Source of the DNA: Thalassospiraceae bacterium LMO-SO8
Lineage (GTDB): Bacteria > Pseudomonadota > Alphaproteobacteria > Rhodospirillales > Casp-alpha2
Direction: 5' to 3'
DNA length: 64,000 nt
NCBI GenBank assembly: GCA_031655335.1
Contig: CP134226.1
Location: forward strand, 930,001-994,000
The notes beneath the pieces are model-generated. The model was not told where the DNA came from, made no database searches, and was given only the letters and a program-made list of their open reading frames with translations. Each line of letters starts with the position of its first letter. Positions within the stretch are counted from its first letter, which is position 1. Below, in pieces: positions 1 to 64,000 of the stretch. A program made the translations under genes and the position numbers.

Positions 1-88
1 CTTGCCATCGCATAAATTGCCAAGTTGCCAACGCGTTGCGGACGTTCGCGACGTCCGCTGTTAGAATTGCCGATATTATCGGTCCCGT

Positions 89-1291
89 GTGACTGTTGAT
101 CCTGTGGCAATCGGGAGTGAGCTCCAGAACGTTCCTCAACAATCGGATTTTCGGGATAAACTTTGGTCGATGACAGAGCCTGAGCCCACAGCCCTGACAG
201 AGGATGACCTAGCGAAACGGCGCGTTCCGTGCCTTATCGCCTATCTCCATCCGTTCCGCATAATCGAAAGCGACGCCCTCTCCCCATGGAACGTCACGAT
301 TGAACAAGTGAACCGCCAATCTTGGGACTATGCAGCTCTGCACGAGATCGCTGGCGGGATAGATGTTGGCCTACCTGCTCCCTATCACCTCGTACTGGCG
401 CGGGATGGTGCACTGGCACTACCGCCAATAAAAGATCTCTGGCCCGATCAAGCCGCTGTTGAATTCTTTAATCGGTGCTTGGCCGGCCTCCTCATCGGCG
501 GCATTTATTGTGAGGCTATTACGCCCGATGGCCTCGACACGGGCTCAATCATCGACTGGCGATACGTACGCAGTCACAAGTCCGGTCCGGCAGCCCCAAA
601 CCGATTTCACGAACAGATCCGATACGGTCATGCCAGCACCTTGGAAGCCATCGCGCTGCATCGCCCGCGCACAATTTCTATGACCATTCTGACGGCCGCG
701 ATGAAGACCGGGCTCGATGTGCTGGGTCGAGTGAGCAGCATGCGCGGAGAGTACCTCTTGAAGGGCGCAACGGGGATAGCTCGGAGAGACTGGGGCGCTG
801 CGCTCGCAAACCTTTGGATTGTCGCGGAACAGCTCACGTCAGAGCTTTGGTCGAGGGAAGTTGTAAACCCCACGCTTTCCGAGGATCCTAGCAAATCACG
901 ACGGGACCAGCTTGGCGACACTCGAACGTGGACCGCATCGGCACGCATTGAACTGCTTTTCCAAAAGCGACTGCTGACGTTGGACACCTTCAAGGCGCTA
1001 AGCGTTGCGAGGAAGGCTCGCAATGACCTCTCTCATGAGGGCAAGCACCCCTCAGAGGATGACGCTCGAAGTGCCTACGAGGGCGTCTGCGGGCTCCTGT
1101 CTGTCGCATTGACCGGAGAACGTCCACCCTTACTCGACCTCGACCTTGCCGATCACGCCCTCTCCGATCCATTTGCTCCGCCGGAGCCCTTAAAGGGCGC
1201 CCCTGAGTTCTGGATGGAGATACCCAAGCTACCGGGCGAACTGGAATTGGAAAAGGCCGAGGCATCGTTGCGGGCGCGAAAGCGTCAGTAG
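89..1291 (+). CDS. Hypothetical protein with C-terminal HEPN-like motif
   Basis: I do not recognise a characterised family for this 400-aa protein. No signal peptide or membrane segment is evident. Around residues 305-316 it contains RKARNDLSHEGKHP, an R-x4-H arrangement on a predicted helix that resembles the motif of HEPN domains, which often act as RNases or as partners in toxin and defence systems. The N-terminal 200 residues show no motif I can name. The GTG start at 89 has little upstream support. An in-frame ATG at 170 gives an alternative N-terminus. The gene is alone on its strand and convergent with the transhydrogenase gene. The HEPN assignment is an inference from one short motif. 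Confidence 0.6.
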   Translation: MTVDPVAIGSELQNVPQQSDFRDKLWSMTEPEPTALTEDDLAKRRVPCLIAYLHPFRIIESDALSPWNVTIEQVNRQSWDYAALHEIAGGIDVGLPAPYHLVLARDGALALPPIKDLWPDQAAVEFFNRCLAGLLIGGIYCEAITPDGLDTGSIIDWRYVRSHKSGPAAPNRFHEQIRYGHASTLEAIALHRPRTISMTILTAAMKTGLDVLGRVSSMRGEYLLKGATGIARRDWGAALANLWIVAEQLTSELWSREVVNPTLSEDPSKSRRDQLGDTRTWTASARIELLFQKRLLTLDTFKALSVARKARNDLSHEGKHPSEDDARSAYEGVCGLLSVALTGERPPLLDLDLADHALSDPFAPPEPLKGAPEFWMEIPKLPGELELEKAEASLRARKRQ

Positions 1292-1402
1292 TGATGATCT
1301 TCGTGTGTGCGGTATCCACCCTACGACGACATTCCGCCCGGCGACTTAAACGCCCGCTCTGGGTCAAAAGCCGACCTAACCCGTTCCCCCCCAGCGCCCT
1401 GC

Positions 1403-2806
1403 TCACCCGATCCGATTGATCCCGTCGAAGGCCGCCGTCTTGTAGCATTCGGCGAAGGTCGGGTAGTTGAACACCGTGTCGATCAGGTAGTCCATGGTGC
1501 CGCCCAGCGACATCACCGCCTGGCCGATGTGGATCATCTCGCACGCCCCGTCGCCGATGATGTGCACCCCCAGAAGTTTCCGCGACTGCGGATCGAACAA
1601 GAGTTTCAGCAGGCCCGCCTGATCGCCGACGATCTGGCCGCGGGCGATTTCCTTGTAGGCGGCGCGGCCGACCTCGTAGGGGATTTCCGCCTCGGTCAGT
1701 TCCTGTTCGTTCTTCCCGACCACGGAAATTTCCGGGATCGTGTAGATGCCGTAGGGCAGCAGGTCGGGGAAGCTGCGCGCCTGGACGCCGAAGGCATGGC
1801 AGGCGGCGAGGCGGCCCTGCTCCATGGAAGTTGAGGCGAGCGAAGGAAAGCCGATGACGTCGCCGACCGCGTAGATGTGATCGACCCCGGTCTGGTAGTT
1901 GGCGTTGACGGCGATACGCCCGCGGCTGTCGGCGGCGACGCCGGCCGCGTCCAGGTTGAGGTTGTCCGTCGCGCCGGTGCGGCCGATGGAATAGAGCACG
2001 GTCTCGCAATTGATGTGCTTGCCGCTTTTCAGCGCGATATGAACCTTCTGGCCCTGGTCGCCGTCGACCAGGTCGATGCCCGAGACTTCCTCGCCCATGC
2101 GCAGGGTCACCCGTTCCTGGCGCATCAGGTGGACCAGGGTGTCGATGATTTCCTCGTCCACGAAGGGCAGGATGCGGAGCCGCTTGTCGATCACCGTGAC
2201 ACGGACGCCCAGCGTCGCGAAGATGGTCGCGTATTCGATGCCGATGACCCCGGCGCCGATCACGGTCAGGCTTTTCGGCAGGGTCTCGAGCTCAAGAATA
2301 TCGTCCGAGGTGAAGATGTGTTTGCCGTCGAAGGCGATGTTGTCGTCGCGCGTGGTCGTCGTGCCGACGGCGATGGCGACCTTTTCGGCCGTGACCTGGG
2401 ACGGCGGGCCACCGGCGCAGGGGGTCAGTTCGATGCGATGCGGGTCGAGGAACGCGGCCGTGGCCTCGATGATCTTGATGCCGTTGCGCTGCATCTGGTG
2501 ACGGGTCACGTCGATGCCGATCTGGCGCACATGGTCGGCGCGGCCCAGCAGGTCGGCCATGGTGACTTCCTGCTTCACCTTGTAGGACGAGCCGTAGACG
2601 CTGCGTTCGTTGTAGCCGGAAAAATGCATGGTCGCGGCGCGCAGCGTCTTCGACGGGATCGTGCCGGTGTTAAGGCAAACCCCGCCGACCACGGTCTGAC
2701 GTTCAGCCAGCGCCACCCGCTTGCCCAGCTTGGCCGCCTGCACCGCCGCGCGCTGGCCCGCCGGGCCGGAGCCGATGACGAACAGGTCGTAGTCGTAGCC
2801 GCTCAT
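1403..2806 (-). CDS. sthA: Soluble (Si-specific) NAD(P)+ transhydrogenase
   Basis: This cytoplasmic FAD enzyme transfers hydride between NADPH and NAD+ and balances the two pools. The 467-aa protein starts with an FAD Rossmann motif (GSGPAGQRAA, residues 12-21). The redox-site region reads GGVCLNTGTIPSK: it keeps C44 but has T49 where lipoamide dehydrogenases and glutathione reductases have the second redox cysteine. That single-cysteine GTIPSK form is diagnostic of SthA. A second Rossmann motif (GAGVIGIEYA) and a C-terminal dimerisation domain follow. Length matches the family (about 465 aa). I chose ATG 2806 because GGGGGA lies just upstream. The open frame extends 28 codons further without support. 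Confidence 0.93.
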   Translation of the reverse strand: MSGYDYDLFVIGSGPAGQRAAVQAAKLGKRVALAERQTVVGGVCLNTGTIPSKTLRAATMHFSGYNERSVYGSSYKVKQEVTMADLLGRADHVRQIGIDVTRHQMQRNGIKIIEATAAFLDPHRIELTPCAGGPPSQVTAEKVAIAVGTTTTRDDNIAFDGKHIFTSDDILELETLPKSLTVIGAGVIGIEYATIFATLGVRVTVIDKRLRILPFVDEEIIDTLVHLMRQERVTLRMGEEVSGIDLVDGDQGQKVHIALKSGKHINCETVLYSIGRTGATDNLNLDAAGVAADSRGRIAVNANYQTGVDHIYAVGDVIGFPSLASTSMEQGRLAACHAFGVQARSFPDLLPYGIYTIPEISVVGKNEQELTEAEIPYEVGRAAYKEIARGQIVGDQAGLLKLLFDPQSRKLLGVHIIGDGACEMIHIGQAVMSLGGTMDYLIDTVFNYPTFAECYKTAAFDGINRIG

Positions 2807-2908
2807 GAAATCCCCCGAGGCAGACATCCACGAAATGCAGGTTAAGTGGCGGGAACCCCTTGAGTCCATTGGATTTCGTGGCTTGCGCATCCTGAGATGC
2901 GCGGGATG

Positions 2909-3634
2909 CTATTTAATCGCCGTCCACAGCAGCGCCAGACCGGAGCAGAACAGCATGACATCCATCACGTATTCGAAGGTCTTCAGGCTGAGATGCGCCA
3001 TCACCCGCTTGCCCAGATAGGCGCCGACCATCATCGATCCGCCGACGATCAGCCCCTGCACGATCATCGGCCCCGGCAGGGCCCCTGCCTGCTGGAACGT
3101 CGCGACCTTGGCGACCATCAATGCCAGGGATGCCGCCGCCTCCGTCGAAATAAGCGCCCCCTTGGTCAGGCCGACCGCGAGAAACGCCGGAATGCTGAGC
3201 GGCCCGGTCGACAGCACGATGCCGCTGAGATAGCCGATCACCCCGCCAATAACGGCCAACTGCCAATAGCGGATGCGGATATCGCGGGCCTGCATCCAGC
3301 GCCGCCCGGGAATCATCAACAGGAAGAATCCGCCCAGCACCACTTCGACCACCGCCGGCGGCAACACCAGCAGGGTCCGCGCCCCCAGGGCCGCCCCCGG
3401 CACGCCGAGCACGGCATAGGCCCAGAAGGCCCGCCAATCGACCTCGCGCCACCAGGCCACGGCCTTGCCGATGTTGCCCAGCACGGCGGCGATGGCCATG
3501 ATCGGCACCGCCTGCTGCGGGCCGAACTGATAGACCAGGATCGGCATCAGCACGATGGAGCCGCCGGTGCCGACGACGCCGCTGAGCGTTCCCGCGGCGA
3601 CACCCGCCAGCAGCAAGAAGATATAGCCGGTCAA
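2909..3634 (-). CDS. TauE/SafE-family (DUF81) membrane permease
   Basis: A 241-aa, very hydrophobic protein with roughly seven or eight transmembrane segments and the glycine-rich N-terminal loop AAGTLSGVVGTGGS typical of TauE/SafE permeases. The second half repeats the pattern (GYLSGIVLSTGPL), as in the two-repeat architecture of the family. Members export sulfite, sulfoacetate or related organosulfur anions, but the substrate cannot be told here. The start is TTG at 3634, and GGGGGAC sits about seven bases upstream with no better ATG. It ends about 100 bp upstream of sthA on the same strand and may be cotranscribed with it. Confidence 0.82.
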   Translation of the reverse strand: MTGYIFLLLAGVAAGTLSGVVGTGGSIVLMPILVYQFGPQQAVPIMAIAAVLGNIGKAVAWWREVDWRAFWAYAVLGVPGAALGARTLLVLPPAVVEVVLGGFFLLMIPGRRWMQARDIRIRYWQLAVIGGVIGYLSGIVLSTGPLSIPAFLAVGLTKGALISTEAAASLALMVAKVATFQQAGALPGPMIVQGLIVGGSMMVGAYLGKRVMAHLSLKTFEYVMDVMLFCSGLALLWTAIK

Positions 3635-3750
3635 TCGATGGTCCCCCGCCGTCCCCTGAATTCGGGCCGGATGGTAACCGACGGACGGCTGTCACAAAAA
3701 TGCAAAGAACGGGCAGCGCGCGGTTTCCGCGAAATCGGCCGCAAAAGGAA

Positions 3751-3780
3751 AGGGTCATCCCCCTTGCGGAGGATGACCCT
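3751..3780 (-). terminator. Intrinsic terminator after the cold-shock gene
   Basis: A perfect 10-bp inverted repeat (AGGGTCATCC / GGATGACCCT) with a 10-nt loop, followed on the minus strand by TTCCTTTT. It lies 54 bp downstream of the minus-strand cold-shock gene and upstream of the TauE-like gene, so it probably ends the csp transcript. Confidence 0.7.
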
Positions 3781-3833
3781 GGAACCGTACTTCAACCCAG
3801 TTGAAGCTTGGATCTAGTCTGGATCCTTTCGGA

Positions 3834-4037
3834 TCAAGCTTCCTGCAGGTTCACGGCCTTGGGGCCGCGGGCTTCGTTCTGGACTTCGAAGCTCACCTTC
3901 TGGCCTTCGGCCAGACCGGACATGCCGGACTGTTCGACAGCGGTGATGTGGACGAAAACGTCCTTCGAGCCATCTTCCGGCGTGATGAAGCCGTAGCCCT
4001 TCTGCTGGTTGAAGAATTTAACCGTTCCAGTGGTCAT
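3834..4037 (-). CDS. CspA-family cold-shock protein
   Basis: A 67-aa single cold-shock domain, a small RNA/ssDNA-binding beta barrel that melts RNA structure. RNP1 (KGYGFITPE, residues about 13-21) and RNP2 (DVFVHI, about 27-32) are intact, and the N-terminal TGTVKFF strand is typical. The start at ATG 4037 is supported by AGGAC upstream and by exact family length; the longer open frame adds 14 unrelated codons. An intrinsic terminator lies downstream at 3751-3780. Alphaproteobacteria usually carry several such paralogues, so I give no numbered symbol. Confidence 0.93.
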
Positions 4038-4247
4038 GTACTTACAGTCCTGTACTAGTTGCCGGGCGGATGGCGCCACGACATGGTGAGATACCGGAAC
4101 AGCAACCGCGCTTTCCGGGTGATCGACGCTTCCTGGGGCTGGTGGGGTTTTTGGATCCGAAGGGTCCGGTCACCGCCTGCCAAAACCGGCTGGGGCATAA
4201 TCACGTCAGGATTCGTACTTTCGAACGCTCTTAAACACAAGCGAATT

Positions 4248-4499
4248 TTAACCGTTAACCGCGGCGGACAGCCATTTAACGGCCAATTCGGCGGCACTTC
4301 GCGCGGTGCCTTCGTCGGCGAAAACGCGTTCCCCGAAACCGGCGGCGCCGGACCAGCCGCGGGGGTCTTCCGGGTCGCGGCGGTACTCCTCGAAGCCATG
4401 AGTGCCGTCGGCGCGGCGGAACAGATCGACGCAGCGCGTGCCGTCGCCGTTTTCCAGGGACGCAAGAACCAGGGGCCGGATGGATCGGGGATCGGTCAT
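4248..4499 (-). CDS. Small conserved-looking hypothetical protein
   Basis: An 83-aa soluble protein of acidic/basic mixed composition beginning MTDPRSIRPLVLASLENGD. It has no signal peptide, metal motif or membrane segment, and I cannot assign a family. The start at ATG 4499 was chosen over the longer open frame because the upstream 74 codons are arginine-rich GC shadow sequence. It is divergent from the TPR gene (4649) and shares a 150-bp spacer with it. Coding character (regular GC3, no low-complexity shadow) supports a real gene, moderately. Confidence 0.55.
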   Translation of the reverse strand: MTDPRSIRPLVLASLENGDGTRCVDLFRRADGTHGFEEYRRDPEDPRGWSGAAGFGERVFADEGTARSAAELAVKWLSAAVNG

Positions 4500-4648
4500 G
4501 GGCTTATTATGCGCGACTGCCCTTTTTTCGCCAAAGGATACAGCGACAAGGTATAAGGCCGCGAGATATGGCGGCCCGGACCGGTGTCGGCTAGACTGAT
4601 TTCCGGTTACCGCCCGTCCCCATTTGATCCCGAGGTTCGAGACCGCCC

Positions 4649-6346
4649 GTGACCCCATCCCGCCGCCTTCGCCGTTCCCTTGCCGCCGGCGTGATCTGCG
4701 CCGCCGCCCTGGCCGTCTCAACCGGCGCCGCGAACGCCAAGCCGGACGCCAAGGAGGCCTTAAGCGCCAACACCTTCATCGGCAACTATCTCGCCGGCCG
4801 CCAGGCCCAGCGCGAGGGCGACCTGGGCGCCGCCGCCGAGTTCTACGGCGCCGCCCTGATCCAGCGCCCGGCCACCCCCGGCCTGCTGCGTCAGACCTTC
4901 ATCGTCAACCTGATCGAAGGCCGCGTGGCGACGGCCGTCACCCTGGCCCGCGACTATCTGAAGGAAGACCCGGACCAGACCATCGCCCAGTTGGCCGTCG
5001 CCGTCGATCACATGAAGTACAAGCGCTTCAAGGACGCGCAAGCGTTGTTGAGCAAACTGCCGGATGAAGGGCTTTCCGTGTTCACCAAGCCGCTTCTCAT
5101 CGCCTGGTGCCTGTACGGCCAAGGCAAGGCCGAGGACGCGCTGGCCGCCCTGAAGCCGCTGGAGGACAAGAAGGGGATCGAGAACCTGGTGGAAATCCAC
5201 GAGGCGCTGATCCTGCAACTGACCGGCAAGACCGAGGACGCGGCCAAGCTTTTGACCGGCGTCATCGAGCGGCAATCGCCGCCGTCATCCCGCGTCACCC
5301 ATCTTCTCGGCGCGCTTCTGGAACGCGCCGGCGACACCGAGCGGGCCAAGGCGATCTATAACCTCTATCTCGGCGAACATCCCGTTTCGCGGCTCATGGA
5401 CACGGCCATGACACGCATGGAGGCGGGCAAGAAACCGCCGCTCGCCATCAAGAACGCCCGCGATGGCGCTGCCGAGGCGCTGTACGACATCGGCTCGTCC
5501 CTGCGCCGGCAGAACGCGCATGAAACCGCCATTGCTTTGATTCAGCTGTCGCTTTACCTGAAACCCGATTTCCCCGTGGCGCGCTTCATCCTGGCCGACA
5601 TCCTACAGTCGGACCAGCGCCTGGAACAGGCGGTGAAGGAATACGACGGCGTGGATGGGGCCTCGCCCTACGGCTGGAGCGCCCAACTCCAGGCCGCCGC
5701 CCTGCTGGGCGACCTGGGCCGCTCCGACGCGGCGGTCAAGCGCCTGGACAAACTGGCCAAGCTGCGCCCCGACCTGCCGGACCCGCATCTGCATTTGGGC
5801 GATGTCTACCGGCGCATGGAAAAGTATCCGCAGGCGGCCAAGGCCTATTCGGCGGCGATCGAGCGCGTGAAGACCCCGCAGACCCATCACTGGAGCCTGT
5901 ATTACGCGCGCGGCATCGCTTTCGAGCGGGCCAAGCGGTGGAAGGATTCGGAAAAGGACCTGCTGAAGGCGCTCGACCTGCGCCCGGACCAGCCTTATGT
6001 GCTGAACTATCTGGGCTATACCTGGATCGACCAGGGCGAACAACTCGACCGCGCCACGGACATGATCAAGAAGGCCGTGTCGCTGGCCCCCAACGACGGC
6101 TTCATCGCCGACAGTCTGGGCTGGGCCTATTACCGCCAGAACCAATACGACAAGGCGGTGGTCGAACTGGAACGCGCCGTGGAACTGCGGCCTCAGGACC
6201 CGGTGATCAACGACCACCTGGGCGACGCCTACTGGAAGGTGGGGCGCAAGCTGGAAGCGCAATTCCAATGGAAACGCTCGCTCTCCCTCGCCCCGGACAA
6301 GGACCTGATCCCCAAGATTCAGGCCAAGCTGGACAAAGGTCTGTAG
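4649..6346 (+). CDS. Exported TPR-repeat protein
   Basis: A 565-aa protein with an N-terminal signal peptide (basic RRLRR, hydrophobic core, ANA-K cleavage near residue 30), so it is periplasmic or attached to the outer membrane. Tetratricopeptide repeats fill the rest. The clearest run over the last 170 residues, with consensus residues of the type LGxxY...A...Y..A and a typical LNYLGYTWIDQG repeat. TPRs are scaffolds for protein assembly; no catalytic domain is visible. The start is GTG at 4649. The stop codon abuts the ispE start without a gap, so the two are translationally coupled. This arrangement is, as far as I recall, common in Rhodospirillales. Confidence 0.85.
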   Translation: MTPSRRLRRSLAAGVICAAALAVSTGAANAKPDAKEALSANTFIGNYLAGRQAQREGDLGAAAEFYGAALIQRPATPGLLRQTFIVNLIEGRVATAVTLARDYLKEDPDQTIAQLAVAVDHMKYKRFKDAQALLSKLPDEGLSVFTKPLLIAWCLYGQGKAEDALAALKPLEDKKGIENLVEIHEALILQLTGKTEDAAKLLTGVIERQSPPSSRVTHLLGALLERAGDTERAKAIYNLYLGEHPVSRLMDTAMTRMEAGKKPPLAIKNARDGAAEALYDIGSSLRRQNAHETAIALIQLSLYLKPDFPVARFILADILQSDQRLEQAVKEYDGVDGASPYGWSAQLQAAALLGDLGRSDAAVKRLDKLAKLRPDLPDPHLHLGDVYRRMEKYPQAAKAYSAAIERVKTPQTHHWSLYYARGIAFERAKRWKDSEKDLLKALDLRPDQPYVLNYLGYTWIDQGEQLDRATDMIKKAVSLAPNDGFIADSLGWAYYRQNQYDKAVVELERAVELRPQDPVINDHLGDAYWKVGRKLEAQFQWKRSLSLAPDKDLIPKIQAKLDKGL

Positions 6347-7237
6347 GTGGCTGACGCCATCGTTAGCGTCGCGGCGCCGGCCAAGCTGAACCTGTACCTG
6401 CATGTCACGGGGCGGCGGGACGACGGCTATCACCTGCTCGACAGTCTGATCGCCTTCGCCGACGTGGGCGACGAGATCAAGGCACGGGCCGCCGCCGACG
6501 GCTCGCTGACCCTGACCGTGCGCGGCCCCTTCGCCAAGGACCTGGCCGACGAAACCGATAACCTCGTGCTGCGCACGGCCAGGCGCCTGCGCGAGGCGGC
6601 GGGGATCGACGCCGGCGCCCATCTGGTTCTGGAAAAGCGCCTGCCCGTGGCGTCGGGCATCGGCGGCGGATCGGCCGACGCGGCGGCGGCGCTGAAGGCG
6701 TTGTGCCGCCTGTGGGGCGTCGAGATGGCGGACGCCGAGATGCGCGCCCTGGCCCTGGAGCTGGGGGCCGACGTCCCCGTGTGCTGGGTCGGGAAACCCG
6801 CCTTTATCGGCGGCATCGGCGACGAGATCACGGCCGCCCCGCCCCTGCCCGCGGCCCCTTTGATCCTGGTCAACGCCAAGGTGCCGGTCTCGACCCCGGC
6901 CGTGTTCAAGGCCCGGACCGGCGGCTTTCAGGGCCCGGACCGATTCCGGGAAACACCCATCGACGCGGCTCATCTGGCCTATCTTCTGAAGGCCCGCAGC
7001 AACGGTTTGACCGAGGCCGCCTGCGCCTTTTGCCCGCCCGTGGCCAAGGTACTGGCCGCTCTCGACGCGACGGAGGCACCGCTTCTGACGCGCATGTCCG
7101 GGTCGGGCGGGACCTGCTTCGCGCTGTACGAAACGACGGAGGCGGCGCTTGCCGCCGCCGCACGGCTTTATGACGCGGAACCGGACTGGTGGGTCGCCGT
7201 CGGCCGCCTGGCGCCGCCCGCCGACGGGCTGAACTGA
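6347..7237 (+). CDS. ispE: 4-diphosphocytidyl-2-C-methyl-D-erythritol kinase
   Basis: This GHMP-family kinase of the MEP isoprenoid pathway phosphorylates CDP-ME at the 2-hydroxyl using ATP in the cytoplasm. The 296-aa protein has the conserved N-terminal APAKLNLYLHV (K13), the ATP-binding glycine loop GIGGGSADAA (residues 104-113), the substrate region ELGADVPVC and the C-terminal GHMP motif MSGSGGTCFALYE. Length is normal. It starts with GTG directly after the TAG of the TPR gene. The tRNA-Gln gene follows 100 bp downstream. Confidence 0.95.
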   Translation: MADAIVSVAAPAKLNLYLHVTGRRDDGYHLLDSLIAFADVGDEIKARAAADGSLTLTVRGPFAKDLADETDNLVLRTARRLREAAGIDAGAHLVLEKRLPVASGIGGGSADAAAALKALCRLWGVEMADAEMRALALELGADVPVCWVGKPAFIGGIGDEITAAPPLPAAPLILVNAKVPVSTPAVFKARTGGFQGPDRFRETPIDAAHLAYLLKARSNGLTEAACAFCPPVAKVLAALDATEAPLLTRMSGSGGTCFALYETTEAALAAAARLYDAEPDWWVAVGRLAPPADGLN

Positions 7238-7337
7238 GCCGAACTCACCGTCGTTTCAGCCCCCCGCATCCCTTGCCCAGGGCCAACAGATGGTCTAAGA
7301 AGTCGGCCCGTCCCTGTAGGGACGGACACCCGGCGAT

Positions 7338-7414
7338 TGGGGCGTGGTGAAGTGGCTTAACACACCGGTTTTTGGTACCGGCATTCCCAGGTTCGAATCC
7401 TGGCGCCCCAGCCA
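7338..7414 (+). tRNA. tRNA-Gln (anticodon TTG), target of the Tn7-like array
   Basis: A complete cloverleaf with acceptor TGGGGCG / CGCCCCA (7338-7344 with 7404-7410), discriminator G7411 and encoded CCA. The anticodon stem is CCGGT/ACCGG with loop TTTTGGT, which places TTG at positions 34-36. The T arm reads CCAGG-TTCGAAT-CCTGG. The U1-A72 pair and G73 match known tRNA-Gln identity features. Three Tn7-like insertions lie 28-35 nt beyond its 3' end. Confidence 0.95.
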
Positions 7415-7445
7415 TTTTTCTGACAAGCAATTCAATAGCTTATGT
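7415..7445 (+). other. Insertion target (att) downstream of tRNA-Gln
   Basis: This is the only native DNA left between the tRNA and element A. TATGT (7441-7445) is the left copy of the 5-bp duplication of element A (right copy 37799-37803). GCTTA (7438-7442) is the left copy of the duplication of element B (right copy 50503-50507). The T-rich run straight after the tRNA may also serve as its terminator. Confidence 0.85.
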
Positions 7446-7510
7446 TGTCGGAAACATTTTAGTTTGTCCAATCACAGCTTAGATTGTCCAAATGACAATT
7501 TAACTTGTCC
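7446..7510 (+). repeat. Left end of element A with three TnsB-type sites
   Basis: Terminal TGTCGG followed by 16-bp repeats at 7454-7469, 7474-7489 and 7495-7510 (spacing 20 and 21 bp), each fitting ACANNTTANNTTGTCC. Near-identical copies occur at 9855 and 37801, and a decayed one at 50515. Confidence 0.88.
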
Positions 7511-7819
7511 GCTTCCGCACCAAAATTCCTTCATATAGAAAACGGTAGAAAGCGCCGGAGGCGTCCGGATTTTCCGTCGATTTTTTTTGCCTTCCAACCG
7601 TTTCCCGGAAATTTAGAAGCCGAGCAATGCTAAATCCGTTCCGGATTTGTCCGCGCTTGAAATCGGGCGCCGCATCCAGTATCTAAGGCGCAAGCGACAA
7701 CCATACCTCACATAGCCGCGGCCACCCGCGGACATCAAAGCGCGACAGCGAAGCTGGCCCGCGCTTTTTGTGCTTGTCGTTTGCTCTCAAAAACCCAAAT
7801 CAATCGGGAGGCAGAAGTC
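7511..7819 (+). ncRNA. Conserved structured leader, copy 1 (candidate ncRNA or attenuator)
   Basis: These 309 bp lie between the TnsB sites and the 241-aa gene. They have no open frame but are nearly identical in all three intact copies (also 9920-10229 and 37866-38174). Visible structure includes CCGGA...TCCGG followed by a T run, CCGCGG-CCAC-CCGCGG (7716-7731), and a strong terminator-like hairpin AAAGCGCG...CGCGCTTTTT (7737-7769) ending 50 nt before the ATG. This suggests a short terminated RNA or an attenuated leader. Transcription is unproven. Confidence 0.45.
7737..7769 (+). terminator. Terminator-like hairpin upstream of 241-aa gene, copy 1
   Basis: An 8-bp stem AAAGCGCG/CGCGCTTT with a 15-nt loop and a T5 tail. 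The equivalents are 10148-10179 and 38093-38123. It lies before, not after, the gene, so it would end a leader RNA or attenuate the gene. Confidence 0.6.
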
Positions 7820-8545
7820 ATGCGCAATGACATTGCCAAAGTCATCGTCGAGCGCCCACGCCAGGGCGGTCACGGCGCGCGCAAGGGGCGCGCCTTGCGT
7901 AACCTCGAACTGGCGCGGAACGTGGTCGGCATGAAGCGTGCGGCGTCCGAGTCCGGCGACCGTAAGACGCTCAACGAGAACCTCGCACCGCTCCGGCGTT
8001 ATTTCGGCCGTCAGGTCGGGCGCCCCTGGAACAAGGTGTGGTCGGAGGTCTGCGCCAACCTCCGGGTCACATCGACCGTGCAACAACATGTCCGCGACCA
8101 CATTTGCGACTTCGTCGCACACGAAGGTGTTTCGCGGCGCGACGGCCAAGTGTACGTGCACTCGTACTGGGGCGGCAAAAGACCACTGGAAAACTCCATA
8201 TTTGAGTTCTGGGTCGACCCGGCAACCGGGATCCTTCGCCGAAACAAGAGACAGCAAACCTACCGCATGAAGCAGAAGGCGCGCCAAGCAGCATGGGTCG
8301 CGGAATTGCGCAAACGGATGGTCGAACGCGACACCTGGCATCAGTTCCACCTTTTGGACGATGGCGCTTGGTGGGAAGTTGCGCTGGAACAGGAACCCCC
8401 GAAACCGCCGGTAGTCGATGTTGTCTTGAGCGCGGGTTTGTCCGCCCTCTCGCCTGGGCGACTGTACGGCCGTTCAGGCGTCTACGCCGTCGGCAAGCGG
8501 CAGCTTTCAAAGAAAGAGATCAAACGCCTGAAGCTACCTCGCTAG
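7820..8545 (+). CDS. Left-end-associated protein, copy 1 (unknown function)
   Basis: This 241-aa basic, soluble protein occurs three times in the window, always about 370 bp inside a left transposon end. I do not recognise a characterised family. Conserved marks are an N-terminal basic stretch (IVERPRQGGHGARKGR), the block LNENLAPLRRYFGRQ, and GRPWNKVWSEV near residues 70-80. A charged RRNKRQQTYRMKQKAR segment and a lysine-rich end with KRQLSKKEIKRLKL complete it. No DDE, HTH or nuclease motif is obvious. ATG 7820 is chosen because GGGAGG lies 8-13 bp upstream. Its constant position suggests a role in transposon end biology or targeting rather than random cargo; this is inference. Confidence 0.75.
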   Translation: MRNDIAKVIVERPRQGGHGARKGRALRNLELARNVVGMKRAASESGDRKTLNENLAPLRRYFGRQVGRPWNKVWSEVCANLRVTSTVQQHVRDHICDFVAHEGVSRRDGQVYVHSYWGGKRPLENSIFEFWVDPATGILRRNKRQQTYRMKQKARQAAWVAELRKRMVERDTWHQFHLLDDGAWWEVALEQEPPKPPVVDVVLSAGLSALSPGRLYGRSGVYAVGKRQLSKKEIKRLKLPR

Positions 8546-8648
8546 TCCAGAGCCTGAGGCGCGATAAGTTAGGCTTCAACAAGGTTCTGCATTTGGACGA
8601 ATAGCGGACTAATGAACTTTGACCTTCCCCTGTCTGCAATTGACCCTA
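8546..8648 (+). repeat. Downstream flank shared by copies 1 and 3 of the 241-aa gene
   Basis: The sequence from about 8546 to 8648 recurs almost unchanged at about 38909-39005 after copy 3, and it is absent after copy 2 (10956 onward). It contains AGCGGAC/GTCCG words like those in the transposon ends. No gene is visible. Confidence 0.6.
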
Positions 8649-8775
8649 CGCGGACACATCCGTCGGGCGTCCCCAGGCCCGCAATCGCTGTTACGATGGC
8701 GCTTCGAACGAAGACCGTTCCCTTCGTCCCGCGCATGGACGACAATGCCCGGGCGAGCCAGGGAGGACAACAAGG

Positions 8776-9306
8776 GTGCGGACCGTTCGGATCGATGGCG
8801 TCCGGCGCGGCGGCAGAGCGACAACGGTTCTTGCTTGGGGACTGTTTCTCGCCGCAGCCGCATATGTCGCGACGGTTCCCGGTCAAGGTAAGTTTCAATC
8901 CGTTCCGGTGATTGCTGTTGTCGCCGGGTTGCTGGCCCTGGCCATCGCGGCTTCCGTGAACGCCTGGGCGATCGCGCGCGGGCGCGGGGGCCTGTCGATT
9001 GAGCCTGACGGGCTTCGGTGCTTCACCTGGTGGGGCGGGGCGCGGTTCCATCCGTGGGATGCTATCGAGCGGTTCGACGTTCTGTTCGTCGATCCCAACG
9101 ACGGCCAGTCCAGGGAACAGGTGGGGTTCTTCCGGAAATCGGATAACGCCCCCGGCCGGTTCGTGCCATTTTCCGGTGCGCTGGACCTTCCGAACCGCGA
9201 TGCGGTCGCCATCCTGGAGCATGTGCGGCAACTGCCGCCGGAAGCCCGCGCGGCCTTGCCCGACAACCTGGAGACCCTGCGTGCCCAGGCGCGGGCGGCG
9301 GCCTGA
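8776..9306 (+). CDS. Two-TM membrane protein with PH-like cytoplasmic domain (hypothetical)
   Basis: A 176-aa protein. Two hydrophobic segments (about residues 17-36 and 43-65) are followed by a soluble domain of mixed beta character containing GLSIEPDGLRCFTWWGGARFHPWDAIERFDV. That pattern of a short membrane hairpin followed by a strand-rich region with WDAI resembles small bacterial PH-domain proteins. The GTG start at 8776 follows GGGAGGACAA. The next gene starts two bases after its stop, so they form a small operon. Function is unknown. It lies between left ends 1 and 2 and is therefore original cargo of element A. Confidence 0.65.
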   Translation: MRTVRIDGVRRGGRATTVLAWGLFLAAAAYVATVPGQGKFQSVPVIAVVAGLLALAIAASVNAWAIARGRGGLSIEPDGLRCFTWWGGARFHPWDAIERFDVLFVDPNDGQSREQVGFFRKSDNAPGRFVPFSGALDLPNRDAVAILEHVRQLPPEARAALPDNLETLRAQARAAA

Positions 9307-9308
9307 GC

Positions 9309-9548
9309 TTGCGCGCATTCTTTGCCATTGTCGCCGTCCTGTTCGCGGCACTACCGGGCGCCTGCGCCATGTCGGCGGTCGATGCGCCCCACGGCACACC
9401 GTCATGGCGCGAGGGCTGGGCCGACGGGTGCAACTTCGCGCGCGGGATGTCCGGCTGGGGCACGGGCTGGACCGTCGATGTCACACGCCGCCAGTCGGAC
9501 GCCGACTATGCGGCGGGGCTCAACGCCGGGGCGCGGTATTGCGGATAA
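9309..9548 (+). CDS. Small exported hypothetical protein
   Basis: A 79-aa protein with an N-terminal signal peptide (AFFAIVAVLFAALPGACAMS). The C at residue 19 sits in a poor lipobox, so it is either secreted or a weak lipoprotein candidate. The mature part is about 58 residues, aromatic- and glycine-rich (WREGWADG, GWGTGW) with a C-terminal YCG. I do not recognise it. The start is TTG at 9309, immediately after the upstream stop. It is probably cotranscribed with the genes on both sides. Confidence 0.55.
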   Translation: MRAFFAIVAVLFAALPGACAMSAVDAPHGTPSWREGWADGCNFARGMSGWGTGWTVDVTRRQSDADYAAGLNAGARYCG

Positions 9549-9568
9549 TGATGTAAAAGGAACGGACA

Positions 9569-9871
9569 ATGCACAGACATTCGATCCTAGTCGCCACCTC
9601 CGGCGCGCTTCTTCTCCTTGCGGCCTCCGTCGCCGATGTCGACGCAGGCAGCGGCGGCACGGACGATCCTCTGGCCGTCCTGAAACGCATCTACGTCCTG
9701 CCGAATCCCTATTTCGACGCCTTCCATGACCGGGAAGAGCGTCCAAAGTTCTATACCCGCCGCATTCATGAACAGGCCCTCAGGATGGAGGCCTGCGTCT
9801 ACCGCCAGTTCAAGATGGAGCATCTGGACTACGACTTCATCGTGCCGGGCCAGGTGTCGGAAACATCTTAG
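9569..9871 (+). pseudogene. Exported hypothetical protein truncated by a transposon left end
   Basis: The native reading frame starts at ATG 9569, after GGAACGGAC, with a clear signal peptide ending ADVDA-G. It contains VLPNPYFDAFHDREERPKFYT. At 9855 the frame runs into TGTCGGAAAC, the left end of an inserted element, and stops after five transposon-encoded codons. The 3' remainder of the gene is not found elsewhere in the window. The original product therefore had at least 95 residues and an unknown C-terminus. Function is not recognisable. Confidence 0.7.
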
Positions 9872-9919
9872 TTTGTCCAATCACAGCTTAGATTGTCCAA
9901 ATGACAATTTAACTTGTCC
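9855..9919 (+). repeat. Orphan left end (element D) inside element A
   Basis: TGTCGG at 9855 followed by TnsB-type 16-bp sites at 9863-9878, 9883-9898 and 9904-9919. It interrupts the gene at 9569. The preceding 5 bp are CCAGG, and no right end followed by CCAGG exists in the window, so the partner end is missing. Confidence 0.85.
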
Positions 9920-10229
9920 GCTTCCGCACCAAAATTCCTTCATATAGAACACGATAGAAAGCGCCGGAGATGTCCGGATCTTCCGTCGAGGTTTTTTTGC
10001 CTTCCGACCGATGCCCGGAAATTTAGAAACCGAGCAATGCTAAATCCGCTCCGGATTTGTACGCGCTTGAAATCGGGCGCCGCATCCAGTATCTAAGGCA
10101 CAAGCGACAACCATACCTCACATAGCCGCGGCCACCCGCGGACATCGAAGCGCGACAGCGAAGCTGGCCCGCGCTTTTTGTGTTTGTCGTTTGCTCTCAA
10201 AAACTCAAATCAATCGGGAGGCAGAAGTC
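9920..10229 (+). ncRNA. Conserved structured leader, copy 2 (candidate ncRNA or attenuator)
   Basis: Homologous to 7511-7819 with a few substitutions. It includes CCGGA...TCCGG with a following T-run, the CCGCGG palindrome pair, and the terminator-like hairpin at 10148-10179 (AAGCGCG/CGCGCTTTTT). Substitutions in the lower stem are few, so compensatory change cannot be judged here. Confidence 0.42.
10148..10179 (+). terminator. Terminator-like hairpin upstream of 241-aa gene, copy 2
   Basis: Stem AAGCGCG/CGCGCTT with a T5 tail, in the same position relative to the following gene as in copies 1 and 3. Confidence 0.58.
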
Positions 10230-10955
10230 ATGCGCAATGACATTGCCAAAGTCATCGTCGAGCGCCCACGCCAAGGCGGTCACGGCGCGCGCAAGGGGCG
10301 CGCCTCGCGTGACCTTGAACTTGCGCGGTACGCGGTCGGCATGAAGCGTGCAGCGTCCGAGTCCGGCGACCGCAAGATGCTCAACGAGAACCTCGCGCCG
10401 CTCCGGCGCTACTTTGGCCGCCAGGTCGGGCGCCCTTGGAACAAGGTGTGGTCGGAGGTCTGCGCCAACCTTCGTGTCACCTCGACCGTGCAACAGCATG
10501 TCCGCGATCACATCAGCGACTTCGTCGCGTACGAAGGTGTTTCGCGGCGCAACGGCCAGGTGTACGTCCACTCGTACTGGGGCGGCGCAAGACCACTGGA
10601 AATCTCCTTGTTTGAGTTCTGGGTCGATCCGGCAACCGGGATCCTCCGCCGGAACAAGAGACAGCAAACCTACCGTATGAAGCAGAAGGCTCGCCAAGCA
10701 GCATGGATCTCGGAACTGGGCAAACGGATGGTCGAACGCGACGCCTGGCATCAGTTCCATCTTTTGGACGACGGAGCTTGGTGGGAAGTTGCGCTGGAAC
10801 AGGAACCCCCGAAACCGCCGGTCGTCGACGTTGTCTTGAGCGCCGGGTTGTCCGCCCTCTCGCCGGGCCGACTGTACGGCCGTTCAGGCGTCTATGCGAT
10901 CGGCAAACGGCAACTCTCTAAGAAAGAGATCAAACGCTTGAAGCTGTCCCGTTAA
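10230..10955 (+). CDS. Left-end-associated protein, copy 2 (unknown function)
   Basis: A 241-aa paralogue of the proteins at 7820 and 38175, differing at a few per cent of residues spread along its length. The main blocks (LNENLAPLRRYFGRQ, GRPWNKVWSEV, KRQLSKKEIKRLKL) are kept, so the copies appear functional and under selection. GGGAGG precedes the ATG at 10230. It belongs to the orphan left end at 9855. Unlike copies 1 and 3, the downstream flank is not shared. No function can be assigned from sequence. Confidence 0.75.
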   Translation: MRNDIAKVIVERPRQGGHGARKGRASRDLELARYAVGMKRAASESGDRKMLNENLAPLRRYFGRQVGRPWNKVWSEVCANLRVTSTVQQHVRDHISDFVAYEGVSRRNGQVYVHSYWGGARPLEISLFEFWVDPATGILRRNKRQQTYRMKQKARQAAWISELGKRMVERDAWHQFHLLDDGAWWEVALEQEPPKPPVVDVVLSAGLSALSPGRLYGRSGVYAIGKRQLSKKEIKRLKLSR

Positions 10956-11042
10956 CCAGCTAATGCGCCGCATGATCGAAGGGCGGGACAGAAACAGAAC
11001 CATGGCAGCGCGAATTTCGGCGCCCCGACCTGTTGAATGATA

Positions 11043-11480
11043 TTAGATCATTCGCTTAATCTCGACGTACTCGCCGCGAACGCGAAGCGTGACCGTAACG
11101 TCCTGGCGCCCGCGATTGCGCCAGAACCAGCCGTGGTTGCCGTCGAAAGCGGCCTCCAGGGTGCCGCTGTGGTTCTTAACCTTGCGGTCTTTCTTGTAGC
11201 TGATGTTCTTGCCGCCGCCGTCGCCGTGCAGGTCGTAGTTCACCGCGCCGTTTTTGACCGTCCACGAAAACTCCGCCTTTCCTCCCTTGGCCATGGTCAA
11301 TTTGACCTCGGCCCCCTGGCCGGGCTTCAGCGTGATCGACACTTCATCCTTCCAGGCCGCTTCATTGCTTTGTGCCTGAGCCTGCCCGATTGCACCCGGG
11401 ATACCGACATGGTGAGGCAGGGACAGGGCTGAGCCGATCAGCAGGGCCGCGGTCAGGCCGTGAAGAAGACGAGATTTCAT
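11043..11480 (-). CDS. Exported protein with domain shared with the HupE-linked anchor protein
   Basis: A 145-aa protein with a signal peptide (residues 1-36, QAQA-Q). Its mature domain is homologous to the last 110 residues of the protein at 11947-12624: both contain PGQGAEVKL, VNYDLHGDGGGK, GNHGWFWRN and a terminal VRGxYxExKR. The domain looks like a periplasmic beta-sandwich. Association with HupE and a metal-responsive regulator suggests a periplasmic role in metal uptake or tolerance; this is inferred. ATG 11480 has a plausible GGAGA-type site upstream. Confidence 0.7.
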   Translation of the reverse strand: MKSRLLHGLTAALLIGSALSLPHHVGIPGAIGQAQAQSNEAAWKDEVSITLKPGQGAEVKLTMAKGGKAEFSWTVKNGAVNYDLHGDGGGKNISYKKDRKVKNHSGTLEAAFDGNHGWFWRNRGRQDVTVTLRVRGEYVEIKRMI

Positions 11481-11530
11481 GATTTAAGTTTCTCCGTTCG
11501 ATAAAGGGCGCGGACAATGGATCCGCCAAT

Positions 11531-11884
11531 CTAAGGACAGGGCCAACGCTGGGCATAGGCCCGCGCGAGGCTGACATGGGCTTCTTCTTCAGGGGGCGTC
11601 GGGTTCTTTTCAAGCCAGGCCATTCCAACGATCACCAAATAGACGGATGACGCATTCTCCGGAATACAGGCCCGCATGCCATGAATATCACCCGTTTTCA
11701 GTTTACCGCGAACATGGGCGATGAGCTTCTCGCATTTGTCGAACCGGCGGGACGCGTCATGATCTGCGCTCGTCACAAGGCATATCGATTCGAGTTGATC
11801 GACACCGATGCTTTCGGCTGCCTTCGCATCGGCGAAAGACACCATCATTGCGAAGACGATCCCGGCTCCGAGGTGTCGCAACAT
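11531..11884 (-). CDS. Rap1a/Tai-family-like small exported protein
   Basis: A 117-aa protein with a signal peptide (MLRHLGAGIVFAMMVSFADA). Two cysteine regions frame a helical mature domain ending CIPENASSVYLVIV...WLEKNP...ARAYAQRWPC. The CIP...YLxxxP...ALxxxxPC pattern is that of Rap1a/Tai-type periplasmic immunity proteins, which neutralise type VI amidase effectors. No effector gene is adjacent, so it may be an orphan or a domain reused in the metal cluster. The start is ATG 11884 with AAGGAC upstream; the longer frame is unsupported. Confidence 0.6.
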   Translation of the reverse strand: MLRHLGAGIVFAMMVSFADAKAAESIGVDQLESICLVTSADHDASRRFDKCEKLIAHVRGKLKTGDIHGMRACIPENASSVYLVIVGMAWLEKNPTPPEEEAHVSLARAYAQRWPCP

Positions 11885-11946
11885 CGTCCTTTTCCCAGTC
11901 TGTTGGCCGCCGGGCGGCGCGGGCCGTGTAGTGGCCTGCATCGCCG

Positions 11947-12624
11947 TTAGATCAGTCGTTTGAGCTCCAAGTAGTCGCCCCGAACCCGGAGCGTGACCTT
12001 GATGGGCTGATTTTCCCGGTTGCGCCAGAACCAGCCGTGGTTGCCGGTAAAGGCCGCCTCCAGCCTCCCTTCATGGCCCGGCACGCCCCGGCCTTTCTGA
12101 TAAGCAATGGACTTGCCGCCGCCGTCGCCGTGCAGGTCGTAATTGGCAACGCCGCCGTCGACACTCCAATGGAACTCCGCCACGGCCCCTTCGTCCATCA
12201 CCAGTTTGACCTCGGCGCCCTGACCGGGCACCAGCGTGAAGGAGATTTCCTCCTTCCATGTCGGGGCCTGGGCCTCCGCCGTCTTTTGCGGCTCAGCCGG
12301 TTTCGCCGAATCGGCGGAAGGTGCTGCGACTTGCGCGGGCGCCGACGGTTTCGGCGGCTCCGCGGCCGGCGTCATGGGCTGCTGCTCCATGGCGGCGGTC
12401 TGCTCCTGATCCGCCTTGGCTTCCGCTTCCAGTTGCGTCTTGATTTCGCCCATCTCGGTCAGCCCCAGGACACGGCCGATGCCGGTGGGGTCGATGGCAT
12501 ATTCGGCGGGCAGGACGATCGTGACCAGAATGACGGCCGCCGAAACCAGGGCATAGAACGTCGAACGCAGAAGCCTGCCGGTCGTCGGCAATTCGCTCTG
12601 AGAAGGGATTTCGGAATTGAACAT
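11947..12624 (-). CDS. Transmembrane-anchored periplasmic protein linked to HupE
   Basis: A 225-aa protein: a short cytoplasmic N-terminus, one transmembrane segment (about residues 22-42), a low-complexity Pro/Ala/Glu linker with a probable coiled part (residues 60-115), and a C-terminal domain of about 105 residues homologous to the exported protein at 11043-11480. I recall similar proteins annotated as transmembrane anchor proteins next to HupE genes. The start ATG 12624 follows AAAGGT. Its position just after hupE on the same strand (17-bp gap) argues for a shared operon and a joint role in metal transport or handling. Confidence 0.72.
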   Translation of the reverse strand: MFNSEIPSQSELPTTGRLLRSTFYALVSAAVILVTIVLPAEYAIDPTGIGRVLGLTEMGEIKTQLEAEAKADQEQTAAMEQQPMTPAAEPPKPSAPAQVAAPSADSAKPAEPQKTAEAQAPTWKEEISFTLVPGQGAEVKLVMDEGAVAEFHWSVDGGVANYDLHGDGGGKSIAYQKGRGVPGHEGRLEAAFTGNHGWFWRNRENQPIKVTLRVRGDYLELKRLI

Positions 12625-12641
12625 GGATTGACCTTTCGGGA

Positions 12642-13334
12642 TTAGGAAACGAAGTAACCGGTGAGCTGGTAGCCGATGAGAATGAACCCGGCGCTCATCA
12701 TCGCGACGTTCACCGTATAGGCGCGGCGGATGAAGCTGTCGGTGCGCCGCCACCAACCCATCAGCACGAGGATCGCAGCGAGCGCCGTCAGCTGGCCCAG
12801 TTCGACGCCGACGTTGAAGGCCAACAGATTGGGGATCAGGCCGTCTTCGGCAATGTCATAGTCGATGATCTTCGAAGCCAGACCGAAGCCATGGCAGAAC
12901 CCGAAGATCAGGGTCGCCCATTTGGTGTTGGGCTGGAAGCCGAACCAGCGCTGATAGGCGCCCAAGTTGTCGAGCGCCTTGTAGACGATGGAAAAACCGA
13001 TGATGGCGTCGATGATGTAGCTGTTGATGCCGAAGTCGAACAGCACGCCGAGCAGCATGGTCGTCGAATGGCCGAGCGCGAACAGGCTGACGTAGATGGC
13101 GATGTGCTTCATCCGGTAGAGGAAGAAGATCACCCCGAACAGGAACAGAATGTGGTCGTAGCCCGTCACCATGTGCTTGGCGCCCAGGTACGAAAACGGC
13201 AGGAGCAAAACACCCGAGACTTCGAGGATATAGCCCTTGTCGCCCTGGGCGACGGCGTGGGCCTGCGCGGCATCAATGCTTGCGAGGCAAAGGAAAAGGG
13301 CGCCCAAGGCCGCCCCGGCGAGTGTTCTGATCAT
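12642..13334 (-). CDS. HupE/UreJ-family membrane protein
   Basis: A 230-aa protein with a signal peptide (cleavage near AQA-HAVAQ) and about six membrane segments. It contains GYDHILFLFGVIFF and LGHSTTM, whose histidine/aspartate residues inside membrane segments are the hallmark of HupE/UreJ-type nickel or cobalt permeases. The HupE-like subgroup with a LPF...GYDHILF core is common in metal islands. ATG 13334 is preferred over an ATG eight codons upstream because AGGGCC precedes it. It is divergent from the metal regulator at 13415, with an operator-like palindrome in the shared spacer. Confidence 0.82.
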   Translation of the reverse strand: MIRTLAGAALGALFLCLASIDAAQAHAVAQGDKGYILEVSGVLLLPFSYLGAKHMVTGYDHILFLFGVIFFLYRMKHIAIYVSLFALGHSTTMLLGVLFDFGINSYIIDAIIGFSIVYKALDNLGAYQRWFGFQPNTKWATLIFGFCHGFGLASKIIDYDIAEDGLIPNLLAFNVGVELGQLTALAAILVLMGWWRRTDSFIRRAYTVNVAMMSAGFILIGYQLTGYFVS

Positions 13335-13389
13335 TGTGGCCCTATCTGCGGTTTGCATCGTTAGCGGTACATCATTGGCTTGACCATAA

Positions 13390-13407
13390 CCTATCCAGGG
13401 GGATAGG
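13390..13407 (+). promoter_or_regulatory. Operator-like G-tract palindrome of CsoR/RcnR type
   Basis: CCTATCC-AGGG-GGATAGG: 7-bp inverted arms around a G-rich centre, located 8 bp upstream of the regulator ATG in the divergent spacer with hupE. G/C tracts within inverted repeats are the known binding sites of CsoR/RcnR-family repressors, so autoregulation and control of both flanking operons are likely. Confidence 0.7.
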
Positions 13408-13414
13408 ATCAAGC

Positions 13415-13693
13415 ATGGACGGAACGCACAGACATCAAAGTCACCCGGTTGTGATCAACCGCCTGAAACGGGCGCACGGCCACCTTCGCAAGGTCATTGA
13501 AATGATCGAGGCCGGGCGGCCGTGCCTGGACGTTGCGCAACAACTTCATGCGGTCGAGAGCGCAGTGGCGAATGCAAAGACCACGCTGATCGAAGACCAC
13601 CTGGACCACTGCCTGGACACCGTCGTCGGCCCCATGGACGCCGACCAGCGCCAGGAGATCGCCGATTTCAAGGCGATCGCCAAATACCTCTAG
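13415..13693 (+). CDS. CsoR/RcnR-family metal-sensing repressor
   Basis: A 92-aa all-helical DUF156 protein. Putative metal ligands are C37, H62 and C66 (the Cys-His-Cys set of CsoR-like sensors) plus N-terminal H5, H7 and H10, which are more like RcnR nickel/cobalt sensors. Binding of metal would release it from DNA. The core NRLKRAHGHLRKVIEMIE is typical. The start at ATG 13415 fits family length; an upstream frame extension is not needed. It sits at the head of an operon with an MFS exporter that has a histidine-rich tail. By context it probably senses nickel, cobalt or copper; which one is not decidable from sequence. Confidence 0.85.
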   Translation: MDGTHRHQSHPVVINRLKRAHGHLRKVIEMIEAGRPCLDVAQQLHAVESAVANAKTTLIEDHLDHCLDTVVGPMDADQRQEIADFKAIAKYL

Positions 13694-13716
13694 TTACGGA
13701 TCGAACGGGCGCGGCC

Positions 13717-15036
13717 ATGCTGGGCGTCCTTGCCAACAGAACCTATCGCAACCTTTTCCTCGCCCAGGTGATCTCGCTTGTTGGGACCGGGCTGGGCACG
13801 GTTGCGCTGGCCCTGCTGGCTTTCAATATCGCGGGCGACAAGGCGGGTGCAGTCCTGGGCACGGCGTTATTCATCAAGATGGCCGCCTATGTGGGGCTGT
13901 CGCCCATTGCGGGCGCGCTCGCGGGCCTGCTGCCCCGGCGGGCGTTCCTGGTGTCGCTCGATGCCGTGCGCACGGGCATCGCACTGATGCTGCCTTTCGT
14001 GACCCAGACCTGGCAGATCTACCTGTTGATCTTTTTCCTGCAGGCGGCCTCGGCGGCCTTCACCCCGACCTTCCAGGCCACCATTCCGGACGTCCTGCCG
14101 GACGAAGGCGAGTACACCAAGGCACTGTCCCTATCGCGTCTGGCTTATGATCTGGAAAACCTGCTCAGCCCGGCGATCGCGGGCGCGCTGCTTACCGTGA
14201 TGACCTTCCACGATCTCTTCGTCGGGACGGCCTTGGGTTTCGTCGCTTCCGCGCTTTTCGTCCTGTCGGTTTCCCTGCCGTCGCCGAAGACGGCTCAACT
14301 CCGCAGCTTCCGCGACCGCCTGTTCCGGGGAACGCGGATTTTCTTCGCCACGCCCCGGCTGCGCGGGCTGATGGCGGTCAACCTCGCGGTTGCCGCGGGC
14401 GGTGCCTTCGTGATCGTCAACACTGTCGTTTTCGTGCAGTCCCGGTTCGGGCTGACGGAGCAGCAGACGGCCCTGGCCCTGGCGTCGTTCGGCGGCGGGT
14501 CCATGCTGGTCGCACTTGCCCTGCCGCGCCTGCTGGCCCGCGCGCCGGACCGATTGGCGATGCTGACCGGCGTTGCGGTCCTGGCCGCCGGCACTGGCTT
14601 GGCCTCGATGGCAGGAGACTTCGAACTTTTGCTCGGCCTGTGGTTTGTCCTCGGCGGCGGATACTCCCTGGCCCTCACGCCGTCCGGACGGTTGCTCCGG
14701 CGCTCCACGCATCCTGAGGACCGCCCGGCGGTGTTCGCAGCGCAGTTCGCCCTGTCCCATGCCTGCTGGCTGATCACCTATCCCCTGGCGGGATGGGTGG
14801 GTGCCGCGTTCGGCCTGCCGGTCAGCGCCTCGGTCTTGGCCGGTGTCGCCTTCGCCGGCGTCGTCGGGGCGGCCCTGTTGTGGCCCAGGACCGACCGGGA
14901 AGTCGTCGAGCACGACCATCCCGACCTGCCCGACGGCCATCCGCATCTGGCCGAGGGCGACCACCGAGGCGATCACCGCCACGCCCACGCCTACGTCATC
15001 GACGACCTGCACTACATGTGGCCCCATGGCCGGTGA
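13717..15036 (+). CDS. MFS exporter with histidine-rich C-terminus (NreB-like)
   Basis: A 440-aa inner-membrane major facilitator with about 11-12 hydrophobic segments and the MFS loop motif after TM2 (AGLLPRRAFLVSLDAVR). The last 45 residues form a cytoplasmic tail with about ten histidines (HDHPDLPDGHPHLAEG, HRHAHAYVIDD). Histidine-rich tails of this kind occur in NreB-type nickel exporters. The ATG at 13717 is 23 bp after the regulator stop and has only a weak ribosome site. The next gene overlaps its end by 11 bp. With the DUF156 repressor it forms a metal-efflux operon. Confidence 0.78.
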   Translation: MLGVLANRTYRNLFLAQVISLVGTGLGTVALALLAFNIAGDKAGAVLGTALFIKMAAYVGLSPIAGALAGLLPRRAFLVSLDAVRTGIALMLPFVTQTWQIYLLIFFLQAASAAFTPTFQATIPDVLPDEGEYTKALSLSRLAYDLENLLSPAIAGALLTVMTFHDLFVGTALGFVASALFVLSVSLPSPKTAQLRSFRDRLFRGTRIFFATPRLRGLMAVNLAVAAGGAFVIVNTVVFVQSRFGLTEQQTALALASFGGGSMLVALALPRLLARAPDRLAMLTGVAVLAAGTGLASMAGDFELLLGLWFVLGGGYSLALTPSGRLLRRSTHPEDRPAVFAAQFALSHACWLITYPLAGWVGAAFGLPVSASVLAGVAFAGVVGAALLWPRTDREVVEHDHPDLPDGHPHLAEGDHRGDHRHAHAYVIDDLHYMWPHGR

Positions 15037-15466
15037 CCTTGCGGCCTACGGCGGGCTGTTCCTGGTCGCCTTCCTGGCGGCGACGATCCTGCCCGCCCAA
15101 TCGGAGATCGGCCTCGCCGGCTTGATCCTGTCGGGCGATTACAGCATCGGCCTGCTGATTGCCGTGGCGAGTCTTGGCAACACCCTCGGCGCCGTCGTCA
15201 ACTGGGCGCTCGGGCGCTGGGTCGAACACTTCCGGGACCGCAAATGGTTCCCGGCCAAGCCGCAGCAGTTGGACAAGGCCGTCGGCTGGTATCACCGATA
15301 TGGACGGTGGAGCCTGCTCTTGAGCTGGATGCCGTTCATCGGCGATCCGCTGACCCTGGCGGCGGGCGTGCTGCGGGAGCCGTTCTGGAGTTTTCTCGCA
15401 ATCGTCGCCTTCGCGAAAACGGCCCGCTATATCGTCGTCGCCGGAATCACGTTGGGCAGCGTATAA
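15026..15466 (+). CDS. YqaA-family (DedA-superfamily) membrane protein
   Basis: A 146-aa protein with four or five membrane segments and the motifs GNTLGAVVNWALGRW, WYHRYGRWSLLLSWMPFIGDPLT and FAKTARY, which are characteristic of the small YqaA/SNARE-associated DedA relatives. DedA proteins act in membrane lipid transport and stress tolerance; the role of YqaA itself is unclear. The start overlaps the MFS gene by 11 bp, so it is translationally coupled and likely a member of the same metal-stress operon. Confidence 0.75.
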   Translation: MAGDLAAYGGLFLVAFLAATILPAQSEIGLAGLILSGDYSIGLLIAVASLGNTLGAVVNWALGRWVEHFRDRKWFPAKPQQLDKAVGWYHRYGRWSLLLSWMPFIGDPLTLAAGVLREPFWSFLAIVAFAKTARYIVVAGITLGSV

Positions 15467-15573
15467 TCAAGAGACTGATCTTGACGTCGATCAATGTGCC
15501 TTACGACCAATCGTGGAATATCTACGCGCGTAAATCGCGAAGGGCCAAGACCCGCAGCCATTCAGGAATCATC

Positions 15574-16734
15574 ATGAAACGTGCTCTCAAATTAGGTTTG
15601 GTCGTTCTCGCGCTGGTCGCAATAGGTGCGGCAACGGCCGCCTATATCCGCTCCCGTCCATTCACCGTTGCCGTGGCCGCCATAGAGCAAGACGTCCCCG
15701 TTCAGGTCTTCGGCCTCGGGACCGTTGAAGCGCGGATCATCTCGCACATCGGTTTCGAAGCGGGCGGCGCTCTGGTTGAAATCAACGCAGATCACGGCGA
15801 CCGGGTCGAACGCGGCACCATTCTTGCCCGGCTCGCCGATGCGGAAGCGAAGGCTCGTGTTGCGAAAGCAGAAGCCGCACTCGCCCAAGCCAAAGCCAAT
15901 CTAGAGCGCGCCCTGGCTCGGGTACGAAGTGCTGAAGCCACCTTGGTACAGAAACGCAGCATAAAGGAACGGCGCCAGGCATTGGTCGGCAGCGGCACGA
16001 CCTCGAAGGAGGCTGCCGAGGACGCTCGTGCCGCCGCGGATGTCGCCGCCGCCGAATTGGCCGTCGCCCAGAGCGACGCAACCGTTGCGGAAGCAGCCAT
16101 CAAGGACGCGGAAGCGCAGGTTCAACTCGAGACCGCAGTGCTTGGCAACCACGTTCTGTCGGCACCCTACGACGCGCTGGTAATAGGCAGGCGCATGGAA
16201 TTGGGCGCCGTTGTCGCGCCGGGTGAAGCCATCTTCTCGCTGATCGACCCAAATTCTGTTTGGACCCGAGCCTTCGTCGACGAATCCCAGGCTGGCGACC
16301 TGAAACTCGGGCAGCCTGCGGAAGTTCGCCTGCGGTCTCTGCCGCGCCAAGTATTCACAGCGCATGTCGACCGTATCGAAATCGAAAGCGATCGCGTCAC
16401 CGAGGAACGCCGCGTCTACCTGAAGTGCGACCAGTGCCCCCCCAACGTCTTCCTGGGGGAACAAGCCGAGGTCTACATCACGGTGACACGGCTCGAGACC
16501 GCCATGCCGGTGCCGGAGACGGCCATCGACCGGTTCGATGGAGTACACGGGATCGTATGGACCGTGATTGACGGCGCACTGCGCCGCCAGCGGGTCACTT
16601 TTAGCCATCGCTTGCTCGATGGCCGGGTAGTGCTAACCGACGGCTTGCCAGCCGGCGCCGAAGTGGTGATCAATCCAAGAACGAAATTCCGCGAGGGACG
16701 TGCAGCCCAGATTTCCAAGGCGGCCACGCCATGA
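15574..16734 (+). CDS. HlyD-type periplasmic adaptor of DevBCA-like exporter
   Basis: A 386-aa membrane-fusion protein. It has an N-terminal membrane anchor (residues 8-24), a lipoyl half (EINADHGDRVERGTILARL), a long alanine/glutamate-rich coiled-coil hairpin (about 95-180), the second lipoyl half (APYDALVIGRRMELGAVVAPG), and a beta-barrel domain. It would link the inner-membrane ABC unit encoded next to an outer-membrane channel. The start is ATG 15574 after CAGGAA. The following permease gene overlaps by 4 bp (ATGA). No outer-membrane protein gene is adjacent, so a housekeeping TolC is presumably used. Confidence 0.85.
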   Translation: MKRALKLGLVVLALVAIGAATAAYIRSRPFTVAVAAIEQDVPVQVFGLGTVEARIISHIGFEAGGALVEINADHGDRVERGTILARLADAEAKARVAKAEAALAQAKANLERALARVRSAEATLVQKRSIKERRQALVGSGTTSKEAAEDARAAADVAAAELAVAQSDATVAEAAIKDAEAQVQLETAVLGNHVLSAPYDALVIGRRMELGAVVAPGEAIFSLIDPNSVWTRAFVDESQAGDLKLGQPAEVRLRSLPRQVFTAHVDRIEIESDRVTEERRVYLKCDQCPPNVFLGEQAEVYITVTRLETAMPVPETAIDRFDGVHGIVWTVIDGALRRQRVTFSHRLLDGRVVLTDGLPAGAEVVINPRTKFREGRAAQISKAATP

Positions 16735-17864
16735 ACCTAGCCGCCCGTGATCTATGGCACAATTTCAGCCGTTTTCTGCTGACCTGTATTGGGCTTGGAC
16801 TGTTGTTGGGCGTTGTGCAGTCCATGGTCGGCATCTACCGCGGGATTGTGGTCGAAGGCGCGACCATGGCCAGAGCCGCGGGCGCTGACTTATGGGTCGT
16901 GGAAGCCGGATCTAGAGGACCGTTCGCAGCATCATCGCGGATTCCGGGTGACACGCGCGAGGCCGTGGCACGAATGCATGGCGTCGAGGCGGCCGGAAGT
17001 CTCACTTACCAATCGGTCGAGGGATTCCACGCAGGGAAAAAGGTTCGTTTGTACTTGGTCGGGTATGAGCTCGGCCGTCCCGGCGGACCGGCGGCGATTG
17101 CCGCTGGCCGGAACATAGCACGTAGTCACTACGAACTTGTCTTGGACCGCCGTGCAGGCATTGGTCTGGGCGAGCGCATACAACTCGGCCGCAACAGCTT
17201 CACCGTTGTCGGACTGACCGAAAACTTGGTCAGTTCAGGTGGCGATCCTGCCGCTTTCATTACCTTGCTGGACTCCCAGGAATTACAGTTCGAACTCGCC
17301 CCGCCGGCGGCACGCCGAGAAATTGCCCGCGGCACCGGAACGGGAAGCACAGACACGGTGAACGCCGTTGTGGCACGCGTTCACGCCAATGTCCCGGCGG
17401 ATGAGGTCGCGACAACGGTAAAGCGTTGGAAGCACCTGGCGGCATTGACCGAGGCGGAACAGGAAGATGTCCTGACGCGCTCCGTGGTCGAGCGGGCCGC
17501 CCGCCAGATCGGCCTGTTCACAGTCATCCTGATGCTGGTGTCGACGGTGATCATTTCGCTCATCGTCTACACGATGACGCTGGACAAAAGGCGCGAGATC
17601 GCGACGCTTAAGCTGATCGGCGCCCCGGACCGGCGCATCGTCGGGATGATCATCCAGCAGGCTCTGGCGATGGGTTTGGTCGGCCTTCTGTTTGGCGCCA
17701 CGATGGTCAATCTCATCGTCGATTTTTTCCCTCGGCGCGTCGTCCTGTTGCTGCCCGACGGGCTCGCCCTGGCAGGCATCGTCGTTTTGGTCTGCTTGCT
17801 GGCAAGCACGATCAGCGTGCGGTATGCCCTGAAGATCGACCCCGCGACGGCACTGGCGGGCTGA
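16731..17864 (+). CDS. FtsX/MacB-type ABC permease (DevC-like)
   Basis: A 377-aa permease. One N-terminal membrane segment is followed by a periplasmic domain of about 220 residues and three C-terminal membrane segments with the FtsX-domain motif KRREIATLKLIGAPDRRIVGM. This is the type VII ABC (mechanotransmission) topology of MacB/DevC, which do not carry substrate through the membrane but drive the periplasmic adaptor. It is coupled to the adaptor (4-bp overlap) and to the ATPase (2-bp gap). DevBCA systems export glycolipids or peptides; the substrate here is unknown. Confidence 0.85.
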   Translation: MNLAARDLWHNFSRFLLTCIGLGLLLGVVQSMVGIYRGIVVEGATMARAAGADLWVVEAGSRGPFAASSRIPGDTREAVARMHGVEAAGSLTYQSVEGFHAGKKVRLYLVGYELGRPGGPAAIAAGRNIARSHYELVLDRRAGIGLGERIQLGRNSFTVVGLTENLVSSGGDPAAFITLLDSQELQFELAPPAARREIARGTGTGSTDTVNAVVARVHANVPADEVATTVKRWKHLAALTEAEQEDVLTRSVVERAARQIGLFTVILMLVSTVIISLIVYTMTLDKRREIATLKLIGAPDRRIVGMIIQQALAMGLVGLLFGATMVNLIVDFFPRRVVLLLPDGLALAGIVVLVCLLASTISVRYALKIDPATALAG

Positions 17865-17866
17865 CG

Positions 17867-18592
17867 ATGGATCAAGCCGTCCCACCGCTTGTCGAGCTCC
17901 ACCAAGTGTCGAAGCATTTCGGAGAAGGCGACACACGTGTAGACGCGCTCCGCGAGATCGATTTGAACGTCGCTCCCGGCGAACTGATCGGTCTCGTCGG
18001 ACCGAGCGGATCAGGAAAAAGTACGCTGCTCAACGTGATCGGCTGTATTCTGGAACCAAGCAGCGGATCGATGCATCTCGACGGCGACTTGGTCTATGAC
18101 GGCCGTTGGCTGCGCGGAGACCTGCGCCGCCTCCGCCTCGACAAGATCGGTTTCATTTTCCAGTGGCATAATCTGCTGCCCTTCCTCAATGCCGTAGACA
18201 ACGTCGCGGTCGTTCTCGATCTTATCGGCGCAGAACGAGATACGGCCCGAGGGCGAGCAGAGGAATTGCTGGAATACCTGGATATCGGAAAGCGGCGCGA
18301 CGCCATGCCCGCGAATCTCTCCGGCGGCGAGGCGCAGCGTGTGGCAATTGCCAGGGCCCTGGCCAACGAACCTCGCATTATCCTGGCCGACGAACCCACG
18401 GCGGCACTGGATTCCGAACGCGCCGCCATCGTCATGGACCTGTTGCACCGGGTCGCACGCGAGCGTCAGGCAGCGATCATCGTGGTGACGCACGACGAGA
18501 AGGTGTTCAATCGCTTCGACCGCATCGTCCGCCTACGCGACGGGCGATTGGAGAGTGAAGCCACTCCAGCTGCTTCTACAGCGGACGATTGA
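17867..18592 (+). CDS. ABC transporter ATPase (MacB/DevA/LolD type)
   Basis: A 241-aa single nucleotide-binding domain with Walker A GPSGSGKST (near residue 45), Q-loop FQWHNLLPFLNAVDN, signature LSGGEAQRVAIARAL, Walker B ILADEPTAALD and the H-loop VVTHD. Subfamily features (the FQ-NLLP Q-loop) match the LolD/MacB/DevA group. It pairs with the permease upstream; two copies would power the exporter. It ends the transporter trio, and a 72-bp gap precedes the metallo-beta-lactamase-fold gene. Confidence 0.9.
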   Translation: MDQAVPPLVELHQVSKHFGEGDTRVDALREIDLNVAPGELIGLVGPSGSGKSTLLNVIGCILEPSSGSMHLDGDLVYDGRWLRGDLRRLRLDKIGFIFQWHNLLPFLNAVDNVAVVLDLIGAERDTARGRAEELLEYLDIGKRRDAMPANLSGGEAQRVAIARALANEPRIILADEPTAALDSERAAIVMDLLHRVARERQAAIIVVTHDEKVFNRFDRIVRLRDGRLESEATPAASTADD

Positions 18593-18664
18593 CCTGGAAC
18601 CCCCAAGACGAAGCCGAACGCCAACAACGAATAATGGGCACCAATCGAGTTGCGGAGGAAGTGT

Positions 18665-19618
18665 GTGAATACAGCGTCTATCAAATGCTTTGCGCTGGCG
18701 GTCCTTGCCATCCTAACGAGCGGCGCTGTATCGGCGCAGGCCGCTGACATCCTGCCGCCCCCGGAACGCGTTTCGGAAAACGTCTATGCCTGGATCGGCC
18801 CCCTCGACGGCCCCAACACGCAAAACCAAGGCTACCGCATGAACCTCGCCTTCGTCGTCGGCACGGATGCCGTCGCCGTGTTCGACACGGGCTACACGCG
18901 GGAAATGGGCGATGAGATGATCGCTCATATCAAACGCGTGACTGCGCTGCCGATCCGCTACGCGATCAATTCCAACTCGCAGCCGCATCGATATTTCGGC
19001 AACGATGCGTTCCATGCCATCGGCGCGGAGATCATGGCGACGCCAGAGGAACTGGCCCGCATGGAAGGCATGGGTGGCATGTTCGCCATGTTCAGCGCTC
19101 AGGCCCTGGGTCTCAAGGACGGTGCGGTCCCCGCACCAATAGCGCCTGTACAAAAAGTAACAAGCTCCCGGACGCTCGACCTCGGCGGTGGAATCACCTT
19201 GCGCATTCTGCCGGCAGGTGGGAACCACACGCCCAACTCGCTGATCGCCGATGTTCCCTCCGACAAGGTCCTTCTGGCCGGCGACGTTCTGTATGGAGAA
19301 CGGTTGCTGGCAGTCCTGGATGTCAGTCAGCCGAAGGAATGGATCGATACCTTCGACGGCTTGCGTCGGTTCAAGGACTATCTGTTCGTCCCGGGCCATG
19401 GCCGGCCCGGACCACTCGCCATTTTCGAGGGGCCGACCTACCGCTATCTCTCCAACATATGGGACTACATGTGCAAAGCGGTGGGCGCCGGCGTCGACTT
19501 GGATTCGGCGGTCAAGTCCTACGACCAATCCGCCTATTCCGGACTTGTGAACTTCGATAATCTCAGTGGACGGAACGCCAGCTGGACCTATCAGAAGGCC
19601 GAGTTCGCCTGTTTCTGA
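18665..19618 (+). CDS. Exported metallo-beta-lactamase-fold protein with altered metal site
   Basis: A 317-aa protein with a signal peptide (cleavage after AQA). The fold is MBL-like: strands YRMNLAFVVGTDAVAVFDTGY, the later ligand histidine in GGNHTPNSL, D in LLAGDVLYGERLL and H in VPGHGRPGP. However, where MBL enzymes have HxHxDH this protein has NSQPHR (about residues 101-106). Three of the four N-site ligands are therefore missing, and canonical di-zinc hydrolysis is doubtful. The start is GTG 18665 with GGAGG 7 bp upstream; a TTG 15 bp earlier overlaps that site. It follows the ABC exporter and may belong to its operon. Role unknown. Confidence 0.75.
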   Translation: MNTASIKCFALAVLAILTSGAVSAQAADILPPPERVSENVYAWIGPLDGPNTQNQGYRMNLAFVVGTDAVAVFDTGYTREMGDEMIAHIKRVTALPIRYAINSNSQPHRYFGNDAFHAIGAEIMATPEELARMEGMGGMFAMFSAQALGLKDGAVPAPIAPVQKVTSSRTLDLGGGITLRILPAGGNHTPNSLIADVPSDKVLLAGDVLYGERLLAVLDVSQPKEWIDTFDGLRRFKDYLFVPGHGRPGPLAIFEGPTYRYLSNIWDYMCKAVGAGVDLDSAVKSYDQSAYSGLVNFDNLSGRNASWTYQKAEFACF

Positions 19619-19654
19619 TGACCTGTTGCCGCGTACCTTTGAGGAAAGCCGAAC

Positions 19655-20686
19655 ATGCGGAAGCGCGTCGCCATCCTGTTTCCCGCCCCGGAGGGATCTC
19701 GGAACGTTGTCCTGGAAGATACGCGGTTCGCTGAAACTGCGGCGGCGTTACGTGCGACGGGTTTGGACGTTGAAGCGGCACCCTATGCGGATCAATTCAT
19801 CGACGATGCCCGCGACCAACTTCTGGGCGTAGACGGCGTCTTGGTCTGGGTCAATCCGGTTGAAGGAGAGCAAAATCGAGCGCTGCTTAACGGATTATTG
19901 TCGGACATCGCCGAACGGGGGGTATTCGTCAGCGCCCATCCCGACGTCATTCGAAAGATGGGCACCAAGGCAATCCTCTATCAGACCCGCTCCATGCCCT
20001 GGGGCTGCGACACGCGCCATTACACTTCCCTTGAACAGATGCAGGCGGAACTGCCGGAGCGCCTGAGCCGGCACGGCGCGGTCGTCTTGAAACGAGTGCG
20101 CGGGAACGGCGGCAATGGCGTCTGGCGGGTGGCGCCCGCAGATCCCGCCGCCACCGTTACGCTAACCTCCCGGCTCCACGTGCGCCACGCCAAGCGGGGC
20201 AGCACCGAGGAGGAAATGGCGCCCGAGGAGCTATATGCCATCTGCGCGTCCTATTTCGAAGACGGAGACGGAATGATCGACCAGCCCTATCAGGCGCGCC
20301 TGGCCGACGGCATGGTGCGCTGTTACATGGTCCACGACCGTGTCGCGGGGTTCGGCGAACAACTGATCAACGCGCTGCATCCGGCGGTGCCGGACCCGGG
20401 CGAGCGCCTCTATTTCCCGCCGACGCGACCGGATTTTCAGCCGCTGAAGACGATGCTGGAAACGGACTGGCTGCCCGAACTGTGCCGCCGCCTTGACCTC
20501 CAACCGCATGATCTCCCGATCATCTGGGATGCCGATTTTCTTTACGGCCCGAAAGATGCGGCGGGCGCCGACACGTTCGTTCTATGTGAGATCAACGTCA
20601 GTTCCGTCTATCCGTTTCCCGACGACGCGCTGAAGCCGATCGCCGAAGCGGCATCCGCCAGATTGGCAGTTCCGCCGAAAACTTAA
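19655..20686 (+). CDS. Cj0069-family ATP-grasp-like protein
   Basis: A 343-aa soluble protein. An N-terminal Rossmann-like part (KRVAILFPAPEGSRN) is followed by an ATP-grasp-like centre with VVLKRVRGNGGNGVWRV (phosphate-binding glycine loop) and a C-terminal CEINVSSVYPFPDDA, where the ExN resembles the metal-binding ExN of ATP-grasp ligases. The whole resembles proteins I recall annotated as Cj0069 family. The natural reaction is unknown to me; ATP-grasp enzymes ligate carboxylates to amines or thiols. ATG 19655 follows GAGGAAAG. It is the last cargo gene before the tni module. Confidence 0.7.
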   Translation: MRKRVAILFPAPEGSRNVVLEDTRFAETAAALRATGLDVEAAPYADQFIDDARDQLLGVDGVLVWVNPVEGEQNRALLNGLLSDIAERGVFVSAHPDVIRKMGTKAILYQTRSMPWGCDTRHYTSLEQMQAELPERLSRHGAVVLKRVRGNGGNGVWRVAPADPAATVTLTSRLHVRHAKRGSTEEEMAPEELYAICASYFEDGDGMIDQPYQARLADGMVRCYMVHDRVAGFGEQLINALHPAVPDPGERLYFPPTRPDFQPLKTMLETDWLPELCRRLDLQPHDLPIIWDADFLYGPKDAAGADTFVLCEINVSSVYPFPDDALKPIAEAASARLAVPPKT

Positions 20687-20724
20687 TCCTCTTGCTGGTG
20701 ATTTCATCCACTTCCGGCAAAAAG

Positions 20725-20903
20725 CGGACACCACACCAAAGTCGTCGCAATAACTCCTATTCGAGAAAGCAGACGTCTGATTCTTCAGATAAGCCCGTTC
20801 CAAATTTCCCTTGCACACGAACCTTCGCATCACTAAATACCCGCCGCTTTAAATTGTCCTGACTTGGGCAAAGGCTGCCGCCCATGTTTGCGGCTTAACC
20901 ACA
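20725..20903 (+). repeat. 179-bp leader of tniQ shared with element B
   Basis: Nearly identical to 43315-43493 upstream of the second tniQ. It contains the palindrome CAGACGTCTG, an isolated TTGTCC word and no SD sequence before the TTG start. The sharp loss of similarity to the left (different cargo) marks the cargo/core junction in both elements. It presumably holds the tni promoter. Confidence 0.7.
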
Positions 20904-22178
20904 TTGAACGGCCCCTGGCCATTCCGACCGCGACCGGTCGATGATGAGACGTTCTCGTCTTGGTTCTCGCGCCTGGCTTGGGCCAACGGGCTGGAACCTG
21001 GCGAGCTGTATCGCATCGCACTACCCGGCGGACGGATGCATCGAGCCGATCTGGACAGGCTCGCCTGCGAAGACCTGATCGCCGGTTTATCGGCCCACAC
21101 GGGTATCGAGCGAGGTGACTTGCTCAAGCGGACGCTGAAAGCCTGGTCCGGCCGGTTGTATGGAGAAGACGACGGCCGCAACAAGCTGCTTTGGCTGCCC
21201 GCCGCCGGCGTGCATCAAAAGTCGAAGTCGTTCGGTCAACAGGCCTGCCCCGCATGCCTACAGGATGACGCTGTGTCACACCTCCGCTCGGTGCACCGAT
21301 TGGCATTCGTCACCAGCTGCCCCCATCACAGCCGCCTGCTGATCGATAAATGCCCTGAATGCACCGCGCCAATTCAACCGCTCTACGGATCACCTCACCT
21401 AGGATCAGTTTGTCTTTGTTGGAATTGCGGTTTCGATCTTCGGCGCGCGGAGCCGCCGGAGGTCCATACGCATCGCGCCCAAGAAGAGCTGGTCCGCATT
21501 GCACAAGGCGATTGGGGCGAGCTGGGTGGGTTCGGCCGCGTCTATCCGCTCGCCTATTTCCGAATTCTCTGGATCGTTTATCGCCTACTGGCAACAGGCC
21601 GGTTTGCCTACCCGCTACGTGAGTGGACACGCCGAAACCTCGGCACGCCTGACGTACCACCATCTGCCATACCGCGCATCAAAGAGATAGAACGATTGCC
21701 GGCCCACAGCCGCCATGTCCTTACTCAGCAAGCCTACGCATTGCTCGGCGATTGGCCGTTCCGGTTCGTCGCCGCTTGCAAAGGTGTCGGCATCACGTCG
21801 CGTGTGCTCCTGAAAAACCCTGCGCAGGTACCCTTCGCATTATGGGCGCCAGCGTCGAGCGAGCTTCAAGACGGCAACTATCAACCGGCACCATCCGAAG
21901 TCGCGGCGGCGAGGGCATTCTTGCAAAGGCAAGACACGCTACCGACACGCGGCGCCTTGAGCCAAGTCCTCGGCTGCAAATCCAAGCACATCGATGAACT
22001 CGCCGTTCCCGCCGGCGACCACTGCGCCTACGGGACGAACCGCTATTGGAAACTGGACGGCGTCAGTCCCGAGGTTCGCGCGGCCGCACGCGCAGCCGCC
22101 ATACATGAAGGACATAACGTCGGCCCCTGGGTCGATCAGATATTACGCGAGGCGCTCAAAAGGCGAGGCTTAGTATAA
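20904..22178 (+). CDS. tniQ: TniQ-family target-selection protein, element A
   Basis: A 424-aa TniQ/TnsD-type protein that would recognise the insertion site and recruit TnsC. The N-terminal TniQ domain opens with WPFRPRPVDDETFSSWFSRLA. A zinc-finger region follows with C115, C118, C139, C150, C153, C170/C172 and C175. The C-terminal half, which would read DNA, is helical and ends in a basic segment. The TTG start at 20904 is the first in-frame start but lacks a clear SD. Being the only TniQ in the element, and with insertion beside tRNA-Gln, it is the likely tRNA-gene recogniser; that is inference. The copy in element B (43494) differs at scattered residues, mainly in residues 60-90. Confidence 0.88.
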   Translation: MNGPWPFRPRPVDDETFSSWFSRLAWANGLEPGELYRIALPGGRMHRADLDRLACEDLIAGLSAHTGIERGDLLKRTLKAWSGRLYGEDDGRNKLLWLPAAGVHQKSKSFGQQACPACLQDDAVSHLRSVHRLAFVTSCPHHSRLLIDKCPECTAPIQPLYGSPHLGSVCLCWNCGFDLRRAEPPEVHTHRAQEELVRIAQGDWGELGGFGRVYPLAYFRILWIVYRLLATGRFAYPLREWTRRNLGTPDVPPSAIPRIKEIERLPAHSRHVLTQQAYALLGDWPFRFVAACKGVGITSRVLLKNPAQVPFALWAPASSELQDGNYQPAPSEVAAARAFLQRQDTLPTRGALSQVLGCKSKHIDELAVPAGDHCAYGTNRYWKLDGVSPEVRAAARAAAIHEGHNVGPWVDQILREALKRRGLV

Positions 22179-22238
22179 AAATACATGTTGGGGATTGCAG
22201 CCCGGAAAAATCACTACATATAGTATTTAGGAGGAGAG

Positions 22239-22880
22239 ATGCCGGTTAGAAAAATTCCCATCAGCAGCCGGAGTCTGACGGGTCGCCACGCATACGGGCG
22301 CGGCAAAGATGCTGTTGGATTTGAATCGTCTCTCGAGCGGGATTTCATCTCGCTGATGCGTTTCGATATCAATGTCACGGACATCGAAGAGCAGCCCGTC
22401 CGGATTGCGTTCCAGGACAGTGCCGGCAATCATCGCCACTACACACCGGACTTCCTGGTTCATCGACGTTCCGGCACCTCGATGCTCGCCGAGATCAAAC
22501 CTGCCAAGTTCGTGACGGCCGACCTCGACGACAAATTCAATGCCGCCAGGAATTTCGCCCGCAGGCGGGGTTGGATGTTCGAGGTATGGACGGAACAGCA
22601 GATCCGCATTCCCCGGTTGGAGAACGCCAAATTCCTCGTCCCCTACCAGCAAGCGGAGCCGCCGGCAGGGGCGCGCGACCGCTTACTGACCGCACTAGGT
22701 GAAACAGGTCGGACGACGGTTACCCGCCTTCTCGATGCGACATGCCGCCAAGAAGATGACCGTGCGGAGACGCTATTTGCTCTGTGGCATTTGGTCGCGA
22801 CAGGAACGGTCGCCGCGGGCATGGACGATCCCCTAACTCCGGCAAGCGAAATTCATTTGAATGAAGGCAATCAACGATGA
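22239..22880 (+). CDS. tnsA: TnsA-like endonuclease, element A
   Basis: A 213-aa protein with a TnsA N-terminal nuclease core: E33 in SSLERDF, D71 in HYTPDFLV and E85-x-K87 in LAEIKPAK, the restriction-endonuclease-fold catalytic set. It would cut the 5' transposon ends, allowing cut-and-paste instead of cointegrate formation. A C-terminal helical region probably contacts TnsB or TnsC. GGAGGAG lies directly upstream of ATG 22239. The tnsB start overlaps the stop (ATGA). Presence of TnsA with a TniA/TniB/TniQ set places this among Tn7-like rather than Tn5053/Tn402-like elements. Confidence 0.87.
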   Translation: MPVRKIPISSRSLTGRHAYGRGKDAVGFESSLERDFISLMRFDINVTDIEEQPVRIAFQDSAGNHRHYTPDFLVHRRSGTSMLAEIKPAKFVTADLDDKFNAARNFARRRGWMFEVWTEQQIRIPRLENAKFLVPYQQAEPPAGARDRLLTALGETGRTTVTRLLDATCRQEDDRAETLFALWHLVATGTVAAGMDDPLTPASEIHLNEGNQR

Positions 22881-24745
22881 GCACGCCGCTGAGTTTCGAC
22901 GTCGGCAGCGAAGTCCAGTTTCTTGGACGTGCCGCCGTTATCACTTCCCAGCCCAGCTTCGACGAGGTCATGGTGCAGTTCGTCGATACAGGCGAAATCA
23001 AATCAGCGAATGTCGGACAGCTCAAAAGCAAAGAAGCATCTGTGATCGACAAGCCCCGGGTCCTGGACGCCATACCGGAGAGCGACCTGGATACGGCGCG
23101 AGAACGATACGAGGCGATCAAACCGCTGCTCGATGTTACCCACGGAAAAGGCGAAGCCTTCAAGGCCCGCGCCGAGGAAATCGGCGTCAACGAGAAGACA
23201 CTGCGCCGCTGGTGCGCTGACTATCAGGCGAGGGGTTTGCTATCCGATCTAGCACCCAACCGCCGGGGCAAACGGAAGCGGCGTTTGCCAAAAAAGGTCG
23301 AGACCATCATCCAGGACGTGATCGAGAACGTCTATCTCACCAAACAGAAGGTGACGGCGAAGAAAGCCATCGACGAGGTCGTTCGCCGATGCAAGGCGGC
23401 CCGATTGAAAGCACCGCACCCGAACACGATCCGCGCTCGCATAAAGGCGGTTAAAGAAAGCGAGCGGGTCAAACGCCGTCAAGGCGCCAAGGCCGCCCGC
23501 GACCAATTCGCCGCAGTAAAGGGTGAGTTTCCGGACGGGAACTTCCCGCTGGAAACCGTTCAGATCGACCACACGAAGCTGGACATCATCCTGGTCGATG
23601 ACGATACCCGTTTGCCGATCGGCCGTCCGTGGCTCACCGTCGCCATCGACGTCTTCAGTCGAATGATCACCGGGTATTACATCTCTCTCGACGCGCCGAG
23701 TTCATTCTCCGTGGGAATGTGCATCCGTCATTCAGCGCTGCCCAAAGACGCCGAGATTGAAAAGCTGGGGATCGACGGCAAGTGGCCGGTATGGGGTCTG
23801 ATGCGGACCCTCCATGCCGACAACGGCAAGGATTTTCACAGCAACCTGATCAAAAAATCCTGCGACGAATATGGGATCAACATCGCCTGGCGGCCGGTAA
23901 GGCAGCCGCACTTCGGCGGGCATGTCGAACGGTTGATGGGGACAATCGCCAAGGAAATCCACGCCCTGCCAGGTACGACCTTCTCCAACATCCAGGAGAA
24001 GGGTGAATACAACTCGGCGAAACAGGCATCAATGACGCTGGATGAACTGCACGCCTGGTTCGTCACCTATGTGGTCGGTGTCTATCACCAGCGCGTCCAC
24101 AAAGGCATCGGCATGAGCCCGATTGAAAAGTGGCGAGAAGGCGTCCTAGGAACCGGCCGGCGGAAAGGCACCGGGCTCAACGCGCCAATCAGCGATCCGG
24201 AGCGGTTCGCCATCGACTTCCTCCCGCTCGAAACCCGCACGGTTCAACGCGAAGGAATTGCTTGGGACGGCGTCAAATACCGCGCCCCCAGCATCCTCGG
24301 TTGGATCGGGGAGAAACAAGGGGGACGGAGCGTGAAGTTCACCATCAGACGGGACCCCCGCGACATCAGCCGCATCTATTTCCTCGATCCCGAACTCAAG
24401 GAGTATCTCGAGGTTCCTTACCGGGACCAGACGCATCCCTCGATCTCCCTTTGGGAGCTTCGGGCCGCCAAGAAATACCTGAGAGACCGAAACGCGGAGG
24501 TCATCGACGAAGACGCCATCTTCGCCGCGATCGAGGAGATGGGACGCATCGCGGAGAGCGCCACGACCGAAACCAAGAAAGCCCGACGAGCTAAACAGAG
24601 GAAGAAAGTCCATGCACGAGAAACGTCAGATCAACGGCCGGGCCTTTCGCTCGTCGTCGATAACTCCGAGGCCATCGAAGAAGACGAAGGTAAATTCGAC
24701 ATCGGCGATGCCGACCTTGAAGGCCGTTGGGAGGATTGGTCATGA
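22877..24745 (+). CDS. tnsB: TnsB/TniA-type DDE transposase, element A
   Basis: A 622-aa transposase of the Mu/TniA/TnsB family. It has N-terminal DNA-binding helices (about 70-200, with LRRWCADYQARGL), an integrase core with D231 (QIDHT), D315 (LHADNGKDFH) and E351 (GGHVERLMG), giving a D-x84-D-x35-E spacing, and a Mu C-terminal beta barrel ending in an acidic tail for TnsC contact. It is translationally coupled on both sides (ATGA overlaps). It should bind the ACANNTTANNTTGTCC sites. It looks intact. Confidence 0.92.
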   Translation: MSTPLSFDVGSEVQFLGRAAVITSQPSFDEVMVQFVDTGEIKSANVGQLKSKEASVIDKPRVLDAIPESDLDTARERYEAIKPLLDVTHGKGEAFKARAEEIGVNEKTLRRWCADYQARGLLSDLAPNRRGKRKRRLPKKVETIIQDVIENVYLTKQKVTAKKAIDEVVRRCKAARLKAPHPNTIRARIKAVKESERVKRRQGAKAARDQFAAVKGEFPDGNFPLETVQIDHTKLDIILVDDDTRLPIGRPWLTVAIDVFSRMITGYYISLDAPSSFSVGMCIRHSALPKDAEIEKLGIDGKWPVWGLMRTLHADNGKDFHSNLIKKSCDEYGINIAWRPVRQPHFGGHVERLMGTIAKEIHALPGTTFSNIQEKGEYNSAKQASMTLDELHAWFVTYVVGVYHQRVHKGIGMSPIEKWREGVLGTGRRKGTGLNAPISDPERFAIDFLPLETRTVQREGIAWDGVKYRAPSILGWIGEKQGGRSVKFTIRRDPRDISRIYFLDPELKEYLEVPYRDQTHPSISLWELRAAKKYLRDRNAEVIDEDAIFAAIEEMGRIAESATTETKKARRAKQRKKVHARETSDQRPGLSLVVDNSEAIEEDEGKFDIGDADLEGRWEDWS

Positions 24746-24875
24746 CTGAGCCCGCAAGAAGCGAACTGACATCATTCGAGCTGTTCGGCCCGGAGCCGCG
24801 GGAGAGATTGCATCGGATCTGGTCGTCCTGCTGGATCGACTACCCGATTGCCCTGCAGGCATTGAAACGCCTTGA
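24742..24875 (+). pseudogene. tnsC: tnsC (TniB-like), 5' fragment, element A
   Basis: Codons 1-44 match the intact tnsC at 47332 (MTEPARSELTSFELFG through QALKRL). At 24876 the sequence changes to an IS1380-like end. CTTGA (24871-24875) is duplicated at 32067-32071, where the gene resumes. The Walker motifs lie in the 3' part, so this fragment cannot work alone. Confidence 0.9.
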
Positions 24876-26544
24876 CCCGCATTTCCCAAGTAACACTCTG
24901 ATTTCGCTGTCCTGCTCGTGATATTCCGCATATAAATCATAGTGTTGATGGCCGTGAGAGGCGCGTTTCATGGATCACCCAAAGGGTGCGAGCTCGCAGC
25001 GGGCAGATCGGGTGGATTTCGACCGCCGTGTACGGCTTGAATTTCGCGGCACGCAGCTAAGTTCCGACGGTGGCCTTCTGGTGATGCGCGAGCTGGATGA
25101 CGCGCTTGGGCTGTCCGATCTGGCGGCAACAGCATTGCGCGACACCCGACGCGGCAAGAACACGATCCATCGGCTTGACGGGCTTTTCCGGCAGTCGGTG
25201 TTCGGGCGACTGGCTGGGTACGAGGATGTAAACGACGCCGACCGCCTGGCCCTCGATCCGGTCATGCGCCAGGTCGTGGGTGGAAGGGCTGTCGATGCGC
25301 AGGCGGCCTCGGCCTCACAGATGGGGCGGTTCGAGACCGAGACACTCGCTCTGGCCGAGAACCGTGCCGCGCTGGCCGACCTGAACGGGCAATGGATCGA
25401 CCGGTTTCATGACCGCAATGGGCTGAAGTACATCGTGCTGGACATGGATAGCTCGGTCAGCCCGACCCATGGCGACCAGGAAGGTGCCGCCTGGAACGGG
25501 CATTTCGATTGCACCTGCTATCACCCGAACTTTCTGTTCAACCAGTTCGGCATGCTGGAACGCTGCGCCCTTCGCAATGGCAACGTCCACAGCGCAGACG
25601 GCTGGCGGGACGTCCTCGATCCGGTGATCGCCCGGTATGCCACGCGGGACATCCTGCGGTTCTTCCGGGCCGATGCCGCCTACGCGATCCCGGCGATCTA
25701 TGAGCGGCTGGAAGAAGCCCGGTTCTTCTACACCATCCGGCTGCCTGCGAACAACGTCCTGCGCGAGAAGATCGCGCATCGGCTGAAACGGCCCGTGGGG
25801 CGGCCTTCCCTGACCAAGGTCAAACGGTTCTTCGAGGACTTCGAGTATCAGGCGGCGTCCTGGGACAAGCCGCGCCGAGTGGTCGCCAAGATCGAATGGC
25901 ACCCGGGCGAGTTGTTCCCGCGTGTCGGCTTCATCGTCACCAACATGCCCATGGACCCGGACTGGATCGTGCGGTTCTACAACCAGCGCGGCACCGCCGA
26001 GCAGCACATCAAGGAAGGCAAATACGCCTTCCGCTGGACGCGGCTGTCATGCCGGAAGTTCCGCGACAACGAGGTGCGGCTGCAACTCCACGCGCTGGCC
26101 TACAACCTGGCCACCTTCCTGCGCTGCATCGAACTGCCCGAAGCCATGGCGGACTGGTCACTGACCAGCCTGCAACTGAAGCTGATCAAGATCGGGGCGC
26201 GTGTCGTCCGTCACGCCCGCGCCATCACCTTCCAACTGGCCGAGGTGGCCGTCACCGGCCCGATGGTGCGCGCCATCCTCGCCGCCATCCGCCGCCTTCG
26301 AGCGCCTCCGTCATGCGCATGACAGCGATCCACGCCCAAACTGAACGAAAGCGGCAGGACAGGTCTGCCCGCTGCGCTGAAAAACACCACCGTCAAGCCA
26401 GATCACGGCGGCTTCGCGCTCTGATCCGCCCTGTTTCCAGCAGCCCGCTCGACCGCAGGCACCGCTCAGGACGGAAAATGCTTGTCCAGCGGCCAGGTTC
26501 AGGCGATCTTCAAGTCAACCGGTACGCCACTTGGGGAATGTCAG
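24876..26544 (+). mobile_element. IS1380-family insertion sequence
   Basis: About 1.67 kb, the usual size for the family. The left inverted repeat 24876-24891 (CCCGCATTTCCCAAGT) and right repeat 26529-26544 (minus strand CTGACATTCCCCAAGT) agree at 12 of 16 positions. It contains one transposase. The bases after its right repeat (TTGTA) do not match CTTGA, so this copy is not separately flanked by a duplication. Confidence 0.82.
24970..26322 (+). CDS. IS1380-family transposase
   Basis: A 450-aa DDE transposase of the IS4-like superfamily. Seen: an N-terminal FRGTQLSSDGGLLVMRELDDALGL segment (only the core is typical), a catalytic D in VLDMDSS near residue 159, D in FFRADAAYA near 235, and the YREK-like region RGTAEQHIKEGKYAFRWTRLSC near 340, whose E supplies the third acidic residue. 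Length is the family norm. The start at ATG 24970 has only a weak ribosome site. Codon use is strongly GC-rich, unlike the adjacent tnsC remnants, consistent with recent arrival. Confidence 0.88.
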   Translation: MDHPKGASSQRADRVDFDRRVRLEFRGTQLSSDGGLLVMRELDDALGLSDLAATALRDTRRGKNTIHRLDGLFRQSVFGRLAGYEDVNDADRLALDPVMRQVVGGRAVDAQAASASQMGRFETETLALAENRAALADLNGQWIDRFHDRNGLKYIVLDMDSSVSPTHGDQEGAAWNGHFDCTCYHPNFLFNQFGMLERCALRNGNVHSADGWRDVLDPVIARYATRDILRFFRADAAYAIPAIYERLEEARFFYTIRLPANNVLREKIAHRLKRPVGRPSLTKVKRFFEDFEYQAASWDKPRRVVAKIEWHPGELFPRVGFIVTNMPMDPDWIVRFYNQRGTAEQHIKEGKYAFRWTRLSCRKFRDNEVRLQLHALAYNLATFLRCIELPEAMADWSLTSLQLKLIKIGARVVRHARAITFQLAEVAVTGPMVRAILAAIRRLRAPPSCA

Positions 26545-26623
26545 TTGTAGACGACCTCGTCCGCATGGAGCTCGTGGGGCTCCTTGCGACCCAGGCAGTG
26601 CTCGATTGAAGCGGAGGGGACCT
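26545..26623 (+). promoter_or_regulatory. Junction between IS1380 right end and exporter operon
   Basis: A 79-bp spacer with a short open frame (VVDDLVRMELVGLLATQ) that may be the tail of a lost upstream gene, plus the strong SD GGAGGGGA before the adaptor ATG. YbhGFSR-type operons are often headed by a TetR regulator, and none remains here. Any promoter must lie in the IS end or this spacer. Confidence 0.4.
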
Positions 26624-27613
26624 ATGAAACGTTGGCAGCGCGCGGCCTTAATGGTTTCGGCGATCGTCGTTGTGGCGGTCGCGGCAGCGGTTAGCTGGAA
26701 GTACTACGGCGACCCGCACGAAAACAGTGGACACTTGGTACTGCTTGGCAACGTTGATGTTCGCCAAGTCAACCTCGCCTTCAAAGTGCCCGGGCGCCTG
26801 GCCACGATGACGGCCGAGGAAGGTGATGCCGTCGAGGCGCGACAGACAGTCGCATCGCTGGAGAGCGAAGACTTCGAAGATGAGCTTCGTCTTGCGCGCG
26901 CTCGCGTCCAAGGCCAAGAGGCCGCACTCGCCGAACTGGAAACAGGCACACGTCCAGAAGAAGTCGAGCAGGCGCGCGCACTCGTTCGGCAACGCGAAGC
27001 GGCGCTGCAGCTCGCCAGAGCGACGCTGGACCGTCAGGAGAAGCTAGCCGCGCGCAACGTCGCATCTCATCAGGTTCATGATGAGGCGCAAGCGCGCCTT
27101 GACGAGGCGCGAGCGCAACTCAGTGCGGCCAAGGAAGCCCTCGAATTAGCAGTGACCGGACCGCGTCAGGAAGACATCGACCAAGCGCGGGCCCAACTCT
27201 CCGCCGATCGGGCGGCCCTCAGTCTTGCGGAGCGGCGCCTTGCCGATGCAACGCTCACAGCCCCGAATGATGGGATCATCCTGACCCGCGTGCGAGAGCC
27301 CGGCGCAATCGTAGCGGCCGGCGAGACGATTTACACGCTGACCCTGACATCACCCGTATGGGTGCGGACCTATGTCGACGAACCCGATCTAGGCCGCATT
27401 CACGCGGGCATGCCGGCCGAGGTGCATACCGACTCGGGCGGTACCTATGAAGGTCGGATCGGCTTCATCTCCCCCGTGGCCGAGTTCACGCCGAAGACGG
27501 TAGAGACGCGTGAACTGAGAACCAGTCTTGTCTATCGCCTGCGTGTGATTGTCGAAAACTCGGACAATGGTCTCAAACAGGGCATGCCGGTCACTGTCGT
27601 CCTCAAGGTGTGA
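26624..27613 (+). CDS. HlyD-family adaptor, YbhG-like
   Basis: A 329-aa periplasmic adaptor with an N-terminal membrane anchor (residues 7-25), lipoyl halves around GRLATMTAEEGDAVEARQTVASL and APNDGIILTRVREPGAIVAAGETI (each cited in part), a long coiled-coil hairpin of alanine, arginine and glutamate (70-205) and a C-terminal beta-barrel (VWVRTYVDEPDLGRI). Length and order match YbhG of Escherichia coli (332 aa). ATG 26624 follows GGAGGGGA. It heads the passenger operon adaptor, fused ATPase, permease, permease. Confidence 0.87.
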   Translation: MKRWQRAALMVSAIVVVAVAAAVSWKYYGDPHENSGHLVLLGNVDVRQVNLAFKVPGRLATMTAEEGDAVEARQTVASLESEDFEDELRLARARVQGQEAALAELETGTRPEEVEQARALVRQREAALQLARATLDRQEKLAARNVASHQVHDEAQARLDEARAQLSAAKEALELAVTGPRQEDIDQARAQLSADRAALSLAERRLADATLTAPNDGIILTRVREPGAIVAAGETIYTLTLTSPVWVRTYVDEPDLGRIHAGMPAEVHTDSGGTYEGRIGFISPVAEFTPKTVETRELRTSLVYRLRVIVENSDNGLKQGMPVTVVLKV

Positions 27614-27629
27614 GAATAGGGGTTAGACG

Positions 27630-29360
27630 GTGAGCGAGTACCTCGTCCAAATTGATGGCATCACAAAGCGCTTCGACGACTCTGATACAGCCGCGCTAGA
27701 TGCCGTCACGACGCGGATCGAAGCGGGCCGGGTCACTGGTCTGGTCGGGCCAGACGGCGCCGGAAAGACAACCCTGTTGCGTCTAATCGCCGGTCTGCTT
27801 TTGCCCAATGACGGCGAACTCACGGTTTGCGGCCTCAACCCGACCAGAGACCCCACTGCGCTGCGTCGCGTGGTCGCCTACATGCCGCAACGCTTCGGGC
27901 TCTATGAAGACCTTTCGGTCATCGAGAATCTGGAGCTTTACGCCGATTTGCGTACCGTCGTGGGTACCGAGCGGAAACAAAACTTTGAAAGGCTCTTGTC
28001 CTTTACCGGACTTGCGCCTTTCACCAATCGGCTGGCGGGCGCACTTTCTGGTGGTATGAAGCAGAAGCTGGGGCTGGCCTGCGCGCTCATCAAGCGACCT
28101 CGGCTCCTCTTGCTCGACGAGCCGAGCGTCGGCGTCGATCCCATTTCGCGACGCGAGCTCTGGCACATGGTTTACGAGCTCGTCGATCAAGGCATCGGCG
28201 TCATATGGAGCACCGCCTATCTTGACGAGGCGGAACGCTGCGCGGCGGTCCTTCTGCTGAGCGAAGGCAAGCTGCTCTACCAGGGCCCCCCACATGAACT
28301 GACACGCACTGTCGAAGGACGCACTTTCGTCGTGCAAAACATAGGCATCGACCGGCGCGCTATGCTTGCGCGCGCTCTTGACCAACCGGCCGTGATCGAT
28401 GGCGTCATTCAGGGGCGCAATGTGCGGCTCGTTCTTGCCCAGGATGCCGATCCGCCAGCGGCTGCCGACATCGAAGCCGGACCTGAGGCGACAGTTGCTA
28501 CGGTCTCGCCCCGCTTCGAAGATGCTTTCATGACCCTGCTCGGTGGTGGGCTTAAAGGCCGTTCGCCCTTCGGGGGCGGCAGAGGCGCCAAACGGCATGA
28601 TGCGGGTGTGGTCGTCGAAGCTCAGGAGCTCACGCGGCGCTTCGGAACGTTTACGGCCGCCGACCGGATCAATTTCCAGGTGGCCCGGGGCGAGATTTTC
28701 GGCTTGATCGGACCGAACGGTGCCGGCAAATCCACCACCTTCAAGATGCTATGCGGCTTACTGCGCCCGTCCTCCGGCACAGCAAGGGTTGTGGGGCTCG
28801 ATCTTGCCAGGGCGCCGAGCAAGGCGCGGGCTCGGCTCGGCTACATGGCTCAGAAGTTCTCGCTCTATGGCGACTTGAGCGTAAGCCAAAACCTGGATTT
28901 CTTTGCCGGGGTTTACGGTCTTGGCGGCCAACGGCGCCAGGATGCAATCGAGCGTATGGTCGAAACATTTGCACTGGACCCACATCTCGACGCCAACGCC
29001 ATCACTCTGCCGCTCGGCTTCAAACAGCGGCTGGCGCTTGCCTGCGCTGTCATGCACGACCCCGACGTACTGTTTCTCGACGAACCCACGTCGGGAGTCG
29101 ACCCCCGGACCCGGCGCGAGTTTTGGTCGCATATCAATGCGATGGTTGCGAACGGCGTCACAGTGATGGTGACGACTCACTTTCTCGACGAGGCGGAGTA
29201 TTGCGATCGCATGGCGCTGATCTACCGCGGTCGCATGATCGCCACCGGCGCGCCTGATGACCTTAAAGACCGCGTTCGCTCGGCTGATCATCCTGAGCCG
29301 ACCCTCGAAGACGCTTTCATCGCCCTGGTCGAGGATGATGACCGGAAGGCAGCGGCATGA
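27630..29360 (+). CDS. Tandem ABC ATPase, YbhF-like
   Basis: A 576-aa protein with two nucleotide-binding domains. The first (1-300) has Walker A GPDGAGKTT, signature LSGGMKQKL and Walker B LLLLDEPSVGVD. The second (from about 330) has GPNGAGKST, a degenerate signature LPLGFKQRL and VLFLDEPTSGVD. One site may therefore be catalytically weaker, as in many heterodimeric ABC pumps. Size matches YbhF (578 aa). The GTG start at 27630 follows a GGGGTTAG site. It is coupled to the first permease by a 4-bp overlap. Confidence 0.9.
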   Translation: MSEYLVQIDGITKRFDDSDTAALDAVTTRIEAGRVTGLVGPDGAGKTTLLRLIAGLLLPNDGELTVCGLNPTRDPTALRRVVAYMPQRFGLYEDLSVIENLELYADLRTVVGTERKQNFERLLSFTGLAPFTNRLAGALSGGMKQKLGLACALIKRPRLLLLDEPSVGVDPISRRELWHMVYELVDQGIGVIWSTAYLDEAERCAAVLLLSEGKLLYQGPPHELTRTVEGRTFVVQNIGIDRRAMLARALDQPAVIDGVIQGRNVRLVLAQDADPPAAADIEAGPEATVATVSPRFEDAFMTLLGGGLKGRSPFGGGRGAKRHDAGVVVEAQELTRRFGTFTAADRINFQVARGEIFGLIGPNGAGKSTTFKMLCGLLRPSSGTARVVGLDLARAPSKARARLGYMAQKFSLYGDLSVSQNLDFFAGVYGLGGQRRQDAIERMVETFALDPHLDANAITLPLGFKQRLALACAVMHDPDVLFLDEPTSGVDPRTRREFWSHINAMVANGVTVMVTTHFLDEAEYCDRMALIYRGRMIATGAPDDLKDRVRSADHPEPTLEDAFIALVEDDDRKAAA

Positions 29361-30502
29361 GAGAGGTTCTGATCTGGAACAAGGCGAAGCGCCTGCGTGT
29401 CGCGGGACTGATTCGCAAGGAGACCCGCCAAGTGGTGCGCGATCCAAGCAGCATCCTCGTCGCGGCCGTGCTGCCGCTTATCCTGATTTTTCTGTTCGGC
29501 TATGGCGTCACCTTCGACCCGCGTTTCTTCACGATAGGTTTGGTGGTTGAGCAACCCACGCCCGAAGCTGGCAGCTTCACGGCAGCGCTCTCCAATTCAC
29601 CCTATTTCAGAATCCAAACAGCCCGGGACCGCAGGTCGTTCGAGCAAGATCTGGTCGCCGGTGACTTACACGGCATCGTCACGCTGCCGGCGAGCTTTGC
29701 TGAACAGGCCTACCGTGGCGAGACCGCGCCGATCCAGGTGATCGTCGACGGCAGTGATCCAAACACGGCCGACTTGGTACGCAACTATATCCAGTTGCTC
29801 TGGGCAAATTGGCTGGAACAAGAATCAATCAGCCGGGGACCGCACCTTCTGCCGACGGCGGTGGAACTTGAGCCGCTGGTGTGGTTCAACCCGGAAATTT
29901 CCAGCCGCAACTATCTGGTGCCTGGATCGGTCGCCATCATCCTGACGCTGATCGGCGCGCTGTTGACGGCTCTCGTGGTCGCCCGCGAGTGGGAGCGCGG
30001 CACCATGGAGGCTTTGCTTGCGACGCCAATCGGCATCGTTGAGCTTCTCGTTGGCAAGCTCGTGCCCTACTTCCTTCTCGGCTTGGGCTCGATGGCGCTG
30101 TCGACCGCCACGGCCGTGCTCTTGTTTGGAGTGCCGTTTCGCGGCTCGTTTCTGCTTCTCGGGCTTGTTTCGGCTCTTTTCATGTGGGCAGCCCTCGGCC
30201 AAGGGTTGCTGATCTCCACGGTGACCCGCAATCAGCTTGTGGCCGCGCAAGCCTCCATCCTGTCCGCCTTTCTACCGGCCTTCTACTTCTCGAACTTCGT
30301 GTTCGAGATCGACAGCATGCCATGGCCGCTGCAACTGATCAGCTATGCCGTGCCAGCGCGCTACTTCGTCTCAACCCTGCAGACACTATTCCTCGCTGGC
30401 GATATCTGGAGCGTGATCTTGCCCGATCTAGTGGGTCTATTCGTCATTGCCGCGGTATTTTTCGCGCTTACGGCGGCCAAAACGCGAACAAGGCTCGAAT
30501 AA
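29357..30502 (+). CDS. ABC-2 permease, YbhS-like
   Basis: A 381-aa ABC-2 type membrane protein. It has one N-terminal membrane segment, a periplasmic domain of about 150 residues, then five to six membrane segments including the EWERGTMEALLATPIGIVELLVGKL motif region typical of the ABC-2 signature (only the core EWERGTMEALL is conserved). Size matches YbhS (377 aa). It would heterodimerise with the next gene product. In E. coli YbhFSR is linked to export of antibiotics such as tetracyclines and of monovalent cations; the substrate here is unknown. Confidence 0.87.
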   Translation: MREVLIWNKAKRLRVAGLIRKETRQVVRDPSSILVAAVLPLILIFLFGYGVTFDPRFFTIGLVVEQPTPEAGSFTAALSNSPYFRIQTARDRRSFEQDLVAGDLHGIVTLPASFAEQAYRGETAPIQVIVDGSDPNTADLVRNYIQLLWANWLEQESISRGPHLLPTAVELEPLVWFNPEISSRNYLVPGSVAIILTLIGALLTALVVAREWERGTMEALLATPIGIVELLVGKLVPYFLLGLGSMALSTATAVLLFGVPFRGSFLLLGLVSALFMWAALGQGLLISTVTRNQLVAAQASILSAFLPAFYFSNFVFEIDSMPWPLQLISYAVPARYFVSTLQTLFLAGDIWSVILPDLVGLFVIAAVFFALTAAKTRTRLE

Positions 30503-30505
30503 GTC

Positions 30506-31612
30506 ATGTGGCGACGCACCCTCGCACTAATCGTCAAAGAGTTGCTGGCAAGCGCTCGAGATCCGCATACCCGTTGGGTCGTCTTGTTTTCGCCCCCCTT
30601 CCTGCTGCTGATCTATGCATTTGCCATTACCCAGGAAGTCAAGAACGTGTCGATGGCAATCCTCAACGAGGACATCGGTCTGGAGTCGCGGGAACTTATC
30701 AGCCGCTTTGAAGGGTCCACAACCTTCGACCGGCTCCTTTACCTGAAGGGGGTTTCCGAGATTGCGCCGGCCATAGAGTCCCAGGACGTGATCTTGGCGA
30801 TCTACATCCGATCGGACTTTTCCCGCCGGATCGCTGCTGGAGAACCTGCCACGGTTCAACTGCTGCTGGACGGCCGGCGATCGAACGCGGCACAAATCCT
30901 TTTGGGCTACACGACGCGTATTATCGAAAGGCTTAACAGTGAGTTCGCCGAACGCGGAGGCACGGGCCCGCCAGCTATCGTCATCGCCAGGGCTTGGTTC
31001 AACCCCAACTTCGAACCTCTTTGGTCCGCGGTTCCCGCCCTGTTCGCCGTTTTAACGGCCGTCGTCGGCTTCATGGTTTCATCGCTCGCCGTCGCACGCG
31101 AGCGTGAGCTCGGCACCTTCGAACAGCTCCTGGTGTCGCCTCTTCGGCCCATCGAGATATTGGCTGGCAAGACAGTACCGGCGCTCCTCATCGCGCTCGC
31201 CAGCGCAACCGCAATGCTGGCGCTTGGATGGCTCGTGCTGGACGTACCCGTGAGAGGCTCGCTTCCGTTGCTTTACTTCAGCATGACCATCTATCTCGCC
31301 GCCATCATCGGTATCGGCCTGTTCATTTCTTCGATCGCTGCGACACAGCAACAGGCGGTAATCGGACTCTTCATCTACATGATGCCAGCCGTGCTGCTGT
31401 CGGGCTACGCCACGCCGGTGGAAAACATGCCTGACTGGCTGCAATGGCTGACTGAAACCAACCCGATCACCCATTTCATCGTCATCTGCAAAGGTGTGTT
31501 TTTGAAAAGTCTACCTGTTGAGGTCATCGTCCGTCATACCTGGCCCATGGCGCTGATCGCAGCAGCTACCCTGTCGACCGGCACTTGGTTATTCCGGCGC
31601 CGTGTGACCTGA
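30506..31612 (+). CDS. ABC-2 permease, YbhR-like
   Basis: A 368-aa paralogue of the preceding permease with the same layout: N-terminal anchor, periplasmic domain, five to six C-terminal membrane segments, and the signature RERELGTFEQLLVSPLRPIE. Length equals that of YbhR (368 aa). It is separated from its partner by 3 bp. It is the last recognisable gene of the passenger operon. No terminator hairpin stands out in the following 100 bp. Confidence 0.87.
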   Translation: MWRRTLALIVKELLASARDPHTRWVVLFSPPFLLLIYAFAITQEVKNVSMAILNEDIGLESRELISRFEGSTTFDRLLYLKGVSEIAPAIESQDVILAIYIRSDFSRRIAAGEPATVQLLLDGRRSNAAQILLGYTTRIIERLNSEFAERGGTGPPAIVIARAWFNPNFEPLWSAVPALFAVLTAVVGFMVSSLAVARERELGTFEQLLVSPLRPIEILAGKTVPALLIALASATAMLALGWLVLDVPVRGSLPLLYFSMTIYLAAIIGIGLFISSIAATQQQAVIGLFIYMMPAVLLSGYATPVENMPDWLQWLTETNPITHFIVICKGVFLKSLPVEVIVRHTWPMALIAAATLSTGTWLFRRRVT

Positions 31613-31727
31613 CCGCCATGTGACCGTTGAGCTGCATTATTGGGCAAGCCAATCCCCAAAGCGGACCACACGATGACTGCTGATACACATCAATACACTT
31701 CGTCGCCCACGAACGGTGCGTGGCTGA

Positions 31728-32063
31728 ATGCGCTCCGCCGCTATCTCGTTTTTGTCGCAGTGGCAAATCTGGTTTGATGCGACATTTTACGTTTCCATCC
31801 AGAACAACCATGACGGTAAACCGGATGAAATTCATTCGGCCAGCCTTTTTCCAGGCAAACAATGGGCGCAACTTCCCGGTAATGTACGAGCGCAACTATT
31901 TCAAATTCTGGCATCCCTCGCTAACGAGGCCAGCGCCCGCGAACTGCATGATTACCAACTCAATCCCGATAACACACACCGCGGCCACACTATCCGCCTG
32001 ACCGATTTGCCCGAAGATGATCCTATTTTTACACCGCTTAAAAATGACGGGGCAGGGGAATGA
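31728..32063 (+). CDS. Unrecognised 111-aa ORF at right end of the IS1380 unit
   Basis: I do not recognise this ORF. It contains FDATFYVSIQNNHDGKPDE and NVRAQLFQILASLANEASARELHDYQLNPD, has no signal peptide and lacks a ribosome site. Its stop lies 3 bp before the right boundary of the 7.2-kb insertion, inside the CATTCCCC terminal motif, so it may be the tail of a gene cut by the element end. The stretch 31613-31727 holds no other gene. Confidence 0.35.
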   Translation: MRSAAISFLSQWQIWFDATFYVSIQNNHDGKPDEIHSASLFPGKQWAQLPGNVRAQLFQILASLANEASARELHDYQLNPDNTHRGHTIRLTDLPEDDPIFTPLKNDGAGE

Positions 32064-32066
32064 CCG

Positions 32067-32822
32067 CTTGAGTGGCTCCTCAACCACCCGCGCGTCACGC
32101 GGCCGCCCTGCTGTCTCATCGTCGGGGAAACCAATCACGGAAAGACGACGATCGCTCGGAAGTTCGAACGGATGCACCAACCAGACCCCGGCGCCTCCGA
32201 CGAAGCGAAATCCATGCCCGTCGTCTACGTGCAAGCGCCGCCCATGGCAGATGTCGCGGGCTTCTACGGCAACATATTGAACGCCGTCGGCGCGCCTTTC
32301 ATGCCGACCTGGTCTGCTTCCCGAAAGCAGGACCTGGTCCTGAAGACGCTGACCAATCTGGGAACCAAGATGCTGATCGTCGATGAGCTCCACAGCATCC
32401 TGCAGGGGAAGATAGATCAACGCGGTGTCTTCCTGAACGTCTTGAAGCACCTGACCAACGAACTGCAGATCCCGATCGTAGGCTTAGGCACCAGGGAAAT
32501 TCTGCGTGTCGTGCAAACCGACCAGCAGTTTGGCAATCGCTTCGAGCCCTTCACCCTGCCGAAGTGGGAACTCGGCCCCGGATACGCCACGTTTCTGGCT
32601 CACATATGTCGCCGTACCGGCATGAAGGACGTGTCGTTCATGAAGGACAAAGCGTTGGTTCGCCGCATCCACACCATGAGCGAAGGCCTTACCGGAGAGT
32701 CCTGGAAAGTCGTGTGCTTCGCCCTCGAACGGATGGAGGAGACCGGCCGGTCAGCGTTGGAGCCAAAAATTCTAGACGAGATCGATTGGACAGCGCCGAA
32801 GGATCGGAGGCGCCAGGCCTGA
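32067..32822 (+). pseudogene. tnsC: tnsC (TniB-like), 3' fragment, element A
   Basis: The frame resumes with LEWLLNHPRV at the second CTTGA copy and continues to the natural stop, 251 codons. It contains Walker A GETNHGKT and Walker B MLIVDELHSIL, and is otherwise like the intact gene at 47332. The first internal ATG (32172) lies after Walker A, so a restarted product would lack ATP binding. The gene is broken by the 7.2-kb insertion. Confidence 0.9.
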
Positions 32823-32950
32823 AGCGCTGTACGCTGTCGGAATGCTTTTTCCAATCTTATCTAGGACGACGCTCATCGGATCGAAGCTGTGACGATCAGA
32901 GCTGCCCTGGCGGGATCTCAGCTGTAAGAAGCAAAGAACTTTATCGCAGG

Positions 32951-33262
32951 TCAACGGCCAACCACCTGCTCAATTGCTTTAAGCAATTCCATAATTTGCA
33001 TACGTTTCGATGGTCGGTGCCTTCCCAACTTGCCAGCAAGTTCGAGTATCGCCAATTGAATCTCCCGGCTTTCCCCAGAGGCGCCTTCTTCAAGCCAAAG
33101 CATCAACCGATCTTTCGTCTTATTTCCTAATTTTACCTTATTATTCAATACATTACTGATATGCCCTTGTGACAATCCGCAAGCCACGGCCAGCTCGGAT
33201 TGCGTGACTTTTTGCTCGGCCATTTTCTCTGCGACATCTGGAATTATCGCGCTCGAGTTCAT
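32951..33262 (-). CDS. Small HTH (XRE-like) regulator of the glycosylase/QueC island
   Basis: A 103-aa protein with a helix-turn-helix at residues 18-45 (VTQSELAVACGLSQGHISNVLNN in part: TQSELA...LSQGHISNVL), typical of XRE-type DNA-binding domains, and a C-terminal helical tail. It is divergent from the glycosylase gene with a 55-bp spacer holding a perfect 10-bp inverted repeat, its probable operator. AT-rich coding sequence like its neighbours. It most likely represses the island. Confidence 0.72.
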   Translation of the reverse strand: MNSSAIIPDVAEKMAEQKVTQSELAVACGLSQGHISNVLNNKVKLGNKTKDRLMLWLEEGASGESREIQLAILELAGKLGRHRPSKRMQIMELLKAIEQVVGR

Positions 33263-33278
33263 TGACGCAGATTCCTAA

Positions 33279-33306
33279 ATTATGTAATATATATTTATTA
33301 CATAAT
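33279..33306 (+). promoter_or_regulatory. Perfect palindromic operator between xre-like gene and glycosylase operon
   Basis: Arms ATTATGTAAT and ATTACATAAT (33279-33288 and 33297-33306) with an 8-bp AT spacer, centred in the divergent intergenic region. The arm content and spacing suit a dimeric HTH regulator. It overlaps any promoter for either gene. Confidence 0.75.
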
Positions 33307-33317
33307 GGATATTTTGA

Positions 33318-34175
33318 ATGCAATGCGTGATTTCCCTGAATGACGGACAAGCTCGGCGTTTGGAGTTGCCGGACGCCAATTCGTCAGTCTGGCCAGGCCT
33401 GCTCTGGGGAAAATTCGACGAGCCGCTCACTCCGGCGTTTTGGGCAAGTCAGGCTTGGATGTGGCAGCCTGGAACGACCCAAAGCTATCGGCTGGGCGGA
33501 ACATTTTCTGAGGAAATCGTGTATTGCCTTCTCGGGGGCCACGGGGCACCAGCCGAAGTCGGCCTAGCCGCGGCCCGTAGAGTCTGCAATAGACTAAGGG
33601 ATCTCGATGCCAAAAATCCAACTCGGACTGAATTCGAGAAATGGCTACGAGAACCACTACCCATCGGCGACAGGACAGTCAGGTATCGTTTCGCTGCTCA
33701 ACGAGCGCGTTACCTGGAAGGAATTTTTGAGAAGTTGGATGATGTCGACTACGTCAGCCTCGCTGACGGCGAGTTGCGAAACGTTCTTCTAGATTTGCCT
33801 GGCATCGGCCCGAAGACCGCGTCCTGGATTGTCCGCAATTGGCGAAGCAGTAATGACGTCGCAATTTTGGACGTCCACATTGTCAGGGCATGCTCAGCCA
33901 TCGGCATTTTCCAAGAAACACAAAACTTGGCGCGCAACTACAGTGAATTAGAAGGTCAATTCCTAGCATTTTGCCAAGCAACCCGCAGCAAGGCGTCGGC
34001 GATGGATGCCGTTATGTGGTCGACAATGCGGGGCTTGAGTAAAAAGCTGCTGCACCATCTCGTTGATCAAGCTAAAGTTGCCATTCAACCAAAGCCTGTA
34101 CACAGATCGCGGGTCGAACCATGTCGGGAAACGATGAACGTCGGGGGGACGAAGGCGACGGCGGCGCGCCAGTAG
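33318..34175 (+). CDS. HhH-GPD DNA glycosylase, OGG-like
   Basis: A 285-aa protein with a helix-hairpin-helix (LPGIGPKTASWIVRN, residues 160-174) followed by a Gly/Pro-Asp region in which D185 (VAILDVHIV) is the expected catalytic aspartate. K166 lies where bifunctional OGG-type glycosylase/lyases carry the nucleophilic lysine. The N-terminal third lacks the standard OGG1 beta domain. Such enzymes excise damaged or modified purines. Being co-operonic with a deoxyribosyltransferase and a QueC-like gene suggests it acts on a special base or in defence. The C-terminal 30 residues overlap the next gene. Confidence 0.78.
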   Translation: MQCVISLNDGQARRLELPDANSSVWPGLLWGKFDEPLTPAFWASQAWMWQPGTTQSYRLGGTFSEEIVYCLLGGHGAPAEVGLAAARRVCNRLRDLDAKNPTRTEFEKWLREPLPIGDRTVRYRFAAQRARYLEGIFEKLDDVDYVSLADGELRNVLLDLPGIGPKTASWIVRNWRSSNDVAILDVHIVRACSAIGIFQETQNLARNYSELEGQFLAFCQATRSKASAMDAVMWSTMRGLSKKLLHHLVDQAKVAIQPKPVHRSRVEPCRETMNVGGTKATAARQ

Positions 34176-34462
34176 GCGGATCTGATCCTTGTCAAAAAAA
34201 GCGGCGAGGGCCAATTAATAGCCCAAAGGCTCCAATATTGTCGCAGCTCACCGTGGGATCAGTTCTAGACGTCGATGTACAAACGATAGGGGCCACTCCC
34301 ATCCTCGTCGTTATGGATCAGCAAAGAGCGATCGCAGGGTCCTTAACCTTTCTTGGTTATCTTGAGATCATCGATTGCATTCTGAACCGTGGCGTGTCCT
34401 ACGAAGCTACGATTATTAGCATCTCAGGCGGAGTCTACGAGATAAGCGTAGAGCCCAAATGA
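34121..34462 (+). CDS. Small unknown protein of the glycosylase/QueC island
   Basis: A 113-aa protein. The first 35 residues are polar and probably disordered (GNDERRGDEGDGGAPVGG). The rest looks like a small beta-rich domain (LTVGSVLDVDVQTIG, YEATIISISGGVYEISVE). I do not recognise it; a HIRAN- or OB-like fold is possible but unproved. It overlaps the glycosylase gene by 55 bp in another frame and is coupled to the next gene by ATGA, so it is under operon constraint. The true start may be a later codon, which would reduce the overlap. Confidence 0.55.
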   Translation: MSGNDERRGDEGDGGAPVGGSDPCQKKRRGPINSPKAPILSQLTVGSVLDVDVQTIGATPILVVMDQQRAIAGSLTFLGYLEIIDCILNRGVSYEATIISISGGVYEISVEPK

Positions 34463-35667
34463 CCGTTCCTTTCGCGATCGTTGGGGGCGTTTACCATGAA
34501 CGCTGCGCACAACCGCTTTGGAATGCTGTGTATGGTTCTGCTGGTCGAGCTGCTCATTGCGTCAGCTCATTGGTCGAGAGGCCAATTCATCTCTACACAT
34601 ATGTCGCCGATACGCTCAAAGAAGAGGTCAAGCATTTAGCGGGCGAGACTGAAGCGAAGCTCCACGCTGCGCCGGCCGATTTTCAGATCAGCTTTGACTA
34701 TTTGCATCCGCTCTCGGTTCCCGTCATTCAGCCATCACCCGCTGCAATAGCCAAACATCCATCAATCTCAGTGTCTGCCGAAGTCGCGTTGCGGTTTGGG
34801 ATGTTGGAGGGTGACGCAGTCGTTAACGCTGAAATAGCCGTATACGACCCCCAATCAGCATTTGAGGTGGCAAAATTCGGCGACAACGGTTCCCGTGCTG
34901 ACCGCTTGGCAGTCGTGATGAATCGTAAAGAAGCTCGCTCCATGACCGGGTTTGAAGATCCTATTTTCGCAGCGAAGCATCTGTTGGAAGAATGTGGCGC
35001 TGAAGTGGTGATCGTAAAGATGGGCGGGGATGGCGCCCTAGTTATGACAGTTGATCAAACTGAACGCGTTCCACTTTACCGCACTGATCGAGTTTGGAAG
35101 CTAGGTTCGGGTGACGTTTTCTCAGCCACGTTTGCAGCCCTGTGGGCGTGTAAAAAAATGGATGCCCTTGAGGCAGCCGATTTGTCATCCCGAGCAACGG
35201 CAGCTTATTGCGAAAGCCGAGCACTTCCTGTCCCATCCGTGGACGCGTTGCGTAAAATGGAATGCGCTCCGGCCCAACTTGGGCAGGGAACAATCTATTT
35301 GGCAGGCCCCTTTTTTGATATCGGTCAGCGGTGGCTTGTAGAGGAAGCTCGGAGTTTACTTTCGTTGTTCGGAGCGCGCGTATTCTCGCCTGTGCACGAA
35401 GTTGGACCAGGACCAGCGAACGTTGTAGCCCCAGAGGACATTGCGGGACTTGAAGGTGCCGATGCAGTGCTAGCGATCGCAAACGGCCTCGATGCCGGAA
35501 CGCTTTTTGAGATTGGATACGCGGTAAAGATGAAAAAGCCGGTGGTCGTCCTAGCTCAGAACATAAAAAGCGAAGACCTAAAAATGATCGAGGGAAGTGG
35601 TTGCATCGTAGTTGATGACTTTGTGACAACAATTTACCGCGCAATCGGAGAGTTACCTGCAAAATGA
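34459..35667 (+). CDS. PfkB-like kinase fused to nucleoside 2-deoxyribosyltransferase
   Basis: A 402-aa two-domain protein. Residues 1-265 resemble a ribokinase/PfkB sugar or nucleoside kinase, with the C-terminal signature LGSGDVFSATFAALWA near 215; its G-S-G-D carries the catalytic aspartate. Residues 275-402 are a nucleoside 2-deoxyribosyltransferase-like domain: IYLAGPFF, a D-E pair in VAPEDIAGLEGADAVLAI, and GTLFEIGYAVKMKKPVVVL. Together they could release and phosphorylate, or exchange, a deoxynucleoside base. Such a fusion beside a glycosylase and a QueC-like enzyme suggests modified-nucleoside metabolism. It has 4-bp overlaps with both neighbours. Confidence 0.8.
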   Translation: MTVPFAIVGGVYHERCAQPLWNAVYGSAGRAAHCVSSLVERPIHLYTYVADTLKEEVKHLAGETEAKLHAAPADFQISFDYLHPLSVPVIQPSPAAIAKHPSISVSAEVALRFGMLEGDAVVNAEIAVYDPQSAFEVAKFGDNGSRADRLAVVMNRKEARSMTGFEDPIFAAKHLLEECGAEVVIVKMGGDGALVMTVDQTERVPLYRTDRVWKLGSGDVFSATFAALWACKKMDALEAADLSSRATAAYCESRALPVPSVDALRKMECAPAQLGQGTIYLAGPFFDIGQRWLVEEARSLLSLFGARVFSPVHEVGPGPANVVAPEDIAGLEGADAVLAIANGLDAGTLFEIGYAVKMKKPVVVLAQNIKSEDLKMIEGSGCIVVDDFVTTIYRAIGELPAK

Positions 35668-36257
35668 ATGCGCTTTTGCTCTCTGGAGGGATGGACTCAA
35701 CCTGTATTGCCTGGTGGAAGCGCCCGAACCTTGCAATCTTTATAGACTATGGCCAGAAACCCGCCGAAGCAGAGGAACTGGCCGCCAAAACAGTCTGCGA
35801 GGAAATTGAAATAGAACTTGAAGTTGTTAGAGTGGACTGCTCGGCGTTAGGCTCGGGAGATATGGCAGGAACTCCGAGCTTGGATATAGCACCAGTGCCT
35901 GAATGGTGGCCCTATCGGAACCAACTGCTTTTGACAATTGCTGGTGCTTGCGCTCTACGTTTTGGCGTCTCAGAGCTTTTAATCGGTGCGCTGAAAACCG
36001 ACTCACAACATGCGGACGGCACAATAGAGTTCGTGGATGCCATGTCAAAGGTGATGGCATTGCAGGAAGGATCTATAAGCATAACTGCGCCGGCAATTGG
36101 CCTTTCGGCCGAAGAACTCGTGAAGGTGTCGGAGATTCCTAAAAGCACTCTTGGGTGGGCGCATTCCTGCCATATCGGAAATCTGGCTTGTGGCCAGTGC
36201 AGAGGGTGCAAAAAACACTTCAGTACATGGAAAAATCTTGGTTGGACCGCTCATTAA
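35664..36257 (+). CDS. QueC-like 7-cyano-7-deazaguanine synthase homologue
   Basis: A 197-aa PP-loop ATPase: SGGMDS at residues 7-12, the YRN motif (84-86) and a zinc site C169-x6-C176-x2-C179-x2-C182, all as in QueC, which turns carboxydeazaguanine into preQ0. It is somewhat shorter than housekeeping QueC (about 220-230 aa) and sits without queD, queE or folE. QueC-like enzymes are known in the Qat and type IV CBASS defence systems, in the latter for joining a deazaguanine to protein. Which role applies here cannot be decided from sequence. Confidence 0.8.
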   Translation: MNALLLSGGMDSTCIAWWKRPNLAIFIDYGQKPAEAEELAAKTVCEEIEIELEVVRVDCSALGSGDMAGTPSLDIAPVPEWWPYRNQLLLTIAGACALRFGVSELLIGALKTDSQHADGTIEFVDAMSKVMALQEGSISITAPAIGLSAEELVKVSEIPKSTLGWAHSCHIGNLACGQCRGCKKHFSTWKNLGWTAH

Positions 36258-36933
36258 AGAACCGATCCCGCGAAAAGCTCCGGGGGAATGGGAGCCATTC
36301 TTTCCCAAGGCCATAGCAACCCACGTGTTTGATCGGCCGACAGCAAGTTCAGAGGTTTCATTCTCTGAGGTACTTGAAAGCCGGAGATCTAAATTGGGCG
36401 GTCAGGTTTCTTTGTCGGAAATTGCCGATTTACTTTGGTTTTCCATTGGTGCGCGAGGTTTTCACGATACGGGGAGGGCAAGCGTCCCCATTCAATGGTC
36501 TCCGACCCCCAGCTCAGGCGGATTGGCTGGAATAAGTGTCGTCCTGGTATCAGAAGACAGTCCGATGCAGTGTCTGTACGACCCAATTGCACATCGCCTA
36601 TTAGAACTTGAGGTCAATTCTGATGAAGTGGCTCGAACCAATGCAAAGGAAGTCCGAGCCGTGGTCGGAAGTTATTCAGGTTGCACACTTCGTATGCTGG
36701 CAGACGCTCAGAAATACTCCGTGGCATACGAAAACCCTGAGAGCTTAATCTACCGAGACGCAGGCGCTATCACTTCAACCCTTTGTCTTTGCGCCAACTG
36801 GTTGGGGTTGACTTCCTGTCCGTTGGGGTTCCTCGGAAACGATTTCATTCGACAACTTGGGATGCCGCCTGATCGGTTTCTGGCAGTAGGGGCGGTACAA
36901 ATTGGCTCTTCTCATCTCCTCAACGAGCCGTGA
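36238..36933 (+). CDS. SagB/nitroreductase-like FMN oxidoreductase
   Basis: A protein of about 231 aa (TTG start at 36238, after GGA; an in-frame GTG at 36190 is an alternative). The pattern FSEVLESRRSKLGGQVSLSEIADLLW, cited by its core ESRRS, plus a QW-PTPSSGGLAGI loop, a later YRDAGAITSTLCLCANWLGL helix and CPLGFLGNDFIRQLG are those of SagB/ThcOx-type nitroreductase-fold dehydrogenases. These use FMN to oxidise azolines or reduce other groups. It overlaps queC-like by 20 bp and ends the operon. Its substrate is unknown; reduction of a deazaguanine or thiopeptide-like product is speculation. Confidence 0.65.
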   Translation: MVGPLIKEPIPRKAPGEWEPFFPKAIATHVFDRPTASSEVSFSEVLESRRSKLGGQVSLSEIADLLWFSIGARGFHDTGRASVPIQWSPTPSSGGLAGISVVLVSEDSPMQCLYDPIAHRLLELEVNSDEVARTNAKEVRAVVGSYSGCTLRMLADAQKYSVAYENPESLIYRDAGAITSTLCLCANWLGLTSCPLGFLGNDFIRQLGMPPDRFLAVGAVQIGSSHLLNEP

Positions 36934-37056
36934 CGCCATCATGTCCGGCCACATTGGGGCCTGAGAACGGTTTCTTCAGGAGCATGATACTCGTCAGGAG
37001 CTTCGTGCCCACGGTGCAAACTGCCGGGTTTCCAGATCCTCTGCATACGATCGAGA
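36934..37056 (+). other. Gap between the QueC island and the higA remnant
   Basis: No gene, repeat or terminator is evident in these 123 bp. Base composition begins to return toward that of the transposon core. Confidence 0.5.
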
Positions 37057-37299
37057 TTAACGCAAAGAGCCCTGCCCCTTCATCTGCTCCAGGCGGAACT
37101 TGGCCGCCTCGGATGGGGATGGTGGATCTATGGGAGAGTGGGTGTCCTCGTAGGCCTCGACCAACTTAGCCAATCGCGCCAGTTCATCCCCTTCCGGCGT
37201 GCCGAACTTCGGATTGGCCTTCATCAAATCCGAAATCCGCGCGATGGATGCTTCCAATTCTGCGTCATTCGAGATCGAGACTATTTCACCGGTATTCAT
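37057..37299 (-). CDS. Truncated HigA-type antitoxin N-terminal region
   Basis: An 80-aa protein resembling the first part of HigA/HTH antitoxins: the helical DLMKANPKFGTPEGDELARL and LVEAYEDTHSPIDPPSP blocks are typical. It stops just after RLEQMKGQ, where full-length HigA continues into the XRE helix-turn-helix. No HigB toxin is found beside it; the next 100 bp upstream carry only a poor open frame. It is therefore probably a decayed antitoxin or an orphan. ATG 37299 was chosen as it matches the family start; the longer frame is unsupported. Confidence 0.6.
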   Translation of the reverse strand: MNTGEIVSISNDAELEASIARISDLMKANPKFGTPEGDELARLAKLVEAYEDTHSPIDPPSPSEAAKFRLEQMKGQGSLR

Positions 37300-37455
37300 C
37301 GATGGCTTCCAACTGCTTATGAATGGCCTCTGGCAGGCAATATTATCAGCAATGCCTTGTCCCCAAACAGCGTGCATTTCATTTGAGTCGCTTGACCCTA
37401 AACCAAGCACATCCCAATTACTCTCCACTGGCATCGACCTGTATAGGAGAGCGCT

Positions 37456-37650
37456 GTGAGCAATCCAAAACGCCCGAAAGGGTCCGGATTAACCTCTGAG
37501 GAGGCGAAGTACCTGGACCTCGTTGAGAAGGATATGAGGGACCATCCCGAACGGGTGCGGCCGGCAGATGACCTCCTTGCCGAAATGGAAGAAATCGTGG
37601 GTCATACCGAGGGCAAGCAATCCCAGGACAAGCGAAGCCCTGAGGCTTGA
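37456..37650 (+). CDS. Small right-end protein, copy A (PrlF-tail-like)
   Basis: A 64-aa polar protein (KYLDLVEKDMRDHPERVRPADDLLAEMEEIVG, cited by its core EKDMRDHPERVRP). A near-identical gene lies at 48468 in element B, so it is part of the transposon core near the right end. The HPERxRP helix resembles the C-terminal segment of PrlF-type antitoxins, without the AbrB DNA-binding part. GGAGAGCG lies 5-12 bp upstream of its GTG start. A small accessory or immunity function is possible; unknown. Confidence 0.6.
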   Translation: MSNPKRPKGSGLTSEEAKYLDLVEKDMRDHPERVRPADDLLAEMEEIVGHTEGKQSQDKRSPEA

Positions 37651-37707
37651 AAAGATTGAAAAATCAGCGCGGGAATAGTCAATTTAAGGTATGAGTTATC
37701 TAGCTTT

Positions 37708-37798
37708 GGACAAATTAAAGCATGTTTTTGGACAGCTTCAATTGGCGCAAATCAGGCTCATCACCCCCCATTTTGGACATTTAAAAAAGTTTCCGACA
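37708..37798 (-). repeat. Right end of element A with three TnsB-type sites
   Basis: Complementary-strand sites resembling ACANNTTANNTTGTCC occur at 37708-37723, 37730-37745 and 37775-37790. The terminus is ...GTTTCCGACA. It is followed by TATGT, the copy of the left-flank duplication. Right-end sites are looser and more widely spaced than those of the left end, as in Tn7-like elements in general. Confidence 0.85.
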
Positions 37799-37810
37799 TA
37801 TGTCGGAAAC
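37789..37810. repeat. Perfect 22-bp palindrome where elements A and B abut
   Basis: The right terminus of A (GTTTCCGACA) and the left terminus of B (TGTCGGAAAC) are separated only by TA, giving a complete palindrome. It arises because A inserted with its TATGT duplication overlapping the first three bases of B. Confidence 0.9.
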
Positions 37811-37865
37811 ATCTTAGTTTGTCCAATCACAGCTTAGATTGTCCAAATTACAATTTAACTTGTCC
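37801..37865 (+). repeat. Left end of element B with three TnsB-type sites
   Basis: Sites at 37809-37824, 37829-37844 and 37850-37865, each fitting ACANNTTANNTTGTCC, with the same 20/21-bp spacing as in element A. Confidence 0.88.
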
Positions 37866-38174
37866 GCTTCCGCATCAAAATTCCTTCATATAGAACACGA
37901 TAGAAATCGCCGGAGATGTCCGGATTTTCCGTCGAGTTTTTTTGTCTTCCGACCGATGCCCGGAAATTTAGAAACCGAGCAATGCTAAATCCGTTCCGGA
38001 TTTGTACGCGCTTGAAATCGGGCGCCGCATCCAGTATCTAAGGCGCAAGCGACAACCATACCTCACATAGCCGCGGGCACCCGCGGACATCGAAGCGCGA
38101 CAGCGAAGCTGGCCCGCGCTTTTCGTGTTTGTCGTTTGCTCTCAAAAACTCAAATCAATCGGGAGGCAGAAGTC
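37866..38174 (+). ncRNA. Conserved structured leader, copy 3 (candidate ncRNA or attenuator)
   Basis: Homologous to 7511-7819 and 9920-10229. It keeps the CCGGA...TCCGG hairpin, the CCGCGG...CCGCGG pair and the terminator-like hairpin at 38093-38123 (AAGCGCG/CGCGCTT, tail TTTTC). Confidence 0.42.
38093..38123 (+). terminator. Terminator-like hairpin upstream of 241-aa gene, copy 3
   Basis: Stem AAGCGCG/CGCGCTT with a T4 tail, 52 bp before the start of the 38175 gene. It is the same element as in copies 1 and 2. Confidence 0.55.
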
Positions 38175-38912
38175 ATGCGTAATGACATTGCCAAAGTGAT
38201 CGTCGAGCGCCCACGCCAGGGCGGTCACGGCGCGCGCAAAGGGCGCGCCTCGCGTGACCTTGAACTTGCGCGGCACGCGGTCGGCATGAAGCGTGCGGCG
38301 TCTGAGTCCGGCGACCGCAAGATGCTCAACGAAAATCTGGCACCGCTCCGGCGCTATTTCGGCCGCCAGATCGGGCGCCCCTGGAACAAGGTGTGGTCGG
38401 AGGTCTGCACTAACCTTCGTGTCACCTCGACCGTCCAGCAGCATGTCCGCGACCACATCGGCGACTTCGTCGCGTACGAAGGTGTCTCGCGGCGCGACGG
38501 CAAAGTGTACGTCCACTGGTACTGGGGCGGCACAAGACCACTGGAAAATTCCTTGTTTGAGTTCTGGGTCGACCCGGCAACCGGGATCCTTCGCCGTAAC
38601 AAGAGACAGCAAACCTACCGCATGAAGCAGAAGGCGCGCCGAGCGGAATGGCTTGCGGAATTGCACAAACGAATGGTCGAACGCGACGCCTGGCATCAAT
38701 TCCACCTTTTGGACGATGGAGCTTGGTGGGAAGTTTCACTGGAACAGGAACCGCCGAAACCGCCTATCGTCGACGTTGTCTTGAGCGCGGGATTGTCCGC
38801 CCTCTCGCCTGGGCGACTGTACGGCCGTTCAGGCGTCTACGCCGTCGGCAAACGGCAGCTTTCAAAGAAAGAGATCAAACGCCTGAAGCTACCTCGCTGG
38901 TCCAGAGCCTGA
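38175..38912 (+). CDS. Left-end-associated protein, copy 3 (unknown function)
   Basis: A 245-aa paralogue of the proteins at 7820 and 10230, with the same SD (GGGAGG) and blocks. It extends four residues further (WSRA) because the stop codon seen in copy 1 is a TGG here. Substitutions cluster at exposed-looking positions (for example RAEWLAELHKR), and the LNENLAPLRRYFGRQ and GRPWNKVWSEV blocks are unchanged apart from conservative changes. Function is not recognised; its position next to the left end is constant. Confidence 0.75.
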   Translation: MRNDIAKVIVERPRQGGHGARKGRASRDLELARHAVGMKRAASESGDRKMLNENLAPLRRYFGRQIGRPWNKVWSEVCTNLRVTSTVQQHVRDHIGDFVAYEGVSRRDGKVYVHWYWGGTRPLENSLFEFWVDPATGILRRNKRQQTYRMKQKARRAEWLAELHKRMVERDAWHQFHLLDDGAWWEVSLEQEPPKPPIVDVVLSAGLSALSPGRLYGRSGVYAVGKRQLSKKEIKRLKLPRWSRA

Positions 38913-39070
38913 GGCGCGACAAGTCAGGCTTCAACAAGGTTCTGCATTTGGACGAATAGCGGACTAATGAACTTTGACCTGTCCCTGTCTGCAAATGACC
39001 CGTAGCGGACAAACTCAATCGCCGAAGCGTGCGGGTCATCACCAAGAGCGCCCGATCAAATTTGATTACC

Positions 39071-40414
39071 TTATGTACGTGGAAACGTGACACAAGCGCT
39101 CAAGCCACCTAGTGGAGACCGCGTAAGCAACAATGTACCACCAGTCACTTCCACCAGATCCGAGACGATGGAGAGACCGAGTCCCCATCCCGGCGCAATC
39201 TCATCGAAACGCTTGCCGCGTCTCGACGCTTCTGCCGCCTGCTCCTCAGACATGCCGGGACCATCGTCTTCGACCAGGAGTTTTACGTGTTCCGCTGTCT
39301 GCTCGGTTGAGAGCCGAACACGAGAAGATGCCCATTTGCAGGCGTTCTCCATCAGGTTTCCAAGAATCTCTTCCAGCTCCTCGCGGTGCCCCGGGAAAAC
39401 GGCAGCGTCATCAATCTTGACTTCAATCGCTAGGTTCTTGTCCGCGAACACCTTAGCGAGAACGCCCGCGACATCACGCGCCGTCTCAGCGATCTTGGTC
39501 ACAGCACCGATGCGTCCTCCAGCACTGGCAACCGCCGACGCCCGTCCAAGGTGATGTTCGATCAGACGCCGCATCACCTGAACCTGCTCGTGTAACACGC
39601 GCCTGTCCGGTTCTCCCTCCATCTCCGCTGAAATAACGGCGAGCGGCGTCTTCAGGCCGTGCGCCAGATTGCCGACATGCCTCCGAGCCCGCTCGATCAG
39701 TTCCGCGTCTTCATCGAGGACATCGTTCATCGCTTGCGCCAACGGCGCCACTTCTTTTGGATATTGATCGGCCAGTCGCGGATGTGCCCCCCGTCTGACC
39801 GCGTCGAGGTCTCCCACCAAGGCGCGTAACGGACGAAGGCCGAAACGGACCTGGATCATGACCGCCACAACGAGGCCAAGCCCCAACAAACCAAGGGCGA
39901 TTGTGAGTAGTAGATTGAACCGGCGAACACCATCACTGACCTCGCGTAGGTCGCCGGCAACCATGACATGGACGAAACCATCGATGTCCGGAAATACTAT
40001 GTCGCGCTCTGCGATTAAAAGCGGCTCGCCGTTCGGGCCTTGAGTCCTACTCAAATGCAGCTTTGTATCGCTGCCTGTGGCCTGAAGTGTGCTGTCCCAC
40101 AACGAGCGAGAACGTAACAACCCGCCGGACGGTTCCGTGATCTGCCAATACCAGCCGGAATAGACCTGGTCGAAACGCGGGTCGCCGAGCGGGTGCGTCA
40201 ATATTACGCCGCCCTCCGCGTTCGTCGCCATGGATGCGATCATGCCGTTCAGGACCGCATCGAGGCGACGGCCGAACTCGTTCTCGACCGTATCGCGGAA
40301 GGCCCAAGTCAGGACGCCGCCACCAAGGGCCAGGATCAGAACCAGCCAGACAGCTGCCCCCAATATCAATCGAGTTGAGAGAGCCGCCGCTGAACGCTTG
40401 CGGGTCTCGCGCAC
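39071..40414 (-). CDS. Two-component sensor histidine kinase
   Basis: A 447-aa inner-membrane kinase. It has two membrane segments (about 14-36 and 165-187) around a periplasmic sensor of roughly 125 residues, a HAMP linker, an H-box NLAHGLKTPLAVISAEME (phosphorylated H in AHGLKTP), an N-box EILGNLMENACKW and G-box VEDDGPGM plus GLGLSIV. The LAHGLKTPLA form is typical of PhoQ/QseC-like alphaproteobacterial kinases. It starts with GTG 40414, 2 bp after the regulator stop. It probably responds to a periplasmic signal linked to the PepSY protein and cytochromes beside it. Confidence 0.9.
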   Translation of the reverse strand: MRETRKRSAAALSTRLILGAAVWLVLILALGGGVLTWAFRDTVENEFGRRLDAVLNGMIASMATNAEGGVILTHPLGDPRFDQVYSGWYWQITEPSGGLLRSRSLWDSTLQATGSDTKLHLSRTQGPNGEPLLIAERDIVFPDIDGFVHVMVAGDLREVSDGVRRFNLLLTIALGLLGLGLVVAVMIQVRFGLRPLRALVGDLDAVRRGAHPRLADQYPKEVAPLAQAMNDVLDEDAELIERARRHVGNLAHGLKTPLAVISAEMEGEPDRRVLHEQVQVMRRLIEHHLGRASAVASAGGRIGAVTKIAETARDVAGVLAKVFADKNLAIEVKIDDAAVFPGHREELEEILGNLMENACKWASSRVRLSTEQTAEHVKLLVEDDGPGMSEEQAAEASRRGKRFDEIAPGWGLGLSIVSDLVEVTGGTLLLTRSPLGGLSACVTFPRT

Positions 40415-40416
40415 CG

Positions 40417-41082
40417 TCAAGCCTCCGGCTCCGTCAACTTGTATCCCTGACCACGAACCGTTTGTATATACGCAGCGCCAATCTTTTTGCGTATGCGGCC
40501 GACCAGGACCTCCAGCGAGTTGGAATCGAGATCGAAGTGACGGTCGTAGACATGCTCGGCGAGTTCCGTCCGACTGACGATCCGGTCCGCATGATGCATC
40601 AGGTACGACAGAATGCGGAACTCCTGCGCCGTTACCTGAACCGGTGCTCCGTCGACGCTGACCCGGCCTCCGTTGGTATCGAGCCTGAGCGCGCCGCAGG
40701 TCAGTTCCGGCTGCGCGTGACCGGATGCGCGCCGGATTAACGCCCGCAGCCGGTAGACGACTTCCTCCATCTCGAACGGTTTGACCAGATAGTCGTCGGC
40801 ACCCGCGTTGAAGCCTGCCATCTTTTCGGACCAGCGGCTGCGCGCTGTCAGGATCAAAACCGGCATTGTGCGCCCAGCTTCGCGCCAACGGTTCAAAACC
40901 GTAACGCCGTCGATGCGAGGCAAGCCCAGATCAAGGACGACCGCGTCATACGGTTCAGTGTCGCCAAGGTGCCAGCCTTCTTCGCCGTCGTAAGCGACGT
41001 CGACGGTGAAACCGGCACCCTCCAACACTTGTTGCAGCCGAAAAGCCAGCGCAGGCTCGTCCTCGACGATCAGAACCCTCAT
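40417..41082 (-). CDS. OmpR/PhoB-family response regulator
   Basis: A 221-aa regulator with an N-terminal receiver (acidic E8-D9, phospho-acceptor D51 in VVLDLGLP, T in LILTARS, K in LVKPFE) and a C-terminal winged helix with RIVSRTELAEHVYDR and VRGQGYKL. It is the partner of the kinase encoded next. Its start overlaps the PepSY gene stop (ATGA), so the three genes form one operon. Likely target promoters are its own and that of the divergent cytochrome operon. Confidence 0.92.
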   Translation of the reverse strand: MRVLIVEDEPALAFRLQQVLEGAGFTVDVAYDGEEGWHLGDTEPYDAVVLDLGLPRIDGVTVLNRWREAGRTMPVLILTARSRWSEKMAGFNAGADDYLVKPFEMEEVVYRLRALIRRASGHAQPELTCGALRLDTNGGRVSVDGAPVQVTAQEFRILSYLMHHADRIVSRTELAEHVYDRHFDLDSNSLEVLVGRIRKKIGAAYIQTVRGQGYKLTEPEA

Positions 41083-41426
41083 TCGTGCCTGCCTCGCCCC
41101 TTCACCTTCAGTAACTCACCGGTGCGCGCATCGTAATACAGTTTATAGACGCGCCCCTCAGCCGAAATGATGACAAGTTCGTAGACCATGCCGCCGTGGT
41201 CGTCATCGAGTTCGGCCTCAATCAATTGCCCTGGGTATTCCTTGTTTGCCCGCTTGAGGATATCGGTCAGCGGAAGGATCTCTCCACGTTCCAGCGCGCG
41301 ACGTGCGCGATCATGGTCATCGTCGCGTTTATAGCCGTCTCGATGTTCACCGCCTCCATCCGCCAGGGCGGGGACCGAAGCGGCACTCAGCAGAGCGGTC
41401 AGAACGAGAATCGTGAAGCGTCGCAT
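41079..41426 (-). CDS. Exported PepSY-domain protein
   Basis: A 115-aa periplasmic protein with a signal peptide (RRFTILVLTALLSAASVPALA-D). The linker is charged (HRDGYKRDDDHDRARR) and could bind metal. The PepSY domain has a typical ILKRANKEYPGQLIEAELDD and VYKLYYDARTGELLKVKG pattern. PepSY proteins of this size commonly sit beside two-component systems and are thought to modulate the sensor. ATG 41426 is chosen to give a proper signal peptide. Confidence 0.85.
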   Translation of the reverse strand: MRRFTILVLTALLSAASVPALADGGGEHRDGYKRDDDHDRARRALERGEILPLTDILKRANKEYPGQLIEAELDDDHGGMVYELVIISAEGRVYKLYYDARTGELLKVKGRGRHE

Positions 41427-41534
41427 GCGGCGAAAATAGCCGTTTTTGCATGAACCGTACATGAACGAGCCGCTCAGGCCTCGTTCAGATTGCTTCTGCT
41501 AGCGTCCCCTCAACGCAACACAGGAGCAATCACC

Positions 41535-41822
41535 ATGCTTAAGAAAATGATCATTCACGGATTGATCGCCGCCGCCGTCATCGGTGGTGCTGCCGCAGTC
41601 TACGCCTCAGGCCCCGGCGACGGACACTCGGTTGATAACGCCGCCCAGGCCATGCGCGCCGAGGCTGGCAACGCTACCACTGGGAACAACGGTTATATCA
41701 CCAACACATCGGGATACTCGGATCGTTACCGCAACTTCCGGCAAGAGCGAGAACATGAGCGCGATCATTACGGCGAAAGTTCTGAACACCGCCGCAAACA
41801 CAGTAAGCGCGACGACGACTGA
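41535..41822 (+). CDS. Small exported polar protein of the cytochrome operon
   Basis: A 95-aa protein with a signal peptide (MIIHGLIAAAVIGGAAAVYA-S). The mature part is hydrophilic with a histidine-, arginine- and aspartate-rich tail (REHERDHYGESSEHRRKHSK), possibly metal-binding. I do not recognise a family. CAGGAG lies just upstream. The gene heads the operon divergent from the PepSY/two-component operon and so is probably its first target. Confidence 0.65.
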   Translation: MLKKMIIHGLIAAAVIGGAAAVYASGPGDGHSVDNAAQAMRAEAGNATTGNNGYITNTSGYSDRYRNFRQEREHERDHYGESSEHRRKHSKRDDD

Positions 41823-41851
41823 CTCACTGACGGCGGATCAAGGAGCGGACG

Positions 41852-42343
41852 ATGAAACCCAAGCACCAGCAGGCGCTTCTCCTCTTCTGGCACGCATGGC
41901 TCGGCGGCGCATATCTGGTTGCCTACCTGACGGCCGACGAGGATACCTACGGCATGCATTTGTTCGCAGGATACGCCGTACTCGCGGCCATCGTCGCCCG
42001 CCTCCTGGTCGGCCTGATGGCGCCGAACAGCAAACTTTTCAAGTTGCCTCGCCCTAAATTCGGCGACCTGCGAGATTGGTTTCGCAGCGGCAAAGGTCGC
42101 CACCCTTTCTTTGCCTGGTTTGCCTCGGTCCTTTTGATTGTCGTTGGCGCTTCTGCTGCGACTGGCGCCCTTTCGGACTCGCTGATGACCTGGCTGGAAG
42201 ATCCGCACGAGGCGATCTCCGAAGCCTCCCTTTGGGTCATCTTTGGGCATATCGCGTTCGTCACGTTCATGTATGGCGGCAAAAAATTCATCAGAAGCGC
42301 CATCGTGAAACTCAACGAACGGTTGCCGTTCACTCACGCCTAG
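41852..42343 (+). CDS. Cytochrome b561-like membrane protein
   Basis: A 163-aa protein with four membrane helices and histidines placed as haem ligands (FWHAWLGG, MHLFAGY, and later HPFFAW, FGHIAFV). This matches the small cytochrome b family (Ni/Fe-hydrogenase b-type or b561). With the two periplasmic cytochromes c that follow it probably passes electrons from the quinol pool to the periplasm. Similar SHP-DHC-cytochrome b clusters are known from Rhodobacter. Confidence 0.82.
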   Translation: MKPKHQQALLLFWHAWLGGAYLVAYLTADEDTYGMHLFAGYAVLAAIVARLLVGLMAPNSKLFKLPRPKFGDLRDWFRSGKGRHPFFAWFASVLLIVVGASAATGALSDSLMTWLEDPHEAISEASLWVIFGHIAFVTFMYGGKKFIRSAIVKLNERLPFTHA

Positions 42344-42354
42344 GAGTCAAACAC

Positions 42355-42771
42355 ATGCTACGCGCCTTCGTTCTGGCGTCGATGATCGCCGCCCCAACAC
42401 TGGCCATGGCCGGTGACCCGGACCGCGATGCCATTGTCACCGAATATGCTGTACAGACCCGCGCTACCGATCCCGGATTTACCGCATTCTCCGCGAAGCG
42501 AGGCGAACAACTATTCCGTACTGTGTGGGCAGGCGGCGATCCGCGGACACCGTCTTGTACGGCCTGCCATACGGGCAACCCAAGGAATCCAGGCCGCAAC
42601 GCTAAGACCGGGCGCCCAATTGATCCGGTTGCCGTCTCCGTGAATCCGAGCCGTTTCACCAATGCCGCCGACGTTGAAAAACAGTTCACGCGCGACTGCA
42701 AAAGCGTTCTCGGCCGCCTCTGTACGCCGCTCGAGAAGGGCGACTACATCACCTTCATGACGGGACAGTAG
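42355..42771 (+). CDS. DUF1924/SHP-type periplasmic monohaem cytochrome c
   Basis: A 138-aa protein with a signal peptide ending AMA-G and one haem motif CTACH (about residue 65). The AFSAKRGEQLFRTVW and RFTNAADVEKQFTRDCKSVLGRLCTPLEKGDY regions are those of the DUF1924 family, related to sphaeroides haem protein, an oxygen- or NO-binding cytochrome. Two further cysteines near the C-terminus could form a disulfide. ATG 42355 follows TAGGAG. Confidence 0.82.
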   Translation: MLRAFVLASMIAAPTLAMAGDPDRDAIVTEYAVQTRATDPGFTAFSAKRGEQLFRTVWAGGDPRTPSCTACHTGNPRNPGRNAKTGRPIDPVAVSVNPSRFTNAADVEKQFTRDCKSVLGRLCTPLEKGDYITFMTGQ

Positions 42772-42774
42772 GTT

Positions 42775-43236
42775 ATGCGCTATTCTCTGATTCTCGCGGC
42801 TCTATTGGCCTCGACAGCACAAGCCTCGGCCGACGATTGGGTCCCCCCAATCACGAACCAACTGGTTCAAAAAGAATGCGGCAGCTGCCACATGGCGTTT
42901 CAGCCGGCGTTTCTTCCGGCGCACTCCTGGGATCGCATCATGAATACACTCTCCGACCATTTCGGCGAGGATGCCTCGTTGCCTGACGCGCAGATTGTGG
43001 CGATCCGTGCCTACTTGACCAAGAACGCCGGCGATGTGAAACAGCTGGGGGTTGCCCAGAAATATATGCGATGGGTCGAGCCGGGCGGCGCTCCTCTAAA
43101 AATCACCGAGAACCCCGCGTTTCTGCGTGAGCACAACTTCCCCGACCGTGTGTGGAAAGACCCAAAGGTCGTCACCAAATCAAACTGCTTGGCGTGTCAC
43201 GCGCAAGCAGATCGTGGCAATTATGACGATGACTGA
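42775..43236 (+). CDS. Dihaem cytochrome c (DHC-like)
   Basis: A 153-aa periplasmic protein with a signal peptide (cleavage near ASA-D) and two haem c motifs, CGSCH (about 35) and CLACH (about 140), separated by a helical domain with HSWDRIMNTLSDHFGEDA. This is the layout of DHC, the electron donor of SHP. It follows the DUF1924 gene after 3 bp, making the set b-type, SHP-like, DHC a likely complete electron path. Confidence 0.87.
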   Translation: MRYSLILAALLASTAQASADDWVPPITNQLVQKECGSCHMAFQPAFLPAHSWDRIMNTLSDHFGEDASLPDAQIVAIRAYLTKNAGDVKQLGVAQKYMRWVEPGGAPLKITENPAFLREHNFPDRVWKDPKVVTKSNCLACHAQADRGNYDDD

Positions 43237-43314
43237 ACCCGATCAATTGCGCCACCTATCCTTTCATCCCGAAAGAGTCCGCTGATTGAGGCAGTGTCCG
43301 CTCCTGGCTAGAAG

Positions 43315-43493
43315 TGGACACTGCACCAAAACGGCTGCAATGGCTCTTATTCGAGGAAGCAGACGTCTGATTCTTCAGATAAGCCCGTTCTAAATTTCCC
43401 TTGCACACGAACCTTCGCATCACCAAATACCCGCCGCTTTAAATTGTCCTGACTTGGGCAAAGGCTGCCGCCCATGTTTGCGGCTTAACCACA
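43315..43493 (+). repeat. 179-bp leader of tniQ, copy B
   Basis: The counterpart of 20725-20903, with only a few substitutions. The cargo to the left is unrelated to that in element A, so this point marks the cargo/core border. The adjoining 43237-43314 holds no gene but contains GTCCGCT words resembling TnsB-site cores. Confidence 0.7.
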
Positions 43494-44768
43494 TTGGACG
43501 GCCCCTGGCCATTCCGACCGCGACCGGTCGATGATGAGACGTTCTCGTCTTGGTTCTCGCGCCTGGCTTGGGCCAACGGCTTGGAACCGGGAGAACTCTA
43601 CCGTGTCGCCTTGCCCGGTGGACGAATGCATCGGGCCGACCTGGACAGGTTTGCTTGCGACGATTTGATCGCCGGATTGTCGACCCACACGGGCGTCCAA
43701 CAAGACGACCTGCGGACACGAACGCTACGGCGTTGGGCTATCAATCTCTACGGAGATGACGACGGCCGATGCAAGCTGCTCTGGCTACCCGCCACCGGCG
43801 TGCATCAAAAGTCCAAGTCGTTCGGTCAGCAGGCCTGCGTCGCATGCCTACGCGCTGACGCTGTGCCGCACCTCCGTTCGGTGCACCGGCTGGCGTTTGT
43901 CACCAGCTGCCCCCGTCACAGCCGCCTGCTGATCGATCGGTGCCCAGAATGCACCGCACCAATTCAACCTCTGTACGGATCACCTCACCTAGGATCAGTT
44001 TGCCTTTGTTGGAATTGCGGTTTTGATCTTCGGCGCGCGGAGCCACCGGAGGCCCATACGCATCGCGCCCAAGAAGAACTGATCCGCATTGCCCAAGGCG
44101 ATTGGGGAGAGCTGGGGAGTTTCGGTCCGGTTTATCCGCTCGCCTACCTCCGCATTCTCTGGGTCGTTTATCGGCTTTTGGCAACTGGTCGGTTTGCCTA
44201 CCCACTACGCGAGTGGGCACGCCGAAACGTCGACGCGCCCGATGTTCCGCCATCTGCCATACCGCGCATCAAAGAGATCGAACGCTTACCGGTCCAAAGT
44301 CGCCATGTCCTTATTCAGTATGCCTACGCATTGCTCGACGATTGGCCGTCCCGGTTCGTCGCGGCTTGCAAGGGTGTCGGGATCACGTCGCGAGTGCTCC
44401 TGAAAGATCCTGCACAGATACCCTTCGCATTGTGGGCGCCAGCATCGAGCGAGCTTCACGATGGCGACTATCAACCGGCACCATCCGAAGTCGCGGCGGC
44501 GAGGGCATTCTTGCAAAGGCAAGACACGCTACCGACACGCGGCGCCTTGAGCCAAGTCCTCGGCTGCAAATCCAAGCACATCGATGAACTCGCCGTTCCC
44601 GCCGGCGACCACTGCGCCTACGGGACGAACCGCTATTGGAAACTGGACGGCGTCAGCCCAGATGTCCGCGCGGCGGCACGTGCCGCCGCAGTGCATGAAG
44701 GACACAACGTCGGGCCGTGGGTCGATCAGATCTTGCGCGAGGCACTCAAAAGGCGAGGTTTGATATGA
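43494..44768 (+). CDS. tniQ: TniQ-family target-selection protein, element B
   Basis: A 424-aa homologue of the protein at 20904, same length, with the zinc-finger cysteines conserved. Differences concentrate at about residues 55-90 (for example THTGVQQDDLRTRTLRRWAI against AHTGIERGDLLKRTLKAWSG) and in short patches later, while the C-terminal 100 residues are almost identical. Both elements use the same tRNA-Gln site, so the shared parts are the better candidates for target recognition. TTG start at 43494. Confidence 0.88.
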   Translation: MDGPWPFRPRPVDDETFSSWFSRLAWANGLEPGELYRVALPGGRMHRADLDRFACDDLIAGLSTHTGVQQDDLRTRTLRRWAINLYGDDDGRCKLLWLPATGVHQKSKSFGQQACVACLRADAVPHLRSVHRLAFVTSCPRHSRLLIDRCPECTAPIQPLYGSPHLGSVCLCWNCGFDLRRAEPPEAHTHRAQEELIRIAQGDWGELGSFGPVYPLAYLRILWVVYRLLATGRFAYPLREWARRNVDAPDVPPSAIPRIKEIERLPVQSRHVLIQYAYALLDDWPSRFVAACKGVGITSRVLLKDPAQIPFALWAPASSELHDGDYQPAPSEVAAARAFLQRQDTLPTRGALSQVLGCKSKHIDELAVPAGDHCAYGTNRYWKLDGVSPDVRAAARAAAVHEGHNVGPWVDQILREALKRRGLI

Positions 44769-44828
44769 AAGTACATGTTGGGGGTTGCGGCACGGAAAAA
44801 TCACTACATATAGTATTTAGGAGGAGAG

Positions 44829-45470
44829 ATGCCGGTTAGAAAAATTCCCATCAGTAGCCGGAGCCTGACGGGGCGCCACGCATACGGGCGCGGCAAAGGT
44901 GCTGTCGGATTTGAATCGTCTCTCGAGCGGGATTTCATCTCGCTGATGCGTTTCGATGCCAATGTCACGGACATCGAAGAGCAGCCCGTCCGGATTTCCT
45001 TCCAGGACACTGCCGGCAAACATCGGCACTACACGCCGGACTTCCTGGTTCATCGACGTTCTGGCGCCTCGATGCTCGCCGAGATCAAACCTGCCAAGTT
45101 CGTGACAGCCGACCTCGACGACAAATTCAATGCCGCCAGGAATTTCGCCCGCAGGCGTGGCTGGACATTCGAGGTTTGGACGGAACGTGAGATCCGCATT
45201 CCCCGGCTGGAGAACGCCAAATTCCTCCTCCCCTACCAGCAAGCGGAGCCGCCGACATGGGCGCGCGACCGCTTACTGATCGCACTCGGCGAAACAGGCC
45301 GGACGACTGTCACCCGCCTTCTCGAAGCAACCTGCCGCCAAGAAGATGACCGTGCGGAAGCGCTGTTTGCGCTGTGGCATTTGGTCGCGACAGGAACGGT
45401 CGCCGCGGGCATGGACGATCCCCTAACACCGGCAACCAACATTCATTTGAACGAAGGCGATCAACGATGA
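44829..45470 (+). CDS. tnsA: TnsA-like endonuclease, element B
   Basis: A 213-aa copy of the protein at 22239, catalytic E33, D71 and E85-x-K87 intact. GGAGGAG precedes ATG 44829. Its stop overlaps the tnsB start (ATGA). Confidence 0.87.
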   Translation: MPVRKIPISSRSLTGRHAYGRGKGAVGFESSLERDFISLMRFDANVTDIEEQPVRISFQDTAGKHRHYTPDFLVHRRSGASMLAEIKPAKFVTADLDDKFNAARNFARRRGWTFEVWTEREIRIPRLENAKFLLPYQQAEPPTWARDRLLIALGETGRTTVTRLLEATCRQEDDRAEALFALWHLVATGTVAAGMDDPLTPATNIHLNEGDQR

Positions 45471-47335
45471 GTACGCCGCTTAGTTTCGATGTCGGCAGCG
45501 AAGTCCAGTTCCTTGGACGTGCCGCCGTCATTACCTCCCAACCCAGCTTCGATGAAGTCATGGTGCAGTTCGTCGATACGGGCGAAATCAAATCAGCGAA
45601 TGTCGGACAGCTCAAAAGCAAAGAAGCGCCTAAAATCGACAAACCCCGGGTCCTGGACGCCATACCGGAGAGCGACCTGGACACGGCTCGAGAACGATAC
45701 GAGGCGATCAAACCGCTGCTCGACGTTACCCATCGAAAAGGCGAAGCCTTCAAAGCCCGCGCCGAAGAGATCGACGTCAACGAGAAGACATTGCGCCGCT
45801 GGTGCTCCGACTATCAGGCTAGGGGCTTGCTCTCCGATCTCGCACCCAACCGACGAGGCAAACGTAAACGGCGTTTGCCGAGAAAGGTCGAAGCCATTAT
45901 CCAGGACGTGATTGAGAGCGTCTATCTCACCAAACAGAAGGTGACGGCGAAGAAAGCCATCGACGAGGTCGTTCTCCGATGCAAGGCGGCCCGATTGAAA
46001 CCGCCGCACCCGAACACCATTCGTGAGCGCATCAAAGCGGTCAAAGAAAGCGAGCGGGTCAAACGCCGCCAAGGCGCCAAGGCCGCCCGCGACCAATTCG
46101 CCGAAGTGAAGGGTGAATTTCCGGATGGGAACTTCCCGCTGGAGACCGTTCAGATCGACCATACGAAGTTGGATATCATCCTGGTCGACGACGACACACG
46201 GCTGCCGATCGGGCGTCCGTGGCTGACGGTCGCCATCGACGTCTTCAGCCGCATGATCACCGGATATTACATCTCTCTCGACGCGCCGAGTTCATTCTCC
46301 GTGGGCATGTGCATCCGTCATTCAGCGCTGCCCAAGGACGCCGAGCTTGAAAAGCTGGGCATCGACGGCAAGTGGCCGGTCTGGGGCCTGATGCGGACCC
46401 TCCATGCCGACAACGGCAAGGATTTTCACAGCAACCTTATCAAAAAATCCTGCGACGAATATGGGATCAACATCGCTTGGCGGCCGGTAAGGCAGCCGCA
46501 CTTCGGCGGGCATGTCGAACGGCTCATGGGCACAATCGCCAAGGAAATCCACACCCTTCCAGGCACGACCTTCTCCAACATCCAGGACAAGGGTGAATAC
46601 AACTCAGCGAAACAGGCATCGATGACGCTGGATGAACTGCAGGCCTGGTTCGTCACCTATGTGGTCGGTGTCTATCACCAGCGCGTCCACAAAGGCATCG
46701 GCATGAGCCCGATTGAAAAGTGGCGAGAAGGCGTCCTAGGAACCGGCCGACGGAAAGGCACCGGGCTCAACGCGCCGATCAGCGACCCGGAGCGGTTCGC
46801 CATCGACTTCCTCCCGCTCGAATCCCGCACGGTTCAACGCGAAGGAATTGCTTGGGACGGCGTCAATTACCGCGCCCCCAGCATCCTCGGATGGATCGGG
46901 GAGAAACAAGGGGGACGGAGCGTGAAGTTCACCATCAGGCGGGACCCCCGCGACATCAGCCGCATCTATTTTCTCGATCCCGAACTCAAGGAGTATCTCG
47001 AGGTTCCCTACCGGGACCAGACGCACCCCTCGATCTCCCTTTGGGAGCTTCGGGCGGCGAAAAAATATCTGAGAGACCGAAACGCGGAGATCATCGACGA
47101 AGACGCCATCTTCGCCGCCATCGAGGAGATGGGACGCATCGCGGAGACCGCCACGACCGAAACCAAGAAAGCCCGACGGGCGAAACAGAGGAAGAAAGTC
47201 CATGCACGAGAAACATCAGACCAACGGCCGGGCATTTCGCTCGTCGTCGATAATTCAAAGGCCACAGATGAAGACGAAGGCGAATTCGACATCGGCGATG
47301 CCGAGCTTGAAGGCCGTTGGGAGGATTGGTCATGA
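45467..47335 (+). CDS. tnsB: TnsB/TniA-type DDE transposase, element B
   Basis: A 622-aa intact copy with D231, D315 and E351 (QIDHT, HADNGKDFH, GGHVERLMG). The open frame begins upstream, but ATG 45467 overlaps the tnsA stop exactly as in element A. Synonymous and a few non-synonymous differences from the A copy show that the two elements diverged before they met here, not by recent local duplication. Confidence 0.92.
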   Translation: MSTPLSFDVGSEVQFLGRAAVITSQPSFDEVMVQFVDTGEIKSANVGQLKSKEAPKIDKPRVLDAIPESDLDTARERYEAIKPLLDVTHRKGEAFKARAEEIDVNEKTLRRWCSDYQARGLLSDLAPNRRGKRKRRLPRKVEAIIQDVIESVYLTKQKVTAKKAIDEVVLRCKAARLKPPHPNTIRERIKAVKESERVKRRQGAKAARDQFAEVKGEFPDGNFPLETVQIDHTKLDIILVDDDTRLPIGRPWLTVAIDVFSRMITGYYISLDAPSSFSVGMCIRHSALPKDAELEKLGIDGKWPVWGLMRTLHADNGKDFHSNLIKKSCDEYGINIAWRPVRQPHFGGHVERLMGTIAKEIHTLPGTTFSNIQDKGEYNSAKQASMTLDELQAWFVTYVVGVYHQRVHKGIGMSPIEKWREGVLGTGRRKGTGLNAPISDPERFAIDFLPLESRTVQREGIAWDGVNYRAPSILGWIGEKQGGRSVKFTIRRDPRDISRIYFLDPELKEYLEVPYRDQTHPSISLWELRAAKKYLRDRNAEIIDEDAIFAAIEEMGRIAETATTETKKARRAKQRKKVHARETSDQRPGISLVVDNSKATDEDEGEFDIGDAELEGRWEDWS

Positions 47336-48216
47336 CTGAGCCCGCAAGAAGCGAACTGACATCATTCGAGCTGTTCGGCCCGGAGCCGCGAGAGAGATTG
47401 CATCGGATCTGGTCGTCCTGCTGGATCGACTACCCGGTCGCCTTGCAGGCATTGAAACGCCTTGAGTGGCTGCTCAACCACCCCCGCGTCACGCGGCCAC
47501 CCTGCTGCCTGATCGTCGGTGAAACCAATCACGGCAAGACGACGATCGCTCGGAAGTTCGAACGGATGCACCAACCGGACCCCGGTGCCTCCGACGAGGC
47601 GAAATCCATGCCCGTCGTCTACGTGCAAGCGCCGCCCATGGCGGATGTAGCCGGCTTCTACGGCAACATTTTGAACGCCGTCGGCGCGCCTTTCATGCCG
47701 ACCTGGTCCACGTCCCGGAAGCAGGATCTAGTCCTAAAGACTCTGACCAATCTGGGAACCAGGATGCTGATCGTCGACGAACTCCACAGCATCCTGCAAG
47801 GGAAGATAGATCAACGAGGTGTCTTCCTGAACGTCTTGAAGCACCTGACCAACGAACTGCAGATCCCGATCGTGGGCTTAGGCACCAGGGAAATTCTGCG
47901 TGTCGTGCAAACAGATCAGCAGTTCGGCAATCGCTTCGAGCCGTTCACCCTGCCGAAGTGGGAACTCGGCCCCGGATACGCGACGTTCCTGGCTCATATA
48001 TGTCGCCGCACGGGCATGAAGGACGTTTCGTTCATGAAGGACAAAGCCTTGGTCCGCCGCATCCACACCATGAGCGAAGGTCTTACCGGAGAGTCCTGGA
48101 AAGTCGTGTGCTTTGCCCTCGAACGGATGGAGGAGGCCGGTCGAACGGCGTTGGAACCGAAGATCCTGGATGAGATCGATTGGACGGCGCCGAAGGATCG
48201 GAGGCGTTCAGCGTAA
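47332..48216 (+). CDS. tnsC: TnsC/TniB-type AAA+ regulator, element B
   Basis: A 294-aa ATPase with Walker A GETNHGKT (63-70), Walker B MLIVDELHSIL (D149, E150) and a sensor region PIVGLGTREILRVVQTDQQ. It would bridge target-bound TniQ and the TnsA-TnsB-transposon complex and enforce target immunity. It is the only intact tnsC in the window and could serve both elements. It is coupled to tnsB by an ATGA overlap. Confidence 0.9.
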   Translation: MTEPARSELTSFELFGPEPRERLHRIWSSCWIDYPVALQALKRLEWLLNHPRVTRPPCCLIVGETNHGKTTIARKFERMHQPDPGASDEAKSMPVVYVQAPPMADVAGFYGNILNAVGAPFMPTWSTSRKQDLVLKTLTNLGTRMLIVDELHSILQGKIDQRGVFLNVLKHLTNELQIPIVGLGTREILRVVQTDQQFGNRFEPFTLPKWELGPGYATFLAHICRRTGMKDVSFMKDKALVRRIHTMSEGLTGESWKVVCFALERMEEAGRTALEPKILDEIDWTAPKDRRRSA

Positions 48217-48467
48217 AGAGATTAAGGAGCATGACTGGCTCCCCACCAAGCAATACACATCAATGACTAAGCTCAAATTTTCATCTCGATCCACAGATGG
48301 AAAAGCGAAATATCCGAAGCTACGGTCGATCTAACATGTGAAGGATGCGCGCTCTAAAAGTAGGAAATTGCGCCCCAAACAGCATGCATTTCAGATGGGC
48401 CACTTGACCCTAAACCGCGCGCATCCCAATTACTGTCCACAGCCTTCGCCCTGGACAGGAGAGCATC
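48217..48467 (+). other. Spacer between tnsC and the small right-end gene
   Basis: No convincing gene. From about 48370 the sequence resembles 37364-37455 of element A, so it belongs to the transposon core. No terminator stands out. Confidence 0.5.
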
Positions 48468-48662
48468 ATGAGCAGCCCAAAACGCCCGAAAAGGTCAGGC
48501 CTAATCACTGAGGATGCGAAGTGCCTGGATCTCATTGAGAAGGATATGAGGGACCATCCCGAACGGGTGCGGCCGGCAGATGACCTCCTTGCCGAAATGG
48601 AAGAGCTCGTGGGTCAGACCAAGGGCAACCAATCTCAGGACACGCGAAACTCTAAGGATTGA
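48468..48662 (+). CDS. Small right-end protein, copy B (PrlF-tail-like)
   Basis: A 64-aa protein nearly identical to the one at 37456, with the same DMRDHPERVRPADDLLAEME core. ATG 48468 follows CAGGAGAGC. Its conservation in both elements at the same distance from the right end, despite unrelated cargo, supports a core role. Function unknown. Confidence 0.62.
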   Translation: MSSPKRPKRSGLITEDAKCLDLIEKDMRDHPERVRPADDLLAEMEELVGQTKGNQSQDTRNSKD

Positions 48663-48795
48663 AATCATTGGGCATTTGGCGCGGGAACAGTCAATTTAAG
48701 ATATAAATTTTCCAGCTTTGGATAAATCAACGGGAGTATAAAGTTGACACCCGTAAGGCATTTTGGTATCCTTTCATCATCGAAAGGAGATCGAA

Positions 48796-49650
48796 ATGAC
48801 CGGCCCCACCATCCAGGATTTCTTCAAGCAGTTCCCTAACGACGACGCTTGCCTTGACTACCTGATGGCGAAGCGCCACGGCACAACGCTGGATTGCCCC
48901 AAGTGCGGAAAGCACGGGAAGTTCCACCGCGTGAAGCGCCACCCGGCCTATGAGTGCGCCTGGTGCGGGTTTGAGATCTTCCCGATGGCCGGCACCATGT
49001 TCCATCGCTCCCACACGCCGTTGCAGAAGTGGTTTTACGCTCTCTACCTGTTCACCACTTCCCGTCACGGTGTTCCGGCCAAGGAATTGCAGCGCCAGTT
49101 GGGCGTCAGCTACCCCACGGCGCTTCGTATGTCCCACGAAATCCGCAAGTACATGGGTGAGGTTGATGGGGAGCCGCCGTTGACGGGTCACGTTGAGGTT
49201 GATGAAACCTACGTCGGCGGCAAGCGCCCCGGTAAGCGTGGCCGTGGAGCAGGCGGGAAGTCCGTTGTGTTCGGCATCATGGAACGTGGCGGGGAACTGT
49301 TTACCAAGGTTGTCCCCGACGCCAAGCGCAAGACCCTGTTTGCGGAAATCACCCGTCAGGTTCCCGAGGGAACGCGGATCAGCAGCGATGAATTTGTCGT
49401 CTACCACACGCTTTCCAGCCTCGGGTATGACCACGATACGATTGACCACGGGGCCAAGGAATGGGCGCGGGGAGATACTCATGTGAACAGCCTTGAAGGC
49501 TTCTGGGCGCAGTTGAAACGGTCGATCCGGGGCACCCATATCTCTGTCAGTGCTAAGCATCTTCCGAAGTATCTGGGCGAGTTTGAGTACCGCTACAATC
49601 GGCGGAAGAATCCCGGGGCGATGTTTGGGGAACTACTGGCGAACCTGTAA
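48796..49650 (+). CDS. IS1595-family transposase
   Basis: A 284-aa protein with an N-terminal zinc ribbon (CPKCGKHGKF and CAWCGFEIF), a helical linker (LYLFTTSRHGVPAKELQRQL) and the ISXO2-like catalytic domain: VEVDETYVGGK (first acidic residues, D/E), SDEFVVYH and NSLEGFWAQLKRSIRGTH. ATG 48796 follows AAAGGAG. Length fits the family. It appears intact. Confidence 0.92.
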   Translation: MTGPTIQDFFKQFPNDDACLDYLMAKRHGTTLDCPKCGKHGKFHRVKRHPAYECAWCGFEIFPMAGTMFHRSHTPLQKWFYALYLFTTSRHGVPAKELQRQLGVSYPTALRMSHEIRKYMGEVDGEPPLTGHVEVDETYVGGKRPGKRGRGAGGKSVVFGIMERGGELFTKVVPDAKRKTLFAEITRQVPEGTRISSDEFVVYHTLSSLGYDHDTIDHGAKEWARGDTHVNSLEGFWAQLKRSIRGTHISVSAKHLPKYLGEFEYRYNRRKNPGAMFGELLANL

Positions 49651-49771
49651 CCACAGCCTCCAGCAGGGGCCAGAACCGCTCATCCGCTTGGGATGGGTTC
49701 TCCTTCGCAAACTGCTCAAGACGATCCATTTTGCGGGCCTCCTCCAAACTGAGGTATTTGCCTCGACTCAT
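49553..49771 (-). CDS. Small passenger protein of the IS1595 element
   Basis: A 72-aa protein (SRGKYLSLEEARKMDRLEQF core) with an ideal SD, AGGAGG six bases before ATG 49771. Its 3' end overlaps the transposase gene on the other strand by 98 bp, and its 5' end overlaps the membrane-protein gene. The SLEEARK...FAKENPS pattern looks like that of other small proteins I recall near IS1595-type transposases. Function unknown. Confidence 0.6.
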   Translation of the reverse strand: MSRGKYLSLEEARKMDRLEQFAKENPSQADERFWPLLEAVVTGSPVVPQTSPRDSSADCSGTQTRPDTSEDA

Positions 49772-50318
49772 CGCCATCCTCCTTTGCCAATATGCCCTGC
49801 AAGCGCTCAATCAAAATTGCAACCTCAGTGAGCTTCCCATTCTCAAACTCAGAAGCTCGCCTAAACCACCTTTTAGTAAAAAAACCTATGGTTGCCCATC
49901 TATCCGCAACCACCTCATCATATTCGCTACGCAAGTACTCCCAAACCGTGGCCGCCCACGCGCCATATGCAGTGGTTATCGCATCTTGAAACTCGTCCCC
50001 CGATGCGGCTGTTTTCAGCGTCTTATAGGCGATTATTCCGTCTTTAATTAAACCATTCAGATGGCGGCGGCGCTTGGCTCGCCTCCCCCAAACGGTCTTG
50101 GACGGCGCGAGAGATAAGATGAACCATATCGTTAGCGCGGCGGCAAACATGACAAAGGATAGCGTTACCTTTGTTGCGAGCGGCAAGCCTTCGACAATAG
50201 CGATCATGAGAACACCAACGCCAGCGACCGCGCCCCATACCCAAACGCACCATACGTAGGTGTCGTGAATATCTTCGATCCACCCAAAAAATTTAAAGAT
50301 CGCTCTAACCATACCCAT
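49716..50318 (-). CDS. Two-TM passenger membrane protein of the IS1595 element
   Basis: A 200-aa protein with two membrane segments (about 22-44 and 48-70) and a basic stretch WGRRAKRRRHLNGL followed by a helical cytoplasmic domain. I do not recognise a family. Its start ATG 50318 has AAGG upstream. It lies wholly within the inverted repeats, so it moves with the IS. IS1595-family elements are known to carry passenger genes. Confidence 0.6.
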   Translation of the reverse strand: MGMVRAIFKFFGWIEDIHDTYVWCVWVWGAVAGVGVLMIAIVEGLPLATKVTLSFVMFAAALTIWFILSLAPSKTVWGRRAKRRRHLNGLIKDGIIAYKTLKTAASGDEFQDAITTAYGAWAATVWEYLRSEYDEVVADRWATIGFFTKRWFRRASEFENGKLTEVAILIERLQGILAKEDGDESRQIPQFGGGPQNGSS

Positions 50319-50422
50319 AACCTTGCTCCCACCCGCCCGGATGAGTCGAGTCGAACCGTGCGAGGCGCGGGATTATGGGAGGATGTGTGTACGGGTGTCA
50401 ACTTAACACACCCGTAAATCAA

Positions 50423-50502
50423 AGCATGATTCTGGACCGCCTCAACTGTCACAAATCAGGCCCTTTGAACCCGATTTTGGACAATTCAAAATGTTTCCGA
50501 CA
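50423..50502 (-). repeat. Right end of element B, outer part
   Basis: It continues the right-end sequence after the IS1595 duplication, aligning base for base with 37719-37798 of element A and ending GTTTCCGACA. The innermost site, beside the IS, corresponds to 37708-37723 and is cut by the insertion. The next 5 bp, GCTTA, are the target duplication of element B. Confidence 0.88.
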
Positions 50503-50514
50503 GCTTAGCACGGT

Positions 50515-50579
50515 TTTCAGAAACATCTTATTTTGGCCAATCACGGCTTAGATTGTCCTCGCCACAAGTTAGAATGACG
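50515..50579 (+). repeat. Decayed left end of a third Tn7-like element (C)
   Basis: TTTCAG at 50515 stands where TGTCGG is expected. The repeats ACATCTTATTTTGGCC (50523-50538), ACGGCTTAGATTGTCC (50543-50558) and ACAAGTTAGAATGACG (50564-50579) follow with the same 20/21-bp spacing as in the intact left ends. Mutations in the terminus and site 3 suggest an old, inactive insertion about 35 nt from the tRNA before B and A arrived. The 83 bp to 50662 show no leader or 241-aa gene. Confidence 0.8.
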
Positions 50580-50662
50580 GCATTCGACCTTCCTGAAAAT
50601 GCCGCCGCCGCGTTGCCGCGAGGCGACACTGCAACTGAGCATACGCAAAAGATCCAAGGCCG

Positions 50663-53600
50663 TTAGCGATGCTCGGCTTCGGCGATCGCCGCCAGGAACC
50701 GGCCAACCCCATCATTCAACTCCCTGGCCTGTCCTTCCAGATCCGCGCCTTTGTAGGCAATGGACCAGGACAGAGTCCCTTTGGAAACGACCGCGATAAG
50801 GCAAATCGATTGGCTGACGCTACTCCGTCGTTGCGCCCCCTGAGATGGGTCCAAAACGTTGTGAACATCAATGACAGGGAGCGTCGCGTTCTTACGGAAG
50901 GTATCGTCTATGTTTCCTCGGTATTGGAAATAGATACCAGGCTGCTGGAGGCCCTCCATCTCGATCCGTGCGGGGTCCGACTTGGGCCTGGAATGTAACA
51001 GCCCATAGCCAATGCCCGCATTGGGCACCGTCAGCAGTGACTGTCGTGCAGCTTCGTAATCTGCGAGTGGTCCGTTTTCGGGGTGTGTCGTGACACGCAC
51101 GGGAAACTGCGAGACAAACCACCCAACGGCGCGCTGCGGATCGGTCCCCACGAAGGGATGGCGGCCGTTGCTTTCAACGAGAACCAGCGGTGAGGAGGTA
51201 TCACGGGAATCCGTCACCGCCCTCGAAAGTGCCGCGAGAAACAGCGCCTGCCGCTCCATCGGTGAGGGGAATTTCTCCAGTAGAATGCGGTTCTGTACTG
51301 CCGTGGGCCTTCCCCCCGGCAGCACCCGGTGTATGTCGCCATTTCCCCCCGAAAGGTCCGCGATTGCATCCGTCGCCGGGCCACAAACTTGCTTCCAATA
51401 GTCTAATTCGTCGCTGACGTTTTCCGATTTTCCATGGCGCTCCAGTGCGGCAAGCCAAGGGCCGAAAAGCGCCTTTGACGGTTTTTGGAATAGCACCAGG
51501 TTCGCCTTGGCCCTGGCGTAGGTTTCCTGCAGCTGCGTTGCCCAAATCGAAAGGGAAAGCGCATCGACGACCAAGTGATGAAAGGCGACGATCAGCAGGC
51601 CCTGCTCCCCCGGCCCGCGGTCCAGCAGCCTTGCTGAGACGAGCGGGCCATCTGTGATCGATATCGAAGACTTAAGTTCCGCGATGACCCCGTCACGCAA
51701 AGAGGAAACATCCAGACCTTCTCCGGATCGGACCTCGATGCGCCGAAACCCTGAACCCGCAGGGGGCGCCTCGTATCGGCAGGTCCATGCATCGTCGCGC
51801 TTTTCGAAGCGCAATGAGAACGCGTCGTGAAGGTCGTTCAGCGCACTGACCGCCGCCTCCAATGCCGCCGCATCCAATCCCTTGGGCGTGCGAAAGTACA
51901 TGATTTCAAGAAACCCGTCGGCGTCCTTCGTTTCGTCCTCCAGGAACGCGCGCTGCATGGGCGTCACGGCGAAAGGCCCCTTCATGGCCTCCCCGGTCCC
52001 GATATCCGCCCCCGATGGCTCCAGGCCGCCCCCCACCGGGGCGAGGCTGCGGATCAGACCTTCCAACGTCTCCAGAGTCACACGCCGTTCGGCCCAATCA
52101 GCGGGCAAGGAGACGCCGAGATCCTGTTCGATCAGCAACCCCAGTTCGACGTGTTTCAATGAATCCAGACCCAATAACGCGAGCTCCGCATCGCCGGTGA
52201 CGAACGCCTCGGGCGTCGAGGTCAATTCAACCACCCGCCAGTTCAGATATTCGGACAGCCGCGCCATCTTTTCGTCCCTGTCGGCCAATAGAAAAGTGGG
52301 GCCGCTAGATGTCGTACATCCGACCAAGGAGGCAGCGTTGTCCGATTCCCGCGCGATCACCGCCCAGTCGTTGTTGGAATAGGCGGTCCGGCAGGCGGTG
52401 CGGCGGACCTTGCCGCTGGTCGTCCGCGGCAAGGCTCCCGGCATCAACAGAACGATATCCGAAGGTGCCACGCCGGACTGTTCCGTCACCTTGTGGCGGA
52501 TGGCGACAAAGACCTCGGTCCAATCAGTGTCACGGCGGTATTCACGCCGGATCTCGCAGACGACGACAAGAACCTCGTCCTGCCCCGTGTCCAAAGAAAA
52601 TGCTGCCGCGCCATGGGGCGAGACCGCCGGATGGCTGGTCGCCGCCGCATCCTCGATGTCGTTCGGGAAGTGATTCCGGCCATTGAAGATCATCATGTCT
52701 TTGATGCGGCCCGTAACGAAAAGTCCACCTTCGTGCCAGAAACCAAGATCTCCGGTTAGAAACGGCGTCTGTCCGGGCCCCGCGGTTGATGTAAGGCCCA
52801 CTTCAGCCGCATCGCTGTTACCGCCGTGATAGCCCCTAAAGACACCGGGCCCGGAAATACGGATTTCACCGATGATCCCGTCTTCCAGCGGGTCGCCGGT
52901 CGCCGGTTCGACGATCTCGACGGCCGTATCCACGCAGGGGGTGCCGCAGGACACCAACATGCGCAGGTCATCCTGGTTTCCCGCCCCGTCATCCGCCGCT
53001 ATCGCCCGCCCCTGTTCAAGCCCAGAGATCCGAAATGGCACGGCAACCGGCCGTGCCGCGCCCGGATCAGGACCCGTCGCCATCAGCGTGGCTTCGGCAA
53101 GCCCGTAACAGGGATAGAAGGCTTCGTGCCGAAATCCAAAGGGGGCGAAAGCATCGGCAAAGCGGTCGATGGATGCGGCACGTACCGGCTCGGCCCCGCT
53201 ATAGGCAAGCCGCCAGCGGGACAAATCAAATGCCGGGCCATCGGCCCTGGCCAGGGCGTTGACGCAAAGGTCATAGGCGAAATTGGCGCCGCCGCTGACA
53301 TCCGCCTTGAAGTGGTCGATCGCCCGCAGCCACCGCAACGGCCGGGCGACAAAATGTTTGGGATCCATCAGGACGACGTGATAGCCGGTCCAGATGGCTT
53401 CCAGTATGCCGCCGACCAGCCCCATGTCGTGGTACGGCGGCAACCAGTTGACGACCACGCTATCGCGCGTCAGTTCGAACTTTCCGGCGATCGCGGCAAG
53501 GTTGGCCGCAAGGTTTCCATGATCAATCAGCACACCTTTCGGATCGCCGGTCGAGCCGGAGGTATACTGGATGAGCGCCAAAGTATCGGACGTAATCTCG

Positions 53601-54100
53601 ACACCAGGCGGCGGCCCTTCCCTGATTTCGCAGGCGTCGGTGGAGATACAGACCCGTTCGTTGGGCCCGCCTTCCAGCGTCATCGCGCGGGCCAACCGCG
53701 GCAGATGCGTGGAATGGGTCAGCACGATTTCCGGCGCCGCATCCTGGACCAGCCTTTGAAACCGCTGCGCGGACGTGCGCTCGACCCGTGCCGTGGGCAG
53801 CGGTGTCGGGATCGCCGCAATACCAGCGATGAAGCACGCGCACAGGCTGACGGCGTAATCCAACCCGGGCGCCTGAAGAACGATGGCGCGCCCGGCCCCG
53901 GGCCGACGCTCATTGATCTGCCGTGCGACGGCGCAGGCCCGCTGGTAAAGCTCGCCGAAACCAAGGCTCACAGTCTCCTGCTCGCCATCAACCAGATAGG
54001 TAATCGCCGTTTTCCCAGGATGTTCAGCGGCATGCGCCGCCAAGGCCCCGGCGAGGGTCGCCGCGGCATCCAGTCGTCGGTCGGGATCGGCGGCACGCAC
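50663..54100 (-). CDS. Fatty acyl-AMP ligase-carrier-condensation (E-like) protein
   Basis: An 1145-aa multidomain protein. Residues 1-580 are a fatty acyl-AMP ligase: YTSGSTGDPKG, the FAAL-type WLPPYHDMGLVGGI, YGLAEATL, GRIKDMMIFNGRNHFP and LPRTTSGKVRR. A carrier domain has its phosphopantetheine serine in GLDSLKHVEL (about 645). Residues 715-1140 form a condensation-superfamily domain with HHLVVDALS (about 842), VESNGRHPF, AVGWFVSQFPV and GIGYGLLHS, closest to epimerisation-type members. It could activate a fatty acid, load it and transfer it to an amine. It starts with GTG 54100 and ends the export operon of a Nif11/NHLM RiPP cluster, where it is the only evident maturation enzyme. Confidence 0.87.
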   Translation of the reverse strand: MRAADPDRRLDAAATLAGALAAHAAEHPGKTAITYLVDGEQETVSLGFGELYQRACAVARQINERRPGAGRAIVLQAPGLDYAVSLCACFIAGIAAIPTPLPTARVERTSAQRFQRLVQDAAPEIVLTHSTHLPRLARAMTLEGGPNERVCISTDACEIREGPPPGVEITSDTLALIQYTSGSTGDPKGVLIDHGNLAANLAAIAGKFELTRDSVVVNWLPPYHDMGLVGGILEAIWTGYHVVLMDPKHFVARPLRWLRAIDHFKADVSGGANFAYDLCVNALARADGPAFDLSRWRLAYSGAEPVRAASIDRFADAFAPFGFRHEAFYPCYGLAEATLMATGPDPGAARPVAVPFRISGLEQGRAIAADDGAGNQDDLRMLVSCGTPCVDTAVEIVEPATGDPLEDGIIGEIRISGPGVFRGYHGGNSDAAEVGLTSTAGPGQTPFLTGDLGFWHEGGLFVTGRIKDMMIFNGRNHFPNDIEDAAATSHPAVSPHGAAAFSLDTGQDEVLVVVCEIRREYRRDTDWTEVFVAIRHKVTEQSGVAPSDIVLLMPGALPRTTSGKVRRTACRTAYSNNDWAVIARESDNAASLVGCTTSSGPTFLLADRDEKMARLSEYLNWRVVELTSTPEAFVTGDAELALLGLDSLKHVELGLLIEQDLGVSLPADWAERRVTLETLEGLIRSLAPVGGGLEPSGADIGTGEAMKGPFAVTPMQRAFLEDETKDADGFLEIMYFRTPKGLDAAALEAAVSALNDLHDAFSLRFEKRDDAWTCRYEAPPAGSGFRRIEVRSGEGLDVSSLRDGVIAELKSSISITDGPLVSARLLDRGPGEQGLLIVAFHHLVVDALSLSIWATQLQETYARAKANLVLFQKPSKALFGPWLAALERHGKSENVSDELDYWKQVCGPATDAIADLSGGNGDIHRVLPGGRPTAVQNRILLEKFPSPMERQALFLAALSRAVTDSRDTSSPLVLVESNGRHPFVGTDPQRAVGWFVSQFPVRVTTHPENGPLADYEAARQSLLTVPNAGIGYGLLHSRPKSDPARIEMEGLQQPGIYFQYRGNIDDTFRKNATLPVIDVHNVLDPSQGAQRRSSVSQSICLIAVVSKGTLSWSIAYKGADLEGQARELNDGVGRFLAAIAEAEHR

Positions 54101-54108
54101 GATTATCT

Positions 54109-54654
54109 CTACTCGGCGCGCGCCGTGGCGAGGGTACGAAGCATCCGGTCGAACCGTTCGCCGGCAATGGACACGTTATCCAGCAACCGCTCGTCCAACT
54201 CGTCTTCCATCACATCATCGCTGTGCAGGCTGCCAACCTGCCCATATCCGAATCGCCGGACCGTACCGCGCAGGCGGTCTGCAAGAAAGAAACACAGCGC
54301 CTTGTACAGCCGCTTGCCGAATGCCGGATCATCCTCCATCCGGGACTCCAGCGCGGCATGAGACAGTTCCAAAACGCTGCATTCACCATCCGCGATAACG
54401 CTGGCCGATGGCGGCGCGTCATCGACGAACGACATTTCCCCTACGATTTCGCCTGTTCCCAAGGTCGCGATGGTGCCGATCTTCGAATCCTCGATTCGAA
54501 GATTTCCTTCGAGAAGAATGAACAGGCTGTCGCCTCTAACACCTTCTTCGATGATCGTATCACCGCCGCCGAACGCCCTTTTAATCCCCGTACGGGCCAT
54601 CCATTCGACGTCAGGATCCTGCAACTGCCCCAATATCACCAGCACTTTGCGCAT
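54109..54654 (-). CDS. Cyclic-nucleotide-binding-domain protein
   Basis: A 181-aa protein with a CAP/CNB domain (FILLEGNLRIED, LGTGEIVGEMSFVDDAPPSASVIAD) comprising the beta roll and phosphate-binding cassette region, then a helical tail. There is no HTH, so it is not a CRP-type activator. The arginine of the canonical cassette is replaced (PPSASV rather than RxA), so cAMP binding is uncertain. Such proteins accompany NHLM transporters, where CNB-like domains also occur. SD GGGAG precedes ATG 54654. An 8-bp gap separates it from the FAAL gene. Confidence 0.8.
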   Translation of the reverse strand: MRKVLVILGQLQDPDVEWMARTGIKRAFGGGDTIIEEGVRGDSLFILLEGNLRIEDSKIGTIATLGTGEIVGEMSFVDDAPPSASVIADGECSVLELSHAALESRMEDDPAFGKRLYKALCFFLADRLRGTVRRFGYGQVGSLHSDDVMEDELDERLLDNVSIAGERFDRMLRTLATARAE

Positions 54655-54677
54655 GATGGACTCCCTTGTCTGTCTGC

Positions 54678-57641
54678 CTAAACCAATTGCCGCCGCGCCA
54701 TTTCGGCGAACGGTCCGTCGGACGATATCAATTCGTCATATGATCCTTCCTGAACGACACGGCCTTGATCCAATACGATGATCCGGTCCGCTGCGCGAAC
54801 GGTCGAAAGCCGGTGCGCGATGACCAACCTTGTCGCATTAAGGTATGCGATGGATTCCATGACAGTCGCCTGGGTGCTGTTGTCCAACGCACTGGTCGGC
54901 TCATCGAGCAACAGAATGCGCGGCCGTTGGACGAGTGCCCGCGCGATCATCAGGCGCTGGCGCTGGCCGCCGGATAGGGTATTTACGCCTTCCATCAGGA
55001 CCGTGTGCATGCCCATCGGCATGGCTTCGATGTCGGCCGCCAATCCGGCCTGCCGTGCGGCGGACCAAGCATCGTCCTGGGAATGCGCCGAAGCCCCGAG
55101 GATGTTCGACAGAATGCTTCCCGTCGCCAGTTGACCGTTCTGCATGACCACGCGCACCTGCTGACGCAGTGAGGTCAGATCGAGGCTGCTGATCGGGGTC
55201 TGATCGAAGTAGATATCGCCGGCGGAGCAGGTCTCGAACCCGAGAAGCAGCCGGACGAGAGTCGATTTACCGCTGCCGGACGCCCCGACGATCGCGACGA
55301 ATTCGTTTTCGTTGATGGATAGCGACAGATCGTCCAGCACCAACGGACCCGCCGGGTCATAGCGGAAAGACACGTGGCTGAGCTCAATGTTCCCGCGAAG
55401 GGTTTCAGCGATCTTGTCTTCGTCCGACACCTCGGGCGCGGCCTCGACGACCGGTCTCAGGCGTTCGAACAGGGGAATGATCGTCAGGCTTCTGGTCAGC
55501 GCCGTTGCCAGTCCGGTCATCGCCGCCAGGAACTGGCCGAATGCGGTATTGAAAGCGACGAAATCTCCCGTCGACATGGGCGGGCGGGCGGTATCCCCGC
55601 CCGCCTTGACCAGGGCTTCCAATTGAAGATCGGTCGCCTCCATCTTGAGCAGCATTGACGCGGCAACGAAGATCATCCCCGTCGCCAAGGCCGGATAGGC
55701 CGTATGAAAGATGTCCTGCCAGTTCGCATAGGATTGGGACGCCACGAAACGCTGTTTCTGCTTCGTGAAGTATCCGGCCCACTTCGCATAGGCCCGGCCT
55801 TCGGCGGCGGAGATGCGCAGTTTCGCAAGACCAGTGAGAAACTGCAGGACGAATCCTTCGGCCTCGCCCTGATGTGCGATCCGGTGGCGTTCTTCGCGAA
55901 GCTGCCAGCGCCCGAGAAGAACCGTGACCAGGATCGCGCAAGCCACCAGCGACAAAGCGACGATCGACAGCCGCCAATTGAAATAGACGAGCAGCGCCAG
56001 GCTGAAGCTGGCGAAGGTCACCCCCAGCAGACTTTGTATCGTCGTCCCGCTGAGGGTCTGGCGGATAGTCTGGATGCCGAGCACACGGTCGGTCAGATCC
56101 CCCGCCGTGAACCGCCGGCAGAACCCGGCCGGCAGACGCAGCAGACGGTCGAATATAGAGGCTTGCAGGTGCAGGTCCGCGCGCCCTTCGACCCGCAGCA
56201 GCGCGAAGGCTTTCACGACTTCGAAGCTGGCGCCGCCGAAGGCCGCCGCCACAAGACCGAGAATGATATGGATATGCTGCTCCACGTCGGCACGCGGCAG
56301 AACCTGTTCGATCATCACCGAAGACATCATCGGCGTGAACGCGGCAAGCAGGCCGCCGGCAAGCCCCATCTGGGCAACACGCGAGAGATCTTTGCGCAGC
56401 CCGGGAAGGATGTATCCGACCAGACCCTTCAACGTTCTCAGACTGCCGGGGAGCGGCCGGTAAAGCATGACCGCCTCATGCTTCAGCGTCTCCGACACCT
56501 CGCGCGTGCATGCCCGGGGAATGCCGTCATTGGGATCGATTATGGCGAATGCGCCGGCTCCGGTCGGGACGACCGCGACGGGAGCGCCGCCCTCTTCAAG
56601 GAAGGCCAACAACGGCCCGACCTCGCGGCGCCACCAGTCCCCCCTGAGCATAACTTTCCGGGTTCGAATCCTGTAAACCTGCGCCAAGTCCTCAACGGAT
56701 GGCGCCTTTCCCTGCAACCGCGGCCGCTTCTCTTCCGTCGTCGCGGCCTCGATCCCCATTGCCTGCGCCACCATGAGAAATGCCGCATGCAATGGCTCGA
56801 TATCTGCGATCAACGGGGCGCGCCCGTCGTCGGTCGGGCGCACCGTCTGCACCATCCCGCTGATGGCCTTGGCGAGCACATTTTTCTCTGCCGATTGCCG
56901 GGCCTGTTGGCGCCGCGCGGCATCGCTTTCGACGGCCGCCAGGCGTTCCGTCATGCAATCTCCGAAGACACGGACAAAAGCAGCCAGGGCCCTCCGCCAG
57001 TCATTGGATTGAACAAGCTCCGCCGACGACTGAGCCGTCACCGACGTCGTGTCCGGCGCCACAAGCCAGAGAGTGGACGATATCGGCAGCACGGAGGACG
57101 GCAACCCCGGATCTCCGAAACAATGCAATTCGGCGCTGTCTGCGGCACTCACCCAGGTCGGCTGCCGGCCGGCCCCGAACACCGGCATGCTGCGGTAAAT
57201 TTCAGGCCGGGAAGTGCGGTCAAGAATGATCGCCTCACCGGTCGGCCGCTCGGGGGCAAGGCCCTTCGACATGCCGATGACGAACCGGTCCAAGATCGCC
57301 CCAAGATGGTCCGGTGCGAACCGGTCCGCCAGCGATCCGTCGGTGCTTAGTACGACACGCGTACCGTCGACTCCGACGGCGAGATACCTGTGGGCCGCAT
57401 CCAGATCAGGGCCGAAGATCATTTCTCCAGCCGCCGCGCGGTAAAGCGAATGGCGGTGGCCGCTGTTTCCATCCGCATCGGGCCGAACCGCGAATACATC
57501 GACAAATCCCGTCAGCACCAGAATGGACATTTCCGGGCGGTCCAGCAGAATAGGTTTGTTGGCGGCGACGGATTGCGCCTGCCCGCGAAGGGAGTCGACG
57601 TCGACCTTTGTCAGAAGCGCTTCAAGGGTGCGACGCTGCAT
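54678..57641 (-). CDS. NHLM-type ABC exporter, ATP-binding/permease subunit
   Basis: A 987-aa protein. An N-terminal region of about 400 residues contains a CNB-like segment (LTGFVDVFAVRPD) with no protease motif. An ABC membrane domain of six helices follows (about 410-700), then a nucleotide-binding domain with Walker A GASGSGKST, signature LSGGQRQRLMIARAL, Walker B ILLLDEPTSALD and H-loop VIAHRLST. This architecture matches the second (non-peptidase) ABC subunit of NHLM bacteriocin export systems. It overlaps the peptidase-ABC gene by 20 bp. The pair would form a heterodimeric exporter. Confidence 0.9.
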   Translation of the reverse strand: MQRRTLEALLTKVDVDSLRGQAQSVAANKPILLDRPEMSILVLTGFVDVFAVRPDADGNSGHRHSLYRAAAGEMIFGPDLDAAHRYLAVGVDGTRVVLSTDGSLADRFAPDHLGAILDRFVIGMSKGLAPERPTGEAIILDRTSRPEIYRSMPVFGAGRQPTWVSAADSAELHCFGDPGLPSSVLPISSTLWLVAPDTTSVTAQSSAELVQSNDWRRALAAFVRVFGDCMTERLAAVESDAARRQQARQSAEKNVLAKAISGMVQTVRPTDDGRAPLIADIEPLHAAFLMVAQAMGIEAATTEEKRPRLQGKAPSVEDLAQVYRIRTRKVMLRGDWWRREVGPLLAFLEEGGAPVAVVPTGAGAFAIIDPNDGIPRACTREVSETLKHEAVMLYRPLPGSLRTLKGLVGYILPGLRKDLSRVAQMGLAGGLLAAFTPMMSSVMIEQVLPRADVEQHIHIILGLVAAAFGGASFEVVKAFALLRVEGRADLHLQASIFDRLLRLPAGFCRRFTAGDLTDRVLGIQTIRQTLSGTTIQSLLGVTFASFSLALLVYFNWRLSIVALSLVACAILVTVLLGRWQLREERHRIAHQGEAEGFVLQFLTGLAKLRISAAEGRAYAKWAGYFTKQKQRFVASQSYANWQDIFHTAYPALATGMIFVAASMLLKMEATDLQLEALVKAGGDTARPPMSTGDFVAFNTAFGQFLAAMTGLATALTRSLTIIPLFERLRPVVEAAPEVSDEDKIAETLRGNIELSHVSFRYDPAGPLVLDDLSLSINENEFVAIVGASGSGKSTLVRLLLGFETCSAGDIYFDQTPISSLDLTSLRQQVRVVMQNGQLATGSILSNILGASAHSQDDAWSAARQAGLAADIEAMPMGMHTVLMEGVNTLSGGQRQRLMIARALVQRPRILLLDEPTSALDNSTQATVMESIAYLNATRLVIAHRLSTVRAADRIIVLDQGRVVQEGSYDELISSDGPFAEMARRQLV

Positions 57642-59826
57642 CTTGCCCCCCTTCCGTTCCGATCAACCGCGGATACTCCTGGCCGTGCGCCATCAAATGC
57701 TCATGCGTCCCCCGTTCGGCAATCTTCCCCTTTCTCAGGACGATGATCTCGTCACAGTCGCGGATCGTCGAAAGCCGGTGCGCGATGATGATGCAGGTAC
57801 AGCCCCGGCGCCGCAGGTTGTCGTCGATGTTCTTTTCCGTCACCGGATCCAACGCCGCCGTTGCTTCGTCCAACACCAACACCCGGGGCTGGCCGACGAG
57901 GGCACGCGCAAGCTCAAGCCGTTGACGCTGCCCTCCCGAGAAATTGATCCCCCCCTCCTCAACCAGGCTTTCAGTTCGCCCGGGACGGGCCATCACATCA
58001 TCATGGATCGCCGCGTCCTTAAGAGCCTGGGTCAGGACATGGTCCGGGATCTGGTTGTCCCACAAGGTCAGGTTTTCATGGATGGTTCCGGAGAACAGAA
58101 AAATGTCCTGATCGACGTAGGCTACGGTATCGGCGAAAACCTGCCGAGGGACCTTGCCGAGGGGGTGATCGTCAATCAGCACGTCCCCGTTCCATGGTTT
58201 CAGCACGCCCGCGATCAGCCGGCCAAGCGTGGACTTTCCGCTGCCCGACGCCCCGACGATGGCGACCCGTGATCCGGTTTCGACCGAAATCGAGATGCCG
58301 TCGATCAACGGCGGGTCCAGCGGACTGAAACCGAAACACAGGTTCCGCGCTTCGATGCGGCCGCTGAGAACGGGTGGGCCGGCCCAGGTTTCTTCCGCCC
58401 CGTCGATCCGCGTGTCGTCCGGTTGCGCCGAGCGAATATCGTCCAATCGAGTCAGGTCGCCCTTGATGCGTTGCAGTTTCCCGCCGAGATCGACCAGCCC
58501 GGCGATCGGCGCCGTCAGGTTCGACATGAGCGATTGGATCGCGACGATGGCGCCGACGGAAAGCACGCCTTCCATCACGCGAAACCCGCCGACGCCCAGG
58601 ATCGCCGCCGCGGTCAGGGATGACATCAACGACGGAAACGCCGTCAGGACCGCGGTCGAAAAACCCAGGTTACGCTGCTGTTCCAGCATTTTCGCCTGGT
58701 AGCCCGCCCATTTGGCGAAGGTGTCGTCTTCCATTCCCGACGATTTCAGGGTTTCTATCGACCGAATGGCGGCAACGGTTGTCGCGGCCAGCTTGCCGCC
58801 GTCGGCCAACAGGGCGCGGCTGTTGTCCTCACGGCTGCGGTTGACGGCACGAAGCGCAAAAACATTCATCAGGGCCAGGCCAAAGGCAATGACCGCCAGC
58901 ATGCCGTCGAACACGGCAATCGCGGCGCCGTAAAAAACGACAGACGAAAGGTTCAACGAATTGGTGGCAAGGTCACCGGACAGCAGCCTGGCCACACGGT
59001 CGTTCGCCGCCATCCTGTCGCTCAGATCGCCGACATGGCGCTGCTGGAAGAACGACATGGGTAACCGGATCATGTGCCACAGGAACGTCGAAGCCATCGT
59101 TAGCGACAGGCGCGTTTCCATTCGCAACAGGTACTTCTGTTGAAGCCAAGTCATGCCCCCACGCAACAGTGCTGCCGTCAGCACCCCAAGGACCAGCGGC
59201 ACCAGCCAGTCCTCTTTTTCCGCGACGAGAATTTCATCGACGAAGATGCGCGAAAACCCCGCGATGGCGATTCCCGGCACGACCAGCAGCAAGCTGACGG
59301 CAAGGACATAGAACAGGGCTGCTCTCGAGTTTTCGAGGCGGTTGCGCATCGACGCCAGGATCGACGGCGCGCGGCCTCTGCGCTGAAGGGCGGATGACGG
59401 CTCGAACGCCAGAACGACACCCGTATAGCACTGGTCCAATTCCTCCAGCGACACCACCCGCGGCCCGCTGCCGGGATCGTTCAAATACGCCTTGCCGCCT
59501 TTGAACCCTTCGAAGACCACATAGTGATTGAAATTCCAATGAATGATCGACGGAGTCGGCAGGCTGGTCAGGTCTTCTGGTTCCTTCTTGAACCCTTTCG
59601 CGGAAAACCCATACGACCGCGCGGCCTTCAGAACATTGCTTGCCTTGCTGCCGTCACGCGTAACGCCGCACGCAATGCGCAATTCCTCCATCGGCACCCA
59701 GAGGCCATGAGACGCCATGACCATCGCCAGCGACGCGGCACCGCATTCAACCGCTTCCATCTGCAGAATGGTCGGTGTGCGCTTCGGCCTTGCGAAACAA
59801 TCGATGTAACGAATGAGCGACCGCAT
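57622..59826 (-). CDS. NHLM-type peptidase/permease/ATPase exporter (PCAT)
   Basis: A 734-aa protein. The N-terminal C39 peptidase has catalytic C28 (VECGAASLAM), H near 101 (NFNHYVVFEGF) and D in LNDPGSG, which cleave leaders after double-glycine-type motifs. A six-helix membrane domain follows (about 165-450), then an NBD with GASGSGKST, FSGGQRQRLELARAL and VLVLDEATAALD. It would cut the Nif11-like leaders after their SAG motif and export the core. Its start abuts the adaptor stop. Confidence 0.92.
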   Translation of the reverse strand: MRSLIRYIDCFARPKRTPTILQMEAVECGAASLAMVMASHGLWVPMEELRIACGVTRDGSKASNVLKAARSYGFSAKGFKKEPEDLTSLPTPSIIHWNFNHYVVFEGFKGGKAYLNDPGSGPRVVSLEELDQCYTGVVLAFEPSSALQRRGRAPSILASMRNRLENSRAALFYVLAVSLLLVVPGIAIAGFSRIFVDEILVAEKEDWLVPLVLGVLTAALLRGGMTWLQQKYLLRMETRLSLTMASTFLWHMIRLPMSFFQQRHVGDLSDRMAANDRVARLLSGDLATNSLNLSSVVFYGAAIAVFDGMLAVIAFGLALMNVFALRAVNRSREDNSRALLADGGKLAATTVAAIRSIETLKSSGMEDDTFAKWAGYQAKMLEQQRNLGFSTAVLTAFPSLMSSLTAAAILGVGGFRVMEGVLSVGAIVAIQSLMSNLTAPIAGLVDLGGKLQRIKGDLTRLDDIRSAQPDDTRIDGAEETWAGPPVLSGRIEARNLCFGFSPLDPPLIDGISISVETGSRVAIVGASGSGKSTLGRLIAGVLKPWNGDVLIDDHPLGKVPRQVFADTVAYVDQDIFLFSGTIHENLTLWDNQIPDHVLTQALKDAAIHDDVMARPGRTESLVEEGGINFSGGQRQRLELARALVGQPRVLVLDEATAALDPVTEKNIDDNLRRRGCTCIIIAHRLSTIRDCDEIIVLRKGKIAERGTHEHLMAHGQEYPRLIGTEGGQDAASHP

Positions 59827-61146
59827 TCAGCGCGCCGGCGTCGAAGGCCAGAACCCAATTCCCGTATGCTTCCGCACGAAGGGAATGATGAGGTTAACCG
59901 GCGGGTCTTCTTTGACTGTGACTTCGGCCTCGATGGTGGTTCCGGTCGTGACATGGGCATTCGGCCCGGCGCCCGAGGTCCATTTGAACCCGCTGATCGT
60001 CGCGGTATCGCGAACAAGGTCGACACGTGCCTCATACGGCGCCCCTTCGTTCGTGTAGTCGTTGACCAGTTGTTCGTTCTGCAAGACGGTGAGCATGCCC
60101 TGCTTCGAAGCCGGGAACTCCGACACCTTCGTCACCGTGCCAATGATGGTGCCGTGCTCTTCCTTCTTCACGAAGGATGGCGCGACGCGGACGGTCATGC
60201 CGGGCTGGATACGCTTGCCGTCCTTGGTCGGGATATAGACGACGGCCTGAAGGTTGCTGCCCGCCGTGACGATGCTGATAACCGGCGCGCCTGTCTGAAC
60301 GAATCCGCCCTCGAAGACCTTGAGTTCCGTCACCCGCCCGGAGGCGGGCGCCAGGACCGCGCCGTTGAGGCTGAGTTTGGCGTCGAGTTCCCTGATTTCC
60401 CGTTCCGCGTCGGCGATGCGCTGATCGATCTTGGTTATTTCCTTGGCATGATCCGATTTGAGCGTCAGCGTGTCGGATTCAAGTTCCAGAATCTTGTTGT
60501 TCGCGGCACTGATGTCCTGCAAGGCCTTGTTGTAATCGGTCCTGAGTTCCTCGATCTTGTCCCGGGGCAAGAGCCCCTTGTCGGCAAGCGGCATGCGGGC
60601 GGCCATGGTTTTTTTCAAGTAGCCCGCGCGCTGTTCGGCGGCTTTGATGATCTGGTTCTGTGCCGCCGCCTGTTCAGCGAAATTCTTGCGCTTGAGGTCG
60701 AATTCGCGCTCGAAATCACTGATGATCTGTGCCTTTTCCTTTTGCCTTTCACCCAGCGTTTCGATCGCGCTCTGACGTTCCTGGCGCAGCGCGGCCTGCT
60801 CGATCACGGCGACCTTCTGGCCCTTTTCGACCAAAGAGTTCTGATCCACGAAAAGCGTGGAAACAATGCCGTCCGACGGCGACATGGCGTCGAGGATCCG
60901 GCCGCCGGCGCTGACCAGAATGCCTTTCCCTTCGACCTGATCGGGAATCTTTCCGGCGAACCCCCAGGTGATGACCGCCACGATCAGAACGGCGATGGTA
61001 CCCAGGGCCAGCCACCCGATTGAATCGGTAACGATGGCAAGGCGATCCAGTTGTTCTGGAGACGACAGGCGGTCCAATGCCGCCTGACGGAAGATCTGGC
61101 GCTTCGGAGCTTGAGACACTTTCTGACGGCCCCCACGGTGCGGCAT
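59827..61146 (-). CDS. NHLM-type HlyD secretion adaptor
   Basis: A 439-aa membrane-fusion protein with one N-terminal membrane segment (about 42-66), lipoyl halves around ILDAMSPSDGIVSTLFVDQ and LAPASGRVTELKVFEGGFV, and a long coiled coil (about 115-270). It would connect the two-ABC exporter to an outer-membrane channel. ATG 61146 has little SD support; a GTG at 61119 (SQAPKRQIF) is an alternative. It heads the operon adaptor, peptidase-ABC, ABC, CNB, FAAL, all on the minus strand. Confidence 0.88.
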   Translation of the reverse strand: MPHRGGRQKVSQAPKRQIFRQAALDRLSSPEQLDRLAIVTDSIGWLALGTIAVLIVAVITWGFAGKIPDQVEGKGILVSAGGRILDAMSPSDGIVSTLFVDQNSLVEKGQKVAVIEQAALRQERQSAIETLGERQKEKAQIISDFEREFDLKRKNFAEQAAAQNQIIKAAEQRAGYLKKTMAARMPLADKGLLPRDKIEELRTDYNKALQDISAANNKILELESDTLTLKSDHAKEITKIDQRIADAEREIRELDAKLSLNGAVLAPASGRVTELKVFEGGFVQTGAPVISIVTAGSNLQAVVYIPTKDGKRIQPGMTVRVAPSFVKKEEHGTIIGTVTKVSEFPASKQGMLTVLQNEQLVNDYTNEGAPYEARVDLVRDTATISGFKWTSGAGPNAHVTTGTTIEAEVTVKEDPPVNLIIPFVRKHTGIGFWPSTPAR

Positions 61147-61394
61147 GCATGCGCAATTGCTGGCCGAGTGTACGTGGACTGCTCCCGGCGGAACTTGTCA
61201 TTGCGTTCCAAAACGATTGTCCCAACGTTCAATCCCACCTAGGCTCGTCACCAATAAGGTGTACAGGGTGCCTCGCTTGCGAATTAATTGTGCTTCCGAA
61301 TGCCTTTCGTGGAGGAACCTGCGGTTTACGGCTTGATCCGCGCCACTCGTGCGCTGCGTCGGAACGATCGAAGCATTGTCGGGGAGACCGGTGA
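61147..61394. promoter_or_regulatory. Divergent regulatory region of the RiPP export operon and araC-like gene
   Basis: A 248-bp non-coding spacer between the minus-strand export operon and the plus-strand regulator. It must hold both promoters. I see no certain -35/-10 pair or palindrome. GGGGAG (61381-61386) is the SD of the regulator. Confidence 0.5.
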
Positions 61395-62444
61395 ATGGCG
61401 ACCAGGAAAGCGCCGCCGCGCGTAGAAATCGCGCATTTCGATACGGATTTTTTCGATTCCGGAGACCGTTTCGACGCCTGGAATCAGAACATGGGCGTCC
61501 TGTTCGATCTGCTGGCGCCGGACGGCAGCGTCCCGAAGCACGACATGAGCGCGCGGATCGACGTTTGTAACCTGGGCGACGCCGTGTTCGGCGTCACGCG
61601 GGCGCAATCGCAATTGTTCAGCCGCAACGACCGCCGCGTCGCCCGCGACGACCTGGATCACATCCTGGTCCAGGTCTTTCTCGAAGGCGGCGGCCTGGCC
61701 AGCAGCGATCACCGAATACAGGCCGGCGACATGCTGATCATCGATCTGGATCAGCCGCACGAGATGCTGAACACCGATTTCGCCAACCTGACGATGGTCC
61801 TGCCGCGCGAACTACACCCGGCTTTGTCGGACCTGCTGTCCGTGTTCCACGGCCGGCGGCTCGGCCAGGACAACCCGATGGTGCCCTTTGTCGCGGAACA
61901 TCTGCGCTCGCTATGGAACCACGTGCCCGAAATGGACATGGGACATGCGGGCGTCGCCCTGAAAGGAACGCTCGGCCTGTTGGAAACCTGGCTGACCCAC
62001 GAAGCGGAGGTCACCGGCGATACCGCCCCCGAGGTCTCCCTCGCCGTCGGCAAGGCGATCTTCCGCTACATCGACCAGAACCTGGCCGAACAGCTGCCCC
62101 CCGAAACGCTGGCCAAGACCTTCCGCATTTCCCGCTCCCAGCTCTACCGTATCTTCGCACCCCACGACGGCGTTGCGCGTTATATCCTGGAACGGCGCCT
62201 GCGGCGCAGCCTGCACATGCTGTCGAACCCGGCGAACGGCAACCTGAACATCGGCGCCATCGGGTACACCTGCGGGTTTTCCAGCGAGTCGCAGTTCAGC
62301 AAATCGTTCAAGAACCGCTACGGGATGTCGCCCAGCGAGGCCCGCGCCATGGGTCAAGCCGTCGCAGCAACCGCCGCCGATCCCACGGCCGCGGGCGGCG
62401 AGACGCCGGAATTCACCGCCTGGATCAGAAGCCTGGGCCGGTAA
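61395..62444 (+). CDS. AraC-family transcriptional regulator of the RiPP cluster
   Basis: A 349-aa regulator with an N-terminal cupin-like sensing domain (residues about 60-170, with LVQVFLEGGGLASSDHRIQAGD and IDLDQPHEM) and a C-terminal AraC HTH pair (KTFRISRSQLYRIFAPHDGV and IGAIGYTCGFSSESQFSKSFKNRYG, of which the second gives the family motif). It is divergent from the export operon and convergent with the precursor genes, so it probably controls both. ATG 61395 with GGGGAG upstream. Confidence 0.88.
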   Translation: MATRKAPPRVEIAHFDTDFFDSGDRFDAWNQNMGVLFDLLAPDGSVPKHDMSARIDVCNLGDAVFGVTRAQSQLFSRNDRRVARDDLDHILVQVFLEGGGLASSDHRIQAGDMLIIDLDQPHEMLNTDFANLTMVLPRELHPALSDLLSVFHGRRLGQDNPMVPFVAEHLRSLWNHVPEMDMGHAGVALKGTLGLLETWLTHEAEVTGDTAPEVSLAVGKAIFRYIDQNLAEQLPPETLAKTFRISRSQLYRIFAPHDGVARYILERRLRRSLHMLSNPANGNLNIGAIGYTCGFSSESQFSKSFKNRYGMSPSEARAMGQAVAATAADPTAAGGETPEFTAWIRSLGR

Positions 62445-62468
62445 TACGCCAGACTTTCATAAAGAAAG

Positions 62469-62494
62469 CGCCCGCCCTCGGTCGAGGACGGGCG
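62469..62494. terminator. Bidirectional terminator between araC-like gene and precursor gene 1
   Basis: CGCCCG-C-CCTCG / CGAGG-A-CGGGCG with a 2-nt loop and one mismatch, flanked by A-rich (left) and TTTCCTT (right) tracts. It serves both the plus-strand regulator and the minus-strand precursor gene. Confidence 0.75.
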
Positions 62495-62522
62495 TTTCCT
62501 TCAGACAAAATCGGCGCGGCGT

Positions 62523-62822
62523 TTAGACAGCGCCGTCGATGCACGTCATTCCGGAAGGCGGGTGGTACATGGTCGCGCCAGCGGAGACCATCTCGAGTTC
62601 GAACTCGGTCAGTTCGTCGTCGTTGGCGGCGAGCACGCGGAGTTCCCCAAATTTCTCGCAGGCCTCCTTGACGTCGTCCTCCTGCAAGGTGATGCCTACT
62701 TCGGCGGCTTTATCGACGGCGATCGTATAAAATTCTTCCGCCGTTTTTCCCTCAGAGAGCGCTTCGATCAGACCTTTGTCGGTCCGCACCTTTTTGTAAA
62801 ATTCAATGACATTCGCATTCAT
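62523..62822 (-). CDS. Nif11-like leader RiPP precursor 1
   Basis: A 99-aa precursor. The Nif11-type leader (residues 1-82) has VIEFYKKVRTDKGLIEAL, helical segments and DDELTEFELEMVSAG, the last a double-glycine-type (AG) cleavage site. The predicted 17-residue core is ATMYHPPSGMTCIDGAV, with one cysteine and two threonines. The C-terminal PSG(M/L)TxIxGxV motif is shared with precursor 2. The start at ATG 62822 follows GGAGGT. Leader and upstream sequence are also similar between the two, showing duplication. Confidence 0.88.
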   Translation of the reverse strand: MNANVIEFYKKVRTDKGLIEALSEGKTAEEFYTIAVDKAAEVGITLQEDDVKEACEKFGELRVLAANDDELTEFELEMVSAGATMYHPPSGMTCIDGAV

Positions 62823-63038
62823 TTTTGAACCTCCGTTCTGAAGCACTGTCCTAAACAGCAACCCTGCAACGCGGGCAGCCGCGAGAGCACGCGGCCCACC
62901 CTGACCGGGTCACGCGCAAACCTTAACGGCGAACTTTCCCGAGGAGCCAGCCCATAAGCACCCCCGGGAACGCACCGACAATTAATTTGGAACGTAGGGA
63001 AAACTGGCCGCGCCCCTGCCGGACCTTAAAATGAAAAC

Positions 63039-63063
63039 GCCTGCACTCGGCTCAGTGCAGGCG
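63039..63063 (-). terminator. Intrinsic terminator after precursor gene 2
   Basis: CGCCTGCACT / AGTGCAGGCG with a short loop; on the minus strand it is followed by TTTTCATTTT. It lies 28 bp past the stop of the 63092 gene. Confidence 0.85.
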
Positions 63064-63091
63064 CATCCATCAAGTCAAAACGGCGAAGCTT

Positions 63092-63412
63092 TTAGACCTG
63101 GCCCCCGATTCCGGTCAACCCGGACGGCCCGTAATAATTGCCACTTTCGTAGCCATTGAAAAAGCCACCCGCGGAGATCATCTCGAGTTCAAACTCGGTC
63201 AGCTCGTCGTCATTGGCGGCAAGCTTGCAAAGCTCCGCGAAATTGCCGCAGGCGGCGACAATGTCGTCCTGCTGCAAGGTGATGCCCATTTCGGCGGCCT
63301 TGTCGACGGCGGTCTTGATGAACTCTTCCGTCGTTTTTCCCTCAGAGAGCGCTTCGATCAGATTTTGGTCCGTGCGGACCTTTTTATAAAATTCGACAAC
63401 ATTCGTGTTCAT
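63092..63412 (-). CDS. Nif11-like leader RiPP precursor 2
   Basis: A 106-aa precursor with a leader highly similar to that of precursor 1 (VVEFYKKVRTDQNLIEAL, DDELTEFELEMISAG). The predicted 24-residue core begins GFFNGYESGNYYGPSG and ends LTGIGGQV; it is glycine- and tyrosine-rich with no cysteine, which rules out thioether or disulfide bridges within the core. The PSGLTxIxGxV ending is common to both cores. ATG 63412 follows GGAGA. The upstream 30 bp (CTCCGTTCTGAAGCACTGTC) repeat those of precursor 1. Confidence 0.88.
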   Translation of the reverse strand: MNTNVVEFYKKVRTDQNLIEALSEGKTTEEFIKTAVDKAAEMGITLQQDDIVAACGNFAELCKLAANDDELTEFELEMISAGGFFNGYESGNYYGPSGLTGIGGQV

Positions 63413-63436
63413 GTTTGAATCTCCGTTCTGAAGCAC

Positions 63437-63692
63437 TGTCCTAAATCAGAAATCAGCCTGCGGGCGAACACGAGAGCACGCGTTCCGCCTTCGGCTGAAT
63501 CACGCCTCCACATAACCGCGCTTCACTGCATAAACCTAATGCTTTCGGAGATTCTGGACGCCGCGACCAGTGGTTTTGGACGTGAGGCACAGGAAAAGTA
63601 AATACGGGATGCCGGAGCCAGCGATTGATTTCTTGAAGGAGGGGAAGCCTCTCGTGGGCCGGATTGACGCCGCATGTCACCGCTTAAAAGCA
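63437..63692 (-). other. Upstream region of precursor 2 with no further gene
   Basis: It contains the duplicated promoter-proximal sequence of the precursor genes (CTGAAGCACTGTCCTAAA up to GAGAGCACGCG). The stretch beyond about 63540 shows no convincing gene on either strand. Confidence 0.5.
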
Positions 63693-63800
63693 TTGGACGG
63701 CCACCGGCCATTCCGACCGCGACCGGTCGATGATGGACATTCGCGTCTTGGTGCCCGCGCCTGGCTTGGGCCAATAGCTTGGAACCCGGTGAATTCATTA
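63693..63800 (+). pseudogene. Decayed tniQ N-terminal fragment (element C)
   Basis: Aligns with the first 35 codons of the intact tniQ genes. It opens LDGHRPFRPRPVDD in frame. A base change after GATGAT then puts TCGCGTCTTGG and GCGCCTGGCTTGGGCCAA, still clearly recognisable, out of frame. It lacks everything after the GELYR region. It supports a third Tn7-like element whose left end is the remnant at 50515. Confidence 0.82.
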
Positions 63801-64000
63801 AAGGATAGATGCCTGAAAAATCGCCTGGCATGCATTGACCCTTAAAATCTCGAGTCGTTTCCTACAAAACCGCCGAAAGCAGATTGTCGGACATTGGCAA
63901 CGTCATCCCGGGATGATTGCCAATCTGGCCTGTCCCCTTAATCGGATACACATCGATAGCCAGAGACGCTGTCCGCCTGAATTCCAGAGATAAGGGGAAA
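63801..64000 (+). other. Terminal 200 bp with no recognised gene
   Basis: No open frame with coding character, repeat or RNA gene is visible. A TTGTCGGACA word near 63885 recalls the transposon termini but lacks the spaced sites. Confidence 0.4.

Follow-up and report, generated by a model that had tools for sequence, protein, structure and literature searches.

Homing to tRNA genes has been described for Tn7-like transposons. The available portions of PMC10293859 report that TnsD homing of CyCAST (CAST I-D) inserts 30–33 nt downstream of tRNA-Leu without a guide RNA. Both CAST I-D (CyCAST) and CAST I-B2 (PmcCAST) use a TnsD/TniQ-family protein and a tRNA gene as the att site (PMC10293859 and PMC11406308, available portions), as the elements described here very probably do. 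Likewise shared with these elements are the features of Tn7 acting through TnsD at glmS, namely TnsA, TnsB and TnsC with a selector, repeated sites at the ends, a 5-bp duplication and an offset insertion that spares the target (in part PMC11406308, available portions). Tn7 also displays target immunity, with an effect reaching up to 190 kb according to a figure quoted in the available part of PMC12452197.

The locus considered here lies in a 64,000-nucleotide stretch of the genome of Thalassospiraceae bacterium LMO-SO8 (the window), in which repeated Tn7-like insertion at a fixed offset behind a tRNA-Gln gene, with TniQ as the reader of the site, has very probably built a stack of elements. 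The components of the array are listed in Table 1.

Nested elements behind the tRNA-Gln gene

Table 1. Features of the tRNA-Gln array, with positions in the window
Feature	Position	Strand	Details	Program or family match
tRNA-Gln(TTG)	7338..7414	+	attachment gene	ARAGORN
Left target-site copies	7438..7445	unstranded	GCTTA (7438-7442, for B) and TATGT (7441-7445, for A)	
Element A	7446..37798	+	outer boundaries TGTCGGAAAC...GTTTCCGACA; duplication TATGT	
A left end	7446..7510	+	three repeats, TTAGTTTGTCC, TTAGATTGTCC and TTAACTTGTCC, spaced by about 21 nt and taken as TnsB sites	
A2	9855..9919	+	second intact left end within A; breaks a stretch continuous in congener G002	
A TniQ	20904..22178	+	424 aa; 89% identity with B TniQ	
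A TnsA	22239..22880	+	92% identical to B TnsA (the Pfam match is for the B copy)	
A TnsB	22877..24745	+	596/622 residues identical to B TnsB	
A TnsC, first part	24727..24875	+	initial ~50 codons; gene split	
Insertion in A tnsC	24876..32066	unstranded	transposase and HlyD/ABC exporter genes; CTTGA flanking each side	DDE_Tnp_1_4 (IS1380-type)
A TnsC, remaining part	32067..32822	+		
Right TATGT copy	37799..37803	unstranded	final 3 bases are B's own TGT	
Element B	37801..50502	+	duplication GCTTA (7438-7442 / 50503-50507)	
B TniQ	43494..44768	+		Pfam TniQ 7e-25
B TnsA	44829..45470	+		Pfam TnsA N 3e-18, C 8e-8
B TnsB	45464..47335	+		Mu-transpos_C 4e-12; rve under its cut-off
B TnsC	47317..48216	+	intact	TniB/AAA family, TniB 2e-67
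Right GCTTA copy	50503..50507	unstranded		
Old element C	50515..63866	+	left end decayed (50515); exporter genes of NHLM type; right end at 63866, TGTAGGAAACGA on the minus strand	
TniQ remnant	63737..63817	+	27 residues, one stop; close to C right end	

The genes of these elements include a TnsA gene beside a TnsB gene with a Mu-type C domain, a TnsC-type AAA ATPase and a TniQ/TnsD selector, whose profile matches include solved TniQ and TnsD chains (best 8e-12), and the ends have the form TGT...ACA with repeated sites and a 5-bp duplication. Judged from sequence, A and B are thus TnsA/TnsB/TnsC/TniQ (Tn7-like) transposons. Members of the Tn5053/Tn402 family lack TnsA and target res sites, whereas here TnsA is present and the insertions adjoin a tRNA gene. 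The tnsC gene of A is interrupted by a 7.2 kb insertion, and no tRNA gene adjoins the second left end within A.

Several observations define the array. First, there are two copies of the left end (at 7446 and 37801) and two of the right end (finishing at 37798 and 50502), and 37798 is the sole partner with a matching end in a duplication search for A. Second, A is flanked on both sides by TATGT, and its removal joins GCTTA directly to the left terminus of B, which is followed by GCTTA on its right, just as the preliminary description had proposed. Third, the insertions lie 31 nt (A), 28 nt (B, with A removed) and 35 nt (C, calculated likewise) from the 3′ end of the tRNA, a recount that agrees with the distances first given. 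Fourth, a scan of the same genome with the left-end pattern, permitting up to three mismatches, finds matches in this array alone (three forward and one reverse; zero in the control). Finally, C had been described as a decayed left end 7 bp beyond the duplication of B; its start is indeed there, but C continues well past this end, as far as 63866. In congener G001 each half of the stretch has a counterpart, the two being spread over two contigs, and we infer that the stretch represents one element.

It could be argued that a single ancestral element was duplicated, or underwent homologous recombination, to give the array, and the similarity of A and B (140 of 150 bases in common at the left ends, and TnsBs 96% identical, 596 of 622 residues), as well as the second left end inside A, could be explained in this way. 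We consider this very unlikely, as both A and B are flanked by a separate 5-bp duplication positioned as nested insertion requires, their cargo differs, and the nesting is seen again in three other genomes, G001 (with another duplication and ends of different families), G582 and G584.

In type V-K systems, where insertion is RNA-guided, tRNA genes make up most of the att sites (PMC11406308, available portions), and a CRISPR-type RNA directed at the tRNA gene could in principle guide insertion here as well. However, no exact match between 7280–7445 and the remainder of the window exceeds 13 nt; two reach that length, one of them T-arm sequence and the other spanning the tRNA 5′ start. There are no direct repeats of at least 20 nt within 120 nt of each other in 7300–64000. 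A Pfam search of 30 proteins from the window found no Cas family, and a PADLOC search of eight proteins matched TniQ models and one QueC model, but nothing else. These searches of the window thus revealed no cas genes, array or att-site guide of the kind that marks a CAST, in keeping with the earlier suggestion that no CRISPR guide is involved, and on the evidence of the window we give RNA guidance almost no weight.

Empty, single and stacked sites in related genomes

The tRNA-Gln locus has matches in all eight genomes of the genus (in G006 as pieces on several contigs), and these provide the comparison of empty, single and stacked sites that the preliminary description called for. G007 has a single element with the duplication GCTGT, and G003 has an empty site; when the flanks of the G007 element are joined at GCTGT they align without gaps to G003 with 282 of 294 bases identical, a result that does not refute the preliminary description, although the target 5-mer itself differs in G003. 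G001 has a stack in which the duplication ATTGT overlaps the TGT of the next element by three bases, as in the window. Two genomes from another family are also stacked, G584 with the duplication CTTCT and a one-base overlap, and G582 with TTAGC and no overlap, and stacks are thus present in four genomes including the window's own. These sites, together with the nested duplications and the near-constant offsets, support the view of tRNA-Gln as a stacking locus.

The presence of related ends in the same stack argues against target immunity in nature, and immunity may be weak, absent or escaped in these elements. There is nonetheless a realistic possibility, only a little short of an even chance, that immunity is normal and that stacks formed since the two members had diverged sufficiently by the second arrival. 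Consistent with this, the outer and next elements in G001 have clearly different ends, and the stacked left ends in G584 have 91 of 131 aligned bases in common; the similarity of A and B in both left ends and TnsB, and of the e1 and e2 left ends in G582 (108 of 126 aligned bases), points in the other direction.

The tRNA-Gln gene is not reserved for these elements. Islands of the tyrosine-integrase type, in which the 3′ segment of the tRNA gene is duplicated at the far end, use it too: G006 has a tRNA 3′ half at the tRNA-Gln gene, typical of an integrase island, and tRNA 3′ fragments point to such use in G582, G584 and Azospirillum L145. Proximity to a tRNA gene is therefore no proof of homing on its own. 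It could be that the gene is a general island hotspot, reached through an integrase with TniQ irrelevant, but this appears highly improbable given the 5-bp duplications and TGT/ACA ends of eight elements (A and B of the window, G007, G001, G582, G584, G588 and L144), and given that short TniQs have no tRNA gene in any of four loci, within the stretch fetched. Moreover, neither A nor B has left a copy of the tRNA, both being flanked instead by 5-bp duplications, and there is no exact match to the tRNA region longer than 13 nt elsewhere in the window.

Targets and offsets of the TniQ clade

We examined 28 TniQ genes of the long type, and for 24 of them the element is judged to begin behind a tRNA gene or a 3′ fragment of one: tRNA-Gln in 17, tRNA-Ser(GGA) in six and tRNA-Val(CAC) in one. 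The elements are thus not mostly away from tRNA-Gln, as would be expected were the preliminary description wrong, but the clade is not confined to that target. For the other four (G552, G573, G642 and G698) no tRNA-adjacent end was resolved, and in G552 the sole tRNA-Gln is on the tnsC side. Insertion is near-constant, about 30 nt behind the tRNA gene; 23 of the 25 tabulated junctions are at 27–38 nt, the other two being at 65 and 67.

The junctions differ in how they were placed. Eight of the 25, at 27–35 nt, are verified by duplications, and these are in the same eight elements listed above. The remaining 17 were placed by eye from a TGT with end-like repeats and no confirming duplication, a procedure that favours the expected places, and in L055, G164, G613 and G637 the TniQ gene is 6–12 kb away from the end credited to it. 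The duplication search covered 22 left ends and gave six convincing partners (window A, G007, G001, G588, G584 e1 and G582 e1) and no partner for 15, two of which have another element as their left flank; a candidate in G164 was rejected, being weak and inside tnsB.

Matches to TniQ are present in 58 plasmid records, and among the matches listed two from Azospirillum have 46–47% identity and 28 others 28–33%; only the two Azospirillum records were taken further. Two replicons of Azospirillum brasilense, fetched later as a test, have a junction 35 nt after tRNA-Gln with the duplication ACTTC and one 28 nt after a tRNA-Gln 3′ fragment. A duplication is present at L144, a search at L145 found none, and an empty-site comparison gave no alignment past the tRNA. 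The short TniQs are those with matches ending by residue 319 of 416, and six matches across the phylum have no tRNA gene in loci of about 4 kb.

Sister TniQs are found at different tRNA genes with good support (a Gln and a Ser element in G001, 100/98; G164 at Ser and G469 at Gln, 99/97), and specificity determinants would therefore be mappable. When 10 pairs of TniQs were compared domain by domain, no specificity region stood out; residues 331–372 are the least alike in six of the 10 (tied in one) regardless of target, and residues 373–424 the most alike in nine. The TnsB of the G001 tRNA-Ser element is nearest to those of the window, while its TniQ is sister to that of the other G001 element. 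We do not claim that TniQ is swapped between transposase cores, as a TnsB tree pairing both G001 elements was not rejected by an AU test (p 0.172).

Proposed mechanism and relation to known systems

We propose that A, B and C represent successive insertions of Tn7-like transposons. The most likely binding site of the TniQ of about 420 aa is the 3′ half of the tRNA-Gln gene, a suggestion based on position and on published homologues. From there TniQ would direct TnsA-TnsB, presumably relayed through TnsC, to insert the element some 30 bp downstream with its left end facing the tRNA. The natural tRNA 3′ fragments in G582 and G584 hint that this half of the gene may be enough for recognition, although the island in these genomes may be the later arrival. 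The recognised sequence would lie upstream of the insertion point and so remain unaltered and usable. The next element would then arrive at almost the same offset, on the previous terminus or within 3 bp of it, giving a stack whose newest member adjoins the tRNA. The sequences themselves show the element ends, the nesting of the 5-bp duplications, an offset that is nearly constant, the empty and single sites and the stacks in four genomes.

With relatives likewise located behind Gln, Ser or Val tRNA genes, a tRNA gene seems to be a site at which new genes can dock repeatedly. A broader proposal, possible but rather doubtful, is that this alphaproteobacterial TniQ clade consists of tRNA-gene readers that switch among Gln, Ser and Val, in elements without effective target immunity, such that the tRNA gene becomes an accretion site where nested duplications log the order of cargo arrival. 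That members of a single TniQ clade are found behind three or more kinds of tRNA gene is of interest given that Tn7-like systems are under development as insertion tools; closely related elements repeatedly at the same site offer a natural test of the reach of target immunity outside Tn7, and the stacks also bear on the ordered growth of genomic islands.

The titles and opening parts of abstracts in the literature searched contain no description of this TniQ clade or of stacking at tRNA genes, although Parks and Peters 2007 and Hsieh and Peters 2022 may describe stacking; no item was found that has "Tn7-like" and "tRNA-Gln" together. CAST I-D and I-B2 have CRISPR-Cas and belong to a subfamily with fused TnsA-TnsB (PMC11406308, available portions), whereas in the window elements TnsA and TnsB are separate, there is one TniQ of about 420 aa, no CRISPR was found, and the targets of the clade are Gln, Ser and Val. 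The elements differ from Tn7 in that the target is a tRNA gene and that related elements occur repeatedly at one site. Homing to a tRNA gene with insertion 30–33 nt downstream is already published for CAST I-D; what is newer here are the targets, the switching between them and the recurrent stacking.

Nested duplications and gene content of the array

Three Tn7-like elements, designated A, B and C in order from the tRNA gene, lie behind tRNA-Gln(TTG) in this single-contig genome of 3.98 Mb. The nested duplications noted in the preliminary description are borne out: the last three bases of the right-hand TATGT of A are also the first three of B, and removal of A in silico joins GCTTA directly to the TGT of B, with GCTTA present again right after B. 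A and B share the starting sequence TGTCGGAAAC, and the left end of each has three related sites spaced by about 21 nt. That description recognized C only as a left end, which must be amended; a right end is also present and the array spans about 56 kb. From 50515 to 58328 the window is 93% identical to a congener, G001, and beyond this up to 63869 it is 89% identical to another G001 contig; congener backbone homology picks up again near 64142. We infer that C is a single element bounded by its two ends.

Features of the stacked array (window positions)
Feature	Position	Remarks
tRNA-Gln(TTG)	7338-7414	
Element A	7446-37798	TATGT on both flanks
Left end A2, within A	9855	
Insertion splitting tnsC of A	24876-32066	7.2 kb; CTTGA at each edge
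Cargo gene cluster of A	33318-36933	
Element B	37801-50502	GCTTA duplication
Decayed left end of C	begins 50515	
Right end	63866	TGTAGGAAACGA; TniQ remnant adjoining
N-terminal TniQ remnant	63737-63817	
Genes for ~246-aa protein (A, A2, B)	7817-8554, 10227-10952, 38172-38909	just inside left ends

All of the transposition genes of B have Pfam matches (TniQ, 424 aa; TnsA, 213 aa; TnsB, about 622 aa; TnsC, 299 aa), and A has the same set (TniQ, TnsA and TnsB being 89%, 92% and 96% identical to those of B). The insertion in the tnsC of A carries an IS1380-type transposase and HlyD/ABC exporter genes, and A would therefore now need TnsC from elsewhere, for example from B, in order to move. The additional left end A2 breaks a stretch that is continuous in the congener G002, so A is itself composite. 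The three elements differ in cargo. Besides transporters, A has a gene cluster for an Ogg-type glycosylase, a nucleoside deoxyribosyltransferase, a QueC-like protein and a protein weakly resembling nitroreductases, which may serve to modify nucleotides or DNA or act in defence; B carries a two-component system and a dihaem cytochrome, and C has both an AMP-binding/condensation protein and an NHLM-type exporter.

The ~246-aa protein, for whose B copy Pfam gave no match, has homologues in G002 (84%) and G001 (71%); in G001 it accompanies elements that have a TniQ of only about 41-42% identity. It is present in three of 314 genomes of the order, all from this genus, and outside the genus there is one partial 44% match, on a Novosphingobium plasmid. 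N-terminal TniQ remnants also occur in G001 (oriented contig, 46437-46679) and the congener G004 (oriented contig, 7264-7377), those of the window and G001 adjoining right ends; it is as if the transposition genes had been deleted from within tniQ onward and the cargo retained.

The locus in congeners and stacks in other genomes

The tRNA-Gln locus was matched in all eight genomes of the genus set, and the proposed comparison of empty, single and stacked sites finds all three. G003 is empty, and G007 has one element (16261-37999, with a GCTGT duplication) whose joined flanks align ungapped with G003 at 282 of 294 identical bases, although the target 5-mer itself differs. G001 is stacked, with an outer element, a second element and then the left end of C. 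The outer element has other ends (TGTAGGAAAC) and its duplication, ATTGT, overlaps the TGT of the following element by three bases; a clean duplication was not found for the second (TTAAT on the right, TTAT before the left end). C is common to the window's genome and G001, and lies farthest from the tRNA, the position that stacking demands of the oldest member. In G002, for which the scan of relatives gave no TniQ match, a left end lies 29 nt from the tRNA; G004 has two near-adjacent left ends (one at 33 nt, the other 18 bp further), G005 has TGTCG alone 29 nt behind the tRNA, perhaps an element trace or chance, and G006 carries a 3′ half of the tRNA of the kind that integrase islands leave.

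The nested arrangement is present in four genomes of two genera, with successive insertions offset by 3, 3, 1 and 0 bp. In G584, from another family of the order, the next left end starts on the last base of the CTTCT duplication of the first element (23861-33270), and in G582 the next left end immediately follows the first element (33769-45160, TTAGC). Perfect duplications also flank the elements of G007, G588 (CTCAC) and the Azospirillum brasilense locus L144 (ACTTC), and no second left end was seen adjoining these three. Stacks are countable only where right ends are known, and the remaining loci had none found. The joined flanks of L144 aligned with two other strains in the tRNA part only, which gave no confirmed empty site in Azospirillum.

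At G582, G584 and L145, a second A. brasilense locus, an island separates the intact tRNA from the element. The element begins 27-28 nt after a 3′ fragment of the tRNA gene, whose length is about 45 nt in two cases and about 17 nt in L145; either targeting needs no more than such a fragment, or the island came later. In L145 (NZ_CP032346.1 p1, 19600-19660) the left end is 28 nt behind the tRNA-Gln fragment, which matches the intact gene, located 7 kb upstream, over only about 17 nt.

tRNA targets and target switching

A contig scan with five TniQ queries yielded seven loci, three of them already known from two congeners; further, partly overlapping scans added more, covering 61 relatives, 385 genomes of the class, 18 and 43 of two other orders, 317 from the order itself and 398 from the phylum. 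Flanks were examined for long-type TniQs (the ~420-aa clade of A and B) and for four short ones. The long-type genes number 28, including those of two A. brasilense replicons and a broken gene in G555, and for 24 of them, at 22 tRNA loci, we take the element to begin just past a tRNA gene or 3′ fragment: tRNA-Gln (TTG or CTG) in 17, tRNA-Ser(GGA) in six and tRNA-Val(CAC) in one. The expected association with tRNA-Gln therefore holds for most and has to be widened to other tRNAs. Three of the remaining four (G698, G573, G642) are on contigs ending 1.4-9.4 kb upstream, and G552 has tRNA-Gln on the tnsC side.

We tabulated 25 junctions, representing 23 of the 24 genes (the second G584 element, at 27 nt, is omitted) plus the TniQ-less G002 and G004. 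All except two lie 27-38 nt past the tRNA 3′ end (median 31); the exceptions, at 65 and 67 nt, are both beyond a hairpin resembling a terminator. Duplications confirm eight junctions, at 27-35 nt. For the remaining 17 the position was chosen by eye (TGT with end-like repeats), which makes their offsets softer; in L055, G164, G613 and G637 TniQ is 6-12 kb inside the end. By a rough estimate that assumes about 50 tRNA genes over 4 Mb, chance would put a junction within 70 nt behind a tRNA in about one case per thousand. The spacer lacks conservation across genera, which leaves the tRNA gene as the shared feature.

The TniQ tree, which has 25 rows and leaves out Azospirillum, intersperses Gln users with Ser users. 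Among labelled rows it has at least four changes in the amino acid of the targeted tRNA, and it contains two well-supported sister pairs of unlike target (G001 Gln/Ser, 100/98; G469 Gln/G164 Ser, 99/97). In the TnsB tree the Ser element of G001 falls close to the window's (91/85); as to conflict with the TniQ tree, an AU test fails to reject agreement (p 0.172). In nine of ten TniQ pairs compared, spanning Gln and Ser users, similarity is highest over the last ~50 residues. For the four short TniQs, whose loci showed no tRNA, the match to the profile stops by position 319 of 416 and does not reach this tail. The tail might read the T-arm that tRNA genes share, though this is a guess.

Proposed targeting and comparison with known systems

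The offset, the tRNA-facing left end, the fact that the tRNA is left unaltered and the presence of a linked ~420-aa TniQ together point to TniQ-directed homing. No guide is apparent, in keeping with the earlier claim: the longest exact match to the tRNA region in the rest of the window is 13 nt, no short-spaced direct repeats were found in 7300-64000, and no Cas family among 30 window proteins. TniQ would read the tRNA gene, and the element would be joined downstream at a set offset with its left end tRNA-ward; since the sequence read would survive insertion, the next copy would land at that offset, atop the previous terminus, a rule sufficient for the stack.

Homing to tRNA genes by TniQ/TnsD is already published, and what is distinctive here are the targets, the target switching and the recurrent same-site stacking; our literature search, incomplete as to likely relevant papers, returned no description of this clade and none with both 'Tn7-like' and 'tRNA-Gln'. 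The closest likeness is to CAST I-D, whose TnsD inserts 30-33 nt downstream of tRNA-Leu without a guide RNA (PMC10293859), a guide-free homing at an offset behind a tRNA like that proposed here. Target immunity reduces insertion near a resident end (PMC11406308, PMC12452197). The left ends of A and B are identical at 140 of 150 bases and the two TnsBs at 596 of 622 residues, and this near-identity suggests that immunity is weak, absent or was escaped here; Tn7 would be expected to resist reinsertion at the same site, unlike the elements stacked here.
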